Virus record (IMG/VR): IMGVR_UViG_3300031857_000146
Coordinates: 1 to 64,000 of that record
Direction: 5' to 3' (one strand)
Length of the DNA stretch: 64,000 bases
Source: a virus
Each line of letters opens with the position of its first letter. Positions within the stretch are counted from its first letter, which is position 1. The notes beneath the pieces are model-generated. The model worked only from the letters and a program-made list of their open reading frames with translations. It made no database searches and was not told where the DNA came from. The position numbers were made by a program, and so were the translations under genes. Shown here piece after piece: positions 1-64,000 of the stretch.

Positions 1-2
1 TA

Positions 3-746
3 TTCCAATTTGATATGTGGGGATTAAACGAAAATGAATTATCAGGAAGATGGCCATGGTCAACTCTGAAAGAGAATGTTAGTAAGTATGGAGTTTGTAA
101 CTCATTATTTACCGCTCAAATGCCTGTGGCATCGTCGGCAAAGATTACAGGTTCATATGAAATGACAGAACCAGCTCACTCAGCAATCTTTAACAGACGT
201 GTAGTTGGTGGTGAGATTATGATTGTTAACAAGTATTTGATTAGTGATTTTGAAAAGATTGGAATTTGGTCTGAGGACTTAAAGAATGAAATCATTATGA
301 ACGAAGGTTCAATTCAAAACATTAATTTCAATAACTACCTTGACCAAGAAGATAAGAGATATAACTTCAAAGTTAAAAGAACTGAACATTTAATTAAGAA
401 ATACAAAACAATTTGGGAGATTTCACAAAGAGAATTGATTGAGATGGCGGCAGATAGAGCTCCATTTATTGACCAATCACAATCAATGAATATATACATG
501 TCAAACCCAACATTGTCTAAGATTTCATCATCACATTTTTACGGATGGGAAAAAGGATTGAAAACACTTTGTTACTACGTTAGAACAAGAGCAATCTCAA
601 CGGGAGCTAAACACTTGGCTATGGACGTATCAAAAATTAACAAACCAAAACCAACCCCTGAACCTCCAAAAGTAGATTATAGTTATATGAATTTACCACC
701 AAAACCTGAAAATAGTGAATTTGATTGTTTTGGTTGTTCATCATAA
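3..746 (+). CDS. nrdA: Ribonucleoside-diphosphate reductase large subunit, C-terminal part
   Basis: The gene runs in from the left edge and is open in frame from base 3, so only the last 247 residues are present. Seen: the class I RNR alpha pattern MPVASSAKITGSYEMTEP (compare PTASTSQILGNNEC-type motifs in the family), the stretch FIDQSQSMNIYM, and GLKTLCYYVRTRA, which carries the paired tyrosines of the radical-transfer path. The protein ends in CFGCSS, the redox-active C-terminal cysteine pair that passes electrons to the active site. The enzyme reduces ribonucleoside diphosphates to deoxy forms for phage DNA synthesis. The catalytic cysteine loop and the ATP-cone lie outside the window. A terminator follows directly, so this is the end of a transcription unit. 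The class I assignment is firm; the subclass is not resolved. Confidence 0.95.
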   Translation, partial: FQFDMWGLNENELSGRWPWSTLKENVSKYGVCNSLFTAQMPVASSAKITGSYEMTEPAHSAIFNRRVVGGEIMIVNKYLISDFEKIGIWSEDLKNEIIMNEGSIQNINFNNYLDQEDKRYNFKVKRTEHLIKKYKTIWEISQRELIEMAADRAPFIDQSQSMNIYMSNPTLSKISSSHFYGWEKGLKTLCYYVRTRAISTGAKHLAMDVSKINKPKPTPEPPKVDYSYMNLPPKPENSEFDCFGCSS

Positions 747-770
747 TAATTAACAATATCCGATGTGTTA

Positions 771-795
771 TCCCGAGCTAGGTCGGGATTTTTTA
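771..795 (+). terminator. Rho-independent terminator after nrdA
   Basis: A perfect 6-bp stem TCCCGA/TCGGGA (771-776 and 783-788) with a 6-base loop is followed by six T (789-794). It ends the nrdA unit and lies before the start at 817. Confidence 0.85.
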
Positions 796-816
796 TTTAA
801 AGAGGTATTTATTATT

Positions 817-1584
817 ATGTCTAATATCATACAAGAAGAAATTCAAAAAATAAGAAAAATGATGCTCTCAGAGAACATGGTTCAAGAGGGGGGTGAAAAA
901 AAGTTAAAACAAACTTTAGACATTCTAAAAAAGAAAAAGAAAGTTTTATTATTAAGTTGTTCAAATAGATATAATTGGGATGAGAAAAATATAGATGTTC
1001 CTAAATCTAAAATCTTAGCAATGTACTTAAATGAAGAACTTGGTGATAAGTCAGTTTTTATTGATGTTTCTGAATTAAAAATATTTCCTTGTGAAGGGAA
1101 TGTGTCAAGGGAAGAAGGTAATAGTTGTGGTATTTTAAAATCTTTACTTAAAGATGATAAAAAAAATCCTTCAGGATATCATAGATGTTGGGCTAGTTTA
1201 AATAATAAGACAGATGAACTTTGGAAAATTTCTAAAGAACTTTTTGAAGCAGACGCTGTAGTATTTTTTAGTTCTGTAAGATGGGGACAGGCAAATATGT
1301 TCTACCAAAATTTAATTGAAAGATTAACTTGGATTGAGAATAGACATGCTACTTTAGGTGAGAAAAATATTGTTGAAGGTATTGAGACAGGGTTTATCTG
1401 TGTTGGTCAGAACTGGAATGGTGAGGATGTAACTAAAACTCAAATGAAAGTACATGAGTTCTATGGATTTGAACCTAATAAGAAACTATATTGGAATTGG
1501 CAGTACACTACTGATGTTTATGACGAAAGCAAATCTTCTTACAAAAAATCCCACAAAAAATTTATTGACGATATGGGATTATGA
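817..1584 (+). CDS. Flavodoxin-fold NAD(P)H/FMN-dependent reductase-like protein
   Basis: 255 residues from ATG 817. An in-frame ATG at 763 would read through the terminator, so I reject it; AGAGG lies at 801-805. After a charged N-terminal helix (EEIQKIRKMM) and a Lys-rich segment, a hydrophobic strand VLLLSCSNRYN starts a flavodoxin-like fold. DAVVFFSSVRWGQANMFYQNLIERL matches the pattern of a flavin-binding loop followed by a helix in the FMN_red/Flavodoxin_2 families. Cysteines occur around residues 95-128. The family reduces flavins or quinones with NAD(P)H. Its place directly after nrdA suggests a redox role linked to deoxynucleotide synthesis, such as supplying electrons, but that is inference. 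It is longer than NrdI and does not look like it. The gene ends in an ATGA overlap with the next reading frame. Confidence 0.7.
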   Translation: MSNIIQEEIQKIRKMMLSENMVQEGGEKKLKQTLDILKKKKKVLLLSCSNRYNWDEKNIDVPKSKILAMYLNEELGDKSVFIDVSELKIFPCEGNVSREEGNSCGILKSLLKDDKKNPSGYHRCWASLNNKTDELWKISKELFEADAVVFFSSVRWGQANMFYQNLIERLTWIENRHATLGEKNIVEGIETGFICVGQNWNGEDVTKTQMKVHEFYGFEPNKKLYWNWQYTTDVYDESKSSYKKSHKKFIDDMGL

Positions 1585-1756
1585 AATTGGTTATTATAGG
1601 TACTCCCCCAAAGGGAAACCAATAATTGATTGTATAAGTTATTACCCTATTAATGATTTTATAAACGAATATCTACTTAAACAAGAATTTGTAGAATTTG
1701 AATATGATAATGAAACTCCAAAAACTATTGAGGGTAAAATTATTGTTTTGATATAA
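1581..1756 (+). CDS. Small ORF, possibly expressed by -1 frameshift
   Basis: ATG 1581 overlaps the upstream stop as ATGA, the usual sign of translational coupling. Read straight, it gives only 14 codons and stops at 1623. The -1 frame stays open to 1756, and that longer frame has no good start of its own. The two frames meet at a CCCAAAG heptamer (1607-1613) phased exactly as X-XXY-YYZ in the zero frame, after a run of five C. A shift there gives a 58-residue protein starting MKLVIIGTPPKGKPIIDC. Either programmed -1 frameshifting or a one-base under-call in the C run would explain this. An alternative ATG at 1454 in the long frame would overlap the upstream gene by 131 bases. Function unknown. 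Confidence 0.4.
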
Positions 1757-1770
1757 ATTTAATTTTTCAG

Positions 1771-1777
1771 TATTTAT
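1771..1777 (+). promoter_or_regulatory. TATTTAT motif before gp25-like gene
   Basis: One of the recurring TATTTAT motifs. It ends 5 bases before the ATG at 1783, so a transcript started from it would have almost no leader. It is a candidate late promoter element. Confidence 0.4.
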
Positions 1778-1782
1778 TTGAT

Positions 1783-2235
1783 ATGGCAAATGGTGTAACA
1801 TACGGTATTACTTTTCCTTTTAAAGATTCATTAAATGGTAAATTTTTGGATTTATCGGACACAAGTGAAGAAGAAATTAGAAGTAGTTTAATACATTTAT
1901 TACTTACAAGAAAGGGTAGTAGATACTTTATGCCAAACTTTGGGACAAGATTATATGAGTTTATTTTTGAACCACTTGATAGTCCTACTTTTGACCAAAT
2001 AGAAACAGAAATAAAAGAAGCGGTTGAGACTTACATACCAGGATTAACTATTACTTCAGTTAAAATTGAACCTGCGGTCGCTACTCAAGATACTTTACAA
2101 ATTAATAATGAGTCGGCGACTGAATTTAATTTTACTAACACTCCTGAAGTTGAGTACACTGCTAAAGTAAGAATAAATTATAATATTACAAATAATGTAT
2201 TTAATACACCGGGGTTTGTAATTATTAATATATAA
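1783..2235 (+). CDS. 25: Baseplate wedge subunit, gp25-like
   Basis: 150 residues, close to T4 gp25 (132). The T4 gp25/GPW family core is visible: an N-terminal FPFKDSLNGKFLDLSDTSEE segment, then LIHLLLTRKGSRYFMPNFGT, LYEFIFEPLDSPTF and a following helix with IKEAVETYIPGL. In contractile tails this protein forms the wedge core next to gp6 and gp53 and links the baseplate to the sheath. Immediately followed (4-base gap) by the gp6-like gene, as in T4-like genomes. The central segment TQDTLQINNESATEFNFTNT is a small insertion relative to the shortest family members. Confidence 0.92.
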   Translation: MANGVTYGITFPFKDSLNGKFLDLSDTSEEEIRSSLIHLLLTRKGSRYFMPNFGTRLYEFIFEPLDSPTFDQIETEIKEAVETYIPGLTITSVKIEPAVATQDTLQINNESATEFNFTNTPEVEYTAKVRINYNITNNVFNTPGFVIINI

Positions 2236-2239
2236 AACT

Positions 2240-4111
2240 ATGATATCATATACTACAAGAGATTTTCAGGCAATTAGATTAGAGTTAATAAACTATGTTA
2301 GAACTTATTATCCTGATTTAATTCAAAACGTAAATGATGCATCTGTTTTTTCTGTTTTACTTGATTTAAATGCTGCGGTTACCGATAACTTAAATTATCA
2401 CATTGATAGAAGTTTACAAGAAACTGTTTTACAATTTGCACAACAACCAAGTTCACTTTATAATATTGCTCGAACCTATGGTTTAAAAATTCCTGGAATG
2501 AGACCTTCAATTTCATTGGTTGATTTCTCAGTACAAGTTCCACCATTTGGTGACGCTCCGGCAGTACAATCTAGCACAGGTACATTACAACCACCAGACT
2601 CTGCTTATTTTGGAATTTTAGCTAAAGGTAGTCAGGTGATTGGTGCTGGACAAACTTTTGAAACTTTATACGATGTTGATTTTGGTAATGACTTTAATAG
2701 TGAAGGGATTGTTAATAGAACTGTAATTCCTAACTTTGATGCTAACAATATATTAATTAACTATACAATTACAAAAAGAGAAGTTGTTATTAATGGTATT
2801 ACAAAAGTATTCAAAAGAGTTATTAATACTCCTGAAACAAGACCATTTTTTGAATTTTTCTTACCTGAAAAAAATGTATTAGGTGTAACAGGTGTTATTC
2901 TAAAAGATGGTACGAATTACAACAATATTCCTTCAGCTCAAGAGTTTATGGATACTACAAACTTAACTAACAAATGGTTTGAAGTTGAAGCTTTAGCTCA
3001 AGATAGTATTTTTATTGAAGACCCAACAAAACCACAGGATGAAACAGGTGTTAAAGTTGGTCGTTATTATAAAACAAATCAAAAGTTTATTACTGAATAT
3101 ACTCCACAAGGATTTTTAAAATTAACTTTTGGTGGAGGAAACACATCTTCAGATGAATTACTAAGACAATTTACCACTAATGGAACTCCTTTAGATATTT
3201 CAAAATATCAAAATAACTATTCTTTAGGTTCAACTCTTAAAGGTAATTCCACATTATTTGTTCAGTATCGTGTTGGAGGTGGATTGGTGAGTAATCTTGG
3301 GCCAGGCTCAATTACTCAACTTGGAACTGTAAACTTTAATGTATATGGTAGTGACCAAAATAAAGTTACTGCGGTAATTAATTCTTTATCTTGTAATAAT
3401 GTATTACCTGCGATTGGAGGGGCAAATTATCCAAGTATTGAAGAAATTAGAAATTTAATCACATTTAACTTTGCGGCACAAAACAGAGCAGTAACGATTA
3501 ATGACTACGAGGCTATAATTAGAAAAATGCCTTCAAGATTTGGAGCACCTGCAAAAGTTGCGATTACTGAAGTCGATAATAAAATAAATGTTCAGATTTT
3601 ATCCTATGATTCAAATGGAGCATTGACTGAAACAATTTCTAATACATTAAAAACTAACATTGCTACCTATTTGTCAAATTACAGAATGATGAATGATTAT
3701 ATTCAGGTTCTTCCGGCTCAAGTTATTGATTTAGCATTTGATATTTTTATTGTTCTTAATAGTTCACAAAATCAGGGCGTTGTAATTTCAAATATTATAT
3801 CAAAGATTAATACCTATATGAGTCCAAGTAATCGAGGTATGGGTGAAAATCTTTATATATCACAATTGAGAGCATTAATACAAAGTGAGGAAGGTGTTAT
3901 TACTGTTGCATCTATAAATGTTTATAACCGAGTTGGTGGATTATATTCATCATCACAAGTTTCTCAATCATATTCTAATACAACAACAAAAGAAATTAAG
4001 GTTATAGAGGATACTATTTACGCTGAACCAAATCAGATTTTTAATGTTAGATTCCCTGATAAAGACATTAAAGTGTCGATTAAAAATCTAACAACAGTTA
4101 ATTTCAGTTAA
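2240..4111 (+). CDS. 6: Baseplate wedge subunit, gp6-like
   Basis: 623 residues; T4 gp6 has 660. The N-terminus (YTTRDFQAIRLELINYVRTY, then NDASVFSVLLDLNAAVTDNL) is typical of T4 gp6-type baseplate wedge proteins related to gpJ. The middle has the pattern RAVTINDYEAIIRKMPSRFG followed by a KVAITEVDNKINVQIL strand; the same arrangement occurs in gpJ-like proteins. The gp6 dimer forms the continuous inner ring of the baseplate that opens when the tail contracts. It lies directly after the gp25-like gene and before the very large protein that occupies the gp7 position. The order 25-6-7 is conserved in T4 relatives. Confidence 0.9.
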   Translation: MISYTTRDFQAIRLELINYVRTYYPDLIQNVNDASVFSVLLDLNAAVTDNLNYHIDRSLQETVLQFAQQPSSLYNIARTYGLKIPGMRPSISLVDFSVQVPPFGDAPAVQSSTGTLQPPDSAYFGILAKGSQVIGAGQTFETLYDVDFGNDFNSEGIVNRTVIPNFDANNILINYTITKREVVINGITKVFKRVINTPETRPFFEFFLPEKNVLGVTGVILKDGTNYNNIPSAQEFMDTTNLTNKWFEVEALAQDSIFIEDPTKPQDETGVKVGRYYKTNQKFITEYTPQGFLKLTFGGGNTSSDELLRQFTTNGTPLDISKYQNNYSLGSTLKGNSTLFVQYRVGGGLVSNLGPGSITQLGTVNFNVYGSDQNKVTAVINSLSCNNVLPAIGGANYPSIEEIRNLITFNFAAQNRAVTINDYEAIIRKMPSRFGAPAKVAITEVDNKINVQILSYDSNGALTETISNTLKTNIATYLSNYRMMNDYIQVLPAQVIDLAFDIFIVLNSSQNQGVVISNIISKINTYMSPSNRGMGENLYISQLRALIQSEEGVITVASINVYNRVGGLYSSSQVSQSYSNTTTKEIKVIEDTIYAEPNQIFNVRFPDKDIKVSIKNLTTVNFS

Positions 4112-4143
4112 CATCATTTATTTTTTGAAAATCGTGTGTAAAC

Positions 4144-4150
4144 TATTTAT
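4144..4150 (+). promoter_or_regulatory. TATTTAT motif before the 1859-residue gene
   Basis: Motif 12 bases upstream of ATG 4163, inside a possible hairpin formed by GTGTGT (4134-4139) and ACACAC (4157-4162), which would place the motif in the loop. Confidence 0.4.
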
Positions 4151-4162
4151 TAAAAAACACAC

Positions 4163-7100
4163 ATGTCTTCATCTTATAGAATTAGAACAGAGTTAGGGAT
4201 TGATAAAGTAATTCAGGTAAAACTTGAACAAAATTTTGATACACTTGAATTATTATCATTATCAATTAATCCAAACGACACTTACATTAGAGCTTGTGCG
4301 GACTACGGAGTAGTTGTTGGTAGAGTTTTCTGTAATAACGGATTTGGTCTACCTAACGCTAAAATATCTATTTTTATTGCTTTAGATGAGGCAGACATCA
4401 ATGATACTGTAATTAGTACATTATACCCATACAGAACAATTAATGACGTTAATGAAGATGGTTACAAATACAATTTATTACCTTACACACCCTCTTACAC
4501 AGGACACATTCCTGTTGGGACTTTTCCTGATAGAAATGATGCTTTAACTAATAAGTCAGTAATTCAGGTTTACGACAAGTATTTTAAGTTTGTTGTTACC
4601 ACAAATGGTTCAGGTGACTTTATGATTTTAGGTGTACCACCCGGACAACACACTTTATTCATGCAAGTTGACTTGTCTGATATTGGTGAGTTTTCATTTA
4701 CACCGGCGGATTTAATTAGAATTGGTAGAGCAACCGAATCACAAGTCAACGGAGCACAGTTTAAGTTTTCTGAAAATTATAGTGAATTACCACAAATTGT
4801 AACAATATCAAAAACAGTACAAGTTGCACCATTTTATGGTGAACAAGAAACTTGTGATTATTATATTGCAAGAACTGACTTTGACTTAACTGCTGAAGCT
4901 CAAGTTACTATTTCACCTACTGCAGTTTTTATGGGTTCATTGGTTTCTACAGTTGATGAAACTAAATTAGGTTATAACAACGTTTACGACAAATGTAAAA
5001 TCCCAAAAACTATGGGTGACTTGTGTGACTTAACTTCAGGGCCAGGACAAATATTGGCGATTAGACAAAGTTATAGAACTGATAGTGATGGGTTACCTAT
5101 ATTAGAAACAGTTGAGTTAGAAAATGGAGGTAAAGTAATTGATGAGAATGGAACTTGGCTATTAGAGGTTCCAATGAATCTTGACTATGTGTATACCGAT
5201 GAAGAGGGTAATCAACAAATAACTCAAAATCCTGAAGTTGGTATACCGACAAAAGGTAAGTATAGATTTAAGGTAAAATGGGAACAAGGGCCTGAACTTT
5301 CTGAAAGTACTAAAAGAGCTTATTTCTTAGTTCCAAATATTAAAGAATATGGATGGACTAATTCAGACGACCCTTATTTAGATAGTAATTTTAATCAACA
5401 AATAGGAATACCTGTATCTGTAAATATCCCATCAAATTCCCCTAACGAAAATGGGGAATATGTTTACTTATCAGAATATTTAAATGAATTTGAAACTAAT
5501 AAGGTGTATAGACTAACTAATACATTAAACGTCGAAAACTTCCAAATATTCTATTCAAACGGTACTCAATATCTTTCACAAAATATATATCCAGAAGATT
5601 TTGCATCTTTATATTTTGTTTATGATAGGATAGACAATGGCTCGGACGCTATTATTAACTTTTTGAAAATTGATGAGGATAGATTTTTACTTGAACAATC
5701 ATATGCATTTAGTTTAGATTGGACTGACTATGCGAATATATCAGCGGCAATAAATTGTGAAGACACATTTATGGAACTTCAGTATAATAAAGTTTATACT
5801 GTCAGTCAGTTGATGGATAGATATGTTTCGGAAAGGAGACCTTGGAATACAACAGGTATTAAAAATATTTTAGATGATAAATGTACTGGGGAATATAATA
5901 AATTCCCAACTAATGATGCGTTTTTTAGAGTTAATTTTACATATATAGTATATAACATATTCTTTGAAATTTTTAGATATATTGCAATGATTTTAATGAT
6001 TATTGCTCACATTTTAGGATTTTTATGGTTAGTTGTTGGCCCAATTTTGGCGGGTATTATCGTATTAATACAGAGTGTTGTACGTGGTATATGTATTGGA
6101 TTAAATTGGATAAGACGAAGATTAGGTAGACCTGAAAGACCATGTTTAACACCTATAGATGTGTCTAGTTTATTTGCGGGTAATCCTTTTAAAAATCTTG
6201 GATTACCATTATTACTTTATACTGAAGATGGATGTGAAAGATGTAATTGTCGATTAGATGACCAAAGAGCCAATTTTGATGCGATTGGACAACCTAATTT
6301 ATTTACATTATTAAATACAAGTATTTTAATTGACTCAACAGATTTTAGTATATATCAAAGTGATAATATTGAATCTGACTATGTTTCAGGGATTTATGCA
6401 GGAAATGTAAATCCAAATCAATACTTTTTATATGATAGATTTCCAATTGTGACCTCAGACATTGAGGTTGAAGTTGAGGTTAATAATAATGAAACTGACA
6501 TTAAACAAATTTCAAACAACCATTTTTCAACTAATATACCTTTCTCTGAAGTTTTAAATTCTTGGAACAATAAGGGAAGATATTTTACGGGTATTGATAT
6601 TGAAACTGATTTTGGTAATTTTAATCTGTTTTACGGCTCAACAAGAATGATAGTGTCAATTGAGCCTGATTTGAACAATCCTCAAACAAAATACCATATG
6701 GATAATTTTACGGTATTGTTGATTGACCCGACAGCTTCTCCATTAGAAACTGGTAAAATAGTCTCATTCCAAGATAGGGACATGTCTAATGACCCAAATT
6801 ATTTTTCAGAACAAAGAGAGATATATGCGACTGGTACTACTAGTAATTTATCACATGTTAATATAAGATGGACAAATCCTCAAACGGCTGGTCAGATGAT
6901 GACAACATATAATATATCAGGATTTGATAGTTTACCTAAAACGACAGGATTTCCATCAGATATTGAATACTATCAAGTAATAACAGGTTGGACAATTGGA
7001 GAATATAAACAAATTGCATCAGACGTACTTGGAAATAATAACGCTCCAAAATTTGCTGATTTTTGGAATTATAATATGTCTCATTATGAATGGGCAACTA

Positions 7101-9742
7101 TGGATGAAACATTTAGTTGTTATAGACAAAGAGTAAGGAGATTTGATAATCCTCAAAATATTGAGGGTATAAGTGATTTGATAACAAATATTGATGATTA
7201 TCAAATTGTTATTTTAATGAGAGGTGTTGATGTCCATTCACCAAGAGTTAAACAAAGAATATATATGGAACCATTTTTCCAAATCCAACCTTATGGAGGG
7301 GCTGGATATGTTAATGGTAATGGTTCTTTACCTACGATAAATCAAACTTTCAATAACCCTAATTTTTATATTGAGGGTTATTATAAATTAAATGTACCAT
7401 TACAACCAAATTTATATTCAACTTATCATTGTGTGAGGCATAATCAATTGGGTACTAATAATGATGCTGACCAATATGGTGGTACTGTGTTTTATGATAG
7501 TTACGCTTTTTCATATACTCAAAATTTATTTTCACCTTATACTACTAACATGATGAATTATTATTCATCATTTGATAGAACAACATTTGGTCAAAGTGCT
7601 GCGGCGGGTCAAATACCTCCACAATTCTCAACAAATGATTATAATCCGTTATACCTAGATTTTTCGGCGGGTTATGTTAGGAATAACTTGAACATTAATT
7701 TTATGGGTGGTTATTTTGATGTTAGTCATGATTGTCCTGGTAGTGGGCAAGGAAACTGTGTACTACCAAAACCTACTACAACGGTTATTACTTTTAATAG
7801 ATGGAATTTCCCCGATACAACATTTGCATATTATTCACCTTACTCAACCTTTGAAGGTCAATCATTTTACTTTTTAAATTTTGGAATTAGTGGACTTTAT
7901 GATGATTCATGTGAATCATGTTCTAACGAACCTTGTAGTCGAGCGTTTTACTTATCTAATAAAGGTTTTATTTCACCATCATACAATAGTACAAACTCAT
8001 TTGCCAATTCAAATACTGATGGATACTCAATATTTACAAACATTAATATTGTTAATAAAAATAAAATTGTAGTTAGAACTGACAGGTTACCAACGTCAAC
8101 ATCTGAATCTATCAATGGTGGTAATAGTTATTTTATGCATCAAAACCCGACATTTGCAATTTTCCAATATGATGATACTGGTGAACAATCAGAATTAACT
8201 AATGTAACACAACAGGCATTTTCAATTAATGACAGTACTAATCAATTTTTACCTTACGCTGAAGTTGCGGATTCACTTGCTGATTGTGAAAAGGCGGTAA
8301 TGTTAAAATGTTATGAGTTAATTAATGGTGTACCTACAATAAAACCTGATTGTGAAGAATTAATGAATCCAACTTCAAGTAATAAAAAATTCTTTAATTA
8401 CGGTACAGGATGTTATAATTTGGTATCAAAATTAATTGCGACTATTCCTGACGATATAAGGTCAATTGTTGAATGGTCACAAAGAGTTAAAGTTAATAAT
8501 GCGGTATGTTTTAATGTGTTTTCACATTCATTTTCTAATCAGTGGATAAATGGTACATTATATGCGTATCCGTTTAATAATAAAAGAGTTTTTACAGGAA
8601 CTGATAATAGACCGTACAGTATTTTTTGTAGAGATACAATATATTTCCATGAAACAAGTAATAACTTTTATTATAGAAGTTCTCCTTGGTCGGTGACTGA
8701 AGGATTTATCGGTAAAAATAATACAACTTTTGGTAATACTATTGATTTTGGTAATTATAAATTTTTACAATCACCTACAACAATTTTAGATTTAGGGCCA
8801 AAGGCTTACTTTATTCAGGAATTAGTTAATAACGATGATTATGATGGTTACATTGTTTCTAAAATTAAATCTACGAGTTATAACAATGTTTCTGAAATTC
8901 TTAATTTGTTTATTTTAAGTCGTTTAGTAAATCCTAACTTTTTACAATTTTTAATACCGACAACTCCGGGTGTTAATGAAGGTACTGATGACCCAACTGT
9001 AAGAGGATTTTTTAAAAACAGACGATGGGAAAATAATAATAGTAGTACAGTACCTGCTTTAGTTGATGCCGATTACGCTCAAATGATATCAGTAAATTCT
9101 GAGTTTGGAATTTCACCATTTAGTGTTTCAAACTACGCTCAACCTTTAACGTCTATTTATCAACCTGTAATTTTGGGGGATGAAAATAATTTCCCATTCT
9201 TTGGTTTGTTATTGACTGGAAATACTCAAGACAGGGATTACATCTCACCAAGAAGAACTATATGGAATCCACAGGCAACAATTGATACACCTCCACAATA
9301 CAACTTTACGGAAATTCCTGTTAAGACACAAGAGGTACCATTTTATTTATGGAAATTAATTAAGATGAATAATGAAAACGGACAACCAATGGACTATGGG
9401 ACAATTTTTGGTTCACAAAATAACAATTGGGTTACAAATTATCCTGACTCAACAGGTGAGTTTAATAACTCATTTTTCCAATATAAGTACCAAAAATTAG
9501 ATAGATTTAATAACGCTAGTCGATATTTCCAAGTGGATGGTAACTTGGCGGCTAATTATAGAGGGACTTTAATAAACTTTGATTCAAATAATATACCGAC
9601 AGATACGATACCGACACAAAACTTTAATCCTCAATTTTTAGTAGGTGCGCCAAACCACTTCTATTTTGGTTTAAAGAGAGGTGGAAGTGCGTTAGATAGA
9701 TTTTTAATAAAATACGTAAATACAGAAGAAGTAATTGAATGA
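4163..9742 (+). CDS. Very large baseplate/tail structural protein with internal hydrophobic segment
   Basis: 1859 residues. It starts with a region resembling a split carboxypeptidase-regulatory-like beta-sandwich: GRVFCNNGFGLPNAKISIF at residues 53-71 and DFMILGVPPGQHTLFMQ near 152-168. Residues about 587-645 form a long hydrophobic stretch (YIAMILMIIAHILGFLWLVV, then GPILAGIIVLIQSVV) ended by the basic WIRRRLGRP; it looks like two or more membrane helices. Cys-rich patches follow, CERCNC near residue 690 and CESCSNEPC near 1250. The rest is rich in Tyr, Asn and Phe, as in phage structural proteins. It holds the position of T4 gp7, but I see no direct gp7 signature, so the role is inferred from position. 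The downstream gene starts 8 bases before this one ends. Confidence 0.6.
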   Translation: MSSSYRIRTELGIDKVIQVKLEQNFDTLELLSLSINPNDTYIRACADYGVVVGRVFCNNGFGLPNAKISIFIALDEADINDTVISTLYPYRTINDVNEDGYKYNLLPYTPSYTGHIPVGTFPDRNDALTNKSVIQVYDKYFKFVVTTNGSGDFMILGVPPGQHTLFMQVDLSDIGEFSFTPADLIRIGRATESQVNGAQFKFSENYSELPQIVTISKTVQVAPFYGEQETCDYYIARTDFDLTAEAQVTISPTAVFMGSLVSTVDETKLGYNNVYDKCKIPKTMGDLCDLTSGPGQILAIRQSYRTDSDGLPILETVELENGGKVIDENGTWLLEVPMNLDYVYTDEEGNQQITQNPEVGIPTKGKYRFKVKWEQGPELSESTKRAYFLVPNIKEYGWTNSDDPYLDSNFNQQIGIPVSVNIPSNSPNENGEYVYLSEYLNEFETNKVYRLTNTLNVENFQIFYSNGTQYLSQNIYPEDFASLYFVYDRIDNGSDAIINFLKIDEDRFLLEQSYAFSLDWTDYANISAAINCEDTFMELQYNKVYTVSQLMDRYVSERRPWNTTGIKNILDDKCTGEYNKFPTNDAFFRVNFTYIVYNIFFEIFRYIAMILMIIAHILGFLWLVVGPILAGIIVLIQSVVRGICIGLNWIRRRLGRPERPCLTPIDVSSLFAGNPFKNLGLPLLLYTEDGCERCNCRLDDQRANFDAIGQPNLFTLLNTSILIDSTDFSIYQSDNIESDYVSGIYAGNVNPNQYFLYDRFPIVTSDIEVEVEVNNNETDIKQISNNHFSTNIPFSEVLNSWNNKGRYFTGIDIETDFGNFNLFYGSTRMIVSIEPDLNNPQTKYHMDNFTVLLIDPTASPLETGKIVSFQDRDMSNDPNYFSEQREIYATGTTSNLSHVNIRWTNPQTAGQMMTTYNISGFDSLPKTTGFPSDIEYYQVITGWTIGEYKQIASDVLGNNNAPKFADFWNYNMSHYEWATMDETFSCYRQRVRRFDNPQNIEGISDLITNIDDYQIVILMRGVDVHSPRVKQRIYMEPFFQIQPYGGAGYVNGNGSLPTINQTFNNPNFYIEGYYKLNVPLQPNLYSTYHCVRHNQLGTNNDADQYGGTVFYDSYAFSYTQNLFSPYTTNMMNYYSSFDRTTFGQSAAAGQIPPQFSTNDYNPLYLDFSAGYVRNNLNINFMGGYFDVSHDCPGSGQGNCVLPKPTTTVITFNRWNFPDTTFAYYSPYSTFEGQSFYFLNFGISGLYDDSCESCSNEPCSRAFYLSNKGFISPSYNSTNSFANSNTDGYSIFTNINIVNKNKIVVRTDRLPTSTSESINGGNSYFMHQNPTFAIFQYDDTGEQSELTNVTQQAFSINDSTNQFLPYAEVADSLADCEKAVMLKCYELINGVPTIKPDCEELMNPTSSNKKFFNYGTGCYNLVSKLIATIPDDIRSIVEWSQRVKVNNAVCFNVFSHSFSNQWINGTLYAYPFNNKRVFTGTDNRPYSIFCRDTIYFHETSNNFYYRSSPWSVTEGFIGKNNTTFGNTIDFGNYKFLQSPTTILDLGPKAYFIQELVNNDDYDGYIVSKIKSTSYNNVSEILNLFILSRLVNPNFLQFLIPTTPGVNEGTDDPTVRGFFKNRRWENNNSSTVPALVDADYAQMISVNSEFGISPFSVSNYAQPLTSIYQPVILGDENNFPFFGLLLTGNTQDRDYISPRRTIWNPQATIDTPPQYNFTEIPVKTQEVPFYLWKLIKMNNENGQPMDYGTIFGSQNNNWVTNYPDSTGEFNNSFFQYKYQKLDRFNNASRYFQVDGNLAANYRGTLINFDSNNIPTDTIPTQNFNPQFLVGAPNHFYFGLKRGGSALDRFLIKYVNTEEVIE

Positions 9743-11537
9743 TAATTTTCAAATATTAAAAGGTACTGCAAGATATGCAAGTGCTCCTGACATTGATACT
9801 AAAATTAATGTTACTTTGGATAGTACTCTAAAGGAACTCACCGAGTATGAAAGAAATTTAGGAATTGATTTGGCTTTAAGGTTTGACACCGAAAGGCAAC
9901 AATCAACAATTTTTAATTTTACTTGTAAGTTTACCCTTCTTTTTGAAAATGCTTATTCTGGTTTAACACAACCAATTACAAATCCGTATTCACCAATTAA
10001 TAGGAACTTATATTATATAAGTCCTGAAACGTATAGAATTTTACAAAATAGTAATCCTGACCCTAGTTTTGAAATTGCTTGGGCTGGTTTACCACAATAT
10101 CATGAGTTTGAGTTTATAAGAACGGATTATAATGTTCCTGGATATACAACCATTCAAAATAACCAAACTCCACATGTACCATTTAATACTTTAGAGGCAA
10201 CGTTTTACAATTGGTTTTTTTATCTAACATATCCTTTTGAAAGTGATTATACAAAACAATTACAAATTTTATTAGATGATGGTAATACTTTTGATTGGAT
10301 TATTGGGAATGGAATTCCATTTGTAGTAAGTAATGAATTTATAAATGGTAAACCTGTAATTCAATTTACGTGTCCATTTAATCATAATTTAAGTGAAGGT
10401 GATAGTGTTGAATTAACAATTTCTTGTAACACTAATAATACCTTTGATGTTTATACTTTAGGTGATTCATATGCGAATAATCAAGATAGAATATTCACAA
10501 TATATAATTTAGGTTATGCTGATTGTGGTAATTTTTATGATGGTGCAATTGGATTAATGAAACGAATTACAACTAAAGGTAATCCTGAATCAAAATCAAA
10601 ATATTACGTAAGAAGACACAAAGTTATTACAAGTTACAATGAATCAGAATTAACAAAAACAGGTTTTGAAAATAATCCATTTGGTACAAATACAAAATAT
10701 GAGTCAAAGGCATTAACTCCAAACTTGAGTCCAAGAATTTCAATAAAAGAGGGTTCACAAAGTTATAACTTATCATTTAAAAACGATGTTGATATAAATA
10801 ACCTTTTAGATAATTTAAATAGACCTGTCACTGAATTTTATACTACAGTAGTAAACAGAGGATATTTTGGATTTTTTAATAAACCAATTGTTAATGGGGT
10901 GGGGTTAAAACAGGGATGGGAGTTTAATCTCGGGCCAAATTTAAATACATGGTGGAACGATACAAACACGTTAGCGTTAACAAACGTTCAAACTAGTTTT
11001 TATGATAAAACATCACCTGGTGGTACCACTTTAAGATTTTATTACAATTTACCATATAATGTTGGAGATACTCTTGATGGGGATATTTGTGAATGGAATG
11101 ATATGACACAAACTGAAACTGTTTTGTCTGAATATTACCAAAAAATAAATTTTAATCAAAAAATATTTAAAACATCACCTATTGGTGAATCGAATCCAAA
11201 TACTGAAGGTTATTACTATAAACCACATTATAAGTTTCAAATAAGAGTTTTTTCTGATTATGTAGAACAAAGTGACGAAAGTAATCCTCAAAATTTTCCT
11301 TTAGTTAATTTACCTACTTACGCTTTCTTCTCAAGTTATAATAATGATTTCAGATGGAGAGATATATATCCTTATGGTTTCATTGATGATATTGGACGAG
11401 GTGTTGATAGACCTTTTTTAAATAACAAACATTATGTGCATGAAAACTTCATTTTTAGATTAATACCTGAAGGAAGTAATGTTAATAATATAAACACTAC
11501 ACAAGTTAACGACCCAATTACAGATGGTTGTGAATAA
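9735..11537 (+). CDS. Tail/baseplate structural protein, unrecognised
   Basis: 600 residues. No ATG is available at the head of this frame; the best start is TTG 9735, giving NDNFQILKGTARYASAPDID, with an 8-base overlap onto the previous gene. The next gene begins the same way (VNNFKILK after GTG, also 8 bases of overlap), which supports this start. The protein is rich in Tyr, Asn and Phe and has no signal peptide, membrane segment or recognised motif. By position after the gp6-like gene it may correspond to a wedge protein such as gp8, but I cannot show homology. Confidence 0.55.
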   Translation: MNDNFQILKGTARYASAPDIDTKINVTLDSTLKELTEYERNLGIDLALRFDTERQQSTIFNFTCKFTLLFENAYSGLTQPITNPYSPINRNLYYISPETYRILQNSNPDPSFEIAWAGLPQYHEFEFIRTDYNVPGYTTIQNNQTPHVPFNTLEATFYNWFFYLTYPFESDYTKQLQILLDDGNTFDWIIGNGIPFVVSNEFINGKPVIQFTCPFNHNLSEGDSVELTISCNTNNTFDVYTLGDSYANNQDRIFTIYNLGYADCGNFYDGAIGLMKRITTKGNPESKSKYYVRRHKVITSYNESELTKTGFENNPFGTNTKYESKALTPNLSPRISIKEGSQSYNLSFKNDVDINNLLDNLNRPVTEFYTTVVNRGYFGFFNKPIVNGVGLKQGWEFNLGPNLNTWWNDTNTLALTNVQTSFYDKTSPGGTTLRFYYNLPYNVGDTLDGDICEWNDMTQTETVLSEYYQKINFNQKIFKTSPIGESNPNTEGYYYKPHYKFQIRVFSDYVEQSDESNPQNFPLVNLPTYAFFSSYNNDFRWRDIYPYGFIDDIGRGVDRPFLNNKHYVHENFIFRLIPEGSNVNNINTTQVNDPITDGCE

Positions 11538-12279
11538 TTTTAAAATATTAAAAACAAATATTGATAAGGGTATTAATATCCCAATCAATATGAATTGGGA
11601 CTTTTTGGATAGAGAAGATGCTCTTAATTTGTATGAGGAACAAATTATTACTGAAATAATTGGTGAACCTGAAAATTATGAAACCGCAAGATTTTCATAT
11701 CCATATCCTTTTAAGTATGTTTTTAATTTTAAAAACAGTGGTGATACTGATTGGGTAAATAGTTATGTTGAATCAGGAAGATTTACACAACCTCAAGTTT
11801 TAAATAAGACAACTGCATTTATGAAATCATTTTTCAAGATTGATTTCTACGATAGTCAAAATACTTTAAGAAGAAGAAATTTTCTAACTGTTATTTTAAA
11901 CAAAAAAAATGATACTACAGATGTTGATTTAGGAAATAATCAAGGAACGGGTAAACTATCAATACCTAGTTATAGTTTGAACCCATTAACTAATCCTGAA
12001 GGTTTTTACCTTTATTGGTTTGAAAATCCTGAAATATTAAATTTAACAAAATTGTATATGACTGTTAAATTTTTTGATGGTTCGGATGGAACTTTTACAA
12101 CATTTACAACAAAAAAACAGACCGATTCATCGACACCATATCGATTGACGACTGATTATTTTATGAGAGAAGTTAATTTTAATTTTACTCAACAAACATA
12201 TACAATAAATAATATTGATACACAAAATCCACTTTCAACGAATAATTGGTATGAGTATAAAAATCCACCTACAGTATAA
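11530..12279 (+). CDS. Tail/baseplate structural protein, unrecognised
   Basis: About 249 residues from GTG 11530; ATG 11524 lies two codons upstream in frame and is an alternative. The GTG choice repeats the 8-base overlap and the NxFxILK beginning of the preceding gene, so the two proteins probably share a short N-terminal docking segment. The sequence is otherwise unrecognised: mixed beta-type with many aromatic residues and a charged patch SFFKIDFYDSQNTLRRRNF. No membrane segment. It is co-transcribed with its neighbours and is inferred to be part of the tail or baseplate. Confidence 0.55.
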   Translation: MNNFKILKTNIDKGINIPINMNWDFLDREDALNLYEEQIITEIIGEPENYETARFSYPYPFKYVFNFKNSGDTDWVNSYVESGRFTQPQVLNKTTAFMKSFFKIDFYDSQNTLRRRNFLTVILNKKNDTTDVDLGNNQGTGKLSIPSYSLNPLTNPEGFYLYWFENPEILNLTKLYMTVKFFDGSDGTFTTFTTKKQTDSSTPYRLTTDYFMREVNFNFTQQTYTINNIDTQNPLSTNNWYEYKNPPTV

Positions 12280-12281
12280 AA

Positions 12282-13367
12282 ATGGAAATAATTAAAATTA
12301 AAATATCTCCTGAATTTTTAGAATCAGATATTGTACAAGTAACATCTAGTGGGTATACTTTTGGAGTATATACTGGATTGACAAGTATATTACAAGGTAA
12401 TACTGGTGGAACATCATTACTTACAGGACTTACATTTCCTATTTTATTAAAACAAAAGTATCAAGACATTGGTTACTATGATGGATTTGATGGGAATATT
12501 ACACAACAAGTTATTTCTGCAAACTTTTCATTTACTGCGTCAACTGAAAGTCCATACACTGTTAGTTTATTTAATAACTCAAGTGAGGGTGCAGTTTATT
12601 TAATTGACTCAACATATACAATAGATTGGGGTGATGGGAGTTCACAAGTTATAAATTCTTTTTATCCTGAATTTATAAATCACACTTATGCAAATCCTTT
12701 ACCTAACCCAACAAGTTACACCATTACATTAAGACAAGAAAACATGTGGGGGACTGTTACGACAACAAAAACAGTTAATGTTCCTTATTCACCTGTGGAC
12801 AACTCAAATCCATATGGAACTGTGACTTTTGCAAATACAAGTGGAAGTTGGAGTGCCAGTCCTCAAACATATAATTTTATTTACACTGCGGATTCATATA
12901 ATGAAATTGCGTATCAAATAGGTTCATACTATGGACAAGTACCTTATTTTATTACAGGGGTAACAACGTCAAGATTAGAGGATTTATCATTGTATGGGCC
13001 GACACAATACCAAGTGGGGCAGACGGTTAATTTACCTGGAGGTGGGTATGGTGTTGTTAATTATTTAACGTCACAACAAACAGGATATACTATAAACAAT
13101 ACTGACTATATTGACTTTTCGGGTGGGACATCAATTTTTGTTGTGGCTTCTTCAGGATTAACTTCAGATATGTTAGTTCAAAGTGCTATTACAAAGAATG
13201 AAGTTCTTATGAATGTAATAGACCAACCTCAATTATTTTCAAGTGTTTTTGTTGAACGAGGTAAAAACTCTGCGTTGGAAAACTTCAGAAGAATTGGTGA
13301 AGTTTCAACAATGTCGGATTTGGTAAATTACGGATATAATTTTTTCAACATACAAAACAGTCAATAA
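12282..13367 (+). CDS. Tail structural protein with a PKD-like domain
   Basis: 361 residues, 2 bases after the previous stop. Residues about 82-167 form a PKD-like immunoglobulin fold: FSFTASTESPYTVSLFNNS, then the diagnostic IDWGDGSSQ near 114-122, HTYANP and SYTITLRQENMWG. PKD domains are extracellular beta-sandwiches often used as spacers or carbohydrate-facing modules and are common in Bacteroidota surface proteins. The C-terminal third (NPYGTVTFANTSGSWSASPQ onward) is unrecognised. The protein lies within the tail operon and is presumably exposed on the virion. Confidence 0.65.
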   Translation: MEIIKIKISPEFLESDIVQVTSSGYTFGVYTGLTSILQGNTGGTSLLTGLTFPILLKQKYQDIGYYDGFDGNITQQVISANFSFTASTESPYTVSLFNNSSEGAVYLIDSTYTIDWGDGSSQVINSFYPEFINHTYANPLPNPTSYTITLRQENMWGTVTTTKTVNVPYSPVDNSNPYGTVTFANTSGSWSASPQTYNFIYTADSYNEIAYQIGSYYGQVPYFITGVTTSRLEDLSLYGPTQYQVGQTVNLPGGGYGVVNYLTSQQTGYTINNTDYIDFSGGTSIFVVASSGLTSDMLVQSAITKNEVLMNVIDQPQLFSSVFVERGKNSALENFRRIGEVSTMSDLVNYGYNFFNIQNSQ

Positions 13368-13380
13368 AATTAAAAATTAA

Positions 13381-13387
13381 TATTTAT
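13381..13387 (+). promoter_or_regulatory. TATTTAT motif before the 301-residue gene
   Basis: Motif 16 bases upstream of ATG 13404; a weak AAGG at 13393-13396 could serve as ribosome binding site. Candidate late promoter element. Confidence 0.4.
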
Positions 13388-13403
13388 ACTAATAAGGTAA
13401 AAA

Positions 13404-14309
13404 ATGGCAACAGGTAATTATGGAACAGTAAGATTGGCGGATGTAAGTCCAGCTGATGTGGAAATAATAATGAATTATACACCATCAAGAGATTTCACTA
13501 ATAATTTCATCTTGAAAAAATTAGATGCTCTTGAGTTGTTACAACCTTATTTTAGTAATCCTGCGATTGGTGGGCAAACAAATGAAATTTTAGGTGGGAT
13601 GTATAATTTAAAATTACCATCTTCAGAATTTAATAATCTTGGAATTTATAACCTATTAATTAGACCAGTTCAAATTAGAACTGAAATTCTTGATTGTGGG
13701 GTATTACAAGCATTACCAAATGTTAAGGGTATTATTATCGATTTAACAAATGTACCCCAAGAATTTTTAAACAGGTTTGTTCCACAAGGATTGGTGGGTT
13801 ATCGAATAGAATATTTGAATAGTGATGGTACAAAAAATACTAATTTTTTTAGAATAATTACTTCTTCATTTTATTGTGAGGCGGTAGTTGCAAATACTAA
13901 TAATACATCAGATAAAGCACAAAGATGGGTTTATAGTGATGGTGAAACTAATCTTTTATTTTGTACAGTTTCACCAAGTTCATCACCCTCAAACAAACCA
14001 AATGCAACACCTTATATTGGAGCTGCGGGACAAAATATTATTTTAACAAATACTTTTTTTGACCCAATAATGATTGAAGTTGAAATTGTTGAAAATGATA
14101 TCTCAACATTGGCAATTGCTCTTTATGGTAATCAAACTAAATCTATTGAAGATGGTATATACACCATTTATGACACAAATAACAACATTTACAAACAATA
14201 CAATTTGTATGAAATTAGAAGTCAATTTAATGAGTTGTTATATGAGGTTAGACAAAATAGAGGAAGTAATATTGATACAACTAAAAATTTTGATAATATC
14301 ACAGCTTAA
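13404..14309 (+). CDS. Tail structural protein, unrecognised
   Basis: 301 residues. It begins MATGNYGTVRLADVSPADVE and contains a short Ser/Pro stretch (SPSSSPSNKPNATP) near residues 194-207 that looks like a linker between two globular parts. No motif that I can name. It starts after a TATTTAT motif, so it may begin a new transcript, and its stop overlaps the next start by one base (TAATG). A tail or baseplate role is inferred from position. Confidence 0.55.
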   Translation: MATGNYGTVRLADVSPADVEIIMNYTPSRDFTNNFILKKLDALELLQPYFSNPAIGGQTNEILGGMYNLKLPSSEFNNLGIYNLLIRPVQIRTEILDCGVLQALPNVKGIIIDLTNVPQEFLNRFVPQGLVGYRIEYLNSDGTKNTNFFRIITSSFYCEAVVANTNNTSDKAQRWVYSDGETNLLFCTVSPSSSPSNKPNATPYIGAAGQNIILTNTFFDPIMIEVEIVENDISTLAIALYGNQTKSIEDGIYTIYDTNNNIYKQYNLYEIRSQFNELLYEVRQNRGSNIDTTKNFDNITA

Positions 14310-17272
14310 TGGCGACTTATAAATGTCCACCACAAAATAGAAACTTTTCGGATAATCTTGTTGGTTTACAACTGACTGATGGTGGGGGACTTACGCTTGG
14401 TACTTTTGAATTTTCAACAAGTATTACGGAAAAAGTTAATAGAAATTTTGAAACTGGTACATTTTCATCATTATTTAATAATGATGATTTAAATTTAACA
14501 CCTGAATTAGCGGCATCTGTTTATAACAATAATTTCAGATTATACCCAAATTTTGATGAAACTGATGTTACAAATTTTGTATCCTATGGTTCATTAAGTA
14601 AACGATTAGAAGTTGCGATTAATAATGTCTTAAATTATTTTCCAGCGGCGTTAGAAATAAGAAATTATACATCAGGTTCAACAACTGCAAATACTGCGGT
14701 TAATATTAGTTATAATGGTAATTTAGATGAAACTGTATTAACTATTCCTTGGCAAACAATAAGTAATCCTTTTAATATTGATTATAGAATTAATGCCACT
14801 GTTTTTATTAGTAGTTTAGGATTTCCTGTTTCAAAATATAGAAATTTAACAAATCAATTTAGAAGTTATTCATTATTTCTTAGCGGGCAAAGTTATGAGT
14901 TAAATTATATTGATACAACCTCTGATTTTTCAACCGACCTAACAATATATGTTAAAGGTAACCCATTTAGTGGATTAACAACATTTTCTCAAAATTTTGT
15001 TGTTAGACCAAATGATACTATAGTAAATGAAGTTTTTAATCTTGAGTTAGGAGAAATTGAAGAAGCGTTATTAAATAGATACTCTAACCCAATATATACG
15101 TACCAATATCAAACACCATCTGAATCGGATGATGGTTACATTTCAAATGTTGTACGCTCAATTACTTGGCCATTAGGTGGTGTATGGAATATTGATATTA
15201 GTTCTTTTGGATATGAAAATTATATATCTGAATTACAGATATTAGGTGCAAGTTATGATGAAAATAAAACAAATTTAGTATCTAGATTTTACACAACAAA
15301 TGCGTTAAAGGAATTTGATACTGTAGATGAGAAGGTTGATAAGACTTTAAAAATTTATGGTAGAAGTTTCGATGAGACTAAAAAATATATTGATGGTATA
15401 CAATATGTTAATTCCGTAAATTATAATATTGGAAATGACATACCTTCAGGTTTAGTAACTAATTTAGCCCAAACACTTGGTTGGTCAATCAGAATGTCAC
15501 CGATTGCAAATGCTGACTTTTTAGAGTCGGTTTATGGTACAACTGATAATGCGTTTCCTGCTTACTCTACAAGTCAAACAAAACAAGATTTAAACAATCA
15601 ATATTTTAGAAATTTAATTCTTAATTCATCTTATTTATATAGGTCTAAAGGTACAAGAAAGGCGATTGAATTTTTATTGGGTTTTATTGGAGCACCTAAC
15701 GCTCTTGTTGAATTTAATGAAAACGTTTATTTGGCGGATACAAACATTAATATTGAAAGATTTAATTTATTGTATTCCCAAATTTCAGGTGGAACATATA
15801 CCCCACAGTTTACGGTTTTAAATAGTGGTAATACGTATAATTTCCAAGGGGTAACATATACCGCATTTACACAATCAGGTGTTACAATTCCGACAAATAC
15901 AACATTATCTGATTATCCTATTGACAGTGAGGGTTATCCTGTAAATCCTGCGTTTACTCAAGGAACAACAAGTAGACCAAGTTTTTATTTCCAAAAAGGT
16001 GCTGGTTGGATTGAATCTACAGTACAACATAGAGCACCTGAAGAAATTAATTATAATACAAGTGTATATACAGGACAAAATGTTAACATTCAGACTAGCT
16101 TAGAACCATTCACATATGGTCAAAAATTCTTAGATAGATTTAGAAATTTCCCATTCATGGATATGGGATTTAATCTTAAAAAAGTTCAGGATAATAAAAA
16201 GAGTTGGACTAATGAAGATGTTGGATTAAGAAAAAATATTGATAATTTGTTTAATGCTTATTACCCAATATCAACTGATAGGTTATTACTTAATGTTAAG
16301 AATATTGAAATATTCTTAAATCCAGCTCAAGCTCTTGCTTATGATGTTTGGTATGTTTCGTCAACCAAAAATTACCCAATACCTTACACAGGATTATCTA
16401 CACCATATCCACAGATAGGTGGTATTGATTGGACTTTTATTAACCCACAACCACAAAATAAAACTTTTTATGAGTTTTATAAAACATTTTGGTTAAACAT
16501 GATAAATGTTAGAAATCGACAATTTTCATCCGACGGAAAAACAAGTGGTTATCCAACATTACAATCACTATTTTGGAAATACCTTACAATGTATCAAGAT
16601 ACAGGATTAACTAATGATAATTTTGGTTATCAAAATATGATTGAGTATATTAATGGATTAGGTGATTTTTGGATTAAATTAATTGAACAATTTGTCCCAG
16701 CAACAACTATTTGGAATACAGGAACAAAGTTTGAAAATTCAATATTCCATAGACAGAAGTTTATTTATCGAATGCAAAGAGGTTGTCAATTGGTATTACA
16801 AGAAGTTGTAGGGCCAGTTACAACGGGAACTTTACAAACTAATGGTTGTGACTCATATACGTTTAATATTGATATACCATCAATTCAAAATATTGGGGAT
16901 GGTTTAAATATTGTTGCACAACAGTTGGCTACTGAACAAGGGTTTACCGCAGGGTATACTATTGTTAGTGCAACTTATGGATTTGGTTTTACATTAACTC
17001 ACGTTGACACAGGTGAAGAATATACATTTGAGTATAATAATGGGCCAACCTACTATTACACTTCTATCCTACCAACAGAAACACAATGGGTTAACACAAT
17101 TAATCAAGGATTAGTATATTTTGCAAACAGTGGAATTAATAATGATGCTGGTGTACAAATAGTTTATGATAGTAATACAAGTCAATTACAATTAATATCA
17201 ACAATATGCGGATTTGATGATGTTGTTATAAGTGATATAAACATATTATATAATATACAGATACAAGGATAA
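14309..17272 (+). CDS. Large tail structural protein, unrecognised
   Basis: 987 residues, coupled to the previous and next genes by one-base stop/start overlaps. It begins MATYKCPPQNRNFSDNLVG and is rich in Asn, Tyr, Thr and Phe. A helical patch (LKEFDTVDEKVDKTLKIYGR followed by FDETKKYIDGIQY) and the segment SKGTRKAIEFLLGFIGAPNA near residues 447-466 are the most distinctive parts. The latter resembles sequence in large baseplate-periphery proteins of marine T4-like phages, but I recall this only loosely. The C-terminal 140 residues look beta-rich and could be a separate domain. Confidence 0.55.
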   Translation: MATYKCPPQNRNFSDNLVGLQLTDGGGLTLGTFEFSTSITEKVNRNFETGTFSSLFNNDDLNLTPELAASVYNNNFRLYPNFDETDVTNFVSYGSLSKRLEVAINNVLNYFPAALEIRNYTSGSTTANTAVNISYNGNLDETVLTIPWQTISNPFNIDYRINATVFISSLGFPVSKYRNLTNQFRSYSLFLSGQSYELNYIDTTSDFSTDLTIYVKGNPFSGLTTFSQNFVVRPNDTIVNEVFNLELGEIEEALLNRYSNPIYTYQYQTPSESDDGYISNVVRSITWPLGGVWNIDISSFGYENYISELQILGASYDENKTNLVSRFYTTNALKEFDTVDEKVDKTLKIYGRSFDETKKYIDGIQYVNSVNYNIGNDIPSGLVTNLAQTLGWSIRMSPIANADFLESVYGTTDNAFPAYSTSQTKQDLNNQYFRNLILNSSYLYRSKGTRKAIEFLLGFIGAPNALVEFNENVYLADTNINIERFNLLYSQISGGTYTPQFTVLNSGNTYNFQGVTYTAFTQSGVTIPTNTTLSDYPIDSEGYPVNPAFTQGTTSRPSFYFQKGAGWIESTVQHRAPEEINYNTSVYTGQNVNIQTSLEPFTYGQKFLDRFRNFPFMDMGFNLKKVQDNKKSWTNEDVGLRKNIDNLFNAYYPISTDRLLLNVKNIEIFLNPAQALAYDVWYVSSTKNYPIPYTGLSTPYPQIGGIDWTFINPQPQNKTFYEFYKTFWLNMINVRNRQFSSDGKTSGYPTLQSLFWKYLTMYQDTGLTNDNFGYQNMIEYINGLGDFWIKLIEQFVPATTIWNTGTKFENSIFHRQKFIYRMQRGCQLVLQEVVGPVTTGTLQTNGCDSYTFNIDIPSIQNIGDGLNIVAQQLATEQGFTAGYTIVSATYGFGFTLTHVDTGEEYTFEYNNGPTYYYTSILPTETQWVNTINQGLVYFANSGINNDAGVQIVYDSNTSQLQLISTICGFDDVVISDINILYNIQIQG

Positions 17273-19452
17273 TGGCAAATACTATTTATACAATAAATTT
17301 AACGGGAGATTGTTCAAACACATCATCAGGTTCCGCACTTATTAATTTAGTTGGTTCAAGTCCTTATACGATTGGTTGGGAAAATAACGTATTACCATCC
17401 TCAACTTTTTCTACGAGTTCTTATTCTGTTACAGGATTAAGCGCGGGTACTTATGGGTTTAGTATTACCGCTTCAACATTCCCGACAAATGAAGTTATTG
17501 GGCCAATATATTTTAATATTGTTTCTGCAAGTACTGCTTACATTGAAACTTCAGAATTTGTAACTTGTCAACCGGATAGTGCTTATTTAACAGTTATTAC
17601 TACAGGTACCACAAATGGTGTGATTCAAAATCCATTGGGTACTTTTGTTGGTGCAACAATTAATTTATATAAAGATTATGTTTATTATGCTTCAGCAACT
17701 TCAGTTAACACTTCATATTCTTTTTTAAATTTATCTGAAGGTATGTATTATGCTGAAGTTACAGGTGACGGTAATTGTCCTTGTGAAACAGAGTCGGTCA
17801 TAATACATACTAATCCAAATACATTAGATTTTGAATTTTATGTTATTAACAATCCATCTTGTTCACAACAAAGTGGTAAAATTTATGTCACAGGAATTAC
17901 TGGAGTTTCACCATTTATATATGAGTGGTCACCTACTGTCGGTGGTACTGGTGATACATTTGTGACTGGATTAACTCAAGGCTCGTACAATTTAACTGTA
18001 ATAGACGCAAATGGATGTAGTTTAACTAAAACAACAACTATTACAAATGCTGAACCGATATCATTCATATCTTATACTACTACACCACCGACTTGTTTTA
18101 ATGCTGACGGGAGTATAACATTTAATATTACAGGTGGAACGGCTCCGTATTTTTACTTATTAAGTAATGGTGATTCAGTTACAACATATGGTACATCTGT
18201 AACATTTAATAATATTGGGTCAGGAAGTTATACTCTAACAGTAACTGATGTTTCGTTATGTAGTTTTTCAACGGAGGTTGATTTTTTAGTCCCAAGAAGT
18301 TTTTCATTAGTTTCTGAAACAGTTTCAAACTCACAATGTTCATATAATAGTGGGTCAATAACTGTTACATTATTAGGTGGTACTCCTCCATTTATTTATT
18401 CTTTAAGTAATAATAGTGGTGTAACAACAACTAATACCTCGATACTTCAAACCAATACATTTAACAGTTTAGAATCAGGTACATATACTTTAACAATTAA
18501 TGATAGTAGTAGTGCTTGTACTTATACTAATAATATTACAGTATTAAATGATACATCATTTAATTTTTCTATTACAGGAAACAGTACTTATTGTGGTCTT
18601 AATGATGGGTCTATTAATATATCAGTAACTCCAAGTTATACATCTTCAACATTTTATACGTATTCATTATCAAATGGGGCTAGTTCATACCCAACAACGT
18701 CAACAACATACACCTTTACTAATTTACCTTCGGGTGATTACGACGTAACCATTCAAAATCTTTCAGGATGTACTCAAACTACATCAACTACAATTGATTA
18801 TTTAGCTCCTTACCAATTTGCATTATACGGCACTGATTGTATAAATGGTAGTGGTGGGACAATAAGTGTGTTATTGAATGAAAGTATTGGGCCTTTTAAT
18901 TTTATTTGGAGTGATAATGTTAATGGTCAAAGTGGTACATATATTACAGGTTTAACTGCGGGTACTTATGTATTAACTGTTAGCGGTACAAGTAATTGTG
19001 AAACAACTAAATCAATTGATATTAGTTGTAACCCATTAAGAACCGCTAGTTCAACTTACAAATATACAATTGGTGATAAAACATATTTACCTTCATCAAT
19101 ATTTAATTTTACAAAAATGTTAAATGAGGGGTATTTGTCATTAACGACAGGACATGAAGATTGTAAACTTAAATACGCTAAATTTAATTGTGATATAGAA
19201 CTTGCCGGAACGGTTTATTCCGGTACTTTCTTTACAACAACATCTTTATCTAATTCACCGACAGTAACAGTATTTAAAACGGCAATTGACGCTTTAATCA
19301 ATACTATACCTGATATTAAATCTTACGAGGTTAATTTACTGACAAATACAATTAGTATTGAATCAGATGTTGTTGGTGGTGTTGAAGTTTATAAAGATGA
19401 AGTATTAACTATATCTGTAAGAATAGATTATAGTATATCTTGTCGTACTTAA
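17272..19452 (+). CDS. SprB-repeat tail adhesin
   Basis: 726 residues. It contains about seven degenerate repeats of 75-90 residues with the SprB pattern: a Cys near the start, G-S/K-I at the first strand, a GGTxPY/F core, a G-L-x-x-G-x-Y-x-L/V-T-V turn and a closing D-x-x-G-C. Repeats begin near residues 9, 97, 194, 272, 352, 437 and 520; clear examples are GLTQGSYNLTVIDANGC and GLTAGTYVLTVSGTSNC. SprB repeats are known from the gliding motility adhesin of flavobacteria. Residues about 590-726 form a different C-terminal domain with two Cys. The gene lies between tail genes, so it is probably a receptor-facing tail protein. It carries no secretion signal, as expected for a virion protein. 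Confidence 0.75.
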   Translation: MANTIYTINLTGDCSNTSSGSALINLVGSSPYTIGWENNVLPSSTFSTSSYSVTGLSAGTYGFSITASTFPTNEVIGPIYFNIVSASTAYIETSEFVTCQPDSAYLTVITTGTTNGVIQNPLGTFVGATINLYKDYVYYASATSVNTSYSFLNLSEGMYYAEVTGDGNCPCETESVIIHTNPNTLDFEFYVINNPSCSQQSGKIYVTGITGVSPFIYEWSPTVGGTGDTFVTGLTQGSYNLTVIDANGCSLTKTTTITNAEPISFISYTTTPPTCFNADGSITFNITGGTAPYFYLLSNGDSVTTYGTSVTFNNIGSGSYTLTVTDVSLCSFSTEVDFLVPRSFSLVSETVSNSQCSYNSGSITVTLLGGTPPFIYSLSNNSGVTTTNTSILQTNTFNSLESGTYTLTINDSSSACTYTNNITVLNDTSFNFSITGNSTYCGLNDGSINISVTPSYTSSTFYTYSLSNGASSYPTTSTTYTFTNLPSGDYDVTIQNLSGCTQTTSTTIDYLAPYQFALYGTDCINGSGGTISVLLNESIGPFNFIWSDNVNGQSGTYITGLTAGTYVLTVSGTSNCETTKSIDISCNPLRTASSTYKYTIGDKTYLPSSIFNFTKMLNEGYLSLTTGHEDCKLKYAKFNCDIELAGTVYSGTFFTTTSLSNSPTVTVFKTAIDALINTIPDIKSYEVNLLTNTISIESDVVGGVEVYKDEVLTISVRIDYSISCRT

Positions 19453-19466
19453 AATAGTTGAAAAAC

Positions 19467-19473
19467 TATTTAT
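19467..19473 (+). promoter_or_regulatory. TATTTAT motif overlapping a small hairpin
   Basis: Motif 6 bases before ATG 19480. It overlaps a 7-bp inverted repeat AATAGTT/AACTATT (19453-19459 and 19464-19470, 4-base loop). No T-run follows, so I do not call the hairpin a terminator. Confidence 0.4.
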
Positions 19474-19479
19474 CATTAA

Positions 19480-20484
19480 ATGAGTTTAGTAACAATAGAT
19501 AGTTTGGGAGGAACACCTCCTTATGTTATTTCAGTTTGTGATATATTTCAATATTCTTGTCAAACTGTGACAACTATATATGATTATATTCCACCATCTG
19601 TTAGTTTTAATATTCCGAGTCCATATTCATCGGCACCAAAAGTTTTAATTAAAATAGTTGATTCAACAGGATGTGTTTTTACACAAGAATATATATGTGT
19701 AACACCAACACCAACACCAAGTATTACTCCAAGTGTTACTCCAACAATTTCTTTAACTCCGTCAAATACTCCAACACCAAGTATCACTCCATCATTTACA
19801 CCGACACCGAGTATAACACCAAGTATTACACCTACACAAACAGTTACACCATCTCATACCCCAACTCAGACAATTACTCCAACTGTTACAAGAACCCCTA
19901 CTCCAACTGTGACACCTGAAACTCCTATTTACGCTTATTTATTCATTGAACCGTATTCAGGTTCATCAAGTATTGGTTCATACATGAACTCACTTGGCTC
20001 AAGTTTTTATGGGTTTACAAATACTACACAACCGAGTAGTTCAGCGAGTACATTTGATTTGGACATGAATAAATATGTTAATTTTTCGGGATGGACAACA
20101 GGATTGTTTCCAAGTATTATAAAACAAATTGTGCCAGGAACAAGTGGGGGATTTGATACATATGGTAATCCGTATATTCGATATAATTTCCCAACAGTTA
20201 AAGTACCTGAAAATACTATTGGATGTAAAGCATGGTACACTTGGATAATACCGACTAATTTAACAAATAACCAATATCAGATTGAGATTGATTTAGGAAT
20301 TGTAAATCCAAATGTCTTTACAAGTGTAAAGATGGAACCGACAATTTATACTAATACATTTACTTATACGGGTAATACTATTGCAAAAACAACTTATAGA
20401 GTTTATACTACATACCCATCAAATACATTTGAATTGGATAATACTTACGACCTTTATTTTAGAGGAAGTAAGGTTGATATATAA
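19480..20484 (+). CDS. Modular adhesin: small beta module, Pro/Thr linker, C-terminal domain
   Basis: 334 residues in three parts. Residues 1-72 match the stand-alone 73-74-residue proteins encoded at 51357-51578 and 59011-59235 (shared pattern G-x-x-P-F/Y-x-x-x-x-C near the start and V-D-S-x-G-C near the end). Residues about 75-147 are a [12 protein letters not shown]-type linker. Residues 148-334 ([19 protein letters not shown] onward) resemble the C-terminal domain of the protein at 32708-33913. It is probably a tail-fibre accessory or receptor-binding protein, but no activity can be named. The linker joins modules that occur elsewhere in other combinations. Confidence 0.65.
19702..19920 (+). 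repeat. Pro/Thr/Ser linker coding repeat
   Basis: Degenerate ACACCAACACC-type repeats encode [12 protein letters not shown] units, an extended mucin-like linker inside the gene at 19480. Confidence 0.85.
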
Positions 20485-20493
20485 TTATAGTAA

Positions 20494-23400
20494 ATGAGTT
20501 TCCCATATAAAAACCCAATATCATCTATCCAAGCAAATGGAACACAAACTGTACCAAGAAACAATACGTATGGTACTACTTTCAGTGTTAATAATACGGG
20601 TGGTTACATGGAGGTGTTCAGTTTATCTGACCTCTATTATACAATACCATCAGGTACCACGGGAAGTATTGAATATTCGGGTAATACTATTCCTATTGAG
20701 TTTACAAAAGGAACGGGAGATGCTTGGTCACCTGATGTAATTACTTTGGCTTCAGATAACATCTCATCAGGTAGAAGACGACTTGGTATGTTGGCTTATG
20801 TTTATGAGGTTGACCAAGTTTATCAATACCATATTAATGATTACGAGACGTTATTTAATGCTGCGACTGCTAGTACGGGATGTGCTCAGGTTTCTAATTT
20901 TGGAACAACAATAAATAATAAAACGGCTGCGGGTCAGTCGTTTATTAATTCTTGGACGGCTAACACTATTGAAGATGTTAGTGGGGCAACATATACTACT
21001 GCGGTATGGAGAAAGTTTGTAACGGGTTCGTCAGGTGGTGTTACGGGAGCGAATGCTTATGGTTCATTCTATGATACTTCAGGACAAACCGCTTCTTTGA
21101 TTAATACCGCTTATCCAATGAGGTTAAATAGTGTCGCTGAGGCTAGTGGTATCACAATTGTTTCGGGTAGTCAGATTACTTTCGCAAGTGCGGGAACATA
21201 TGACATCCAATTTTCAGTTCAATTAAGTAATAATGGAGGTGGTGGTTCGGGTGAAGATGTTGATATATGGTTAAGGCAAAATGGTGTTGACGTTCCTTAT
21301 ACTGATACTCAAGTTACAGTTCAAACTAATAATAGATATGTTGTTGCGGCTTGGGACTTCTTGGTTACAGTTACCGCTGGAACATATGTTGAATTAATGT
21401 GGGCGACAGATAATACTAATATATCTTTATATGCTCAGGCGGCAACTGCGTTACATCCGGCAATCCCTTCTTTGATTGTTACAGTTATTCCTGTTAATGG
21501 TGGAGGTGGAGGTACTGGTACAAATGGTAGTTCAGGTTCATCAGGTAGTAGTGGGTCATCAGGAAGTTCTGGTACATCGGGTACTTCAGGTCCAACAGGT
21601 TCTCCGGGTTCTTCTGGTAGTTCAGGAAGTAGTGGTATATCAGGAAACGCTATATCGATTTATAACGAAGGTAGTTTATTAACATCAGGGGTAACATCTA
21701 TTGATTTTGTTGGCTCAGGTGTTAATGCAACAGGAGGTCCTGCGGTTACAGTTACCATACCAGGTGGTGGAGGTGTTAGTGGTGATTACTTACCATTAAC
21801 TGGTGGAACTGTTTATGGTAATACTTATTTTACAAGCGGATTAACCGCTAGTACTTTAACTGTTACAGGTTTAACTCAGACTAGTGGGATAACATCTACA
21901 GGTGGTATCACATTTCCTCAAAAAACCGTTACTAGTACATATAATATTACACCTTCAGATTATATGGTGGACATTACTGGTGGTACCTTTAATGTACAAT
22001 TACCAACCGCAGTTGGTATTCAAGGTCGACTATTAGCTATCAAAAATAATGGTGGAGGTGCGGTAACTATTCTACCCTATGGGAGTGAAAAGATTGACGA
22101 TAAAACTTTATTAATTCTAAGTGAAACAAACGCCGCACAACTTGTGAGTAATGGTTCTCAATGGGTAATTTTAGGACAAGATAGAAGTACTGTTAATAAC
22201 TCAACAGGTGTATTTGTATTTACAGGATTATCAATTGTATCCACAACAACGTTTAGAGTTGCACCTGTTAAAGGGTGGATAGTTGATGATACAACAAATC
22301 CATTAAGTCCTCAAATCTATTATGTTGATTATAGTGGTGGTACTCATACTGCAATATATGTTAATACTGATACTGAGACTTGGGTATATCTTACAAGTGG
22401 GTCGACTATTGCTCAATCAAATATTGAACTAACGGAACAACAAAGAAGACAAAATATATTTTTAGGTAAATTAGGTCATGCAAACAAAACAAATATTATT
22501 AACGCGTTCAGTCAACCTGATTTTGTACTATCTCCATTAGCTCAACTCAGGGACATGTTTGTTCCTATTAATCTTATAAATGGTGGAATATATCCGTCAG
22601 CTAATGGTGTTAATTTAAGTTTTAATACAAGTGCAGGATATCTTTATGGTTTAGGTATTAATTTTGCGTCAAGTACACTAACTCCAAACGCGTTATATGT
22701 TACAGGTACAAGTCCTTGTACTTTTCAATATCGAACACAAACAGGTGGTACCGCATCAAATACAACATTTATTGACCCGTTAAATTATGATGTTGGTGGA
22801 GTTGTTACTCCTCTTACAGGAACAAAGGCAACCAACCAAAGAATTTATTTGGTTCAAAATGGTCAATTTAGAGTTCAATATGGTCAAACAGAATATAATC
22901 AGTTATCTGCAGCAATCGCTGGTCTTGCAACTGAACAATTTAATACGTTTAGTAATTTTACAAGTAATGGTATTTTAATTGGTGTTTTATCAGTTGTAAG
23001 TACTGCAACTGATTTAAGTGATTCATCTAAAGCTCAATTCTTTTTTGCATCAAAATTTGGTGAAACTGTAGGTTCTGCGGGAGGTGTTGCGACAACTACA
23101 TTACAACAAGCATATAACAACTCATCTGAACCAGAAATAACAACTAACTCAACTCTTGATGGAATTACTTTTAGAAGAGGTAGTGCGTCGGATGCCGACA
23201 ATGTGTTAGTTATTCAAGATGGTTCAGGTATTGATAGAATTCATTTTAATGGTTCAGGTAGAACAACAACAAGTAGTTTAACTGTTACAGGAATTACAAG
23301 TTCAACAGGAAATACTCGTTATGTTGTTGTTGATACTAGTGGTAATACATATTATCAGACAGGTGGTGTTAACGGAACTTCAGGTACATCTGGAACTAGT

Positions 23401-24606
23401 GGTTCTTCGGGAAGTTCGGGCTCAAGTGGAAGTAGTGGGACATCAGGGTCTTCGGGTAGTTCAGGTACTAGTGGTAGTAGTGGTTCATCGGGTTCTTCAG
23501 GAACGTCAGGAAGTAGTGGTACCTCAGGTAATGGTGGTTCATCGGGAACAAGTGGTTTAGATGGGATAAGTGGAACATCAGGTTCTTCAGGGTCAAGTGG
23601 AAGTAGTGGTACATCAGGTTCAAGAGGTTCTTCGGGTACATCAGGAACGAGTGGTAGCTCTGGTACGTCAGGTAGTTCTGGTACATCAGGTTCATCGGGT
23701 AGTTCAGGTTCTGCTGGAACATCAGGTACTGGATTTACTACAATTACAAGTCCGGGTAGTAATAGAATATTAACATCTGATGGAACAGCTAACGCTGCGG
23801 TTGCTCAAGCTAAAATGACTTTTGATGGAATTAAACTGGCGGTAACAGGTGATACAACAATTATTGGTTCCACGACTATTACTGGTAATATAAGTACTAC
23901 AGGTGTAACCTCTCTTGGTAACGGAACATTTACAAGGGCGGGGTCAGCTACTGGTGATGTTATTCTTGATAATAATAGTACAGATACTCCGGGTGTTTTG
24001 TTTTATTATGCTAATAATTCAAACTATGGTATTGATAGTTGGAACGGTTCATTTGATGTTTTAAGTGGACAGTTAGTTCGTATCACAAATAAATTAAATG
24101 AAACTGGTGGGGCTGTAAAGATGGCCGTAGACACTTCAGGTAATGTGGTATTTACAGGATTTATAAAGGCTAATGCATGGAGAGCCGGTCAGGTAATTAA
24201 CGATATTATTTTGAGTAATACTGAGGTAACTGTTAGTACTACAACTATTGCTACCAGTACTTCGGATACTGATTTTGTTACTTATAGTTATACACCATTA
24301 AGTTCTACAAGTTATTTAGTGATACATTATCATTTAGCGGATTATAGTTTTGCTAGTGGTACAGGTAATGACTCATATTTTTCTAGAATAAAAATTGATG
24401 GTAGTGAAATAACATATTCAAAACAAAGTACTGTAAATGGTAATCGTAGTGGTGTATTGTTTCCATTAACGGGAAGATATACTAACTCTAACACTACTGC
24501 AAAATCAGTAGTTGTTGCGTGTCGTAGAGATTCTGCGGATGATAGTATTACAATAGTAAATGGGGCTACATCAATGTGGTTAAGAATAACAGAAGTTGCA
24601 AGATAA
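20494..24606 (+). CDS. Tail fibre 1, collagen-like and modular
   Basis: 1370 residues. Residues 1-180 form an N-terminal module shared with the fibre at 33942 (YxNPIS, then SDNxSSGRRRLGM). Residues about 185-333 look like a C1q/TNF-type jelly roll (FASAGTYDIQFSVQLS, then a strand pattern ending IPSLIVTVIPV). A first Gly-Ser-Ser/Thr tract covers 345-384. Next comes the phage-fibre motif YLPLTGGTVYGN, a beta module with YMVDITGGTFNVQLPTAVG that is repeated at the start of the protein at 40089, and a 320-residue middle region. A second tract covers 958-1080, followed by GTGFTTITSPGSNRILTSDG and a C-terminal beta domain. The order fits a trimeric fibre with an N-terminal virion-attachment end. 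Host receptor binding is inferred. Confidence 0.8.
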   Translation: MSFPYKNPISSIQANGTQTVPRNNTYGTTFSVNNTGGYMEVFSLSDLYYTIPSGTTGSIEYSGNTIPIEFTKGTGDAWSPDVITLASDNISSGRRRLGMLAYVYEVDQVYQYHINDYETLFNAATASTGCAQVSNFGTTINNKTAAGQSFINSWTANTIEDVSGATYTTAVWRKFVTGSSGGVTGANAYGSFYDTSGQTASLINTAYPMRLNSVAEASGITIVSGSQITFASAGTYDIQFSVQLSNNGGGGSGEDVDIWLRQNGVDVPYTDTQVTVQTNNRYVVAAWDFLVTVTAGTYVELMWATDNTNISLYAQAATALHPAIPSLIVTVIPVNGGGGGTGTNGSSGSSGSSGSSGSSGTSGTSGPTGSPGSSGSSGSSGISGNAISIYNEGSLLTSGVTSIDFVGSGVNATGGPAVTVTIPGGGGVSGDYLPLTGGTVYGNTYFTSGLTASTLTVTGLTQTSGITSTGGITFPQKTVTSTYNITPSDYMVDITGGTFNVQLPTAVGIQGRLLAIKNNGGGAVTILPYGSEKIDDKTLLILSETNAAQLVSNGSQWVILGQDRSTVNNSTGVFVFTGLSIVSTTTFRVAPVKGWIVDDTTNPLSPQIYYVDYSGGTHTAIYVNTDTETWVYLTSGSTIAQSNIELTEQQRRQNIFLGKLGHANKTNIINAFSQPDFVLSPLAQLRDMFVPINLINGGIYPSANGVNLSFNTSAGYLYGLGINFASSTLTPNALYVTGTSPCTFQYRTQTGGTASNTTFIDPLNYDVGGVVTPLTGTKATNQRIYLVQNGQFRVQYGQTEYNQLSAAIAGLATEQFNTFSNFTSNGILIGVLSVVSTATDLSDSSKAQFFFASKFGETVGSAGGVATTTLQQAYNNSSEPEITTNSTLDGITFRRGSASDADNVLVIQDGSGIDRIHFNGSGRTTTSSLTVTGITSSTGNTRYVVVDTSGNTYYQTGGVNGTSGTSGTSGSSGSSGSSGSSGTSGSSGSSGTSGSSGSSGSSGTSGSSGTSGNGGSSGTSGLDGISGTSGSSGSSGSSGTSGSRGSSGTSGTSGSSGTSGSSGTSGSSGSSGSAGTSGTGFTTITSPGSNRILTSDGTANAAVAQAKMTFDGIKLAVTGDTTIIGSTTITGNISTTGVTSLGNGTFTRAGSATGDVILDNNSTDTPGVLFYYANNSNYGIDSWNGSFDVLSGQLVRITNKLNETGGAVKMAVDTSGNVVFTGFIKANAWRAGQVINDIILSNTEVTVSTTTIATSTSDTDFVTYSYTPLSSTSYLVIHYHLADYSFASGTGNDSYFSRIKIDGSEITYSKQSTVNGNRSGVLFPLTGRYTNSNTTAKSVVVACRRDSADDSITIVNGATSMWLRITEVAR
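21526..21645 (+). repeat. Short Gly-Ser-Ser/Thr collagen-like tract
   Basis: About 40 residues of Gly-X-Y triplets with Ser/Thr at X and Y. It contains one GPTGSPG, the only prolines I saw in any of the collagen-like tracts. Confidence 0.85.
23365..23733 (+). repeat. Second collagen-like tract of fibre 1
   Basis: About 123 residues of Gly-X-Y triplets, mainly GSS and GTS. It is entered through FVVVD-type sequence and TYYQTGG and left through AGTSGTGF; both joints recur in the other fibres. Confidence 0.85.
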
Positions 24607-26423
24607 TGCCAATACCACCAAATAAAATAAAATACTCAACGTCCTTTCATCCTAATACGATTAAAGTTAAGGATTGGGTTTTAGGTATTAATGAAGGTGC
24701 GGAATACGGGCCAACAAGTGTTACAGGATTTTGGAATTCTATTATACCACCATCAGGTGGTTATACCATGTATGGAAACAAGGCTGTTGCCGGACCATCC
24801 ATAGTGGTTGCTCAAAACGACTCAGAACTTATTGGGTTTACTCAAGGATTTGCAGGTCAAACATTTAGTACCGCTAACGAAGCGTTAGGATGGTATACAG
24901 GTCAAACAGGACTTATTTGTGTTAACCTTGATTATCCTGATATTGTAACTAATGGATTAACATTATTACTTGATGCTGGTTATGTTTCATCATATCCAAG
25001 AAGTGGTTCACGATGGGATGATTTAAGTTTTAGTGGTAACAACGGAACATTAATTAATACTCCGACATTCAGTTCAAGTAATAATGGATACCTTACATTT
25101 AACGGAAGTAATCAATATGTTAACGTTGCAGGTACTCCTGTTGGAATAACAGCATATACTAAAAACGTTTGGTTTTACCTAAACTCAACTGCTGATAACA
25201 ACTTATTAAGTAGCGATACGGGTGGACACTTTATGTATTTTGCAGGTTCAAATAAATTATACTGTGGACACTCAAATTGGGGTAATTATGGTGTTTATCC
25301 CTCAACAACAAGTTTTAGTAATGGTGTTTGGTATAATGCATGTCTTACTTTTGACACAACAAATGGTTTCATTCTATATGTTAATGGTGTTCAGGATAGT
25401 ACATATACTGCTCAAAAAACACCTGTAAGTGGTAATGGTTCTACAAGGATTGGTTCTTATGGCGCAGGAGGTAATTTATTAAATGGTAGAGTTTCAATTG
25501 CAATGACTTACAATAGAGTTTTAAGTTCAACAGAAGTGTTAACAAACTTTAATTCATTTTCATCAAGATTTATTTCACCATCACCTACTCCAACTCCAAC
25601 TAATACTCAAACTCCAACACCTTCAATAACACCAACAATTACACCTACTAACACTCAAACTAATACTCCAACACCAACACAAACCCCAACAAATACAATT
25701 ACACCAACACCAACAATTACTCCGTCATCAACAAGTGAGGGTGGGGTAATTAGTAGTAATTTATTTATGAAGTTAGATGCAACTAATTATGTTAGTGGTA
25801 CTTGGACTGATGAAACGGGGAATGGGAATAACGCAACTATAAATGGTGCCACTTGGTTGTCTACTGACGGAGGTATTTTTGATTTAAATGGGACTAGTAA
25901 TACAATAAGTATACCTCATACTGCTAATCTTAGTTTAAATACTACAACCCAAAGAACAATACAAGTTTGGGTTAAATTTGACGTTTTACCTAGTTCAGGT
26001 CAACAAGTTCCGGTCTTTGGAAAACTATCCAGTTCATTTGGATTTGATGGGTATTGGGGTGGGTTATTCTCGAATGCTGGCGTTGTGAGGGTAGTTACAA
26101 ATGGAACGGGGGTTCAAAAAATATCCGACTCTACGTTAACCGTTTCAATTAATACTTGGTATTTATTTACATTTGTTTCACGAATTACCTCAACTGCTAA
26201 TACCACCAAAGTGTATATTAATAATACCGAATATATAACAACCGCTCATGGTACTGATACATATAGTGAAACTAACCCTCTTTATTTGGGTTACATTGGT
26301 ACTGGTATATCATCACTTTATTTAAATGGTAAAATAGGTGCCTGTTATTTTTATACCACAGGATTAACCGCCAGTGATGTAACAACAAACTATAATAATA
26401 CTAAATCAAAATATGGATTATAA
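24606..26423 (+). CDS. Double LamG-domain adhesin with Pro/Thr linker
   Basis: 605 residues from ATG 24606, which overlaps the previous stop by one base; an in-frame ATG at 24576 lies inside the previous gene and is rejected. Residues 1-110 form a head module (GFWNSIIPPSGGYTMYGNKA, then TFSTANEALGWYTGQTG) that resembles the head of the next gene product. Residues about 116-320 form a LamG/concanavalin-like domain (LTLLLDAGYVSSYPRSGSRW, YLTFNGSNQYVNV, GFILYVNGVQDS, RVSIAMTYNRVLSSTEV). A TPTPT linker follows at 325-377. Residues 380-605 are a second LamG domain (WTDETGNGNNATINGATW, KVYINNTEYI). LamG domains commonly bind sugars, so a role in recognising host glycans is likely but inferred. Confidence 0.8.
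   Translation: MPIPPNKIKYSTSFHPNTIKVKDWVLGINEGAEYGPTSVTGFWNSIIPPSGGYTMYGNKAVAGPSIVVAQNDSELIGFTQGFAGQTFSTANEALGWYTGQTGLICVNLDYPDIVTNGLTLLLDAGYVSSYPRSGSRWDDLSFSGNNGTLINTPTFSSSNNGYLTFNGSNQYVNVAGTPVGITAYTKNVWFYLNSTADNNLLSSDTGGHFMYFAGSNKLYCGHSNWGNYGVYPSTTSFSNGVWYNACLTFDTTNGFILYVNGVQDSTYTAQKTPVSGNGSTRIGSYGAGGNLLNGRVSIAMTYNRVLSSTEVLTNFNSFSSRFISPSPTPTPTNTQTPTPSITPTITPTNTQTNTPTPTQTPTNTITPTPTITPSSTSEGGVISSNLFMKLDATNYVSGTWTDETGNGNNATINGATWLSTDGGIFDLNGTSNTISIPHTANLSLNTTTQRTIQVWVKFDVLPSSGQQVPVFGKLSSSFGFDGYWGGLFSNAGVVRVVTNGTGVQKISDSTLTVSINTWYLFTFVSRITSTANTTKVYINNTEYITTAHGTDTYSETNPLYLGYIGTGISSLYLNGKIGACYFYTTGLTASDVTTNYNNTKSKYGL
25579..25736 (+). repeat. Pro/Thr linker coding repeat between LamG domains
   Basis: ACTCCAACTCCAACT-type degenerate repeats encode TPTPTNTQTPTPS units joining the two LamG domains. 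Confidence 0.85.
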
Positions 26424-26428
26424 ATAAA

Positions 26429-27235
26429 ATGGCAACATCAAGACCCTTCGCATATAACACAGGTTCAACAATATCAGGGACAGAACAAGTCGGAAGTATT
26501 GCTATTGGTACACCAACAAGTGGGTTTACATCCACAGGTTTAAGATGGTGGAATGGGCCTGATGAAGATTTGGGTTATGTGATTGCTCATACTGTTCCAT
26601 CAGGAACACAACCAAATCCTGTTGGAGTTCCTGCTTATATTGGTTTTTGGAGAACATCAGGTAAGACAGATAATAACTTTATTAGTTTGTCTCAGTACGT
26701 ATCAAGTTTTACGGGAACACCACAAACATTTGCAAGTGCATCCGCGGCTAAAACATGGTTGAACTCATCAGGATATTGGACATCTTATGTTAGTTCATTT
26801 ACTTATTATAGATGGCAAATAACTCAAACAAAGACATCGCCACCTGATGCTAATGCTGTACAGGCTGCTGAATTTGTTTTTAGGTTAAATGGTGTTGACC
26901 AAAGTATGACGGGTGTTACCGTTACAAATCCTGGTGGTAGTAATCCTGTAGGTGAAGAACCCTCAAAATTAATTGATGGTAATTTGGCAACAAAAGGATT
27001 AGATTTAAACTTTGTCTCAAACGGAAATGTTACTAATTTTATATTTCAGTTCTCAACTGCTAAAACATTTAATGGATATAGATGGGCTACCGCAAATGAT
27101 GCTGAAAGTAGAGACCCTAAATCATGGACTATTGCGGGTAGTAATAATGGAACAACATGGACTACGCTACATACTGTAAATAACTTTACTGCAACTGTTG
27201 CAAGACAAACATATCAAACTGCTCAAACTTATTAA
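26429..27235 (+). CDS. Discoidin-like (F5/8 type C) adhesin
   Basis: 268 residues. The N-terminal 125 residues share a pattern with the head of the preceding protein (LGYVIAHTVPSG, AYIGFWRTSGKTDNNFISLS, TFASASAAKTWLNSSGYW). Residues 126-268 look like a galactose-binding, discoidin-type beta-sandwich: YYRWQITQTKT, QAAEFVFRLNG, PSKLIDGNLATKGLD, FQFSTAKTFNGYRWATAND, and DPKSWTIAGSNNGTTWTTLH. Such domains bind sugars or lipids. The gene lies 5 bases after the double-LamG gene and ends the first adhesin block, just before the glycosyltransferase operon. No membrane segment or signal peptide. Confidence 0.72.
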   Translation: MATSRPFAYNTGSTISGTEQVGSIAIGTPTSGFTSTGLRWWNGPDEDLGYVIAHTVPSGTQPNPVGVPAYIGFWRTSGKTDNNFISLSQYVSSFTGTPQTFASASAAKTWLNSSGYWTSYVSSFTYYRWQITQTKTSPPDANAVQAAEFVFRLNGVDQSMTGVTVTNPGGSNPVGEEPSKLIDGNLATKGLDLNFVSNGNVTNFIFQFSTAKTFNGYRWATANDAESRDPKSWTIAGSNNGTTWTTLHTVNNFTATVARQTYQTAQTY

Positions 27236-27288
27236 TTTATTTCTTTAATTTTTATTTAAAATTAATACATTTTGGGTAAAACGTTTAC

Positions 27289-28533
27289 ATGAAAATTTTT
27301 ATACAAGTTGCGTCTTATAGAGACCCACAGTTAATCCCAACTATAAAATCTGCATTAGAAAATGCTAAACGACCTGAAAACTTAGTTTTCGGTATTGCTC
27401 GTCAGTATCATCGCGATGATAATTTTGATAATTTAGATGAATATAGAGATGATGAAAGATTTAGAATAATTGATATTCCTTATTATGAATCTAGAGGAGC
27501 ATGTTGGGCGAGAAATCAAATACAACAAGTGTATGATAAGGAAAATTACACTCTTCAAATTGACTCACACATGAGGTTTGCTGAAGATTGGGATGATGAG
27601 ATGATTAAGATGATTAAACAACTTCAAAAGAAAGGATATAAGAAACCTTTATTGACAGGATATGTTTCATCATTTGACCCTGACAATGACCCAAGTTTAC
27701 GTGTTAACGAGCCGTGGAGAATGGCGTTTGATAGATTTATTCCTGAAGGTGCGGTTTTCTTTTTACCTGAAACAATTCCTGGTTGGCAAAATCTAACTGA
27801 ACCTGTTACCGCAAGATTTTATTCCGCTCACTTCTGTTTTACTCTTGGTAAGTTCGCTAAAGAAGTTCAACACGACCCTGAGTTTTATTTTCACGGAGAA
27901 GAGATTTCAATTGCCGCAAGAGCTTACACTCACGGATATGATTTATTCCACCCACACAAAGTTTTGATTTGGCATGAATATACTCGCAAAGGTAGAACCA
28001 AACAATGGGACGACGATAAACAATGGGTGGATAAGAATAATTTTGCTCACAAGAAAAATCGTTCTCTATTTGGTATGGATGGTGAGGAAAATATGAATCA
28101 CGGAAAATATGGTTTTGGTAAAGTTAGAAGTTTAAGAGATTATGAAAAATATTCAGGACTACTCTTTTCAAAGAGAGCCGTTCAACAATATACATTAGAT
28201 AAAGGTTATCCACCTAATCCAAATAACTTCAATTCAGAAGAAGAATGGTTAAAATCATTTACATCAGTATTCAAACATTGTATTGATATTGGGTTTACTC
28301 AAGTACCTGAAAAGGATTATGACTTTTGGGTTGTTGCGTTCCATAATGAATTAGATGAAACCATTTACAGACAAGATGCTGATAAAGGTGAAGTTGATAG
28401 AATGCTAAGAGACCCTGATGGTTATTGTAAAGTTTGGAGAGAGTTCTTAACTGATTCAAAACCTAAATATTGGGTGGTTTGGCCACACTCGGAATCTAAA
28501 GGATGGTGTGATAGAATAACAGGAAATTTATAA
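27289..28533 (+). CDS. GT60-type polypeptide GlcNAc-transferase-like glycosyltransferase
   Basis: 414 residues. The match to the Glycosyltransferase (GlcNAc) family (Pfam PF11397, CAZy GT60) is clear along most of the length: FIQVASYRDPQLIPTI at the start, ACWARNQIQQVYD near 71-83, the metal-binding LQIDSHMRFAEDWDDE around residues 89-104 (D92), and FYFHGEEISIAARAYTHGYD near 198-217. Known GT60 enzymes are eukaryotic polypeptide alpha-GlcNAc transferases: Skp1 GnT1 on hydroxyproline in Dictyostelium, and a Trypanosoma cruzi enzyme on mucin threonines. A protein acceptor is therefore plausible. The surrounding genes encode Ser/Thr-rich fibres. First gene of a five-gene glycosyltransferase operon. 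Donor and acceptor are inferred, not shown. Confidence 0.85.
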   Translation: MKIFIQVASYRDPQLIPTIKSALENAKRPENLVFGIARQYHRDDNFDNLDEYRDDERFRIIDIPYYESRGACWARNQIQQVYDKENYTLQIDSHMRFAEDWDDEMIKMIKQLQKKGYKKPLLTGYVSSFDPDNDPSLRVNEPWRMAFDRFIPEGAVFFLPETIPGWQNLTEPVTARFYSAHFCFTLGKFAKEVQHDPEFYFHGEEISIAARAYTHGYDLFHPHKVLIWHEYTRKGRTKQWDDDKQWVDKNNFAHKKNRSLFGMDGEENMNHGKYGFGKVRSLRDYEKYSGLLFSKRAVQQYTLDKGYPPNPNNFNSEEEWLKSFTSVFKHCIDIGFTQVPEKDYDFWVVAFHNELDETIYRQDADKGEVDRMLRDPDGYCKVWREFLTDSKPKYWVVWPHSESKGWCDRITGNL

Positions 28534-28536
28534 GAT

Positions 28537-29247
28537 ATGAAATTTACATTTGCTACTTTTTGTTTTGGTGAAAGATATTATAACCAAGTTAATAGATTTA
28601 TTGGTGATATCATAGAATCAGATTATAAAACAAATTTGGTTGTCATTACTGATGACCCAAGTAAGATTAATAATCAAGAATTTGTCCACACTTTTAACAT
28701 TAATGATTTTAATCCAAATTATTTGGAGTATGCTAAAAACTACTATGACTTTGATTTTTCAGTTAAAAGATATTCGTTAAGAGCTGCTTTAAGTATTGGT
28801 TTTACTAAAATCATATTAGTTGATTGTGATATGAGAGTTAACCCATCTTTTTTTAATCAAGAAAAGATTTTGGGGGCGTTTGATGAAAATTGTTTATCAG
28901 GGCCTGTAACATATAATTTTAACGAACAAGTTCATACCAATAGTGAATTAGGTAGACGATTACTTGAGTATGAAAAGTATTTCAATCATGAGGTTGATAA
29001 AGATAAGTTGGAGGTTATGCCTGAAGATTGTATTCAATACTTGAGTATTGATGAAGATAAGTTTAATAGTTTTTTAGATACTTGGGACAAGTGTATTGAA
29101 TATAAAAAAGAAAAAGGTTTAAGAAACATACCCGCTGGTAACATAGATGAGATGTGTTTCTCGGCATTATTGAATGGAATTGAAATAAAAAATAATGCTT
29201 ATAAAGCATCAAATATAATATATGCAGAACATGACAAATGGTACTAA
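28537..29247 (+). CDS. GT-A type glycosyltransferase
   Basis: 236 residues. FTFATFCFGERYYNQVNRFI at the start and KIILVDCDMRV near residues 91-101 (D96 and D98 as the metal-binding DxD) give a GT-A-type fold like that of GT8 and related transferases. The C-terminal region has NIPAGNIDEMCFSALLNGIE, consistent with an acceptor-side loop carrying an NxDE element. It lies 3 bases after the GT60-like gene, and the next gene starts inside its end. Sugar and acceptor are unknown; the context suggests sequential addition of sugars to the same target as its operon partners. Confidence 0.65.
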   Translation: MKFTFATFCFGERYYNQVNRFIGDIIESDYKTNLVVITDDPSKINNQEFVHTFNINDFNPNYLEYAKNYYDFDFSVKRYSLRAALSIGFTKIILVDCDMRVNPSFFNQEKILGAFDENCLSGPVTYNFNEQVHTNSELGRRLLEYEKYFNHEVDKDKLEVMPEDCIQYLSIDEDKFNSFLDTWDKCIEYKKEKGLRNIPAGNIDEMCFSALLNGIEIKNNAYKASNIIYAEHDKWY

Positions 29248-30085
29248 AATAATTTCGGCGATTTATGAATTAAAATATGTTGAAGGAATTAATAGTGAGA
29301 GATATAAAAATTTTTCATTATTGGTTGCAACAATTAAAAACATAATTTATCCTGAATATCGTTACGTAATTTATACTGACCAAAATTCATATGATAAGTT
29401 CAATTTAAAGTATGAATTTAATTTTCCAAATGTTGAATTTAAATTTAAAGAATTAAATACTTCTGAAACTTGTGAATTAATTGATAGAATTAGAACTCAA
29501 GAATTATCGGGTGGAATTAACTATGATAGAATTTATTGTGTTAACAATTATTTAGAAGTTGTTTTAAATAAACTTAAATTCTTAATTGATGAATCACATG
29601 ATTGTGATAATATCTTTTGGATTGATGCTGGTTTGATTGGAACGTCTTGTCATGATGGGTGGAGAGATTATATGGCTCCACTAATTAATTCAAAAAACTT
29701 TTTGGATAAGGTGGTTGATAAAATAAACCAACACGGGTTTATTCATTTGAAAGGTAATTCAATTGTGATGAACTATGAAACAGTTTCTAAATTCAATCAA
29801 CTATTTGGTGTTGAATTAAAGGTTGTTCCTGGATGTCTATTCGGTGGAACATCAGAAAAAGTTAGACATATTTTAAATGGATATTTAGACATTTTTAATC
29901 AATACTTAACAACACATAACCAACTTATTAGTGAACAAGAAGTTCTCACGGCTATTACAGGTAAACATTCGGATGAATGTCACGCTTTTGAATTTGGTGA
30001 TTGGTTAGACTTACAAAAAGCGTTTTTAGAAATTTTAGACATTTATGATGAAACAAAATATGTAAGGGAGAAATGTTATGTTTAG
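29222..30085 (+). CDS. HtrL/YibB-like glycosyltransferase
   Basis: 287 residues from ATG 29222 (26-base overlap with the previous gene); ATG 29231 in frame is an equally possible start. The pattern fits the HtrL_YibB family: ISAIYELKYVEGINSERYKN at the start, YRYVIYTDQNSYDKF, and NIFWIDAGLIGTSCHDGW with D135 in the position of the metal-binding acidic residue. Family members are putative sugar transferases found in bacterial surface-glycan loci. The N-terminal domain of the protein at 30638 has the same FWIDAGL motif, so the two are distant paralogues. The end overlaps the next gene by 8 bases. Confidence 0.65.
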   Translation: MQNMTNGTKIISAIYELKYVEGINSERYKNFSLLVATIKNIIYPEYRYVIYTDQNSYDKFNLKYEFNFPNVEFKFKELNTSETCELIDRIRTQELSGGINYDRIYCVNNYLEVVLNKLKFLIDESHDCDNIFWIDAGLIGTSCHDGWRDYMAPLINSKNFLDKVVDKINQHGFIHLKGNSIVMNYETVSKFNQLFGVELKVVPGCLFGGTSEKVRHILNGYLDIFNQYLTTHNQLISEQEVLTAITGKHSDECHAFEFGDWLDLQKAFLEILDIYDETKYVREKCYV

Positions 30086-30641
30086 TCTTAATATTGTTTG
30101 TACTTCAATCGGGAGAGAAACACTGCCAAGATTAATTGAGTCATTCAAAGACCAATTAGACCCAACAGATATTTTTACAATAATCTCTGATATTAATCAC
30201 GACTTTGTTTCAGAAGTATTATCAAGATATGAGTTTAAATTCAAAGTTAATCATATATTAAATCAAGGGGAACAAAAGTGGAAATACGGACATCCATTAA
30301 TTAATGAGAACATTAATTCATTAGAAGGTGATTTTATAATGTTTGCCGATGATGATGATAGATACACTGAAGAAGCATTCAAAGTAATTAAAGAAAGTGT
30401 TAAAGATAAAAACAAGTTATACATATTCAAACACAATTGGTTAGGTGATGTTAATTGGAAATTAAAAGATTTCACAAGAGGTAATGTAGGTAAATGTATG
30501 GGTGTGATTCCAAACACACATAATTTACCGATGTTTCAAGAAGATGTTTTTGGAGATGTTATTTTTTATGAAGAGATAGGACAAATGTTTGAAAGTGAAT
30601 TTGTTGATTATATAATCTATAAAGTTAGAGATACAGAATGA
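30078..30641 (+). CDS. Short GT2-like glycosyltransferase
   Basis: 187 residues, short for a GT2 enzyme. It has the family layout: LNIVCTSIGRETLPRLIESF strand-helix at the start, then GDFIMFADDDDRYTEEAFKV with D91-D94 as the nucleotide-sugar/metal site. The C-terminal acceptor domain is small (NVGKCMGVIPNTHNLPMFQE). It overlaps the upstream gene by 8 bases and the downstream one by 4 (ATGA), so translation is coupled across the operon. Substrates unknown. Confidence 0.72.
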   Translation: MFSLNIVCTSIGRETLPRLIESFKDQLDPTDIFTIISDINHDFVSEVLSRYEFKFKVNHILNQGEQKWKYGHPLINENINSLEGDFIMFADDDDRYTEEAFKVIKESVKDKNKLYIFKHNWLGDVNWKLKDFTRGNVGKCMGVIPNTHNLPMFQEDVFGDVIFYEEIGQMFESEFVDYIIYKVRDTE

Positions 30642-32308
30642 GTAATATTACATTAGTTACAGGATTGTGGAATATTGGTAGAGAAAACCTTGAAGAAGGT
30701 TGGTCTCGTTCTTTTTCACATTATTTAGAAAAATTTGAACAACTATTAAAGGTTGAGGAAAACTTAATAATTTTTGGTGAAAAAGAATTAGAGGATTTTG
30801 TTTGGGAAAGAAGAGACCAAAGTAATACTCAATTTATTTTAAGAGATAAGAGTTGGTTTGTTGAAAATGACTTTTATAATAAGATACAAGAAATTAGAAA
30901 TAACCCTGAATGGTATAATCAATCAGGTTGGTTAAAAGAATCGACACAAGGTAGATTAGAAATGTATAATCCTCTTGTTATGTCTAAAATGTTTTTGTTA
31001 AACGACGCAAGGATTTTTGACAGATTTAATTCAGAGTTTTTATTTTGGATTGATGCTGGACTTACAAATACAGTTCATCCAGGATATTTCACACACGATA
31101 AGGTTTTAAATAATTTAAGTAAGTATATTGATAAGTTTACATTCGTTTGTTTCCCATATGACGCTAATAATGAGATACACGGATTTTCATACCCAAAGAT
31201 TAACGAATGGGCTGAAGATGATGTAAAGAAAGTTGCTCGTGGAGGATTTTTTGGTGGACCGAAAGAAACCATATCACAGATGAATGGTGAATATTATAAT
31301 CTATTGAATGATACACTATCGAGTGGGTACATGGGAACTGAGGAATCAATATTTTCAATAATGGTTTATAAGTTAAAAGAATATATAAATTATTTTGAAA
31401 TCGATTATAACGGTTTATTTGGAAAATTCTTCGAAAATTTAAAAGATGATGTTTTAGTTAAAAAGACAGAGTTTGTTAAAATCCAAAACGATTTAGATAT
31501 TGATAAAGTTGCGTTATATGTAATAACATTTAATTCACCAAAACAATTTGAAACATTAATTCAATCCATGATTGAATACGATAGAGATTTTTTAGATAAA
31601 CCAAAAAAGTTTTTATTGGATAACTCAACCGACCTATCAACAACCGAAGAATATTTAAGACTTTGTAAAGAATATGATTTTGAACATATTAAAAAAGATA
31701 ATATAGGTATTACAGGTGGAAGACAATGGATTGCTGAACATTTTGATGAAACAGGGTTGGACTATATGTTATTTTTTGAGGACGACATGTTTTTTTACTC
31801 ACAAAAAAATGAAGTGTGTAGAAATGGGTTTAATAGATATGTAAGTAATCTATATCAGAAAAGTTTAGAGATAGTTAATAAAGAAAACTTTGATTTCCTA
31901 AAATTAAATTTCACAGAATTTTATGGTGATAATAGTACACAATGGAGTTGGTATAATGTCCCACAAAATTTCAGAGAACAACATTGGCCAAAAAACCCAA
32001 GATTACCACAACATGGTTTAGACCCAAACGCACCAAAAACAAAGTTCAACGAGATAAAAACACATAAGGGTATTCCATATGCGTCAGGGGAAATTTATTT
32101 ATGTAACTGGCCAATTATTCTTTCTAAAAGTGGGAGTTATAAATGTTATTTGGAGACAAAATATCAACACCCATATGAACAAACTTTGATGTCTCACAAC
32201 TTCCAAAACACAATTAAAGGTAAGTTAAAACCTGGTATTTTACTACTCACACCTACCGAACATGATAGATTTGAACATTATGATAGTAATTTAAGGAAAG
32301 AATGTTGA
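30638..32308 (+). CDS. Two-domain glycosyltransferase: HtrL-like plus GT2-like
   Basis: 556 residues. Domain 1 (1-285) is HtrL/YibB-like: LVTGLWNIGRENLEEGWSRS, EFLFWIDAGLTNTVHPG with D139, then GGFFGGPKETI. Domain 2 (about 290-556) is a GT2-like transferase: VALYVITFNSPKQFETLI, KFLLDNSTDLSTTEEYL, KDNIGITGGRQWIAEHF and LFFEDDMFF near 381-389 as the acidic site. A fusion of two transferases suggests that two sugars are added in succession. It is the last gene of the glycosyltransferase operon, and a TATTTAT motif follows within 10 bases of its stop. The acceptor is unknown. Confidence 0.72.
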   Translation: MSNITLVTGLWNIGRENLEEGWSRSFSHYLEKFEQLLKVEENLIIFGEKELEDFVWERRDQSNTQFILRDKSWFVENDFYNKIQEIRNNPEWYNQSGWLKESTQGRLEMYNPLVMSKMFLLNDARIFDRFNSEFLFWIDAGLTNTVHPGYFTHDKVLNNLSKYIDKFTFVCFPYDANNEIHGFSYPKINEWAEDDVKKVARGGFFGGPKETISQMNGEYYNLLNDTLSSGYMGTEESIFSIMVYKLKEYINYFEIDYNGLFGKFFENLKDDVLVKKTEFVKIQNDLDIDKVALYVITFNSPKQFETLIQSMIEYDRDFLDKPKKFLLDNSTDLSTTEEYLRLCKEYDFEHIKKDNIGITGGRQWIAEHFDETGLDYMLFFEDDMFFYSQKNEVCRNGFNRYVSNLYQKSLEIVNKENFDFLKLNFTEFYGDNSTQWSWYNVPQNFREQHWPKNPRLPQHGLDPNAPKTKFNEIKTHKGIPYASGEIYLCNWPIILSKSGSYKCYLETKYQHPYEQTLMSHNFQNTIKGKLKPGILLLTPTEHDRFEHYDSNLRKEC

Positions 32309-32316
32309 TTTTTTGA

Positions 32317-32323
32317 TATTTAT
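32317..32323 (+). promoter_or_regulatory. TATTTAT motif before second fibre block
   Basis: Motif 14 bases upstream of ATG 32338, directly after the glycosyltransferase operon. Candidate late promoter element. Confidence 0.4.
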
Positions 32324-32337
32324 TTAAAAAACTATTA

Positions 32338-32706
32338 ATGGAATTTTTTATTAACAAAGGTGCAACACTACCTGTTCTTAAAATGCAAGTGGTTAAAGAT
32401 GGTATTGCTGACATAACAGAGTTCATGTCAATAATCGAAAACTCGTTGATTTACTTTTCCATGATAGATGTTAAAACGGGAGCATATAAGATTCTGAATA
32501 AGAAAGGAGGGTTTGTTGAGAAGACATTTGTTGACCCAAACGCTGAGACAGAATATTATGTTTATTATAAATTCACTTCAAGTGATACAAGTAGAGAAGG
32601 TCTTTATGAAGGGGAGTTTGTTTTTATTACTGATACAGGAACTTACATTTTACCAATCAGAGAAAAACTAACGATAAAAATTGGTAATAGTTACGTATCT
32701 ATCTAA
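32338..32706 (+). CDS. Small baseplate/fibre beta-sandwich protein
   Basis: 122 residues. The start EFFINKGATLPVLKMQVVKD matches the start of the next gene product (EWFIKKNSTLPVFQVEVSKN), and both continue with a YYVxYxFTS segment and end with EKLxIxI. The pattern resembles the N-terminal immunoglobulin-like domain of upper baseplate proteins (BppU type), which anchors receptor-binding proteins, but I recall this only at the fold level. This copy has the domain alone; the next gene has it fused to a linker and a C-terminal domain. The next start lies one base after this stop. Confidence 0.6.
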   Translation: MEFFINKGATLPVLKMQVVKDGIADITEFMSIIENSLIYFSMIDVKTGAYKILNKKGGFVEKTFVDPNAETEYYVYYKFTSSDTSREGLYEGEFVFITDTGTYILPIREKLTIKIGNSYVSI

Positions 32707-32707
32707 T

Positions 32708-33913
32708 ATGGAATGGTTTATTAAGAAAAATTCAACGTTACCAGTTTTCCAAGTTGAGGTATCAAAAAACGGAAGAAGTGATTTTGGTTTAGATGAAAAT
32801 ATTTCGGGTAATACAATTTTAATTTCGGTATATGACGAAGTTAATAAAAAATATATTGTTGCATCCAAAGAATGTTATATTACAACAAGTGCGTCTACAG
32901 TAAATCCTTTAGATATTACTTATTATGTGAATTATCAATTCACAAGTAGAGAAACAAAAAATGAAGGTAAGTTTTTAGTTCAGTTTTTAAAACAGTCATC
33001 TCAGGGGATTGTTATCATACCGTTACCTGAAAAATTATATATAAGTGTTTTAAGTAGTTTTAGTTTAAATTCTTACTCTTATCCGACTAATAATCCTTAC
33101 ATTATTGATAGACCATGTTGTAATGCGCCGGCTCTACCAGCGACACCAACACCGACACCATCAATTACCCCAAGTGTTACACCAACAATATCTCTTACAC
33201 CAAGTGTTACACAAACTGTTACACCAACAGTTACTACAACACCAACATTTACTCCAACACCATCTATTACAAAACCTTTGTATTATGCTTACGTATTTGC
33301 AGAACCTCAAGATTCTTCTGCAGGTGGTTCGTTGTTTGGATTAGGAAGTTATATGTATTACTTAGCGGATGGTGTAACACCTGACACTAATGTTAGTTGG
33401 TACGGATGGGGTAATTCAGGAGCGCTTCCATTACCAACAAGTCCAAATTACAGTTATATGATGAACAAATACGCATCATACTCAGGATTTACAGGTGGAA
33501 CAGGAAACTTTGTACAACCTACAAACTTAAAAGGTGCTTTAAATCAGTTCCCAAGTACGATTAAAGATAGTTTTGGATGTTTGATTAACCAATACACATT
33601 TGAAACTATTGAAGTTAATAATAGTGATATTAATACTAGTTTACAGTACATGTATACGATTTGGATACCACTTGATGGTGTCGGAGGAACTTTGAATAAT
33701 ATGAGTGTAAATGTGGGCTATCAGTCACAACCTTGTGACTTTGACATTTTAGCAACTCCTGACCCTAAAATTTCGGTTGGGGATGTTATAACCTCAGGTG
33801 GTTCAATACCTGCGGGAACATATAGAATTTTATACTTATCTAATGACGGATTGTTACCACCAAAACTTCCTGATAAAAATAATTACTACTTCAAAGGGGT
33901 ATATAAAACCTAA
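32708..33913 (+). CDS. Modular adhesin: BppU-like domain, Pro/Thr linker, C-terminal domain
   Basis: 401 residues from ATG 32708; an in-frame ATG at 32681 lies inside the previous gene and is rejected because the paralogous N-terminus begins MEWFIKK. Residues 1-125 duplicate the preceding 122-residue protein. A short Cys pair (RPCCNAP) and a [12 protein letters not shown] linker (about 145-190) follow. The C-terminal domain (YYAYVFAEPQDSSAGGSLFG, then LGSYMYYLADGV) is a paralogue of the C-terminal domain of the protein at 19480. The head and the tail domain are therefore each shared with a different neighbour. Virion attachment through the head is inferred. Confidence 0.65.
   Translation: MEWFIKKNSTLPVFQVEVSKNGRSDFGLDENISGNTILISVYDEVNKKYIVASKECYITTSASTVNPLDITYYVNYQFTSRETKNEGKFLVQFLKQSSQGIVIIPLPEKLYISVLSSFSLNSYSYPTNNPYIIDRPCCNAPALPATPTPTPSITPSVTPTISLTPSVTQTVTPTVTTTPTFTPTPSITKPLYYAYVFAEPQDSSAGGSLFGLGSYMYYLADGVTPDTNVSWYGWGNSGALPLPTSPNYSYMMNKYASYSGFTGGTGNFVQPTNLKGALNQFPSTIKDSFGCLINQYTFETIEVNNSDINTSLQYMYTIWIPLDGVGGTLNNMSVNVGYQSQPCDFDILATPDPKISVGDVITSGGSIPAGTYRILYLSNDGLLPPKLPDKNNYYFKGVYKT
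33142..33276 (+). repeat. Pro/Thr/Ser linker coding repeat
   Basis: ACACCAACACCGACACC-type repeats encode [12 protein letters not shown] units joining the two domains of the protein at 32708. Confidence 0.85.
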
Positions 33914-33941
33914 AAAAAGATAATTATTAGTAAGTAACAAA

Positions 33942-36900
33942 ATGGCAATACCGTATCAAAATCCAATAAGTGCGTCCCAAATAACAGGACCTTTCAGTGT
34001 AGCAAGAACAAGTCCATACGGAACCAACTTTAACGTCTTAAATGTTGGGGGTTGGCAAGAAGCCGCTTACCTTACTAATTTAGGGTTGTCATTTAGTGGG
34101 AAGGGACAACAACAACTTAGTGCAAATACTATCCCAATTAATATCACAATTGGTAATGGTACATTTATGCCGACTTATTTAACCCTTAACTCTGATAATT
34201 TTTCATCAGGTAGAAGAAGGTTAGGTATGATTGTTTGGGTTAATGAAACTGAAACGGCATACCAATTTCAAATAGACAACTATAACGATTTATGGGACGC
34301 TGCGGTAAGTGCTAATTCTGTTACTCAATTATCTTATGAGACAATTGTAAAAAATAATACACCTGAAGGACAGGCATTTATTAACGCTTGGACAGGTTCA
34401 ACAATTGAAGGTGTTAGTGGAACATCAAGAAATGATGCGAGATGGAGAGTTTTTGCTCAAGGAACAGAATTAACTGGTGGTACGTTCTTTTCAGGTACAA
34501 GCACTTTAGAATTATATAATAGTGATGGTACCGTTGTAAGTGTTACAGGTATTACCGTTTCAGGTGGTGATGGTACTAGCGGTACGTCAGGGAGTTCAGG
34601 TTCCGCCGGTTCTTCAGGAAGTTCGGGTACATCGGGTAGCTCTGGCTCAAGTGGTAGTGCTGGAACAAGTGGTATAAACGGTGTTGATGGTGCTAGTGGG
34701 ACATCTGGTACATCTGGCTCAAGTGGATATAGTGGTAATGACGGTGCTAATAGCGGTAGATGGTTATGGACATCATCTATAGTTACCCCAAATGACCCTA
34801 ACCAAGGGTTTTTTGCAACAAACATTAATGAGTTATGTTCAGTAAATTATATATCTATTGCAGATAATGATGTTTATAATATTAATTATGATAATTGGTT
34901 AACCGCAATTCAAGATTCTATCAATTTAAGTCAAGAAGTTTATTTACAGATTGAAGAAGTTGGTAATTTTCCTATATTAGGTATTTACAAAATTTTAACT
35001 ATAGTTAATAATGGACCTTATTGGGATATTACTTTAGACATACCTTTTACTTGTAATGGTAATTTAACAAGTGGTAGCACATATACATTTTCTTGGATTC
35101 ATAATGGAGCGGATGGTTCTTCAGGAAGTTCTGGTTCATCAGGTGAATCAGGAAGTTCTGGTACAAGTGGTAGTTCAGGAACATCAGGAAGTAGTGGTAG
35201 TGCTGGAACCTCAGGTTCAAGTGGTACCTCAGGTTCATCAGGAACAAGTGGTTCTTCAGGTAGCTCAGGTTCATCTGGAACTTCAGGTACGTCTGGCTCA
35301 TCAGGTAGTTCAGGCTCAAGTGGCTCATCGGGCTCAAGTGGTTCTTCGGGAAGTGTTGGAACTTCAGGAACATCTGGTTCTTCAGGTTCAAGTGGTTCTT
35401 CGGGAAGTGTTGGAACTTCAGGAACATCAGGGTCTTCAGGCTCTAGTGGTACATCAGGCTCTTCAGGTTCTAGTGGGTCAAGTGGTATTACTGGTAGTTC
35501 AGGTACATCAGGAAGTTCGGGCTCAAGTGGTTCTTCAGGAAGTACAGGTTCAAGTGGTACATCGGGTTCTTCGGGTTCTTCGGGTTCTTCGGGTTCTTCA
35601 GGCTCATCAGGGTCATCAGGTTCAAGTGGGTTAACAGGTTCTTCTGGTACATCAGGTAGTGCTGGTTCGTCAGGTTCAAGTGGAAGTACGGGTTCATCAG
35701 GAAGTTCAGGAATATCAGGTTCAAGTGGAAGTTCTGGAAGTAGTGGATTAACTGGAAGTTCAGGTACTAGCGGAACGTCAGGTAGCACAGGTTCTTCAGG
35801 CACTAGTGGTAGTTCAGGAACGTCAGGTAGCACAGGTTCTTCGGGTTCATCGGGTAGTTCAGGTTTAACAGGTTCATCTGGAACATCTGGAAGTTCTGGT
35901 TCAAGTGGAAGTACGGGGTCATCAGGTAGTACAGGAACATCAGGTTCATCAGGCTCAAGTGGCAGTGCTGGTTCATCAGGCTCAAGTGGAATAAGCGGTA
36001 GCTCAGGAACATCAGGTTCAAGCGGAAGTGCTGGTAGCTCAGGTTCAAGTGGTAGCTCTGGCTCTGCTGGAACTTCAGGTTCAAGTGGAACTTCAGGTTC
36101 AAGTGGGACATCAGGAAGTAGTGGAAGTACAGGTTCATCAGGAAGTTCTGGTGTTAATGGTTCTTCAGGGACATCAGGTAGTACTGGTACATCTGGAACT
36201 TCTGGTAGTTCAGGTTCTTCAGGAAGTACAGGGTCTAGTGGTAGTAGTGGAAGTTCAGGACTAACTGGCTCTTCGGGAACATCAGGTTCTTCTGGTTCCT
36301 CAGGAAGTTCAGGTTCAAGTGGTATAACAGGTAGTTCAGGAACATCAGGTTCAAGTGGAAGCACAGGCTCTTCAGGAAGTTCTGGTTCTGCAGGAACATC
36401 AGGTTCAAGTGGAAGTACAGGCTCTTCAGGAAGTTCTGGTAGTGTTGGAACATCAGGTTCTTCGGGTTCAAGTGGTAGTTCTGGTTCTGTTGGTACTTCA
36501 GGAACTGCTGGTACAAGTGGCTCTTCAGGAAGTGCGGGGTCAAGTGGTAGTAGTGGTAGTTCAGGTAGTGTTGGAACATCGGGTTCTTCAGGTTTGAGTG
36601 GTGTTGACGGTACTAATGGTACTAGCGGAACTTCAGGTAATAGTGGTAGCTCAGGTACATCGGGGACAAGTGGTTCTTCAGGTTCTGCGGGTACATCAGG
36701 TAGTTCAGGTAGTTCAGGAACATCAGGTTCTGTGGGTACCTCAGGTAGTTCAGGTTCATCCGGAAGTACAGGTTCAAGTGGAACGTCTGGTTCTAGTGGT
36801 AGTGTCGGTACATCAGGGTCTTCAGGCTCGTCAGGTTCAAGTGGAAGTTCTGGAATAACAGGTTCTTCTGGTACATCTGGAACTTCAGGTTCTAGTGGTT

Positions 36901-39900
36901 CATCAGGAAGTTCAGGTTCTAGTGGTAGTTCAGGTAGTGTTGGTACATCGGGTTCTTCTGGTTCAAGTGGAAGTTCTGGCTCAACAGGTACTAGTGGAAG
37001 TTCTGGCTCAAGTGGAAGTACAGGTTCTAGTGGTACAAGTGGTTCATCTGGTAGTGTAGGAACTAGTGGTAGTAGTGGTTCTTCTGGTTCATCAGGAAGT
37101 TCAGGTTCTAGTGGTAGTTCTGGTTCTTCAGGTACATCAGGTAGTGTTGGTACTTCAGGGTCAAGTGGTTCTTCGGGTTTAACAGGGTCTTCAGGAACAT
37201 CAGGTTCTAGCGGTTCATCTGGTTCAAGTGGAAGTGTTGGAACTTCTGGTACAAGTGGTTCATCAGGTAGTTCAGGTTCATCGGGTTCTACAGGAAGTTC
37301 TGGAACATCAGGAAGTAGCGGAAGTTCAGGCTCTTCAGGTCTAACTGGTTCTTCGGGAACAAGTGGAAGCTCAGGTAGTAGTGGTTCTGTTGGTACTTCA
37401 GGAAGTTCTGGTTCATCTGGTAGTGTTGGAACATCAGGTTCTTCAGGTTCAAGTGGTTCATCGGGTTCGGTTGGGACTTCAGGAAGTGCTGGTACAAGTG
37501 GCTCATCGGGTAGTTCAGGTTCATCGGGTTCTACAGGAAGTTCTGGAACATCTGGGTCAACAGGTACTTCAGGAAGTTCTGGTTCAAGTGGAAGTTCAGG
37601 TTCATCTGGAAGTAGCGGTAGTGTTGGGACTTCTGGCTCAAGTGGGTCTAGTGGTACTTCAGGTAGCACTGGGTCAAGTGGTTCATCGGGTTCTAGTGGA
37701 ACATCAGGTTCATCAGGTAGTGCAGGCTCAAGTGGAAGTTCGGGGAGTACTGGAACATCAGGTAGTAGTGGTTCGGTAGGAACTTCAGGTTCTTCGGGTA
37801 GTAGTGGAAGTTCTGGGTCTTCAGGTTTAACTGGCTCTTCTGGAACAAGTGGTAGTAGTGGAAGTTCAGGGTCAACAGGTTCTTCAGGTTCAAGTGGCAC
37901 ATCAGGTAGTAGTGGTTCTTCGGGCTCTAGTGGTTCATCGGGTTCGGTTGGAACTTCGGGAAGTGCTGGTACAAGTGGTTCATCAGGAACTTCAGGGTCA
38001 TCTGGGTCAACAGGTACTTCAGGAAGTTCTGGTTCAAGTGGTAGTGTAGGTACTTCTGGCTCAAGTGGAAGTAGCGGTAGTGTTGGAACTTCTGGCTCAA
38101 GTGGGTCTAGTGGAAGTTCAGGCTCTTCGGGATTAACTGGTTCATCAGGAACTTCAGGGTCATCAGGTTCAAGTGGAAGTAGCGGTTCTTCGGGTAGTAC
38201 AGGAACATCTGGGTCAACTGGTACATCAGGTTCTTCTGGTTCAAGTGGAAGTAGCGGTAGTGTAGGTACAAGTGGCTCTTCAGGAACAAGTGGTTCTAGT
38301 GGTAGTAGTGGAAGTTCAGGCTCTTCAGGTCTAACTGGTTCTTCGGGAACAAGCGGAAGTTCAGGTTCTTCAGGTAGTGTAGGAACTAGCGGTAGTAGTG
38401 GTTCATCGGGAAGTAGTGGAACATCAGGTTCTTCTGGTTCAAGTGGCAGTTCAGGAAGCTCTGGCTCATCAGGTTCAGTTGGAACATCTGGGTCAAGCGG
38501 AACATCAGGTAGTAGTGGGAGTTCAGGAAGTTCTGGTTCTAGTGGTAGTGTTGGAACTTCTGGTTCATCAGGTAGTAGCGGAACATCTGGTTCTACGGGA
38601 AGTTCTGGTACTAGTGGTAGTAGCGGTTCTTCAGGAAGTTCCGGAACATCAGGGTCTTCTGGCTCATCGGGTAGTTCAGGGTCTAGTGGAAGTGTTGGAA
38701 CATCTGGCTCAAGTGGAACATCAGGTAGTTCAGGGTCTAGCGGTAGTAGTGGTTCTTCTGGTAGTAGTGGTAGCGTAGGTACATCTGGTACTAGTGGTTC
38801 TTCTGGTTCTTCAGGTAGTAGCGGTTCTTCAGGAAGTGCGGGTACATCAGGAACAAGTGGTTCTTCAGGTTCATCGGGTAGTAGTGGTTCATCAGGGTCT
38901 AGCGGTTCTACAGGAACATCTGGTTCAAGTGGAAGTAGCGGTAGTGTAGGTACTAGCGGTTCTTCAGGAATATCGGGCTCAAGTGGGACATCAGGGAGCT
39001 CGGGTTCTTCTGGGTCGTCAGGTAGTGTTGGTACTAGTGGTTCATCTGGAACTTCAGGTTCGTCTGGTTCATCAGGTAGTAGTGGAAGTTCAGGAAGTGT
39101 TGGTACAAGCGGTTCTTCTGGGTCGGTTGGTACTAGTGGGTCAAGTGGGTCAAGTGGTTCATCAGGTACTTCGGGAAGTAGTGGGTCTTCAGGAACATCA
39201 GGTTCATCAGGGTCTAGCGGTTCTACAGGAACTTCTGGTTCAAGTGGTACATCAGGGTCTTCAGGTAGTAGTGGTAGTTCAGGAAGTTCGGGTACATCTG
39301 GTTCTAGCGGAAGTTCTGGCTCATCTGGGTCAAGTGGTTCGTCAGGTTCAAGTGGTACCTCAGGAAGTTCGGGTACAAGTGGTTCTTCAGGAACATCAGG
39401 GTCTTCTGGCAGTTCAGGTTCATCCGGCTCAAGTGGAACTTCGGGTTCTAGCGGTAGTGCTGGTACATCAGGTACAGGTTTCAATACAATTGCTAATCCT
39501 GCTGATTACAGAATATTAACTGCTTCAGGTACCTCTACAAATAGTGCGATTGCTCAAAGTAAATTAACTTTTGATGGTACAACTTTAGGTATTACAGGTG
39601 ATACTGTTGAATATGGAAAACAATCTTTAACTTCTTGTAGTGGTACAAGTATTACCGCATCAACACGTATTTGTTCATTTAGTACATCATTAGGACGTAG
39701 TGCAATTTTTGATTATTGGGTTAATAATCCAACCACAACTGCAACAAGAGGTGGCCAAGTAATGAGTATTTGGGACACATCTAACGCTACTTATGTTGAT
39801 ATATCAACTCCTGACTTAAATGACTCTACTTTGGGTATTGAGTTAAGGGTTACGGTGTCAGGTGGTAATGTTGAGTTTTGGGCTGATGTGAATAAAGGTA

Positions 39901-39938
39901 GTTGGAACATTAGTATATCAACAAGAATTACAATTTAA
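33942..39938 (+). CDS. Giant tail fibre 2, collagen-like
   Basis: 1998 residues. Residues 1-175 repeat the N-terminal module of fibre 1 (YQNPIS, then SDNFSSGRRRLGMIVWVNE). A short Gly-X-Y tract (34566-34757) leads to a 115-residue globular insert (RWLWTSSIVTPNDPNQGFFA onward). A tract of about 1457 residues of Gly-Ser-Ser/Thr triplets follows with almost no other residue types (Val, Ala, Leu, Ile at fixed contexts). The exit GTGFNTIANPADYRILTASG is paralogous to fibre 1. The last 100 residues form a Cys-containing beta domain (SCSGTSITASTRICSFSTSL), probably the distal knob. If triple-helical at the usual rise per residue (about 0.29 nm), the tract would extend roughly 400 nm. It is followed by a strong terminator. 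Confidence 0.82.
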   Translation: MAIPYQNPISASQITGPFSVARTSPYGTNFNVLNVGGWQEAAYLTNLGLSFSGKGQQQLSANTIPINITIGNGTFMPTYLTLNSDNFSSGRRRLGMIVWVNETETAYQFQIDNYNDLWDAAVSANSVTQLSYETIVKNNTPEGQAFINAWTGSTIEGVSGTSRNDARWRVFAQGTELTGGTFFSGTSTLELYNSDGTVVSVTGITVSGGDGTSGTSGSSGSAGSSGSSGTSGSSGSSGSAGTSGINGVDGASGTSGTSGSSGYSGNDGANSGRWLWTSSIVTPNDPNQGFFATNINELCSVNYISIADNDVYNINYDNWLTAIQDSINLSQEVYLQIEEVGNFPILGIYKILTIVNNGPYWDITLDIPFTCNGNLTSGSTYTFSWIHNGADGSSGSSGSSGESGSSGTSGSSGTSGSSGSAGTSGSSGTSGSSGTSGSSGSSGSSGTSGTSGSSGSSGSSGSSGSSGSSGSVGTSGTSGSSGSSGSSGSVGTSGTSGSSGSSGTSGSSGSSGSSGITGSSGTSGSSGSSGSSGSTGSSGTSGSSGSSGSSGSSGSSGSSGSSGLTGSSGTSGSAGSSGSSGSTGSSGSSGISGSSGSSGSSGLTGSSGTSGTSGSTGSSGTSGSSGTSGSTGSSGSSGSSGLTGSSGTSGSSGSSGSTGSSGSTGTSGSSGSSGSAGSSGSSGISGSSGTSGSSGSAGSSGSSGSSGSAGTSGSSGTSGSSGTSGSSGSTGSSGSSGVNGSSGTSGSTGTSGTSGSSGSSGSTGSSGSSGSSGLTGSSGTSGSSGSSGSSGSSGITGSSGTSGSSGSTGSSGSSGSAGTSGSSGSTGSSGSSGSVGTSGSSGSSGSSGSVGTSGTAGTSGSSGSAGSSGSSGSSGSVGTSGSSGLSGVDGTNGTSGTSGNSGSSGTSGTSGSSGSAGTSGSSGSSGTSGSVGTSGSSGSSGSTGSSGTSGSSGSVGTSGSSGSSGSSGSSGITGSSGTSGTSGSSGSSGSSGSSGSSGSVGTSGSSGSSGSSGSTGTSGSSGSSGSTGSSGTSGSSGSVGTSGSSGSSGSSGSSGSSGSSGSSGTSGSVGTSGSSGSSGLTGSSGTSGSSGSSGSSGSVGTSGTSGSSGSSGSSGSTGSSGTSGSSGSSGSSGLTGSSGTSGSSGSSGSVGTSGSSGSSGSVGTSGSSGSSGSSGSVGTSGSAGTSGSSGSSGSSGSTGSSGTSGSTGTSGSSGSSGSSGSSGSSGSVGTSGSSGSSGTSGSTGSSGSSGSSGTSGSSGSAGSSGSSGSTGTSGSSGSVGTSGSSGSSGSSGSSGLTGSSGTSGSSGSSGSTGSSGSSGTSGSSGSSGSSGSSGSVGTSGSAGTSGSSGTSGSSGSTGTSGSSGSSGSVGTSGSSGSSGSVGTSGSSGSSGSSGSSGLTGSSGTSGSSGSSGSSGSSGSTGTSGSTGTSGSSGSSGSSGSVGTSGSSGTSGSSGSSGSSGSSGLTGSSGTSGSSGSSGSVGTSGSSGSSGSSGTSGSSGSSGSSGSSGSSGSVGTSGSSGTSGSSGSSGSSGSSGSVGTSGSSGSSGTSGSTGSSGTSGSSGSSGSSGTSGSSGSSGSSGSSGSVGTSGSSGTSGSSGSSGSSGSSGSSGSVGTSGTSGSSGSSGSSGSSGSAGTSGTSGSSGSSGSSGSSGSSGSTGTSGSSGSSGSVGTSGSSGISGSSGTSGSSGSSGSSGSVGTSGSSGTSGSSGSSGSSGSSGSVGTSGSSGSVGTSGSSGSSGSSGTSGSSGSSGTSGSSGSSGSTGTSGSSGTSGSSGSSGSSGSSGTSGSSGSSGSSGSSGSSGSSGTSGSSGTSGSSGTSGSSGSSGSSGSSGTSGSSGSAGTSGTGFNTIANPADYRILTASGTSTNSAIAQSKLTFDGTTLGITGDTVEYGKQSLTSCSGTSITASTRICSFSTSLGRSAIFDYWVNNPTTTATRGGQVMSIWDTSNATYVDISTPDLNDSTLGIELRVTVSGGNVEFWADVNKGSWNISISTRITI
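34566..34757 (+). repeat. First collagen-like tract of fibre 2
   Basis: About 64 residues of Gly-X-Y triplets, ending GYSGNDGANSG before a globular insert. Confidence 0.85.
35106..39478 (+). repeat. Long Gly-Ser-Ser/Thr tract of fibre 2
   Basis: About 1457 residues of uninterrupted Gly-X-Y, overwhelmingly GSS and GTS, with no proline seen. The rare residues follow a grammar: Val almost always in GSVGTSG, Leu or Ile in G(L/I)TGSSGTSG, Ala in GSAG. Codons are strongly mixed (all four Gly codons and all six Ser codons), so the protein repeat is tighter than the DNA repeat. Long minus-strand frames here are by-products. Confidence 0.92.
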
Positions 39939-39960
39939 TATTAAAATATATAAAAACATG

Positions 39961-39995
39961 AACCATCACATAATAATAAATGTGATGGTTTTTTC
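39961..39995 (+). terminator. Strong rho-independent terminator after fibre 2
   Basis: A perfect 10-bp stem AACCATCACA/TGTGATGGTT (39961-39970 and 39981-39990) with an A/T-rich 10-base loop, followed by a T-run. It closes the transcript of the 1998-residue fibre. Confidence 0.92.
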
Positions 39996-40004
39996 ATTTT
40001 AGGA

Positions 40005-40033
40005 TTGACAGAATACTTTTCAAGTATATTTAT
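40005..40033 (+). promoter_or_regulatory. Promoter candidate before fibre 3
   Basis: TTGACA (40005-40010) is followed after 16 bases by TATTTAT (40027-40033). It lies between the terminator and ATG 40089. A purine-rich GGAAAAAAGGAAAG (40070-40083) just before the start is the clearest Shine-Dalgarno-like sequence in this block. The 56-base leader is the longest seen for any TATTTAT motif here. Confidence 0.5.
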
Positions 40034-40088
40034 TAACAAATAAACATAGAAGAATTTTCTTTTGGATAGGGAAAAAAGGAAAGAATAA

Positions 40089-43000
40089 ATGGCAAATGAG
40101 TTTGTTGCGAGAAGGGGTATAATATCCTTAGGTGGTATAACATATCCACAAGTAACAATTGGTAGTACATATACGATTACTGATGACGACTATATGGTCG
40201 CTGTCTCTGGTGGTACTTTTACTATTAATTTACCTACTGCGGTAGGTGTGCAGGGTAAATTATATGTAATTAAAAATAATGGTACCGGTACAATAACTGT
40301 TGACCCAAATGGTAGTGAAACTATAGATGGGAGTACTACGGTTACATTAATTCAGAATGATTCAATTCAAATAACTAGTGATGGTACAAATTGGACATCG
40401 TTAAGTTATAATTTTAATACAATTATAGAAAATTATGTAACTGTTGGATTAAGTGGTAGTTCAACAGACTTTAATTCCGTTAAAGATGCGGTAGATAGTA
40501 TAACAGGTGCAACTCCAAATAGTACTTGGGAAGTTAGAGTTTATCCTGGTTTATATATTGAAGATACCATCACAATGAAATCATGGATTACGGTTAGAGG
40601 TGGTGATAGTACAACAACTATCCTACAAGCAAGTAATCCTAATAATAGTGTTTTCATCATGGCCGACCAATCAATGGTTCAGGACATGCAAATTCAAGGT
40701 TCATCAGGAACAAGTGCGTCGTCTATTGTTTATTCATCATCGACAACTCCTCAAACTAATGCAATTGCATATGTTGAAAACGTAAGATTTGGTACAAACT
40801 ATACTCACGCAAAAGTTGTTGGAACAGGTGGTGGAAACTGTATCATACAGTGTTCTAACGTTAAGTATGGTGGATATCCATTTACTATAGGTTTCTATGT
40901 TACAAATGATGGTAGTGGTATTGGTAGGATGCAACTTAGAAACGTTACATCTACTAATGGAGGTGTTAGTACGACATCAGGATTAATATTTGCAAAGGCA
41001 GACCAACCAGGTTGTACGTTTATTGTTAACGGATGTTTATTAACAAAGGCTGTTGGGGTTGCGGCAGGAACAGGATTTTGGGTTGAAAACGGAGGTTCGT
41101 TAAGATTAACGGCAGTTAATTTCCAACGATGGGTAACTGCGATATATGCTCCAAACACGGGCTCAGCTCCAAGTATATTTGGTTCGGCTCTTAACTTTGA
41201 AAATAATACTCAAGACGTATTAGTTGAACATCCAACTGCAACAGGTAAAATTGAAGGTACTGATACATTCTTAAAAACTACAATACCGATTGACGCTCCG
41301 TTATATGAAGTTAACCAAGACCCAAGAGTTATTACGGTCGCTAAAAAAGGTGGTGACTTTACATCTATTAAGAGTGCAGTTGATTGGATTACAGGTTCGT
41401 CAATTAATAATCGTTTTTTGGTTAGAGTTGGACCTGGGTTATTTTCTGAGGGACAAATTAATTTAACTGGAAAACCGTATGTGAGTATTGAGGGTAGTAA
41501 TATTCAAACTACACAAATTGTCCCAACGGGTTCTACTCAACATATTATTAATATAGGTATTAATAACGAAGTATCGTTTTTAACATTATCAGGTGCTGGT
41601 GCAGGATATGCGGCAATTCACTGTGATGATATCGGTGATTTTGGACAAGCTCATAAGATTTCAATATATGATTCAGATATTGGTGTATGGATAAAATCAT
41701 CAACACAAGATACCAAGTTCTATGGTGAATATGTCGATGTTAATGGTGAGTTTAGTTACGGATTAAAAGTTGAAGCAACTAATGGGTTTCAGGCGTTGGG
41801 TAATATGGAAAACTATTTCTTGTTCCCAACATATGATGATGTTATTGGTAATAGCGGTACTGGCTCTGGAACACTTTTATCGTTCAACGGGTGTACTTTT
41901 GAAGGTGCATTACTAACAGGTTCAACCGCATTTGTGTTATCAGACTCTGCGGTATTGGAAGGAACAGGTATGGATATTCAAGAATGGGATATTGCCGTTT
42001 ACGTACCAAATACAGGTGGTGGGCCTACTTTTAGAATGGTTGGTACCATGATTCACGATTCAATTACTAATGACTTTTTAATTGAAAACGCATCGACAAT
42101 AGGTAGATTTCAGGGTATTTCAGACCACTCAAAAATAATTACAGCAAGTGAGGACTTTTATTGGAACTTCTTGGATGATACGGATGGTGAGAACGACGTA
42201 ACAAGAAAGTTATCGGTTACTTTCGCAGATGGAACACATACAGATGCTTCTACACTGATTTTTCAAGGTAGTCCAATGGGATTATTAAGTGGTGGTACAA
42301 TTACTATTGTTAGTGGTAGAACAATCAATACATCTGCAGGATTTGGATATTTAGCTGACCAAACAGATAATAGTATTATTAAAAGATATGATTGGGTTGA
42401 TGGTCAGTTAACATTAAGTGCTGAAACTGATAACTACATTTATATTTCAAATAACGGAACGTTAGTTGCAAATTCAGGATTACCTGACCCATTCTATAAT
42501 ATTATTATGGGTCGAGTAGTTACAAACGCGACAGGTATTGAATTGATTGATGCTGCGCCATACAACGCTCAACATACTGCAAATTTATTATCAAGCTTTA
42601 ACAGACAAGCGTTAGGTCCAGTTTATTCAACAGGTTCTATTGTTACAACAGGTTCAACATCATTTACTCTTGATGTGACATCTGGTAGTTATTGGTTATC
42701 AGAAAATAATTTTACACCAACAGGTGGAACACCAATAAGTTTTACACAATATTGGAACAATGGTACAAATTGGACAAGAAGTGCAACTACGTTTGTAAAT
42801 AATTTTCAATATAATAAAAATGAAAATTCATTATCAGCATTAACCACATCGTATTATACTAAACATACATTATATGTTGTCGGTGAAGGTATTAATGAAG
42901 AATACTTTTTAGTTTTAGGTCAACAAGAATATGCGACTCTTGTTGAAGCTGAGGCGGCTCCATTACCATTACCTCCTGATTATTTTACGGATGGTGTGGT

Positions 43001-46000
43001 ATCAATTGCGTCTGTTTATATCCAACAAGGATTTGGAGGTATTGTTCAAATTGAGGATATTAGACCTGTAATTGGTTTTAAGTCAAGTGGTGTTAACGCG
43101 ACATCGGTACACGGTAATTTGTTAGGTTTAACTGCTGATGACCACCAACAATATCTTTTAGTTGATGGTGGAAGACAAATGACAGGTGATTTAGGATTAG
43201 GAGGGAATGATTTATTTAATGTTAATCAAATAACTGCATCGGCAACAACAACAAATGAATTAACAATTGCTCAAATTACTCAAGATGATAATCAAACAAA
43301 ATTTGTTGTTGTAGATAATACAGGTAAAACTTATTATAGAACAGGTGGTGCATCGGGTTCTGCAGGAACATCAGGTTCAAGTGGAAGTTCGGGAAGTGCA
43401 GGTTCTAGTGGAACATCAGGTTCTAATGGTAGTTCAGGAAGTTCAGGTTCTGCCGGTACTTCAGGTAGTAGCGGAACATCAGGTTCATCTGGAAGTTCAG
43501 GGTCTTCAGGTAGTTCAGGCTCAACAGGGTCGAGAGGTACTTCAGGGACATCTGGAAGTTCTGGTACATCAGGTTCAGTAGGTACAAGTGGTACCTCAGG
43601 CTCTAGCGGTAGTTCAGGGTCTTCTGGTACATCTGGAAGTGCTGGTTCATCTGGCTCTTCAGGTAGTAGTGGTTCATCTGGTTCTAGTGGAACATCAGGT
43701 TCTTCAGGTACTAGCGGTAGTTCAGGAACTTCAGGTTCTAGTGGAAGCTCAGGTTCGGGAGGAAGTTCGGGGTCATCAGGTTTTGGTACATCGGGGTCTG
43801 CTGGAACATCAGGTTCAAGTGGTAGTAGTGGTAGTGCTGGAACATCGGGTAGTTCAGGTTCTTCTGGTTCAAGTGGTAGTACAGGGTCTTCAGGAACATC
43901 AGGTTCAAGTGGTACATCAGGAAGCTCTGGCTCAAGTGGAAGTAGTGGGAGTTCGGGGTCATCAGGTGTTAGTGGTTCTTCAGGAACATCGGGTACAAGT
44001 GGTTCTAGCGGAAGTTCGGGTAGTTCTGGTTCGTCAGGTAATACTGGCTCAAGTGGAACGAGTGGTTCATCAGGGACATCTGGCTCAAGTGGTAGTGCTG
44101 GTTCATCTGGCTCAAGCGGAAGTTCTGGTACATCAGGTTCTTCTGGAACAAGTGGTTCATCAGGTAGTAGCGGTTCATCAGGTTCAAGCGGAAGTTCAGG
44201 TAGTACAGGTTCAAGAGGTACGAGTGGTAGTTCAGGAACATCTGGCTCAACAGGTACTTCAGGAAGTTCAGGTTCTTCTGGCTCAAGTGGTAGTACGGGT
44301 TCTTCAGGAACTAGTGGTAGTGTGGGAACAAGTGGGTCATCAGGAAGCTCAGGGTCATCTGGTTCTAGTGGTAGTTCAGGAACATCTGGCTCAACAGGAA
44401 CTTCAGGGTCATCAGGTTCTAGTGGAAGTTCAGGCTCATCAGGTGTTAGTGGAAGTTCAGGAACATCAGGTTCAAGTGGGTCTTCAGGTAGTTCGGGTTC
44501 ATCAGGTATTACAGGGTCAAGCGGAACATCGGGTTCAGTAGGGACAAGTGGCTCTTCGGGAAGTGCTGGTTCATCAGGTTCATCTGGCTCGTCAGGAACT
44601 TCTGGGTCATCAGGTACAAGTGGTTCATCAGGAAGTTCGGGTAGTTCAGGGTCTAGCGGAAGTGTTGGAACAAGTGGTTCATCTGGTTCAAGTGGTAGCA
44701 CAGGTTCATCAGGTAGTAGTGGTTCAAGTGGAACATCAGGTTCTAACGGTAGTTCAGGAACATCGGGAAGTGCTGGCTCAAGCGGTAGTTCAGGTTCATC
44801 AGGTTCATCTGGAACTTCAGGTTCTAATGGTAGTTCTGGTACATCAGGTTCTTCTGGTTCAAGTGGTAGTTCAGGGTCAAGTGGAAATACAGGTTCATCG
44901 GGTACTAGTGGTTCGTCAGGAACATCTGGTAGTTCTGGTTCAAGTGGTTCGTCAGGGTCAACTGGAAGTTCAGGTTCATCAGGTAGTACGGGTTCAAGAG
45001 GAACTAGTGGTTCATCAGGAACATCAGGAAGTTCAGGTACATCAGGTTCTAACGGAAGTTCTGGTACATCAGGTAGTTCTGGTTCTAGTGGAAGCTCAGG
45101 TTCATCAGGTTCAAGTGGAAGTAGTGGTTCTAGCGGTAGTGCTGGTACTTCAGGTTCAGTAGGTACAAGTGGTTCTTCAGGAAGCTCGGGTAGTTCAGGT
45201 TCAAGCGGAAACACTGGCTCATCCGGTACTAGTGGAAGTTCTGGAACATCAGGTTCTTCTGGCTCAAGTGGTTCGTCAGGGTCTAGTGGAAGCTCAGGTA
45301 CATCGGGTAGTAGTGGAACATCAGGGTCTTCAGGCTCAAGTGGAAGTTCAGGTAGTACAGGTTCATCGGGTTCTTCGGGTAGTTCGGGTTCAAGTGGAAA
45401 TACAGGTTCTTCAGGGACTAGTGGTAGTTCAGGTACATCAGGAAGTTCGGGTTCATCAGGTAGTAGTGGAAGTACTGGCTCAAGTGGTACTGGAGGTTCT
45501 TCAGGAACATCAGGTTCTTCTGGTTCAAGTGGAAGCTCAGGTTCTTCGGGTAATAGTGGTTCATCAGGAACTTCTGGGTCAAGTGGAACATCAGGTTCTT
45601 CTGGCTCTTCAGGTAGTTCGGGGTCTAGCGGAAGTGCTGGCTCAAGTGGAACAAGTGGTTCTTCTGGAACTTCAGGTTCTTCTGGCTCAAGTGGGTCGTC
45701 AGGTTCGTCAGGTAATACTGGAAGTAGTGGAACAAGTGGTTCTTCTGGAACTTCAGGAAGCTCAGGTTCAAGTGGAAGCTCAGGGTCATCAGGTAGTACG
45801 GGCTCAAGAGGAACAAGTGGTTCTTCAGGTACATCAGGGACTAGCGGTTCTTCTGGTTCAAGTGGAAGTTCAGGAACATCTGGTTCTTCGGGTACTTCAG
45901 GGTCAAGTGGTTCTTCAGGAAGTAGCGGAAGTTCGGGTAATACAGGTTCATCAGGAACAAGTGGAAGTTCAGGAACATCGGGTTCAAGTGGAAGTGCGGG

Positions 46001-47999
46001 TAGTTCAGGTTCAAGTGGAAATACAGGTTCATCGGGTACTAGTGGAAGTTCTGGAACTTCAGGGAGCTCAGGTTCAAGTGGTAGTTCAGGTTCATCAGGT
46101 ATTACTGGAAGTTCTGGCACATCAGGTTCTTCTGGAACTAGCGGTTCATCAGGTAGTGCTGGTTCAAGTGGAAGTTCGGGTAATACAGGTTCTTCGGGTA
46201 CAAGTGGTAGTTCTGGAACTTCAGGCTCTTCAGGAAGTTCAGGTTCAAGTGGGAGTTCAGGTAATACAGGTAGTTCTGGTACATCAGGTTCATCAGGAAC
46301 AAGTGGTTCTTCAGGAAGTAGTGGGTCTTCAGGCTTAACAGGAAGTAGTGGAACTAGTGGTAGTTCAGGGACTTCAGGTTCTTCAGGAAGTTCAGGGTCA
46401 TCAGGAAGTGCTGGCTCATCAGGAACTAGTGGTTCATCAGGAACTTCAGGTTCAAGTGGGTCATCAGGTTCAAGCGGAAGTTCTGGTTCTTCAGGAAGTA
46501 CAGGTTCAAGAGGAACTTCAGGTTCATCAGGTACATCAGGAACTAGCGGTTCTTCAGGTAGCACTGGTTCAAGTGGTTCATCGGGTTCTAGTGGAACATC
46601 GGGTTCATCGGGTACAAGTGGTTCTTCAGGTTCTAGTGGAAATACTGGTTCTTCGGGAACGTCTGGCTCATCAGGAACTAGTGGTTCATCAGGAAGTAGT
46701 GGTTCTTCAGGTATTACAGGAAGTAGTGGAACTAGTGGTTCATCAGGAAGTAGTGGTAGTTCAGGTTCTTCAGGTATTACAGGAAGTAGTGGAACTAGTG
46801 GTAGTTCAGGAACATCAGGTAGTAGTGGTTCATCAGGAAGTTCTGGTTCATCGGGTATTACAGGTAGTAGCGGAACGTCAGGTTCTTCGGGTACCTCTGG
46901 CTCAAGTGGAAGTGCTGGGTCATCAGGAAGTTCAGGTTCAGGTTCTTCGGGGACTAGCGGTTCATCAGGAACATCTGGTTCGAGTGGCTCGTCAGGTTCA
47001 TCAGGTTCAAGTGGGTCTAGCGGCTCTTCGGGAACATCAGGTTCATCAGGCTCAAGTGGAAGTTCAGGTTCTTCAGGAAGTACAGGGTCAAGAGGTACCA
47101 GTGGTTCATCGGGAACTTCAGGTTCTAGCGGTACAAGTGGAACTTCAGGAAGCGCTGGGTCATCGGGTAGTTCTGGTTCAAGTGGAACAAGTGGTTCTTC
47201 AGGAACATCAGGAAGTGCTGGCTCATCAGGTAGTTCTGGTTCGTCGGGTATCACAGGAAGTAGTGGAACAAGTGGTTCTTCAGGAACATCAGGAAGCGCT
47301 GGGTCATCGGGAAGTTCTGGTTCAGGTTCATCAGGAACTAGCGGTTCTTCGGGAACATCAGGAAGTGCTGGGTCATCAGGAAGTTCAGGTTCAGGTTCTT
47401 CAGGAACAAGTGGTCTAGATGGTATTAGTGGAACATCTGGTTCAAGTGGGTCATCAGGTTCAGGTTCTTCAGGAACATCTGGTTCGGGTTCAAGTGGGTC
47501 ATCAGGAAGCTCTGGTTCATCGGGTAGTACGGGTTCAAGAGGAACTAGTGGTTCATCGGGAACTTCAGGGTCATCAGGTACTTCAGGTTCATCGGGAACT
47601 TCAGGGTCAAATGGAAGTAGTGGTACTAGCGGTTCATCTGGAACATCAGGTACTTCAGGTAGTTCGGGTTCATCAGGTAGTTCAGGTACTGCTGGTTCAT
47701 CAGGAACATCAGGTTCTGGTTCAAGTGGTTCTTCAGGTACTGCGGGTTCATCGGGGACTTCAGGTTCTGGCTCAAGTGGTTCTTCAGGTACCGCGGGTTC
47801 ATCTGGGACATCAGGTTCTGGTTCAAGTGGTTCTTCAGGTACTGCTGGTTCATCAGGAACATCAGGTTCTGGTTCAAGTGGTTCATCAGGAAGTTCTGGT
47901 TCAGGTTCATCAGGAACAAGTGGTGTTGATGGAGCGGCGGGTGGTTCGTTCACTTTAGGACTTGTTTATACAACTGCAAACAATTTTAACTATATATAA
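40089..47999 (+). CDS. Giant tail fibre 3, double beta-helix and collagen-like tract
   Basis: 2636 residues. Residues 15-115 match an inner module of fibre 1 (YMVAVSGGTFTINLPTAVGV versus YMVDITGGTFNVQLPTAVG). Two tandem pectate-lyase-like right-handed beta-helix domains follow (about 115-410 and 415-700), each opening with a DFxSxKxAVDxITG motif and an xVRVxPGLxxE strand. Such domains are typical of phage depolymerases and fibre shafts; catalytic residues cannot be assigned. Near 1017-1050 is the common fibre motif ADDHQQYLLVDGGRQMTGDL. From residue 1087 to about 2618 the protein is Gly-Ser-Ser/Thr triplets. Only 17 residues (ending NNFNYI) follow, so there is no distal knob domain, unlike fibre 2. 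A separate tip protein encoded downstream may cap it. Confidence 0.82.
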   Translation: MANEFVARRGIISLGGITYPQVTIGSTYTITDDDYMVAVSGGTFTINLPTAVGVQGKLYVIKNNGTGTITVDPNGSETIDGSTTVTLIQNDSIQITSDGTNWTSLSYNFNTIIENYVTVGLSGSSTDFNSVKDAVDSITGATPNSTWEVRVYPGLYIEDTITMKSWITVRGGDSTTTILQASNPNNSVFIMADQSMVQDMQIQGSSGTSASSIVYSSSTTPQTNAIAYVENVRFGTNYTHAKVVGTGGGNCIIQCSNVKYGGYPFTIGFYVTNDGSGIGRMQLRNVTSTNGGVSTTSGLIFAKADQPGCTFIVNGCLLTKAVGVAAGTGFWVENGGSLRLTAVNFQRWVTAIYAPNTGSAPSIFGSALNFENNTQDVLVEHPTATGKIEGTDTFLKTTIPIDAPLYEVNQDPRVITVAKKGGDFTSIKSAVDWITGSSINNRFLVRVGPGLFSEGQINLTGKPYVSIEGSNIQTTQIVPTGSTQHIINIGINNEVSFLTLSGAGAGYAAIHCDDIGDFGQAHKISIYDSDIGVWIKSSTQDTKFYGEYVDVNGEFSYGLKVEATNGFQALGNMENYFLFPTYDDVIGNSGTGSGTLLSFNGCTFEGALLTGSTAFVLSDSAVLEGTGMDIQEWDIAVYVPNTGGGPTFRMVGTMIHDSITNDFLIENASTIGRFQGISDHSKIITASEDFYWNFLDDTDGENDVTRKLSVTFADGTHTDASTLIFQGSPMGLLSGGTITIVSGRTINTSAGFGYLADQTDNSIIKRYDWVDGQLTLSAETDNYIYISNNGTLVANSGLPDPFYNIIMGRVVTNATGIELIDAAPYNAQHTANLLSSFNRQALGPVYSTGSIVTTGSTSFTLDVTSGSYWLSENNFTPTGGTPISFTQYWNNGTNWTRSATTFVNNFQYNKNENSLSALTTSYYTKHTLYVVGEGINEEYFLVLGQQEYATLVEAEAAPLPLPPDYFTDGVVSIASVYIQQGFGGIVQIEDIRPVIGFKSSGVNATSVHGNLLGLTADDHQQYLLVDGGRQMTGDLGLGGNDLFNVNQITASATTTNELTIAQITQDDNQTKFVVVDNTGKTYYRTGGASGSAGTSGSSGSSGSAGSSGTSGSNGSSGSSGSAGTSGSSGTSGSSGSSGSSGSSGSTGSRGTSGTSGSSGTSGSVGTSGTSGSSGSSGSSGTSGSAGSSGSSGSSGSSGSSGTSGSSGTSGSSGTSGSSGSSGSGGSSGSSGFGTSGSAGTSGSSGSSGSAGTSGSSGSSGSSGSTGSSGTSGSSGTSGSSGSSGSSGSSGSSGVSGSSGTSGTSGSSGSSGSSGSSGNTGSSGTSGSSGTSGSSGSAGSSGSSGSSGTSGSSGTSGSSGSSGSSGSSGSSGSTGSRGTSGSSGTSGSTGTSGSSGSSGSSGSTGSSGTSGSVGTSGSSGSSGSSGSSGSSGTSGSTGTSGSSGSSGSSGSSGVSGSSGTSGSSGSSGSSGSSGITGSSGTSGSVGTSGSSGSAGSSGSSGSSGTSGSSGTSGSSGSSGSSGSSGSVGTSGSSGSSGSTGSSGSSGSSGTSGSNGSSGTSGSAGSSGSSGSSGSSGTSGSNGSSGTSGSSGSSGSSGSSGNTGSSGTSGSSGTSGSSGSSGSSGSTGSSGSSGSTGSRGTSGSSGTSGSSGTSGSNGSSGTSGSSGSSGSSGSSGSSGSSGSSGSAGTSGSVGTSGSSGSSGSSGSSGNTGSSGTSGSSGTSGSSGSSGSSGSSGSSGTSGSSGTSGSSGSSGSSGSTGSSGSSGSSGSSGNTGSSGTSGSSGTSGSSGSSGSSGSTGSSGTGGSSGTSGSSGSSGSSGSSGNSGSSGTSGSSGTSGSSGSSGSSGSSGSAGSSGTSGSSGTSGSSGSSGSSGSSGNTGSSGTSGSSGTSGSSGSSGSSGSSGSTGSRGTSGSSGTSGTSGSSGSSGSSGTSGSSGTSGSSGSSGSSGSSGNTGSSGTSGSSGTSGSSGSAGSSGSSGNTGSSGTSGSSGTSGSSGSSGSSGSSGITGSSGTSGSSGTSGSSGSAGSSGSSGNTGSSGTSGSSGTSGSSGSSGSSGSSGNTGSSGTSGSSGTSGSSGSSGSSGLTGSSGTSGSSGTSGSSGSSGSSGSAGSSGTSGSSGTSGSSGSSGSSGSSGSSGSTGSRGTSGSSGTSGTSGSSGSTGSSGSSGSSGTSGSSGTSGSSGSSGNTGSSGTSGSSGTSGSSGSSGSSGITGSSGTSGSSGSSGSSGSSGITGSSGTSGSSGTSGSSGSSGSSGSSGITGSSGTSGSSGTSGSSGSAGSSGSSGSGSSGTSGSSGTSGSSGSSGSSGSSGSSGSSGTSGSSGSSGSSGSSGSTGSRGTSGSSGTSGSSGTSGTSGSAGSSGSSGSSGTSGSSGTSGSAGSSGSSGSSGITGSSGTSGSSGTSGSAGSSGSSGSGSSGTSGSSGTSGSAGSSGSSGSGSSGTSGLDGISGTSGSSGSSGSGSSGTSGSGSSGSSGSSGSSGSTGSRGTSGSSGTSGSSGTSGSSGTSGSNGSSGTSGSSGTSGTSGSSGSSGSSGTAGSSGTSGSGSSGSSGTAGSSGTSGSGSSGSSGTAGSSGTSGSGSSGSSGTAGSSGTSGSGSSGSSGSSGSGSSGTSGVDGAAGGSFTLGLVYTTANNFNYI
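43347..47943 (+). repeat. Long Gly-Ser-Ser/Thr tract of fibre 3
   Basis: About 1530 residues of Gly-X-Y, proline-free as far as I can see. A loose super-repeat (N/I/S)TGSSGTSGSSGTSG is visible. Arginine occurs only in STGSRGTSG, seven times (near 43530, 44213, 44997, 45806, 46508, 47092 and 47536). Near the C-terminal end the triplet register is broken by SGSGSSG steps. Confidence 0.92.
47685..47888 (+). repeat. Four tandem 51-bp repeats that break the Gly-X-Y register
   Basis: Four direct copies (starting at 47685, 47736, 47787 and 47838) encode GTAGSSGTSGSGSSGSS, 17 residues each. Because 17 is not a multiple of three, each copy holds one two-residue Gly-X step. Copies 1 and 4 are nearly identical in DNA. 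Confidence 0.88.
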
Positions 48000-48006
48000 T
48001 ATTTAT
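48000..48006 (+). promoter_or_regulatory. TATTTAT motif before tip-protein genes
   Basis: Motif 29 bases before ATG 48036, starting immediately after the stop of fibre 3. Candidate late promoter element. Confidence 0.4.
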
Positions 48007-48035
48007 AATAAAAGAAATTAAACTAATATAATAAT

Positions 48036-48455
48036 ATGCCAGCAAATACAGCTCCAATTTTTACACTAACACCTGAGATTATGTGGACGACTAATATGAC
48101 GGTTGCCAATACAGGTAACTTGTCTGCGGGAACTTCATATATGGTTTTTAGTGCGAATACTAACGGAAGTTATGTTCAAAAGATAAGATTTAGACATCAG
48201 TCCACTAACACGAATAATGCCGCTACAATGGCTAGGGTTTTTATAAATAATGGAGGCGCTTTGGCAACTCCCAATAACAGCACAATTTGGGATGAAATCA
48301 CAATTGCTGCAAATACTGCGTCTCAAACTAGTGCGTCAACAAACTATGAATTACCATTAAACTTTGCATTACCTGCCGGATATATTATGTATTGTACCAT
48401 AGGTACAGCAGTTGTTGCGGGAATACAAGCTACAGTTATAGGAGGAGATTACTAA
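48036..48455 (+). CDS. Small beta-rich virion protein, possible fibre cap
   Basis: 139 residues, rich in Ala, Thr and Asn, with strands such as QKIRFRHQSTNTNN, MARVFINNGG and YIMYCTIGTAVVAGIQATVI. The layout is that of a small jelly-roll or beta-sandwich. It lies directly downstream of fibre 3, which lacks a knob, and upstream of the glycine-rich adhesins, so it may cap a fibre or connect to its tip; that is inference. The one-base stop/start overlap (TAATG) couples it to the next gene. Confidence 0.55.
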   Translation: MPANTAPIFTLTPEIMWTTNMTVANTGNLSAGTSYMVFSANTNGSYVQKIRFRHQSTNTNNAATMARVFINNGGALATPNNSTIWDEITIAANTASQTSASTNYELPLNFALPAGYIMYCTIGTAVVAGIQATVIGGDY

Positions 48456-48643
48456 TGATATACTATGAAATTGTTTTTGAATACGGTAGTCCTGTAAGTG
48501 AAGGATACCAAGAGTTAAATAATGAAGGTACCGAGTTACTTAGATTAACTGATTTAAGTGGTAACACTTTAGTTATAGAAGGTCCGTATGGATATAGATT
48601 TAAATATTCGCCACCACGTAAAGTAACACCATCATGGGCGTAA
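48455..48643 (+). CDS. Small hypothetical protein
   Basis: 62 residues from ATG 48455: MIYYEIVFEYGSPVSEGYQE onward, ending RKVTPSWA. An in-frame ATG at 48392 lies inside the previous gene. AGGAGGAGA at 48440-48448 is an unusually good Shine-Dalgarno sequence for this phage, and it is embedded in the end of the previous gene. No recognised domain. It is inferred to be a small virion or assembly protein from its place between the fibre and adhesin genes. Confidence 0.55.
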   Translation: MIYYEIVFEYGSPVSEGYQELNNEGTELLRLTDLSGNTLVIEGPYGYRFKYSPPRKVTPSWA

Positions 48644-48649
48644 TGTATT

Positions 48650-49558
48650 ATGATAGATTATTATCATTTAGCGGATAATCAATATAAAGACCAAGTCTTT
48701 ATTGGACCTATTGGTAATAATACCGCTTCAAGCGTTTTTTATTGGATTAAACCAAGAGGTATTACCATGATACACATCACGGCAATTGGTGCTGGTGGTG
48801 GAGGTGGTTCAGGTAACTCATCTGTTAGTACCGCTGCGTCTGGTGGTTCAGGTGGTGGCTCGGGGGCTATAACAAGACTTACTATTCCTGCGATTTTTTT
48901 AACCGACAGTTTAGAAATAACTGTCGCTGCGGGTGGTATTGGTGGCTCTGGAGGTAGTGGAGGAGCAACTGCGGGTAATACTTTTGTTGATTGTGCTAGA
49001 GGTAGTGACGTTGCGGCAACAAGAGTAATACAGGCTAATGGTGGTCAAGGTGGTAACGTAGGTGTTGCGGGAGGTGCTTCGGCTGGAGGTGGTGCAGGGG
49101 CTATTGGTGCACAGACTAACGCTGTTTATCAAGCATTAGGGACTTTTTTATCTATCGCAGGTCAGGCGGGTGCCGCAGGTGCTAACGCGGCAATAGGTGG
49201 TAGTGTGACAATTAACGGTAATAGTACAACTGTATCAGGAGGAGCCGCTGGAGGTGGAAAAAGTGCAGCTAACGGAAATTTTAATGGTGGTAATGTTTCA
49301 GGTGTTTTATTTATGCCTTCATCTGTGGGTGGTACAGGTGGAGGTGCTGGAGGTGCTCAAAATGGTGGTAGCGGAACTTCTAGATTAAAAGGTTTTTATA
49401 GTGTTGGTGGAGCTGGTGGTGGTTCTGTTGCTGGTGGTACTGGAGGTTCTGGTGGTAAGGGTGAGATTGGAAGTGGAGGTGGAGGTGGAGGTGCTGGAAC
49501 CACAGGTGGAACAGGTGGAAATGGTGGACCTGGTATGGTAATAATTACATGTTGGTAA
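48650..49558 (+). CDS. Glycine-rich adhesin, gp38-like, copy 1
   Basis: 302 residues. It starts MIDYYHLADNQYKDQVFIGP and then shows IKPRGITMIHITAIGAGGGG, a pattern repeated in the next two proteins. Long poly-glycine stretches alternate with short variable segments, and the protein ends GGTGGNGGPGMVIITCW. Glycine-rich sandwiches of this kind occur in the T-even gp38 receptor-binding tip adhesins, where poly-Gly strands pack together and the loops between them bind the receptor. I infer the same kind of role; sequence identity to gp38 cannot be tested here. First of three tandem paralogues. Confidence 0.7.
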   Translation: MIDYYHLADNQYKDQVFIGPIGNNTASSVFYWIKPRGITMIHITAIGAGGGGGSGNSSVSTAASGGSGGGSGAITRLTIPAIFLTDSLEITVAAGGIGGSGGSGGATAGNTFVDCARGSDVAATRVIQANGGQGGNVGVAGGASAGGGAGAIGAQTNAVYQALGTFLSIAGQAGAAGANAAIGGSVTINGNSTTVSGGAAGGGKSAANGNFNGGNVSGVLFMPSSVGGTGGGAGGAQNGGSGTSRLKGFYSVGGAGGGSVAGGTGGSGGKGEIGSGGGGGGAGTTGGTGGNGGPGMVIITCW

Positions 49559-49570
49559 TAAGTATATAAT

Positions 49571-50458
49571 ATGAGTTTTTTATATAATTTAGCGGATACA
49601 ACGTATAAAACGAGTGTGTTTTATCAGTCGGGTAGTTGGATAAAACCACCTGGTATAACTATGTTATCTATCACGGCAATTGGTGCTGGAGGTGGTGGTG
49701 CTGGTGGTGCGACAAACACATCCGCTAACGCAAGGTCAGGTGGTGGAGGTGGAGGTTCAGGTGCGATTACAAGAGTAATAATTCCTGAAATGTTTGTAAC
49801 AGATTCACTTATAATAAATATTGGTTTAGGAGGGGCAGGTGGAGCCTCAGGTGCAGGTTCAGGTAGTGTGGGAGGTAACACGTCTGTTGATATGCCAGTT
49901 CCACGTAATAATGGTGTATCTACTTTTGTTGTTGTTGCTTCAGGGGGAACAGGTGGTGTTGGTGCGACAGGGGGAGTTGGTGCGACCGCGGCTAACGTTG
50001 CTCAAGCTTTATATTCAACATTAGGACAATGGTTTGCTCTTGGAGGTCAAGGTGGTGGTAACGGAACAACTACAAATGGCACTTCAGTTACTTATGGTGC
50101 GACTATTGGGTTACCATTCACATCAGGTGCTGGTGGAGGGGGTATGGCAGCAGGTGCGACTACGGCAACAAACGGTGGTAATTTGACAGGTGGTGGTTTT
50201 GTACCAACAAATCCTGGCGGTATTGGAAATACTATAACATCTGATGGGACACCTGGTGTATTTTCATTAACACCATTTTATTCTGTCGGAGGAAGTGGAG
50301 GTGGTGGTGGAGGAACAACTCCTGTTTCAGGTGGTGCTGGTGGTAATGGTAATATTGGATGTGGTGGTGGAGGAGGTGGTGCAGGTACTTCACCCACAGG
50401 TGTTGGAGGTGTTGGTGGAAGAGGTGGTGATGGTTTGGTAATAATACAGTGTTGGTAA
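49571..50458 (+). CDS. Glycine-rich adhesin, gp38-like, copy 2
   Basis: 295 residues, a paralogue of the preceding protein: MSFLYNLADTTYKTSVFYQS, WIKPPGITMLSITAIGAGGG, the shared SGAITRVIIPEMFVTDSLII block near residues 72-91, and the same end (GGRGGDGLVIIQCW). Inter-Gly segments differ from copy 1, as expected for variable receptor-binding loops. It lies 12 bases after copy 1. Confidence 0.7.
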   Translation: MSFLYNLADTTYKTSVFYQSGSWIKPPGITMLSITAIGAGGGGAGGATNTSANARSGGGGGGSGAITRVIIPEMFVTDSLIINIGLGGAGGASGAGSGSVGGNTSVDMPVPRNNGVSTFVVVASGGTGGVGATGGVGATAANVAQALYSTLGQWFALGGQGGGNGTTTNGTSVTYGATIGLPFTSGAGGGGMAAGATTATNGGNLTGGGFVPTNPGGIGNTITSDGTPGVFSLTPFYSVGGSGGGGGGTTPVSGGAGGNGNIGCGGGGGGAGTSPTGVGGVGGRGGDGLVIIQCW

Positions 50459-50468
50459 AAATATAACT

Positions 50469-51347
50469 ATGGATTTTGCATATAATTTAACAAATATTGG
50501 TCATAAAGTACAAATCTTCAGTAGTGCGGGTGTTCATAATTGTGCATTACCTAACGGTGTTTCTATGGTACATGTTGTTTTAATAAGTCCAGGCGGTGGT
50601 GGTGGTGGAGGTTTTACAGATGCAACTGGAGCTGCTGGTGGTGGTGGAGGTGGAGGTTCAGGTGCGATTAACCGTATTATTATTCCAAGGATATTTTTAA
50701 CTGATAATTTAATAGTTACTGTTGGCGCTGGTGGGGCTGGAGGTGCTGCAAATACTGTTGGTTCTAACGGAGGTTCAACTTCAATTGCAACAAATGTTGG
50801 AGGTGTTGGAAACGCACAAACGTATCTACTAATTAGTCTTAACGGTGGTTCAGGTGGAAACCCTGGAACTGTAGGTGCGGGTGGTACAGGAGGTAATGGG
50901 GGTACTGGCACAGCGGCTAACATAGCTGCCATGACATCCTTAGGTGAATTTGTTGCAAGGGCGGGTATTAATGGTATTGCGGGTAGTGCAACTGGTGTTC
51001 CTACTGTAAACACATACGGGACAGGGGTAGTCCCACTTGGTTCGGGATGTGGAGGTGCGGGTCGTACCGCAGGTAACGTGACCTCAGCTGGAGGTTCTAT
51101 TACAGGTGCAGGGTTTGTTCAAAATGTCGCAGGTGGTGCAGCAGATGGTGGTAGAGGTATTGACGGTATGTTTATGTGGAAACCTTTTGTATCTCTTGGT
51201 GGTACAGGAGGAGGTTCGGCAAACGTTGCTGGTGGTAATGGTGGTGATGGAGGACCTGGTAGTGGTGGAGGTGGTGGAGGTGCTGGAACCACAGGTGGAA
51301 CAGGTGGGAGAGGTGGAAATGGATTAGTAATTGTAACTTGTTGGTAA
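50469..51347 (+). CDS. Glycine-rich adhesin, gp38-like, copy 3
   Basis: 292 residues and the most diverged at the start (MDFAYNLTNIGHKVQIFSSA, ALPNGVSMVHVVLISPGGGG), but it keeps SGAINRIIIPRIFLTDNLIV and the end GGRGGNGLVIVTCW. It lies 10 bases after copy 2. The conserved SGAI block and the C-terminal Cys-Trp across all three probably form the common core; the loops vary. Confidence 0.7.
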   Translation: MDFAYNLTNIGHKVQIFSSAGVHNCALPNGVSMVHVVLISPGGGGGGGFTDATGAAGGGGGGGSGAINRIIIPRIFLTDNLIVTVGAGGAGGAANTVGSNGGSTSIATNVGGVGNAQTYLLISLNGGSGGNPGTVGAGGTGGNGGTGTAANIAAMTSLGEFVARAGINGIAGSATGVPTVNTYGTGVVPLGSGCGGAGRTAGNVTSAGGSITGAGFVQNVAGGAADGGRGIDGMFMWKPFVSLGGTGGGSANVAGGNGGDGGPGSGGGGGGAGTTGGTGGRGGNGLVIVTCW

Positions 51348-51356
51348 TTATATAAT

Positions 51357-51578
51357 ATGACATACGTTGAAATATCCAATATTAATGGAACACCTCCCTT
51401 TCAAATTTATTTATGTGATTTCGCGGGTAATAATTGTTCTTTGGTTCAAACGGAATATGACCCTGTTTATTGGCCTGTTATTGTTAATTTACCTATATCT
51501 CTTACAGGGTCAACAACAGTGTTTTGTAAAGTTATTGATGGTAATTCTTGTGAAACAACTCAAATACTTTCATGTTAA
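51357..51578 (+). CDS. Small Cys-containing beta module protein
   Basis: 73 residues: MTYVEISNINGTPPFQIYLC at the start and VFCKVIDGNSCETTQILSC at the end. It matches the 74-residue protein at 59011-59235 (minus) and the first 72 residues of the protein at 19480. The pattern G-x-x-P-F-x-x-Y-x-C ... V-x-D-x-x-x-C resembles a reduced SprB-type repeat. It lies 9 bases after the last glycine-rich gene and immediately precedes an adhesin with a Cys-rich head, the same pairing as on the minus strand. Function unknown; adhesin accessory by context. Confidence 0.62.
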   Translation: MTYVEISNINGTPPFQIYLCDFAGNNCSLVQTEYDPVYWPVIVNLPISLTGSTTVFCKVIDGNSCETTQILSC

Positions 51579-51612
51579 ATAAATTAAGTGTGGATAAAAA
51601 CAGTTTTTTTGT

Positions 51613-51619
51613 TATTTAT
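51613..51619 (+). promoter_or_regulatory. TATTTAT motif before SprB-like adhesin
   Basis: Motif 5 bases before ATG 51625, the same spacing as at 1771-1777 and on the minus strand at 59241-59247. Confidence 0.45.
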
Positions 51620-51624
51620 AAGTA

Positions 51625-53655
51625 ATGGCTTTTGGATTTCAAAATTGTTGTGATATTGAGGACTATTTCTATGTAAATGGTATACCTGGTTCTGTTTCAG
51701 AATATGAAATTTATTATATTGAAACAACACAAGGTGATACGTTATGTGGAACATACGTTGAATTACCTGAATTATTTTATGAACCTTTGATTTATGATTT
51801 AGTTGGTATGACTGCACAGACATCTTGTGCTAATTGTATTTTATTAAATCCTTGTCCAACAGGTATTACAATTGATTTTGGTAGTCAGAGTACAGGTATT
51901 TTTACAACAGTAAATGAATGTACTGTTAAAACAATTTTTCCATTCTATGTTGAATGTGATAGTGTGTTCCCAACATTAGACGGGTCAACAACTGGTTCAG
52001 TTAGTTTATTTGTTACAGGTGGTACACCACCATATAGTTTTTATAGTGCGGGAACTGAAACTCAAATTGGTCAAGCTATAGAGCCAACAAATAATACATA
52101 TTTACTTTATAATGATGTTATACCTGGTACATACTCAACAATAGTTGCGGACTATTATGGTGATAATGTACAAACTATTGATTGTGTTATTCCTGAGTTA
52201 CCTGATAACATTTATGCTGAGTGTCAGGTTACAAATCCTACTATTAATGGATTTAATGATGGTAGTTTAACATTGTATGTTACAGGTGGAACACCACCAT
52301 ATAATTACTATTACTCAGGTTCTTCTATAACATTACCACTTACTAATTTAAGTGCTGGAACATACAACATAACTGTTGTTGATAGTGGTATTGGAATTTA
52401 TTCACAAACTGCAACAACATCTTGTTTGGTTGAGAATCCTGCTGAGATAATTTATCCTGATAAATTATGTATGAATTTTGATTATTGTGGTGTTGAGTTT
52501 TATTTGAATTTTACAAGTGCATCAACCTACAATTTAAGACCGTTATATACTCTTGATAATCCTTCTGAGATTTCTGTTACAGGAATGAGTTTATTTTGGG
52601 ATACAAGTTGGGTAAGTTCAGTTGAAAACCATAATGCTCCATTACCAATACCAACACAGTGTCAACAAGAACAAACTTCTTCATTTACTATTCAAAATCC
52701 TTTTGCGATTAAACCACAAGATAGTGGTTGGTACGGTTCAGGTACATTTACACCTGGGCCAAGTATATCATCAATTATTGTGACTTCAGGTGTTTGCTCG
52801 GCAATAACACCTACATTAACTGTACAAGTTGAAAATTATTGTGATAATTCAACACAGTGTCAAGGTGGTGTAACTTTAATACCTAGTTCATCATTTGGTG
52901 GGCCATATATTTATTTTGTTGATGATGTTGAACAAAACTCACCTGTATTTTTTGGATTATGTAGTGGGGGACACACAGCTCAAGTAATAGACGGTGATGG
53001 TAATTTAAGTGATATTGTTTCATTTAATATTACATCAACAACACCTTCAACTATCACGTATTCAAATTGTGCATTTTCTGCTGGGGCTCTTGTTAATTTG
53101 AATACAGGTGGTAATCAAAAATGGAATTTTAAAACTGTAATATCTAATATACCTTCATCGTGTCAACTAATTGGTAAAGTTAGAATTACTTATCAATATT
53201 TTTACTCTGGTGCCACGGCAAGTATTGGGATATCGCCATTATTACCATCGGGTACTTGGAACTTAATTATTGACCAATCAACAACACAACCTGCGGTTGG
53301 TAATTGTCCACCATATGTAATTTATACTAAAGTTTACGAGTCAACAAATTATACACTAAATGTTTTTGGGTCAACAATTCAAATAAATAATTGTGGTTTT
53401 GCATGGGTATTTAATAATCCATCCGGTCTTTGTAGTAATAAAGATGTACGAGGTATTGTAACAGTTCAAATGTATTCAATCACTCCTAGTGGGGCTCAGT
53501 GTTGTATAACCATACCTCCTACTTATACTATTGGAACATCTACTGTTCATATGAGGTATAATAAAACATCACCACCAATTCCAATTACACTAACTAATAC
53601 GTCACTTATTTGTAATCCAAGTGCTCCTTCACCACCGGAAGAAAACACACAATAA
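51625..53655 (+). CDS. Adhesin with Cys-rich head and SprB-like repeats
   Basis: 676 residues. The head (1-80) begins MAFGFQNCCDIEDYF and ends QTSCANCILLNPCPTG. The minus-strand protein at 56550-59006 has a matching head ([12 protein letters not shown] ... [15 protein letters not shown]). Two SprB-like repeats follow (about 105-190 and 190-275), with VTGGTPPYSFYSAG and VTGGTPPYNYYYSG as their cores. The remaining 400 residues contain several Cys pairs (YCDNSTQCQGG, SGVCSAITPT) and a C-terminal region near 480-676 with unclear fold. No signal peptide, so it is probably carried on the virion. Host-surface binding is inferred. Confidence 0.68.
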   Translation: MAFGFQNCCDIEDYFYVNGIPGSVSEYEIYYIETTQGDTLCGTYVELPELFYEPLIYDLVGMTAQTSCANCILLNPCPTGITIDFGSQSTGIFTTVNECTVKTIFPFYVECDSVFPTLDGSTTGSVSLFVTGGTPPYSFYSAGTETQIGQAIEPTNNTYLLYNDVIPGTYSTIVADYYGDNVQTIDCVIPELPDNIYAECQVTNPTINGFNDGSLTLYVTGGTPPYNYYYSGSSITLPLTNLSAGTYNITVVDSGIGIYSQTATTSCLVENPAEIIYPDKLCMNFDYCGVEFYLNFTSASTYNLRPLYTLDNPSEISVTGMSLFWDTSWVSSVENHNAPLPIPTQCQQEQTSSFTIQNPFAIKPQDSGWYGSGTFTPGPSISSIIVTSGVCSAITPTLTVQVENYCDNSTQCQGGVTLIPSSSFGGPYIYFVDDVEQNSPVFFGLCSGGHTAQVIDGDGNLSDIVSFNITSTTPSTITYSNCAFSAGALVNLNTGGNQKWNFKTVISNIPSSCQLIGKVRITYQYFYSGATASIGISPLLPSGTWNLIIDQSTTQPAVGNCPPYVIYTKVYESTNYTLNVFGSTIQINNCGFAWVFNNPSGLCSNKDVRGIVTVQMYSITPSGAQCCITIPPTYTIGTSTVHMRYNKTSPPIPITLTNTSLICNPSAPSPPEENTQ

Positions 53656-53681
53656 AAATGAAACAAAGATAATTATAAACA

Positions 53682-55853
53682 ATGGGATATATTATAAAAG
53701 AAAATCAAGGATTATTAATTACAAGATTAACGGATACTGGACGTAAAAAAATTTCTGAAGGTAATTTTAATGTTTCTTATTTTCAAATCGGAGATAGTGA
53801 GGTTAATTATAATGCAATTACAAATTATGATATAACTAATTTTCAAATACTTGAACCGTCATATAATGCTCAAAATTCTACAGGGGTTCCTAACTCAACT
53901 AAAAATGATGTAAAATATCCTTTTTATTTACAAGGTTCTTCAGGACTAACTTATGGTATTCCATTTATGGCATCTTCGGATGAGTCAGTATTTAATACTG
54001 CATCACCTAACGGTTTCTTTGTAACCGCGAGTACGGCATCTACTTGTTTTAGTCCTTATCATACAAGTGCATATACCTATAATTCAGAATATGTTGTAAA
54101 CTTATCAGGATTAACTGGTAACACTTCAGTTTTAACACTTATTTCTAATCCTTGTCCTGATTCTGTATCAGCAACAACTATTTCTGCGGGAACTCTTGTA
54201 ACTATTTTTATGAGTGGTGGAAGTTCATGTGGATGTATTGATTCTTGTTATCCTGTATTAACCTACCAAGTTCAGAGTTGGAATTCAGGAACAACACAAC
54301 TTGTTGTTGATAGATTATTACCTAATTTATCAGGTAATACTGGTCAAGCTAGATTATTTTTCTACCCATCAGGTATGACAGGTTATGATTTACCGACACC
54401 TATGAATTATTGGAGTGATAGTGTTATTAATTATGAATCAGTTTGTACACCTGAAGATGGGTTAGTTAAAATTTGGAATATGAATATTCCGTGGTCTGAA
54501 AGTCCTGCGGGATTAATTTCCACATTATATAGTCAATATGGTGAATTTGGTTCCAAAGATTATATTAGTACCAAAGAATATTACGGGTATATGTCTTCAA
54601 GTGGACAAACAGATACATCAGGTGTTACATATTATAATTCATACGGTGAACAAATATTAGTAACCCCTGAAGAACAAAAAGCAATTTCAATTGTTCACTA
54701 TACAAACAATACAATAATTAATTTTTATGGTGAGAAATTTGCTTGTGAGGCATATGATACAACAAATCCTGGTGCAACAGGACAAGCAAGGAATTTTACA
54801 ATTAACCTACCTTGGTTAATGTGGCATAAAAATCCAATAAGTTGTTGTAGTGGAGAAACATTTTGGATTGACCCTCCAGGGTTTGATGGATATGATTTAT
54901 TAACACCTTATTATATTCAATCAAATGAAAATCTTGATATGAATAATCCGGGTATTAGGTATTTTCATTTATATGATACTCACCCAAATCCTGATGGAAG
55001 ACCAAGTAGAGTTGGTAAAGTATTTCCTGATGATAAGGTAATTGTTTTTGATGATGAGGAAATTATTGCGGCAATGACTTATGTTGCAAATAGAAACTAT
55101 ACACTACCTGCACCAAAACTTGGATATAGTGCACCTGGACTTTGTAACGATACATCAACTGATGGATTACTTGACAATGATAATCAATGTGTATGGGTAA
55201 CATATGGTTTTGATAGTCCTTGGACAGGGATGCATTGTAACTATTATCAAAAGATAATTGGGCCTGTTACTGGATGTGGTCTAACTGAACAAAACGTAAC
55301 AGTTAAATTTGGAAACGAATTTAAATGTATGACAACAGGTACAACACAAGGATTTTCTGCAACTGACTTTTACATTTTAGCACAAACAGGAACAACATCT
55401 CAGAATAGACCTAATCCAAACAATTGGGTTAGAATGAACTATTCTACCGCATTATCAGGTGGTTATATCAATCCATCAGGTCTTACGGCAACAACATTTA
55501 CAATTACACCTACAACTTATGCTAATGGGGCAACATATAATTTAGGTAATCAATTAGAATTACCAACTATTAGTGGTAGTTCGTCAACATTATATTTTGG
55601 TGATGAATATTTCTTCTACGGAAATGTTAATACTGATATTCAGGCAACAATTTACGAAATGAGATATCTTATAAATTTACCAAACGCTCAATTTGTAAAT
55701 TCATCAAATCCTACTTGGACACAAGGTGTTACACCTTATATGTCTGAAATAGGATTATATGACGCTAACAAAAACTTACTTGTATTATCTAAATTCCAAT
55801 CACCTCAAGTTAGACAAGGTATACAACAAGCAGTTGTTAAGTTAGATTTCTAA
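53682..55853 (+). CDS. Tail-collar/fibre-like structural protein
   Basis: 723 residues. The N-terminus (GLLITRLTDTGRKKISEGNF, then VSYFQIGDSEVNY) resembles the first domain of phage tail-collar fibre proteins, which typically have an xLTxxGxxKIAxA ... xxVGDG pattern. The C-terminus (TPYMSEIGLYDANKNLLVLS, then KFQSPQVRQG) resembles the ISEIGLYD end of the same group. The 500 residues between are rich in Tyr, Thr, Ser and Asn, with a CCSGETFWIDPPG segment. It probably joins a fibre to the baseplate, but that is inferred. GATAATTAT at 53668-53676 before the start recurs before the gene at 33942. Confidence 0.6.
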   Translation: MGYIIKENQGLLITRLTDTGRKKISEGNFNVSYFQIGDSEVNYNAITNYDITNFQILEPSYNAQNSTGVPNSTKNDVKYPFYLQGSSGLTYGIPFMASSDESVFNTASPNGFFVTASTASTCFSPYHTSAYTYNSEYVVNLSGLTGNTSVLTLISNPCPDSVSATTISAGTLVTIFMSGGSSCGCIDSCYPVLTYQVQSWNSGTTQLVVDRLLPNLSGNTGQARLFFYPSGMTGYDLPTPMNYWSDSVINYESVCTPEDGLVKIWNMNIPWSESPAGLISTLYSQYGEFGSKDYISTKEYYGYMSSSGQTDTSGVTYYNSYGEQILVTPEEQKAISIVHYTNNTIINFYGEKFACEAYDTTNPGATGQARNFTINLPWLMWHKNPISCCSGETFWIDPPGFDGYDLLTPYYIQSNENLDMNNPGIRYFHLYDTHPNPDGRPSRVGKVFPDDKVIVFDDEEIIAAMTYVANRNYTLPAPKLGYSAPGLCNDTSTDGLLDNDNQCVWVTYGFDSPWTGMHCNYYQKIIGPVTGCGLTEQNVTVKFGNEFKCMTTGTTQGFSATDFYILAQTGTTSQNRPNPNNWVRMNYSTALSGGYINPSGLTATTFTITPTTYANGATYNLGNQLELPTISGSSSTLYFGDEYFFYGNVNTDIQATIYEMRYLINLPNAQFVNSSNPTWTQGVTPYMSEIGLYDANKNLLVLSKFQSPQVRQGIQQAVVKLDF

Positions 55854-55888
55854 ATTATTTACAATTAAGTTAATTACTTTAATATTAA

Positions 55889-55909
55889 ATCTAATAACTA
55901 ATATTAGAT
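55889..55909 (+). promoter_or_regulatory. Inverted repeat abutting the resolvase start
   Basis: A 7-bp inverted repeat ATCTAAT/ATTAGAT (55889-55895 and 55903-55909) ends directly before ATG 55910. It could be an operator or a weak hairpin covering the start. No TATTTAT motif is present here. Confidence 0.3.
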
Positions 55910-56503
55910 ATGGCAAAAAGTATAAAAAATTCTCCTAAGATTTTGGGTTTAGACGTTTCAACTAAAACTATTGGTGTTGCGTTATTTGATTTATCTTCAA
56001 GAGATTTATTAGAGTTGACACATGTTTCACCACAACCGAAACCTCAACCCGATAATAAGATGGAGGAACTACTTCTTAAGTCTGCAACATTCAGAAAGAA
56101 GCTTGAGGAATATAAAGGTGTTGGTGTTGTTAGATGTGTAATTGAAGAACCTTTATTAAATAGTAATAATGCTTATACCATTGGTACTTTATTACGATAT
56201 AATACATTGATTAGTAAAGAGGTATATGATGTGTTAGGTATTGTCCCTGAATATATCTCAACGTATAATTCAAGAAAAGAGGCTTGGCCTGAATTAGTTA
56301 GAAAAAACGAAAAAGGTAAGTTTGTTTTATTTGGTGGTTACCCAAAAGATTGTGATAAGAAGATGATTATATGGGAACTTGTTGCGAAAAGAGAACCACA
56401 AATTAATTGGTTATATACAAGAAACAATACTTTAAAGAAAGAGAATTTTGATATGACAGATGCTTATACTGTTGTATTAAGTTATCTAAACGCTAAAAAA
56501 TAA
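55910..56503 (+). CDS. RuvC-like Holliday junction resolvase
   Basis: 197 residues with the RNase H-like fold of RuvC-type resolvases. The first strand KILGLDVSTKTIGVALFD carries D15, CVIEEPLLN carries E79/E80, and the C-terminal FDMTDAYTVVL carries D181 and D184. These four positions are the expected metal-binding acidic residues. Such enzymes cut four-way DNA junctions, which large phages need before packaging branched DNA; T4 uses the unrelated gp49. It is flanked upstream by a structural gene and downstream by a terminator, with no TATTTAT motif, so it is probably expressed with replication genes. Confidence 0.82.
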   Translation: MAKSIKNSPKILGLDVSTKTIGVALFDLSSRDLLELTHVSPQPKPQPDNKMEELLLKSATFRKKLEEYKGVGVVRCVIEEPLLNSNNAYTIGTLLRYNTLISKEVYDVLGIVPEYISTYNSRKEAWPELVRKNEKGKFVLFGGYPKDCDKKMIIWELVAKREPQINWLYTRNNTLKKENFDMTDAYTVVLSYLNAKK

Positions 56504-56524
56504 TAAGATTTTTATTTAAAATTT

Positions 56525-56548
56525 AAGGTGTCATTCGACACCTTTTTT
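56525..56548. terminator. Terminator between convergent genes
   Basis: Perfect 8-bp stem AAGGTGTC/GACACCTT with loop ATTC (56525-56544), then T-run on the plus strand and an A/T-rich flank on the other side. It separates the resolvase gene from the end of the minus-strand adhesin gene and could serve both. Confidence 0.88.
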
Positions 56549-56549
56549 G

Positions 56550-59006
56550 TTATGTACATAATACTGATACAGTATTTGATATACTATTTTCAACGTAAAT
56601 TCTATCGTATTTAGCGTCATAAGCAATACCTCTTGGACCGTCACCAACAGTGATTGTTTTAACGACTTCATTAGTGTTAATATCGATTACTGATACATTA
56701 TCAGTTACTAAATTAGTGACATATAATCTATTACTATTAACATCAAATGCCATACTTTGAGGATTTGTACCAATACCAACTGTAATAGTTGTTCCTGTTG
56801 TATTTGTTACTGGATTAATTGTTATTACTTGGTTAGTACCATTTAATACTGTGTATACCGTATTATTTGTTGGAACATATAAACAATATCTTGGTAAAGA
56901 ACCTGAAGGCATTGTTATAGTTGATGCGGTAATACCTTTTATTGTATCAATAGATACGACGGTATTACTTAAACTATTTGGAACGTATACTTGTAAATTA
57001 TTTTCATTAAATCCTGGTTGAATTGGTCTAGTACCGGTAGTGTAAGTGTTAACAATTGTACTAACAGGTATTGAACTCACAGTTCCTGCGTTATATTCAG
57101 CAACATATAATACCTCATTAACTGTATCATATGTTAAACCATAAGGGCCATTACCAACAGGTATTGTTGATAGAACGGTAAGTGTAAGAGGATTTATAAC
57201 TGATATTGTATTATCTGCGAAATTAGTAACGTATAGTAATTTACTATCATTACTTAATACCCCACCTCTAGGTTGATTACCAACAGAAATTGTTGATACA
57301 ATAGAGTAATCATTAATATCGATTACTGAAACATTATTACTTGTTTCGTTAATTACATACATGTATTCATTAACTTCGTCAAATACTATAAAGAATGGAC
57401 CTGTTCCCACTGATATTGTTTGTATTATGTTTGGACATGATTGAGTGGCAGTTGGTGTTGGTGTTACAGTTGGTGTTGGTGTTGCGGTTGGAATTGGAGA
57501 ACAAAACTCACAATCAAATAAATTACCACTTTCAATAGATTGAAGAATATTAGTAGGGGAACCTAAAATATCAGAATCGTAAGTTACACAAACAGATTTA
57601 AAATCAATTATTGCGCTAAATGTAGAACCTGTATTAAAAGGTATTGTTTCACCGACAACGTATTTGTTAGATGAGTTACAATCTAAAAGTAACTTTGAAT
57701 ATAAACTTGTAAATTTAGATGAAAACGTATCGTATATTACCGAACCACTTACAACAACACCTTTAACTGCATTTGTCGGTGTTACACTTGGTGTTGGTGA
57801 AGGACCTGGATAATTGTAGTTTACACCACTAAACGATAATGATTTACCATTACATAAAGGAGTTGGTGTAGGTGTTGTTGTTGGTGTGTTAGTTGGTGTT
57901 AACGTTGGTGTTGGTGTCGGAGTTGCTCCTGAAGTTACGTTACAATCAAATACTGCTGTAAAATCAAAAGTGTTACAAGCGTCGGTATTTGATGGGGTAG
58001 GTGTTGGACATGACGACCCAAAATAGGTTACATCTAAATCAGGGCAAACGGTATTACTACCTGTTGGCCCAAATAGTTTACATTCACCGTTTACACAAGT
58101 TGATAGACACCATCTTGTTTCACCTGTGTTGTAGTATATGTAATAAGGATTTGTATTATCTGGTTTATAAAATACATTTTTACCATTAAACACATCATAG
58201 TTGTAATAAGTGCCATCATAATTTGTATAACCACTCAAATTTGTGAATACACAATAACTCGATTGTGGACATGCGGTATATACAGGTGATGGTGTTGGGG
58301 TTGATGTTGGAGTTGTTGATAATGTTGGTGTTGGTGTTTCACAAAAAGTTGGTAAAGGTGTTTTAGTAACTGTTGGTGTTGGAGTTGTTGTTGGCGTTAT
58401 TGATAAAGTTGGTGTTGGTGAACTTGTTACAGTTGCTGTTGGTGTTATTGTTGGTGTAACACTTGGTGTTGGGGTAACCGTTCTTGTTGGTGTATGTGTT
58501 GGAGTAATACTTGGTGTTGGGGTGTTAGTTGGTGTTTTTGTTACTGTAGGTGTATTAGTTGGTGTTATACTTGGAGTTGGTGTTATAGTTGCGGTTACTG
58601 ATGGTGTTGGAGTACTAGTTGATGTTTTGGTTGGTGTTGGGGTTTTAGTTTGTGTTGGAGTATTAGTTGGGGTTTTTGTTACCGTAGGAGTAGGTGTTGG
58701 AGTTTTTGTTGGAGTGGGGCTTGGCGCTGGTGTTGATGTAGGTGTTGGTGTTGGACCGGGGACACAAGGATTAACTGTGGTACATGCGGTACAAGATGAA
58801 TATGATTTTACATCTAAAGATATAATATTGTATATTGGTGTTCCTGTTACAAAACCTGTTGTTATATATTGTGAACAACCTGTGTAAAAATCTGTTACCA
58901 AATAATACGAATAACCGGAAGTGAACGTTCCAGCAGAATACGTTGATTGAATTTGGAACGTAGTTCCACTACAACAACCCGAAAATGAATACCAACTTAA
59001 TGCCAA
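56550..59006 (-). CDS. YVTN beta-propeller adhesin with Pro/Thr linkers
   Basis: 818 residues from TTG 59006, four bases after the upstream stop. The TTG is supported because the resulting head ([12 protein letters not shown] ... [15 protein letters not shown], residues 1-84) matches the head of the protein at 51625. A Pro/Thr linker covers about 84-245. A Cys-rich module follows ([20 protein letters not shown], then [16 protein letters not shown]), with further short TPTP linkers and a second unrecognised module. Residues about 522-818 are a YVTN-type beta-propeller of about seven blades: [60 protein letters not shown]. It is the only large minus-strand gene, paired with the small module gene upstream. 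Receptor binding is inferred. Confidence 0.78.
58274..58757 (-). repeat. Long Pro/Thr linker coding repeat
   Basis: GTTGGTGTTGGTGT-type sequence on the plus strand encodes about 160 residues of TPTPT/TPTKT/TPSVTP units on the minus strand. It is the longest such linker in the window; shorter ones of the same kind lie near 57865-57930 and 57445-57492. Confidence 0.85.
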
Positions 59007-59010
59007 TTTT

Positions 59011-59235
59011 TTATATACTTGTGCAACCTGTTATTATACACCCATCTGAATCAACGACCTTCATACAATAGTAAGTAAATTTTTCTATTGGAGAAGGAAC
59101 TGTAAAATCATAAGGTAAATCGCCGCTATCAATACTTGTAATATAATAACAAGGAGAACCACCTGAAAGACATATATAAACATCAAAGGGGGATGCTCCT
59201 GAAATAACGTTACTTAGTGTAATTGTTGTTGGCAT
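59011..59235 (-). CDS. Small Cys-containing beta module protein, second copy
   Basis: 74 residues: [20 protein letters not shown] at the start and [17 protein letters not shown] near the end. It is a paralogue of the 73-residue protein at 51357-51578 and of the head of the protein at 19480. It is the first gene of the minus-strand pair; the beta-propeller gene begins 4 bases after its stop. A TATTTAT motif lies 5 bases before its start on the minus strand. Role unknown. Confidence 0.62.
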
Positions 59236-59240
59236 ATGAT

Positions 59241-59247
59241 ATAAATA
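59241..59247 (-). promoter_or_regulatory. TATTTAT motif on the minus strand
   Basis: ATAAATA on the plus strand, so TATTTAT reads towards the minus-strand cassette, 5 bases before its first ATG. Orientation and spacing match the plus-strand cases, which argues against chance. Confidence 0.5.
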
Positions 59248-59309
59248 TAAAAGGGTTTAAAACTTTGTGAAGTTTGACAACAATAAGTTTTTATCTTATT
59301 ATTAAGAAA

Positions 59310-60206
59310 ATGGACGAAGACGAAATTTTACTTGAAATTATAAGGGACTTATTTGGTAAAGAGAAACATTATTATGCTTCAAAGGGTCAGATTTCTGTAA
59401 ATTGTCCTTATTGTGATGATGGAAAAAACAAGGGGAATCTTGAGATTAATATTAATGAACACGTTTATAAATGTTGGGCTTGTTCTGAGTTCAACGGGAC
59501 ACATGGTGTTTTAGGTAAACTAATTGATTTATTTGGGACAAAAAATCAAAAGAAAACTTACGATTTATTTAAACCTGAAGAACACAAATCAAAACATGTT
59601 GAATTAAAAAAGTTAAAGTTACCAAAAGAGTTTATTTCTATTAAGGATGCTAACCCACTTCATATTCCACATAGAGAAGTTTTAAAATATATTAAGACAC
59701 GTGGTATTACTGATGAGATGATTGAAAAGTTTAACATTGGTTTTGCAACTGAAGGTGAATATGGTGGACGAATTATTATGCCGTCATATGGATTAGACGG
59801 AGAGATTAATTACTTTATTTCAAGAGCTTGGTTTAAGACAAAGAACAAATATAAAAACCCTGAATACCCAAAGGAAACAATTATATTCAATGAGAAACTA
59901 ATTGATTGGGAGAAACCTATTTATATCTGTGAAGGCGCCATAGATGGGTACTTTACACCTAACCCTGTTGTTCTATTAGGTAAGGTGCTATCCGATTTAT
60001 TATTTGAAACAATATATACCAAAGCTAAGTCCGATGTTATTATATGTTTGGACGCTGATGCTTGGAAAGACGCTCAAAAACTTTATAACCAACTAAATGG
60101 AGGGAAGTTAAGAGGGAGAGTGAAGATTCTAAAATTACCAAAAGATTCTGACATTGCAGATTTGAAAGGTAAGATAGATGATTATTTTTATGAAATGAGT
60201 TATTAA
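59310..60206 (+). CDS. DNA primase, zinc finger plus Toprim
   Basis: 298 residues from ATG 59310; an in-frame TTG at 59274 is rejected because MDEDEILLEI is a normal start and the upstream part is unrelated. A zinc finger NCPYC ... KCWAC (C32, C35, C55, C58) is followed by the primase middle domain and a Toprim core: ICEGAIDGYF with E208 and ICLDADAW with D248 and D250. This is the DnaG/T4 gp61 arrangement, which makes RNA primers for lagging-strand synthesis. It is the first gene of the right-hand replication and recombination block, and the next gene begins one base after its stop. No helicase gene lies next to it in this window. Confidence 0.88.
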   Translation: MDEDEILLEIIRDLFGKEKHYYASKGQISVNCPYCDDGKNKGNLEININEHVYKCWACSEFNGTHGVLGKLIDLFGTKNQKKTYDLFKPEEHKSKHVELKKLKLPKEFISIKDANPLHIPHREVLKYIKTRGITDEMIEKFNIGFATEGEYGGRIIMPSYGLDGEINYFISRAWFKTKNKYKNPEYPKETIIFNEKLIDWEKPIYICEGAIDGYFTPNPVVLLGKVLSDLLFETIYTKAKSDVIICLDADAWKDAQKLYNQLNGGKLRGRVKILKLPKDSDIADLKGKIDDYFYEMSY

Positions 60207-60207
60207 A

Positions 60208-61062
60208 ATGGAATTAAAAGAAATTGCTTTAGAATTACGAGAAATTTTAGAGAACAAAAGAAAAGAGTTGGAGTTAACCTTTATTGAGGATACCCACACG
60301 TATTTTATGAAAGATGTTGATGGTGTTGTTAAAAACAATTTCCCATCAGTATCAAAGGTGTTAAAGAAGTTCTACCCTGAGTTCCCAACTGACGAAGCTG
60401 CGGAAAAGAAATCAAAAGGTGACCCTGTAATTAAACAACAACTGATTGAGGAATGGGCGGCCGCTGGTGATTATTCTACCAATATGGGTAGTAGGGTTCA
60501 CTTCTTTTTGGAGAAGAAGTTGATTGAAAGTAGTGGAAGTTATAAAGAAGTTCGTCAACCAATTTTTGATTGTGATGTTACACAGATTCTAAAGGGTGAT
60601 AGTATGATTACTGCAGGTTCCAAATTTCTAAAACTAATGAAAGAACGTGAAGTTGTTTTGTTGGATACGGAGATTGTTTTGGGTCATCCTGAATTAGGAT
60701 ATACAGGACAACCCGATAAGGTTTGGTTAGTGATAAATAAGAAGAAAGACGGGTTTGGGTTATTGATAACTGACTGGAAGACAAACAAACCTAAAAACTT
60801 TGAAAGTAATAACTTTACAAAACCTATGTATAAACCATTCCAAAACCTACCAAATACGGCTCTTGGGCACTATTATGTTCAACTACCTTTATACGGTAAG
60901 TTAATCTTAAAAATGTTGGAAGGAACAAAATACGAAAACATGAAATTATATGGATGTATTGTCGTATTATTGCAAGAGGATTCAGAGTTCAAAGAGTTTA
61001 GAGTACCACAAGATGTGATAGATACTGTGATGACTATGAATGTAAAGGACTATCTGAATTGA
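60208..61062 (+). CDS. PD-(D/E)XK nuclease, RecB/Cas4-like
   Basis: 284 residues. The nuclease core is visible: VVLLDTEIVLGHPELGYTG, then GQPDKVW with D170, and LITDWKTNKP with D189 and K191, a typical D-x-K second motif (here preceded by T-D-W). An upstream helix with SRVHFFLEKKL resembles the RecB-family helix motif, and a LGHYYVQLPLYGKLILKM motif follows, where Q-x-x-x-Y occurs as in the RecB C-terminal nuclease group. It probably trims or cuts DNA in recombination or repair. It lies between primase and the gp47-like gene. Confidence 0.78.
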   Translation: MELKEIALELREILENKRKELELTFIEDTHTYFMKDVDGVVKNNFPSVSKVLKKFYPEFPTDEAAEKKSKGDPVIKQQLIEEWAAAGDYSTNMGSRVHFFLEKKLIESSGSYKEVRQPIFDCDVTQILKGDSMITAGSKFLKLMKEREVVLLDTEIVLGHPELGYTGQPDKVWLVINKKKDGFGLLITDWKTNKPKNFESNNFTKPMYKPFQNLPNTALGHYYVQLPLYGKLILKMLEGTKYENMKLYGCIVVLLQEDSEFKEFRVPQDVIDTVMTMNVKDYLN

Positions 61063-61095
61063 CAATCCCACTAAAAAGTTATATATTTAACAACT

Positions 61096-61293
61096 ATGAT
61101 AAAACTAACATTTAACACAACAGACAAAACAGCGTTTGTTGATTTTGGAAATCAAACGAGTAATAACTATCTTAATGTGTCAACCGTACAAGTAAGGGAA
61201 GGTTACTACGAAGTAATGATTAAAATTGATGAGAAATCTAAACCAGTACTTAGAGTACCGATTAATAATACAATAATGTTTATAGAAGAATAA
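61096..61293 (+). CDS. Small hypothetical protein
   Basis: 65 residues: MIKLTFNTTDKTAFVDFGNQ onward. Beta-rich, no Cys and no recognised domain. It lies one base before the zinc-ribbon gene in the replication block. Confidence 0.5.
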   Translation: MIKLTFNTTDKTAFVDFGNQTSNNYLNVSTVQVREGYYEVMIKIDEKSKPVLRVPINNTIMFIEE

Positions 61294-61294
61294 T

Positions 61295-61528
61295 ATGGAA
61301 CTAGAAAAACCAAGAATTAATTTACGAGAAATGGATTTCATCGTTTGTGACAAATGTGGTCATAACGAGTTTAAAGAAGTCACTTACCTAAAACGTGTAC
61401 CAAAGTTACTAACTGGCTCACCTGATGATACCGTTGTACCATTTCCAACATACGCTTGTTTAGCTTGTGGTAATGTAAATGAAGAGTTAAACCCATTTCA
61501 TATTGAATCTCCGAAATTAGAACTATGA
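61295..61528 (+). CDS. Small zinc-ribbon protein
   Basis: 77 residues with IVCDKCGHNEF and YACLACGNVNEE, two CxxC pairs about 38 residues apart, forming a zinc ribbon. No further domain. Similar small zinc-ribbon proteins are frequent near T4-type gp47 genes in environmental phages; a role in transcription or DNA transactions is possible but not shown. Ends in a 4-base ATGA overlap with the gp47-like gene. Confidence 0.65.
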   Translation: MELEKPRINLREMDFIVCDKCGHNEFKEVTYLKRVPKLLTGSPDDTVVPFPTYACLACGNVNEELNPFHIESPKLEL

Positions 61529-62304
61529 TAAAAAAATTAGTTCATTTTTCTGATTTACACATTAGGTTGTTCAAAGACCACCAATTGTATAAGTCAATTT
61601 TAGAAGAGGCGTTTAAACAATGGAAAGATATTGCTCCTGATAGAATTGTATTCACTGGTGACTTGGTTCATAGTAAGAACCAAATGACACCTGAACTTGT
61701 TGAGTTCATCGCGTGGGTATTGACCGAGTGTTCAAAGATTGCTAAAACAATCTTAATACCTGGTAACCACGACTTCCTTGAAAACAATATGGAACGATTG
61801 GACGCTCTAACACCTGTGGTTGATTCACTTAAAAATGATATGGTGGTTTACTACAAGAACAGAGGTGTGTATCAGGATGATAACATTGATTGGTGTGTGT
61901 ATTCACTTATGGACCATAACATCCCACCTACAATTGAAAAAACTGATAGAGTTAAGATTGGATTATTTCACGGGCCAGTTCAGGGACTTACAACCAACTT
62001 AGGATTTAAGTTTGAGGATGGGTTTGAAACATCAAAGTTTGATGGATGTGACTTGGTATTATGTGGTGATATTCACAAGAGACAAATCTTTGATATACCT
62101 GGTGGTAAGAAGGCTTATATGATTGGTTCAACCATTGGACAGAACTATGGTGAAACGGTAACCAAACACGGATATGGAATTTACGATGTTGAAAAGGATG
62201 AATACACGACAGTTGATTTATTCAACCCAAAACCTTTCATATCATTTAGAATAAACTCATACGAAGATATTGAAAATGGAACAGAAAAATTCGTTAACTA
62301 TTGA
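61525..62304 (+). CDS. 47: Recombination endonuclease subunit, gp47/Mre11-like
   Basis: 259 residues. All metallophosphoesterase motifs of the Mre11/SbcD family are present: HFSDLHI (D10, H12), FTGDLVHS (D46), IPGNHDF (N81, H82), LFHGPVQG and LCGDIHKRQ. It pairs with gp46 to resect DNA ends for recombination-dependent replication. T4 gp47 has 339 residues, so this protein lacks most of the C-terminal part that binds the gp46 coiled-coil base. The next gene starts 29 bases before this one ends. Confidence 0.9.
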   Translation: MIKKLVHFSDLHIRLFKDHQLYKSILEEAFKQWKDIAPDRIVFTGDLVHSKNQMTPELVEFIAWVLTECSKIAKTILIPGNHDFLENNMERLDALTPVVDSLKNDMVVYYKNRGVYQDDNIDWCVYSLMDHNIPPTIEKTDRVKIGLFHGPVQGLTTNLGFKFEDGFETSKFDGCDLVLCGDIHKRQIFDIPGGKKAYMIGSTIGQNYGETVTKHGYGIYDVEKDEYTTVDLFNPKPFISFRINSYEDIENGTEKFVNY

Positions 62305-62728
62305 GTTATCTAAACAGGATGTTGAGGATTTTAACTCGTTCTGTAAGATTAATGAAATAACCGACCCTAATGGTTTTGTTAAATTATGTTTCCGTAAAGG
62401 ATACTATATTGAAAAATATGGATTACTTAACCAAGGGAACTTACCTGATGTAATTGACAGAGAATTTGAAAAGGAAGTTGTTGTTGAGGATAACTCAAAG
62501 ATTGAAGAACTACAAAATGAAATTTACATTCTTAAAGGTAAATTGGAAGATAAAAAGGAAGTAGAATGTGGTAAACTACAGGAAACCCTTTTTGAACTAA
62601 ACAGACAATTAAGTGATAAAAATAACACAATAAAAGAATTAACAAGAAAGGTGAATGAGCTTGAAGATATGACAAAAACTTCTTATGCTTTCTACCTGAA
62701 GAATTCAAACTTAACAAATAGAATATGA
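62276..62728 (+). CDS. Coiled-coil protein of the recombination block
   Basis: 150 residues from ATG 62276; an in-frame TTG at 62270 is less likely. A folded N-terminal part (SLTIELSKQDVEDFNSFCKI, then GFVKLCFRKGYYIEKYGLL) is followed from about residue 78 by a heptad-type coiled coil (NSKIEELQNEIYILKGKLED and KNNTIKELTRKVNELEDM). The N-terminal part has the look of a small DNA- or protein-binding helix-turn unit, but I cannot name it. It lies between the gp47- and gp46-like genes, so it could be an accessory of that nuclease. Ends in a 4-base ATGA overlap with the next gene. Confidence 0.55.
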   Translation: MEQKNSLTIELSKQDVEDFNSFCKINEITDPNGFVKLCFRKGYYIEKYGLLNQGNLPDVIDREFEKEVVVEDNSKIEELQNEIYILKGKLEDKKEVECGKLQETLFELNRQLSDKNNTIKELTRKVNELEDMTKTSYAFYLKNSNLTNRI

Positions 62729-63075
62729 CACAGTTAGTATTATTTATGATTTTAGCCTACGGGTTTTCAACAATTATGGTTTATGGAACCATCTTTAAAG
62801 GAATGAGAGATTTTATCAAAGCTTATGGAAACTCCGATTTAATTTTTTCAGACACATTCAATTTTATTTCAGGTATTTTATCCTGTATGATGTGTTGTTC
62901 CACTTGGGTAGGATTTTTCGTGGGAGCAGTTTTATTCTCACCTACATATCAATTTTTCGGAACAAGTCCATACATTTCATGGTTCTTTGACGGATTATTC
63001 GCGTCAGGTGCGGTATGGGCAATCAACGCTTTCATCGAATGGTTTGAAGTAAACCGACCAGCTAAAATAGATTAA
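62725..63075 (+). CDS. Small membrane protein, DUF1360-like
   Basis: 116 residues with about three hydrophobic segments (LVLFMILAYGFSTIMVYG at the start, CCSTWVGFFVGAVLF near 57-71, and a third near 82-104). The cysteine-rich turn SCMMCCSTWVGFF resembles the DUF1360 family, in which a CxxC...W motif starts the second helix. Function unknown; small membrane proteins of this kind are common in T4-like genomes. Its place within the recombination block has no obvious functional meaning. Confidence 0.6.
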   Translation: MTQLVLFMILAYGFSTIMVYGTIFKGMRDFIKAYGNSDLIFSDTFNFISGILSCMMCCSTWVGFFVGAVLFSPTYQFFGTSPYISWFFDGLFASGAVWAINAFIEWFEVNRPAKID

Positions 63076-63095
63076 TTTAAAAACCAAATAAATAT

Positions 63096-63278
63096 ATGCC
63101 AAAGTCAAGATTAAGACCAAACCACAAGCAGAAGGTTGCTGCGTGGAAATTAAGAAACATCCATGCTGAAAGACGCTATCAAAGAACAATGTCAGAATTG
63201 TTTGAAAAAATGAGACAAGCGGCTTCTGAAAAAACAGAAGGTGAAGAAACAAATGGACCTGTTCAGCCCGCAAATTAA
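63096..63278 (+). CDS. Small basic hypothetical protein
   Basis: 60 residues: MPKSRLRPNHKQKVAAWKLR, then a helical segment and an acidic tail. Strongly basic first half with many Arg and Lys, so nucleic-acid binding is possible. The gp46-like reading frame begins at or before its end. Confidence 0.5.
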   Translation: MPKSRLRPNHKQKVAAWKLRNIHAERRYQRTMSELFEKMRQAASEKTEGEETNGPVQPAN

Positions 63279-64000
63279 TTTCACAAAAGTTAGAATGATA
63301 AAAGATTTAGATTTTTCAAAACTTGAGAATCCTTACGTACAAGTAGTATGGGAAGACACACCAGAGAATTTTACACAAGAAAAGTTAAAAAGTGTGAAAG
63401 CATACTTTCAAAAAAAGTATTCAACTACAAGCGTAAATGTTATTACCAAGTTAAAGAAAACAGAAGAGGTACAAGACAATGTTGATGTAACTATCAACAT
63501 TATGGACGAGAACTATCAACACGATTTGATTAAGTCCATCCTTCAATCTAAATCTCAAGAAAACCTTTACGAAGATATACTGAAGATTGACTCGGCGGTA
63601 AACAATAAGATGATTGCCGAACAAGATGAGATTGCTTCATTTAAAAAGTGGTATATCAAGAAGATTGAGTTTTCTAACTTTCTATCTTATGGTGAAAACC
63701 AACATATAAACTTCGAAAAGTTGGGTGGGATTACTGTGATTGAATCAGACCCACCTAACTTTGGAGGTAAAACTGTGTTGTCTGTGGATTTGTTAATGTT
63801 CTTGTTTTTCAATACAACAACAAAAACAAACAAAGCTGAAGAAATATTCAACAGATATTCTGACAAAGATAAAGTATCTGTTCGAGGTGAAATTGTGATT
63901 GATGGTGAAGATTATATTATTGTTCGTGAACTTGAACGTAAGAAATCTAAGTCAGGTGAATGGAATGTTAAAACAGAATTAGATTTTTTTAAGAAGTTTC
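63253..64000 (+). CDS. 46: Recombination endonuclease subunit, gp46/Rad50-like, N-terminal part
   Basis: Open to the right edge, 249 residues visible from ATG 63253 (26-base overlap with the previous gene); ATG 63295 in frame avoids the overlap and may be the real start. The SbcC/Rad50 ATPase head begins near residue 140: IKKIEFSNFLSYGENQHINF, then a P-loop DPPNFGGKTVLSVDLL (GGKT at 171-174) in which the first Gly of the usual GxxxxGK motif is replaced. About 135 residues precede this (YVQVVWEDTPENFTQEKLKS onward); T4 gp46 and SbcC have almost nothing before the ATPase head. It acts with gp47 in end resection. Confidence 0.85.
   Translation, partial: MDLFSPQINFTKVRMIKDLDFSKLENPYVQVVWEDTPENFTQEKLKSVKAYFQKKYSTTSVNVITKLKKTEEVQDNVDVTINIMDENYQHDLIKSILQSKSQENLYEDILKIDSAVNNKMIAEQDEIASFKKWYIKKIEFSNFLSYGENQHINFEKLGGITVIESDPPNFGGKTVLSVDLLMFLFFNTTTKTNKAEEIFNRYSDKDKVSVRGEIVIDGEDYIIVRELERKKSKSGEWNVKTELDFFKKF

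Follow-up and report, generated by a model that had tools for sequence, protein, structure and literature searches.

A GT60-type glycosyltransferase cassette among phage virion genes co-occurs with threonine-proline linkers and may glycosylate them

The stretch of DNA analyzed here (hereafter the window) comprises 64,000 bases out of a 65,229-base virus record, IMG/VR IMGVR_UViG_3300031857_000146, which probably covers only part of the genome of a large tailed phage. PHROG profile matches identified baseplate wedge genes at its left end, for which the closest isolates were Flavobacterium phages, at 27% identity. SprB repeats, known from Bacteroidota adhesins, scored over the cut-off in the product of 17272-19452 and under the cut-off in that of 51625-53655. 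Given these nearest baseplate-wedge isolates and the SprB repeats in two products, the sequence suggests that the host of this phage belongs to the Bacteroidota. Encoded among the virion genes of the baseplate/fibre region, and sitting between fibre-type genes, is a cassette of transferase genes at 27289-32308 on the plus strand, where the placement of the open reading frames by the first-pass annotation was reproduced.

That annotation had counted five glycosyltransferase genes with six domains; two of the genes are firm, and the other three are putative. The first gene (27289-28533), the proposed initiator, encodes a GT60-type polypeptide glycosyltransferase, and the fifth (30638-32308), the proposed chain extender, encodes a two-domain transferase whose N-terminal domain matches HtrL_YibB above the Pfam cut-off (E 2.7e-13) and whose C-terminal half is weakly TAGT-like. 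Pfam and NCBIfam profile searches returned no match for genes two and three. Gene two (28537-29247) is a putative glycosyltransferase by its DCD motif only, and gene three (29222-30085) is a putative glycosyltransferase with a single weak match to a PHROG of unknown function (E 0.0076), its best match being the HtrL-fusion ORF (26-28%) in four loci (L030, L034, L050, L069). The GT2-like product of gene four (30078-30641) falls just below the Pfam cut-off (22.9 bits vs 23.3). Immediately downstream on the same strand is a gene for a small protein (32338-32706), which shares about 30% identity with a portion of the homologues of the product of 32681-33913; most relatives have homologues of both genes on the downstream side of the cassette.

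The earlier description of hundreds of Thr-Pro linker residues was borne out by 431 Thr/Pro-rich residues across four products, all of which carry proposed acceptors. On the plus strand, these are the protein of 19480-20484 (79-residue linker at 19693-19929), a Laminin_G_3/concanavalin-like protein at 24576-26423 (68 residues, 25542-25745), and the protein of 32681-33913 (51 residues, 33134-33286). The fourth, at 56550-59006, is a beta-propeller protein of lactonase/YNCE type with three Thr-Pro tracts (233 residues), encoded by a long minus-strand gene amid plus-strand genes. Threonine makes up 78% of Ser+Thr in the linkers of the window, 86% over 80 relatives, and 79% in XacN1 and 65% in RAS14 for the stretches read. 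The ORF homologous to 19480-20484 carried a Thr-Pro linker in 39 of 39 loci. The PTVT repeats of Dictyostelium are a parallel to such linkers that we do not use as evidence, since PTVT appeared in none of the papers listed.

The second repeat type consists of Gly-Ser/Thr triplets in fibre-like proteins, again on the plus strand: short tracts in the product of 20494-24606, a long tract at 35106-39479 in the fibre of 33942-39938, and a tract region at 43347-47720 in the fibre of 40089-47999. These contribute 168, 1518 and 1488 residues (3174 in all), in keeping with the roughly 3100 first reported, and the described near-absence of proline and charge also held: the tracts of the two long fibres lack proline altogether and contain 13 charged residues. 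Because several codons are in use for each of Ser, Gly and Thr in the 33942 gene, its tract is not a DNA microsatellite. Antisense ORFs of 1461 aa (35099-39484, minus strand) and 1539 aa (43334-47953, minus strand) overlie the tracts, and we take them for an artefact of the codons used there. On the 3′ side of the fibres, 48650-51347 encodes three tandem glycine-rich proteins alike in size and composition, the first of which matches PF21722 (Gly_rich_2); they are possibly additional adhesin or fibre tip proteins.

The assignment of the lead enzyme to the GT60 type was confirmed by a match to PF11397 (GlcNAc) with an E-value of 2.7e-68 and 231 bits against a cut-off of 21, spanning profile positions 95-349, plus 2-44. 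Within its D-S-H motif (residues 92-94), D92 and H94 were conserved across 30 divergent GT60 rows (97% threshold), and we take this D-x-D/H motif to be metal-binding. A structure model derived from 31 sequences, with a pLDDT of 75 that drops below 50 at residues 125-156, has a predicted GT27-like GT-A fold (Z 17.3, rmsd 3.8, 262 aligned). Foldseek ranked TarS first and GalNAc-T2 second, with TM-scores of about 0.4; in a re-examination of its candidates by VIA-align 2, rows 1-28 were animal or Toxoplasma polypeptide GalNAc-transferases (Z 17.3 to 14.9), with other GT-A enzymes following from Z 14.9 down. As modelled, the enzyme is nearest to those initiating mucin-type O-glycosylation in animals. 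According to passages of two papers (PMC8724618, PMC3188802), mucin-type O-alphaGlcNAc of Dictyostelium and T. cruzi is initiated by the GT60 family, and passages of a third report T. cruzi activity measured on a Thr-rich, Pro-flanked peptide (PMC3769586). For the two-domain enzyme, Foldseek placed LH3, LARGE1 and mimivirus R699 near the top; since the TM-scores were 0.35 or lower, these matches were not taken as a sign of kinship to collagen-modifying enzymes. PDB sequence searches using both enzymes as queries gave no match up to E 1. A literature search found no paper joining GT60, bacteriophage and glycosyltransferase, and one on mucin-like/threonine/proline/tail sheath gave nothing relevant among the matches listed.

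Relatives of the window GT60 are encoded by 399 IMG/VR stretches, from which the best 80 were studied together with the isolates XacN1, CM1 and RAS14. We scanned 50 records, hand-picked from 82 GT60 loci for size and variety, for both repeat patterns, bearing in mind that all IMG/VR records may be fragments. The Thr-Pro pattern was present in 49 of the 50 whole records, the sole exception being the 51-kb record of L046, and every one of the 17 GT60 clusters at 85% identity included at least one positive record; at the level of single loci, 72 of 82 had Thr-Pro-rich tracts in their ORFs. As a control, the reversed Thr-Pro pattern gave 0-3 matches per GT60 record, and up to three in some records picked for Gly-Ser tracts. 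For the reverse direction, at least 120 stretches were picked per pattern and, among the matches listed (80), records of at least 40 kb were tested for GT60, giving sets of 38 for Thr-Pro (one duplicate record removed) and 33 for Gly-Ser, alongside a neutral set of 17 (14 records of at least 40 kb and three of 38-39 kb). Among these listed matches, GT60 was detected in 15 of the 38 contigs picked for Thr-Pro only, in none of the 33 picked for Gly-Ser tracts, and in none of the 17 neutral ones (Fisher tests for the Thr-Pro-picked set: 1.8e-5 vs Gly-Ser-picked, 2.2e-3 vs neutral, and 4.9e-7 vs both pooled, values that overstate independence because the counts cover related phages). Counts per locus among the matches listed agreed with those per record, with GT60 in 8 of 120 loci picked for Thr-Pro, 0 of 119 picked for Gly-Ser and 0 of 120 neutral loci. 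The GT60s of the 15 positive contigs fell into 14 clusters at 85% identity, four of them being only 31-39% identical to that of the window.

These counts bear on the substrate named by the first-pass annotation, in which the cassette enzymes have the Gly-Ser/Thr tracts of the two long fibres as their target. The fibres do adjoin the cassette in the window and offer thousands of Ser/Thr residues; however, the co-occurrence of PF11397 with such tracts that it had proposed as a check did not materialize, as the tracts were found in just 16 of the 50 GT60 records and in 7 of the 17 clusters, and were absent from the other 34 records, including the complete genomes of XacN1 and RAS14. Within 10 kb of GT60 in the IMG/VR loci, a Gly-Ser tract was seen only in the closest kin (L003-L013 and L016), apart from a single 18-residue run in L079. 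The tracts are also Ser-dominated (Thr only 17% of Ser+Thr), and the record of L588, a relative that keeps the 19480 gene, has its GT60 some 60 kb away from the homologue of 20494-24606, far from the baseplate/fibre region. With none of the 33 Gly-Ser-picked contigs among the matches listed encoding GT60, we rejected these tracts as the main driver of its presence and regard them as a very unlikely substrate. Since Gly-Ser tracts do not track GT60 and Thr-Pro linkers do, the analogy drawn with glycan-stabilized collagen is unsupported as a reason for the enzyme's presence.

Association with the Thr-Pro linkers is looser when viewed from the linker side. Among the matches listed, 23 of the 38 Thr-Pro-picked contigs, some of them large, had no GT60, and 19 of 120 Thr-Pro-picked loci had no Thr/Pro-rich ORF by a protein-level criterion, so some picks may be false. 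The pattern also appeared in 8 of 50 control records, of which two (G102 and G115) look spurious, leaving six credible cases without GT60. Because Thr-Pro tracts occur without GT60, either the linker can do without this enzyme or a different one acts on it. One 202-kb viral record (G069, the record of L203) carries 364 Thr-Pro sites with PF11397 absent; it may have another initiating enzyme or unglycosylated linkers, or may be a fragment. In a 735-kb uncultured record, GT60 was absent and the one Thr-Pro match was apparently spurious. The flanks of 80 baseplate-wedge loci contained neither trait, but this control carries little weight, many of these flanks being short and the cassette lying 23 kb from the wedge in the window. 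Among records with a homologue of 19480-20484, GT60 was present in 17 of 35, and in 9 of the 11 that are at least 70 kb (35 of 39 new loci were tested at record level, four short loci being left out).

Among 50,697 phage records, matches to GT60 at E 1e-5 were confined to XacN1, RAS14 and CM1, with one extra match at E 10 that is at chance level. The XacN1 enzyme (ORF334) is 46.8% identical to that of the window and its HtrL fusion 42% identical; nine phage records matched the HtrL fusion, with at least 80% coverage only in the same three phages. We tested CM1 for Thr-Pro sites and GT60, and XacN1 and RAS14 for Gly-Ser tracts as well. In a set of 14 jumbo isolates, the three with GT60 have 20-21 Thr-Pro sites each, and the 11 without GT60, which have a related tail sheath and were hand-picked among 60 matches listed of 2553, have none. 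The isolate closest to the window by baseplate wedge, Flavobacterium phage immuto, gave no GT60 match and neither repeat pattern. When the baseplate wedge of the window was used as query, XacN1, RAS14 and CM1 were not found at E 1e-5, which indicates that the linkers and both enzymes are common to two rather different virion lineages. At least nine ORFs of XacN1 carry Thr-Pro tracts; ORF369, 370 and 372 among them adjoin the tail sheath gene and its completion gene, and the distance from GT60 to the nearest Thr-Pro ORF seen is about 12 kb in XacN1 and about 9 kb in RAS14. Proteomics of XacN1 virion proteins reported "at least two glycoproteins" (PMC5852040), which passages of that paper do not assign to Thr-Pro ORFs; these passages name neither the GT60 family, nor an acceptor motif, nor a Thr-Pro ORF. 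Besides GT60, XacN1 has another annotated transferase, ORF328.

The isolates also help to weigh the idea that Thr-Pro linkers are plain spacers and that their association with GT60 is the inherited history of a few phage lineages. Linkers lacking the enzyme in 23 of 38 picked contigs among the matches listed speak for this idea, as does relatedness within the sets, yet both traits recur in the XacN1-type phages that the wedge search missed and in contigs with GT60s as distant as 31-39% identity, and both are missing from the 11 tail-sheath relatives of XacN1 and from immuto. On balance, we find inherited history an unlikely explanation, and the linkers remain the favored acceptors.

Gene order around the enzyme is consistent across relatives at its two ends and variable in between. 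An HtrL fusion lies downstream of GT60 in 77 of 82 loci, about 2-9 kb away, and the HtrL profile PF09612 was detected in 11 of the 15 Thr-Pro-picked contigs with GT60 and 0 of the 23 without it (among the matches listed), as well as in 0 of 12 other control contigs. The genes between the two vary, and nine of 20 representatives matched a family, comprising two GT10 fucosyltransferase-like genes, GT25, Glyco_transf_7C, Glycos_transf_1-like and PLOD-like genes, and three methyltransferases, among them FkbM and rhamnosyl O-methyltransferase types; the XacN1 interior holds a carbamoyltransferase. The PLOD-like gene (L019, 13943-14650) has its match in the glycosyltransferase domain of PLOD (PF25342, E 7e-9), which is of collagen-modifying type, and the Gly-Ser pattern is absent from its record. 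In L568, a relative keeping the 19480 gene, the island is absent at this place: the homologue of 20494-24606 is followed by that of 51625-53655 (positions 10562-14520 of L568), without transferases and long fibres, an arrangement that is the empty form of a hypervariable island.

Phage-encoded transferases are generally assumed to act on DNA or on surface glycans of the host. Such swappable interiors resemble glycan loci, bacterial HtrL/YibB genes sit in LPS gene clusters, and GT25, one of the inner gene types, is described as belonging to LPS biosynthesis, all of which would suit a cassette that alters host surface glycans for receptor masking or superinfection exclusion. Against this, GT60 is a polypeptide family and polypeptide transferases head the structural matches; the 20 inner-gene representatives gave no match to a flippase, polymerase or acyltransferase (11 of them matched nothing), and the Thr-Pro association would be left unexplained, making host glycans a distinctly unlikely target. 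Glycosylation of phage DNA appears highly improbable. It is hinted at by the C-terminal half of gene five, which scores 18.1 bits against the TAGT profile and matches phrog_842 (glucosyl-HMC transferase) over about 80 residues at 25.5 bits, but both matches are weak and partial, the former being below the cut-off of 27.5, and the linkers would again go unaccounted for. In addition, XacN1 had its genomic DNA mapped by BssHII, NaeI and SpeI according to passages of PMC5852040; mapping with three restriction enzymes argues weakly against heavy glycosylation of its DNA.

Self-modification of phage proteins, the part of the original proposal that survives the loss of its Gly-Ser/Thr substrate, is the best-supported idea because the GT60 family acts on polypeptides, the modelled structure best matches mucin-type initiators, and glycoproteins are reported for XacN1, which carries GT60. 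We therefore consider it fairly likely that the block 27289-32308 is an island with which the phage carries out mucin-type O-glycosylation of Thr-Pro linkers in the cytoplasm, probably giving its own virion a coat of sugars. As a soluble enzyme of the host cytoplasm, GT60 would move HexNAc (probably GlcNAc) from the host UDP-sugar pool to linker threonines in proteins from the tail and fibre region of the phage itself, much as characterized GT60 enzymes act on protist mucin domains rich in Thr. Extension of the first sugar would fall to the two-domain HtrL-type enzyme, and the inner genes that differ between phages (fucosyl-, GT25-, and galactosyl-like transferases, methyltransferases, carbamoyltransferase) would decorate the chain. 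Protein domains may thus be separated by mucin-like spacers that are stiff, resist proteases and expose a swappable glycan surface. Whether the two lineages, one a group of large Bacteroidota-type aquatic phages and the other the Xanthomonas/Stenotrophomonas jumbo phages, share a mobile, capsule-locus-like mucin-type island, in which a fixed GT60 initiator and a fixed two-domain extender enclose an exchangeable middle setting the 'serotype' of the Thr-Pro spacers, we judge to be an even call.

Several known systems offer comparisons. Dictyostelium Gnt2, T. cruzi TcOGNT-2 and the cytosolic Skp1 Hyp-GlcNAc-transferase are all members of GT60. Mimivirus and prophage collagen-like proteins and Riftia cuticle collagen are Gly-x-y fibres, some of them glycosylated; such fibres are common to these systems and the window, but GT60 here does not track Gly-Ser tracts. 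The next step of the Skp1 pathway is taken by a bifunctional enzyme, a position that the two-domain partner in the window may likewise occupy. Like the alpha-GlcNAc-transferases named above, the phage enzyme belongs to the PF11397 family (PMC8724618 for their membership) and would have Thr-rich acceptors. Unlike eukaryotic GT60s, such as the mucin-type one in the Dictyostelium Golgi, it is encoded by a phage, would work in the bacterial cytoplasm, and has a different two-domain partner. Glycans on phage virion proteins have a precedent in mycobacteriophages, for which phage-encoded transferases were proposed (Freeman et al. 2023, as cited in passages of PMC12619734); there, the glycans sit at the C-terminal ends of capsid and tail tube subunits, whereas the window combines GT60 with Thr-Pro linkers. 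XacN1 is a further comparison, with GT60 and the HtrL fusion as in the window and glycoproteins reported in passages of PMC5852040, although it has no Gly-Ser tracts. As in mucin-type O-glycosylation, the initiating enzyme co-occurs with Thr/Pro-rich domains (49 of 50 records; the converse, 15 of 38 among the matches listed).

With Thr-Pro linkers as a protein acceptor recognizable in sequence and PF11397 as a recognizable initiator, sequence data could serve to predict glycosylated virions for many uncultured phages, and such predictions are testable on cultured phages and deposited mass spectra. If the proposed mechanism is true, it would constitute a virus-borne, cytoplasmic prokaryotic counterpart of eukaryotic mucin glycosylation, and a simple, soluble mucin-type O-glycosylation in the bacterial cytoplasm would be a useful tool. 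It would also bear on the occurrence of mucin-type initiation outside eukaryotes.
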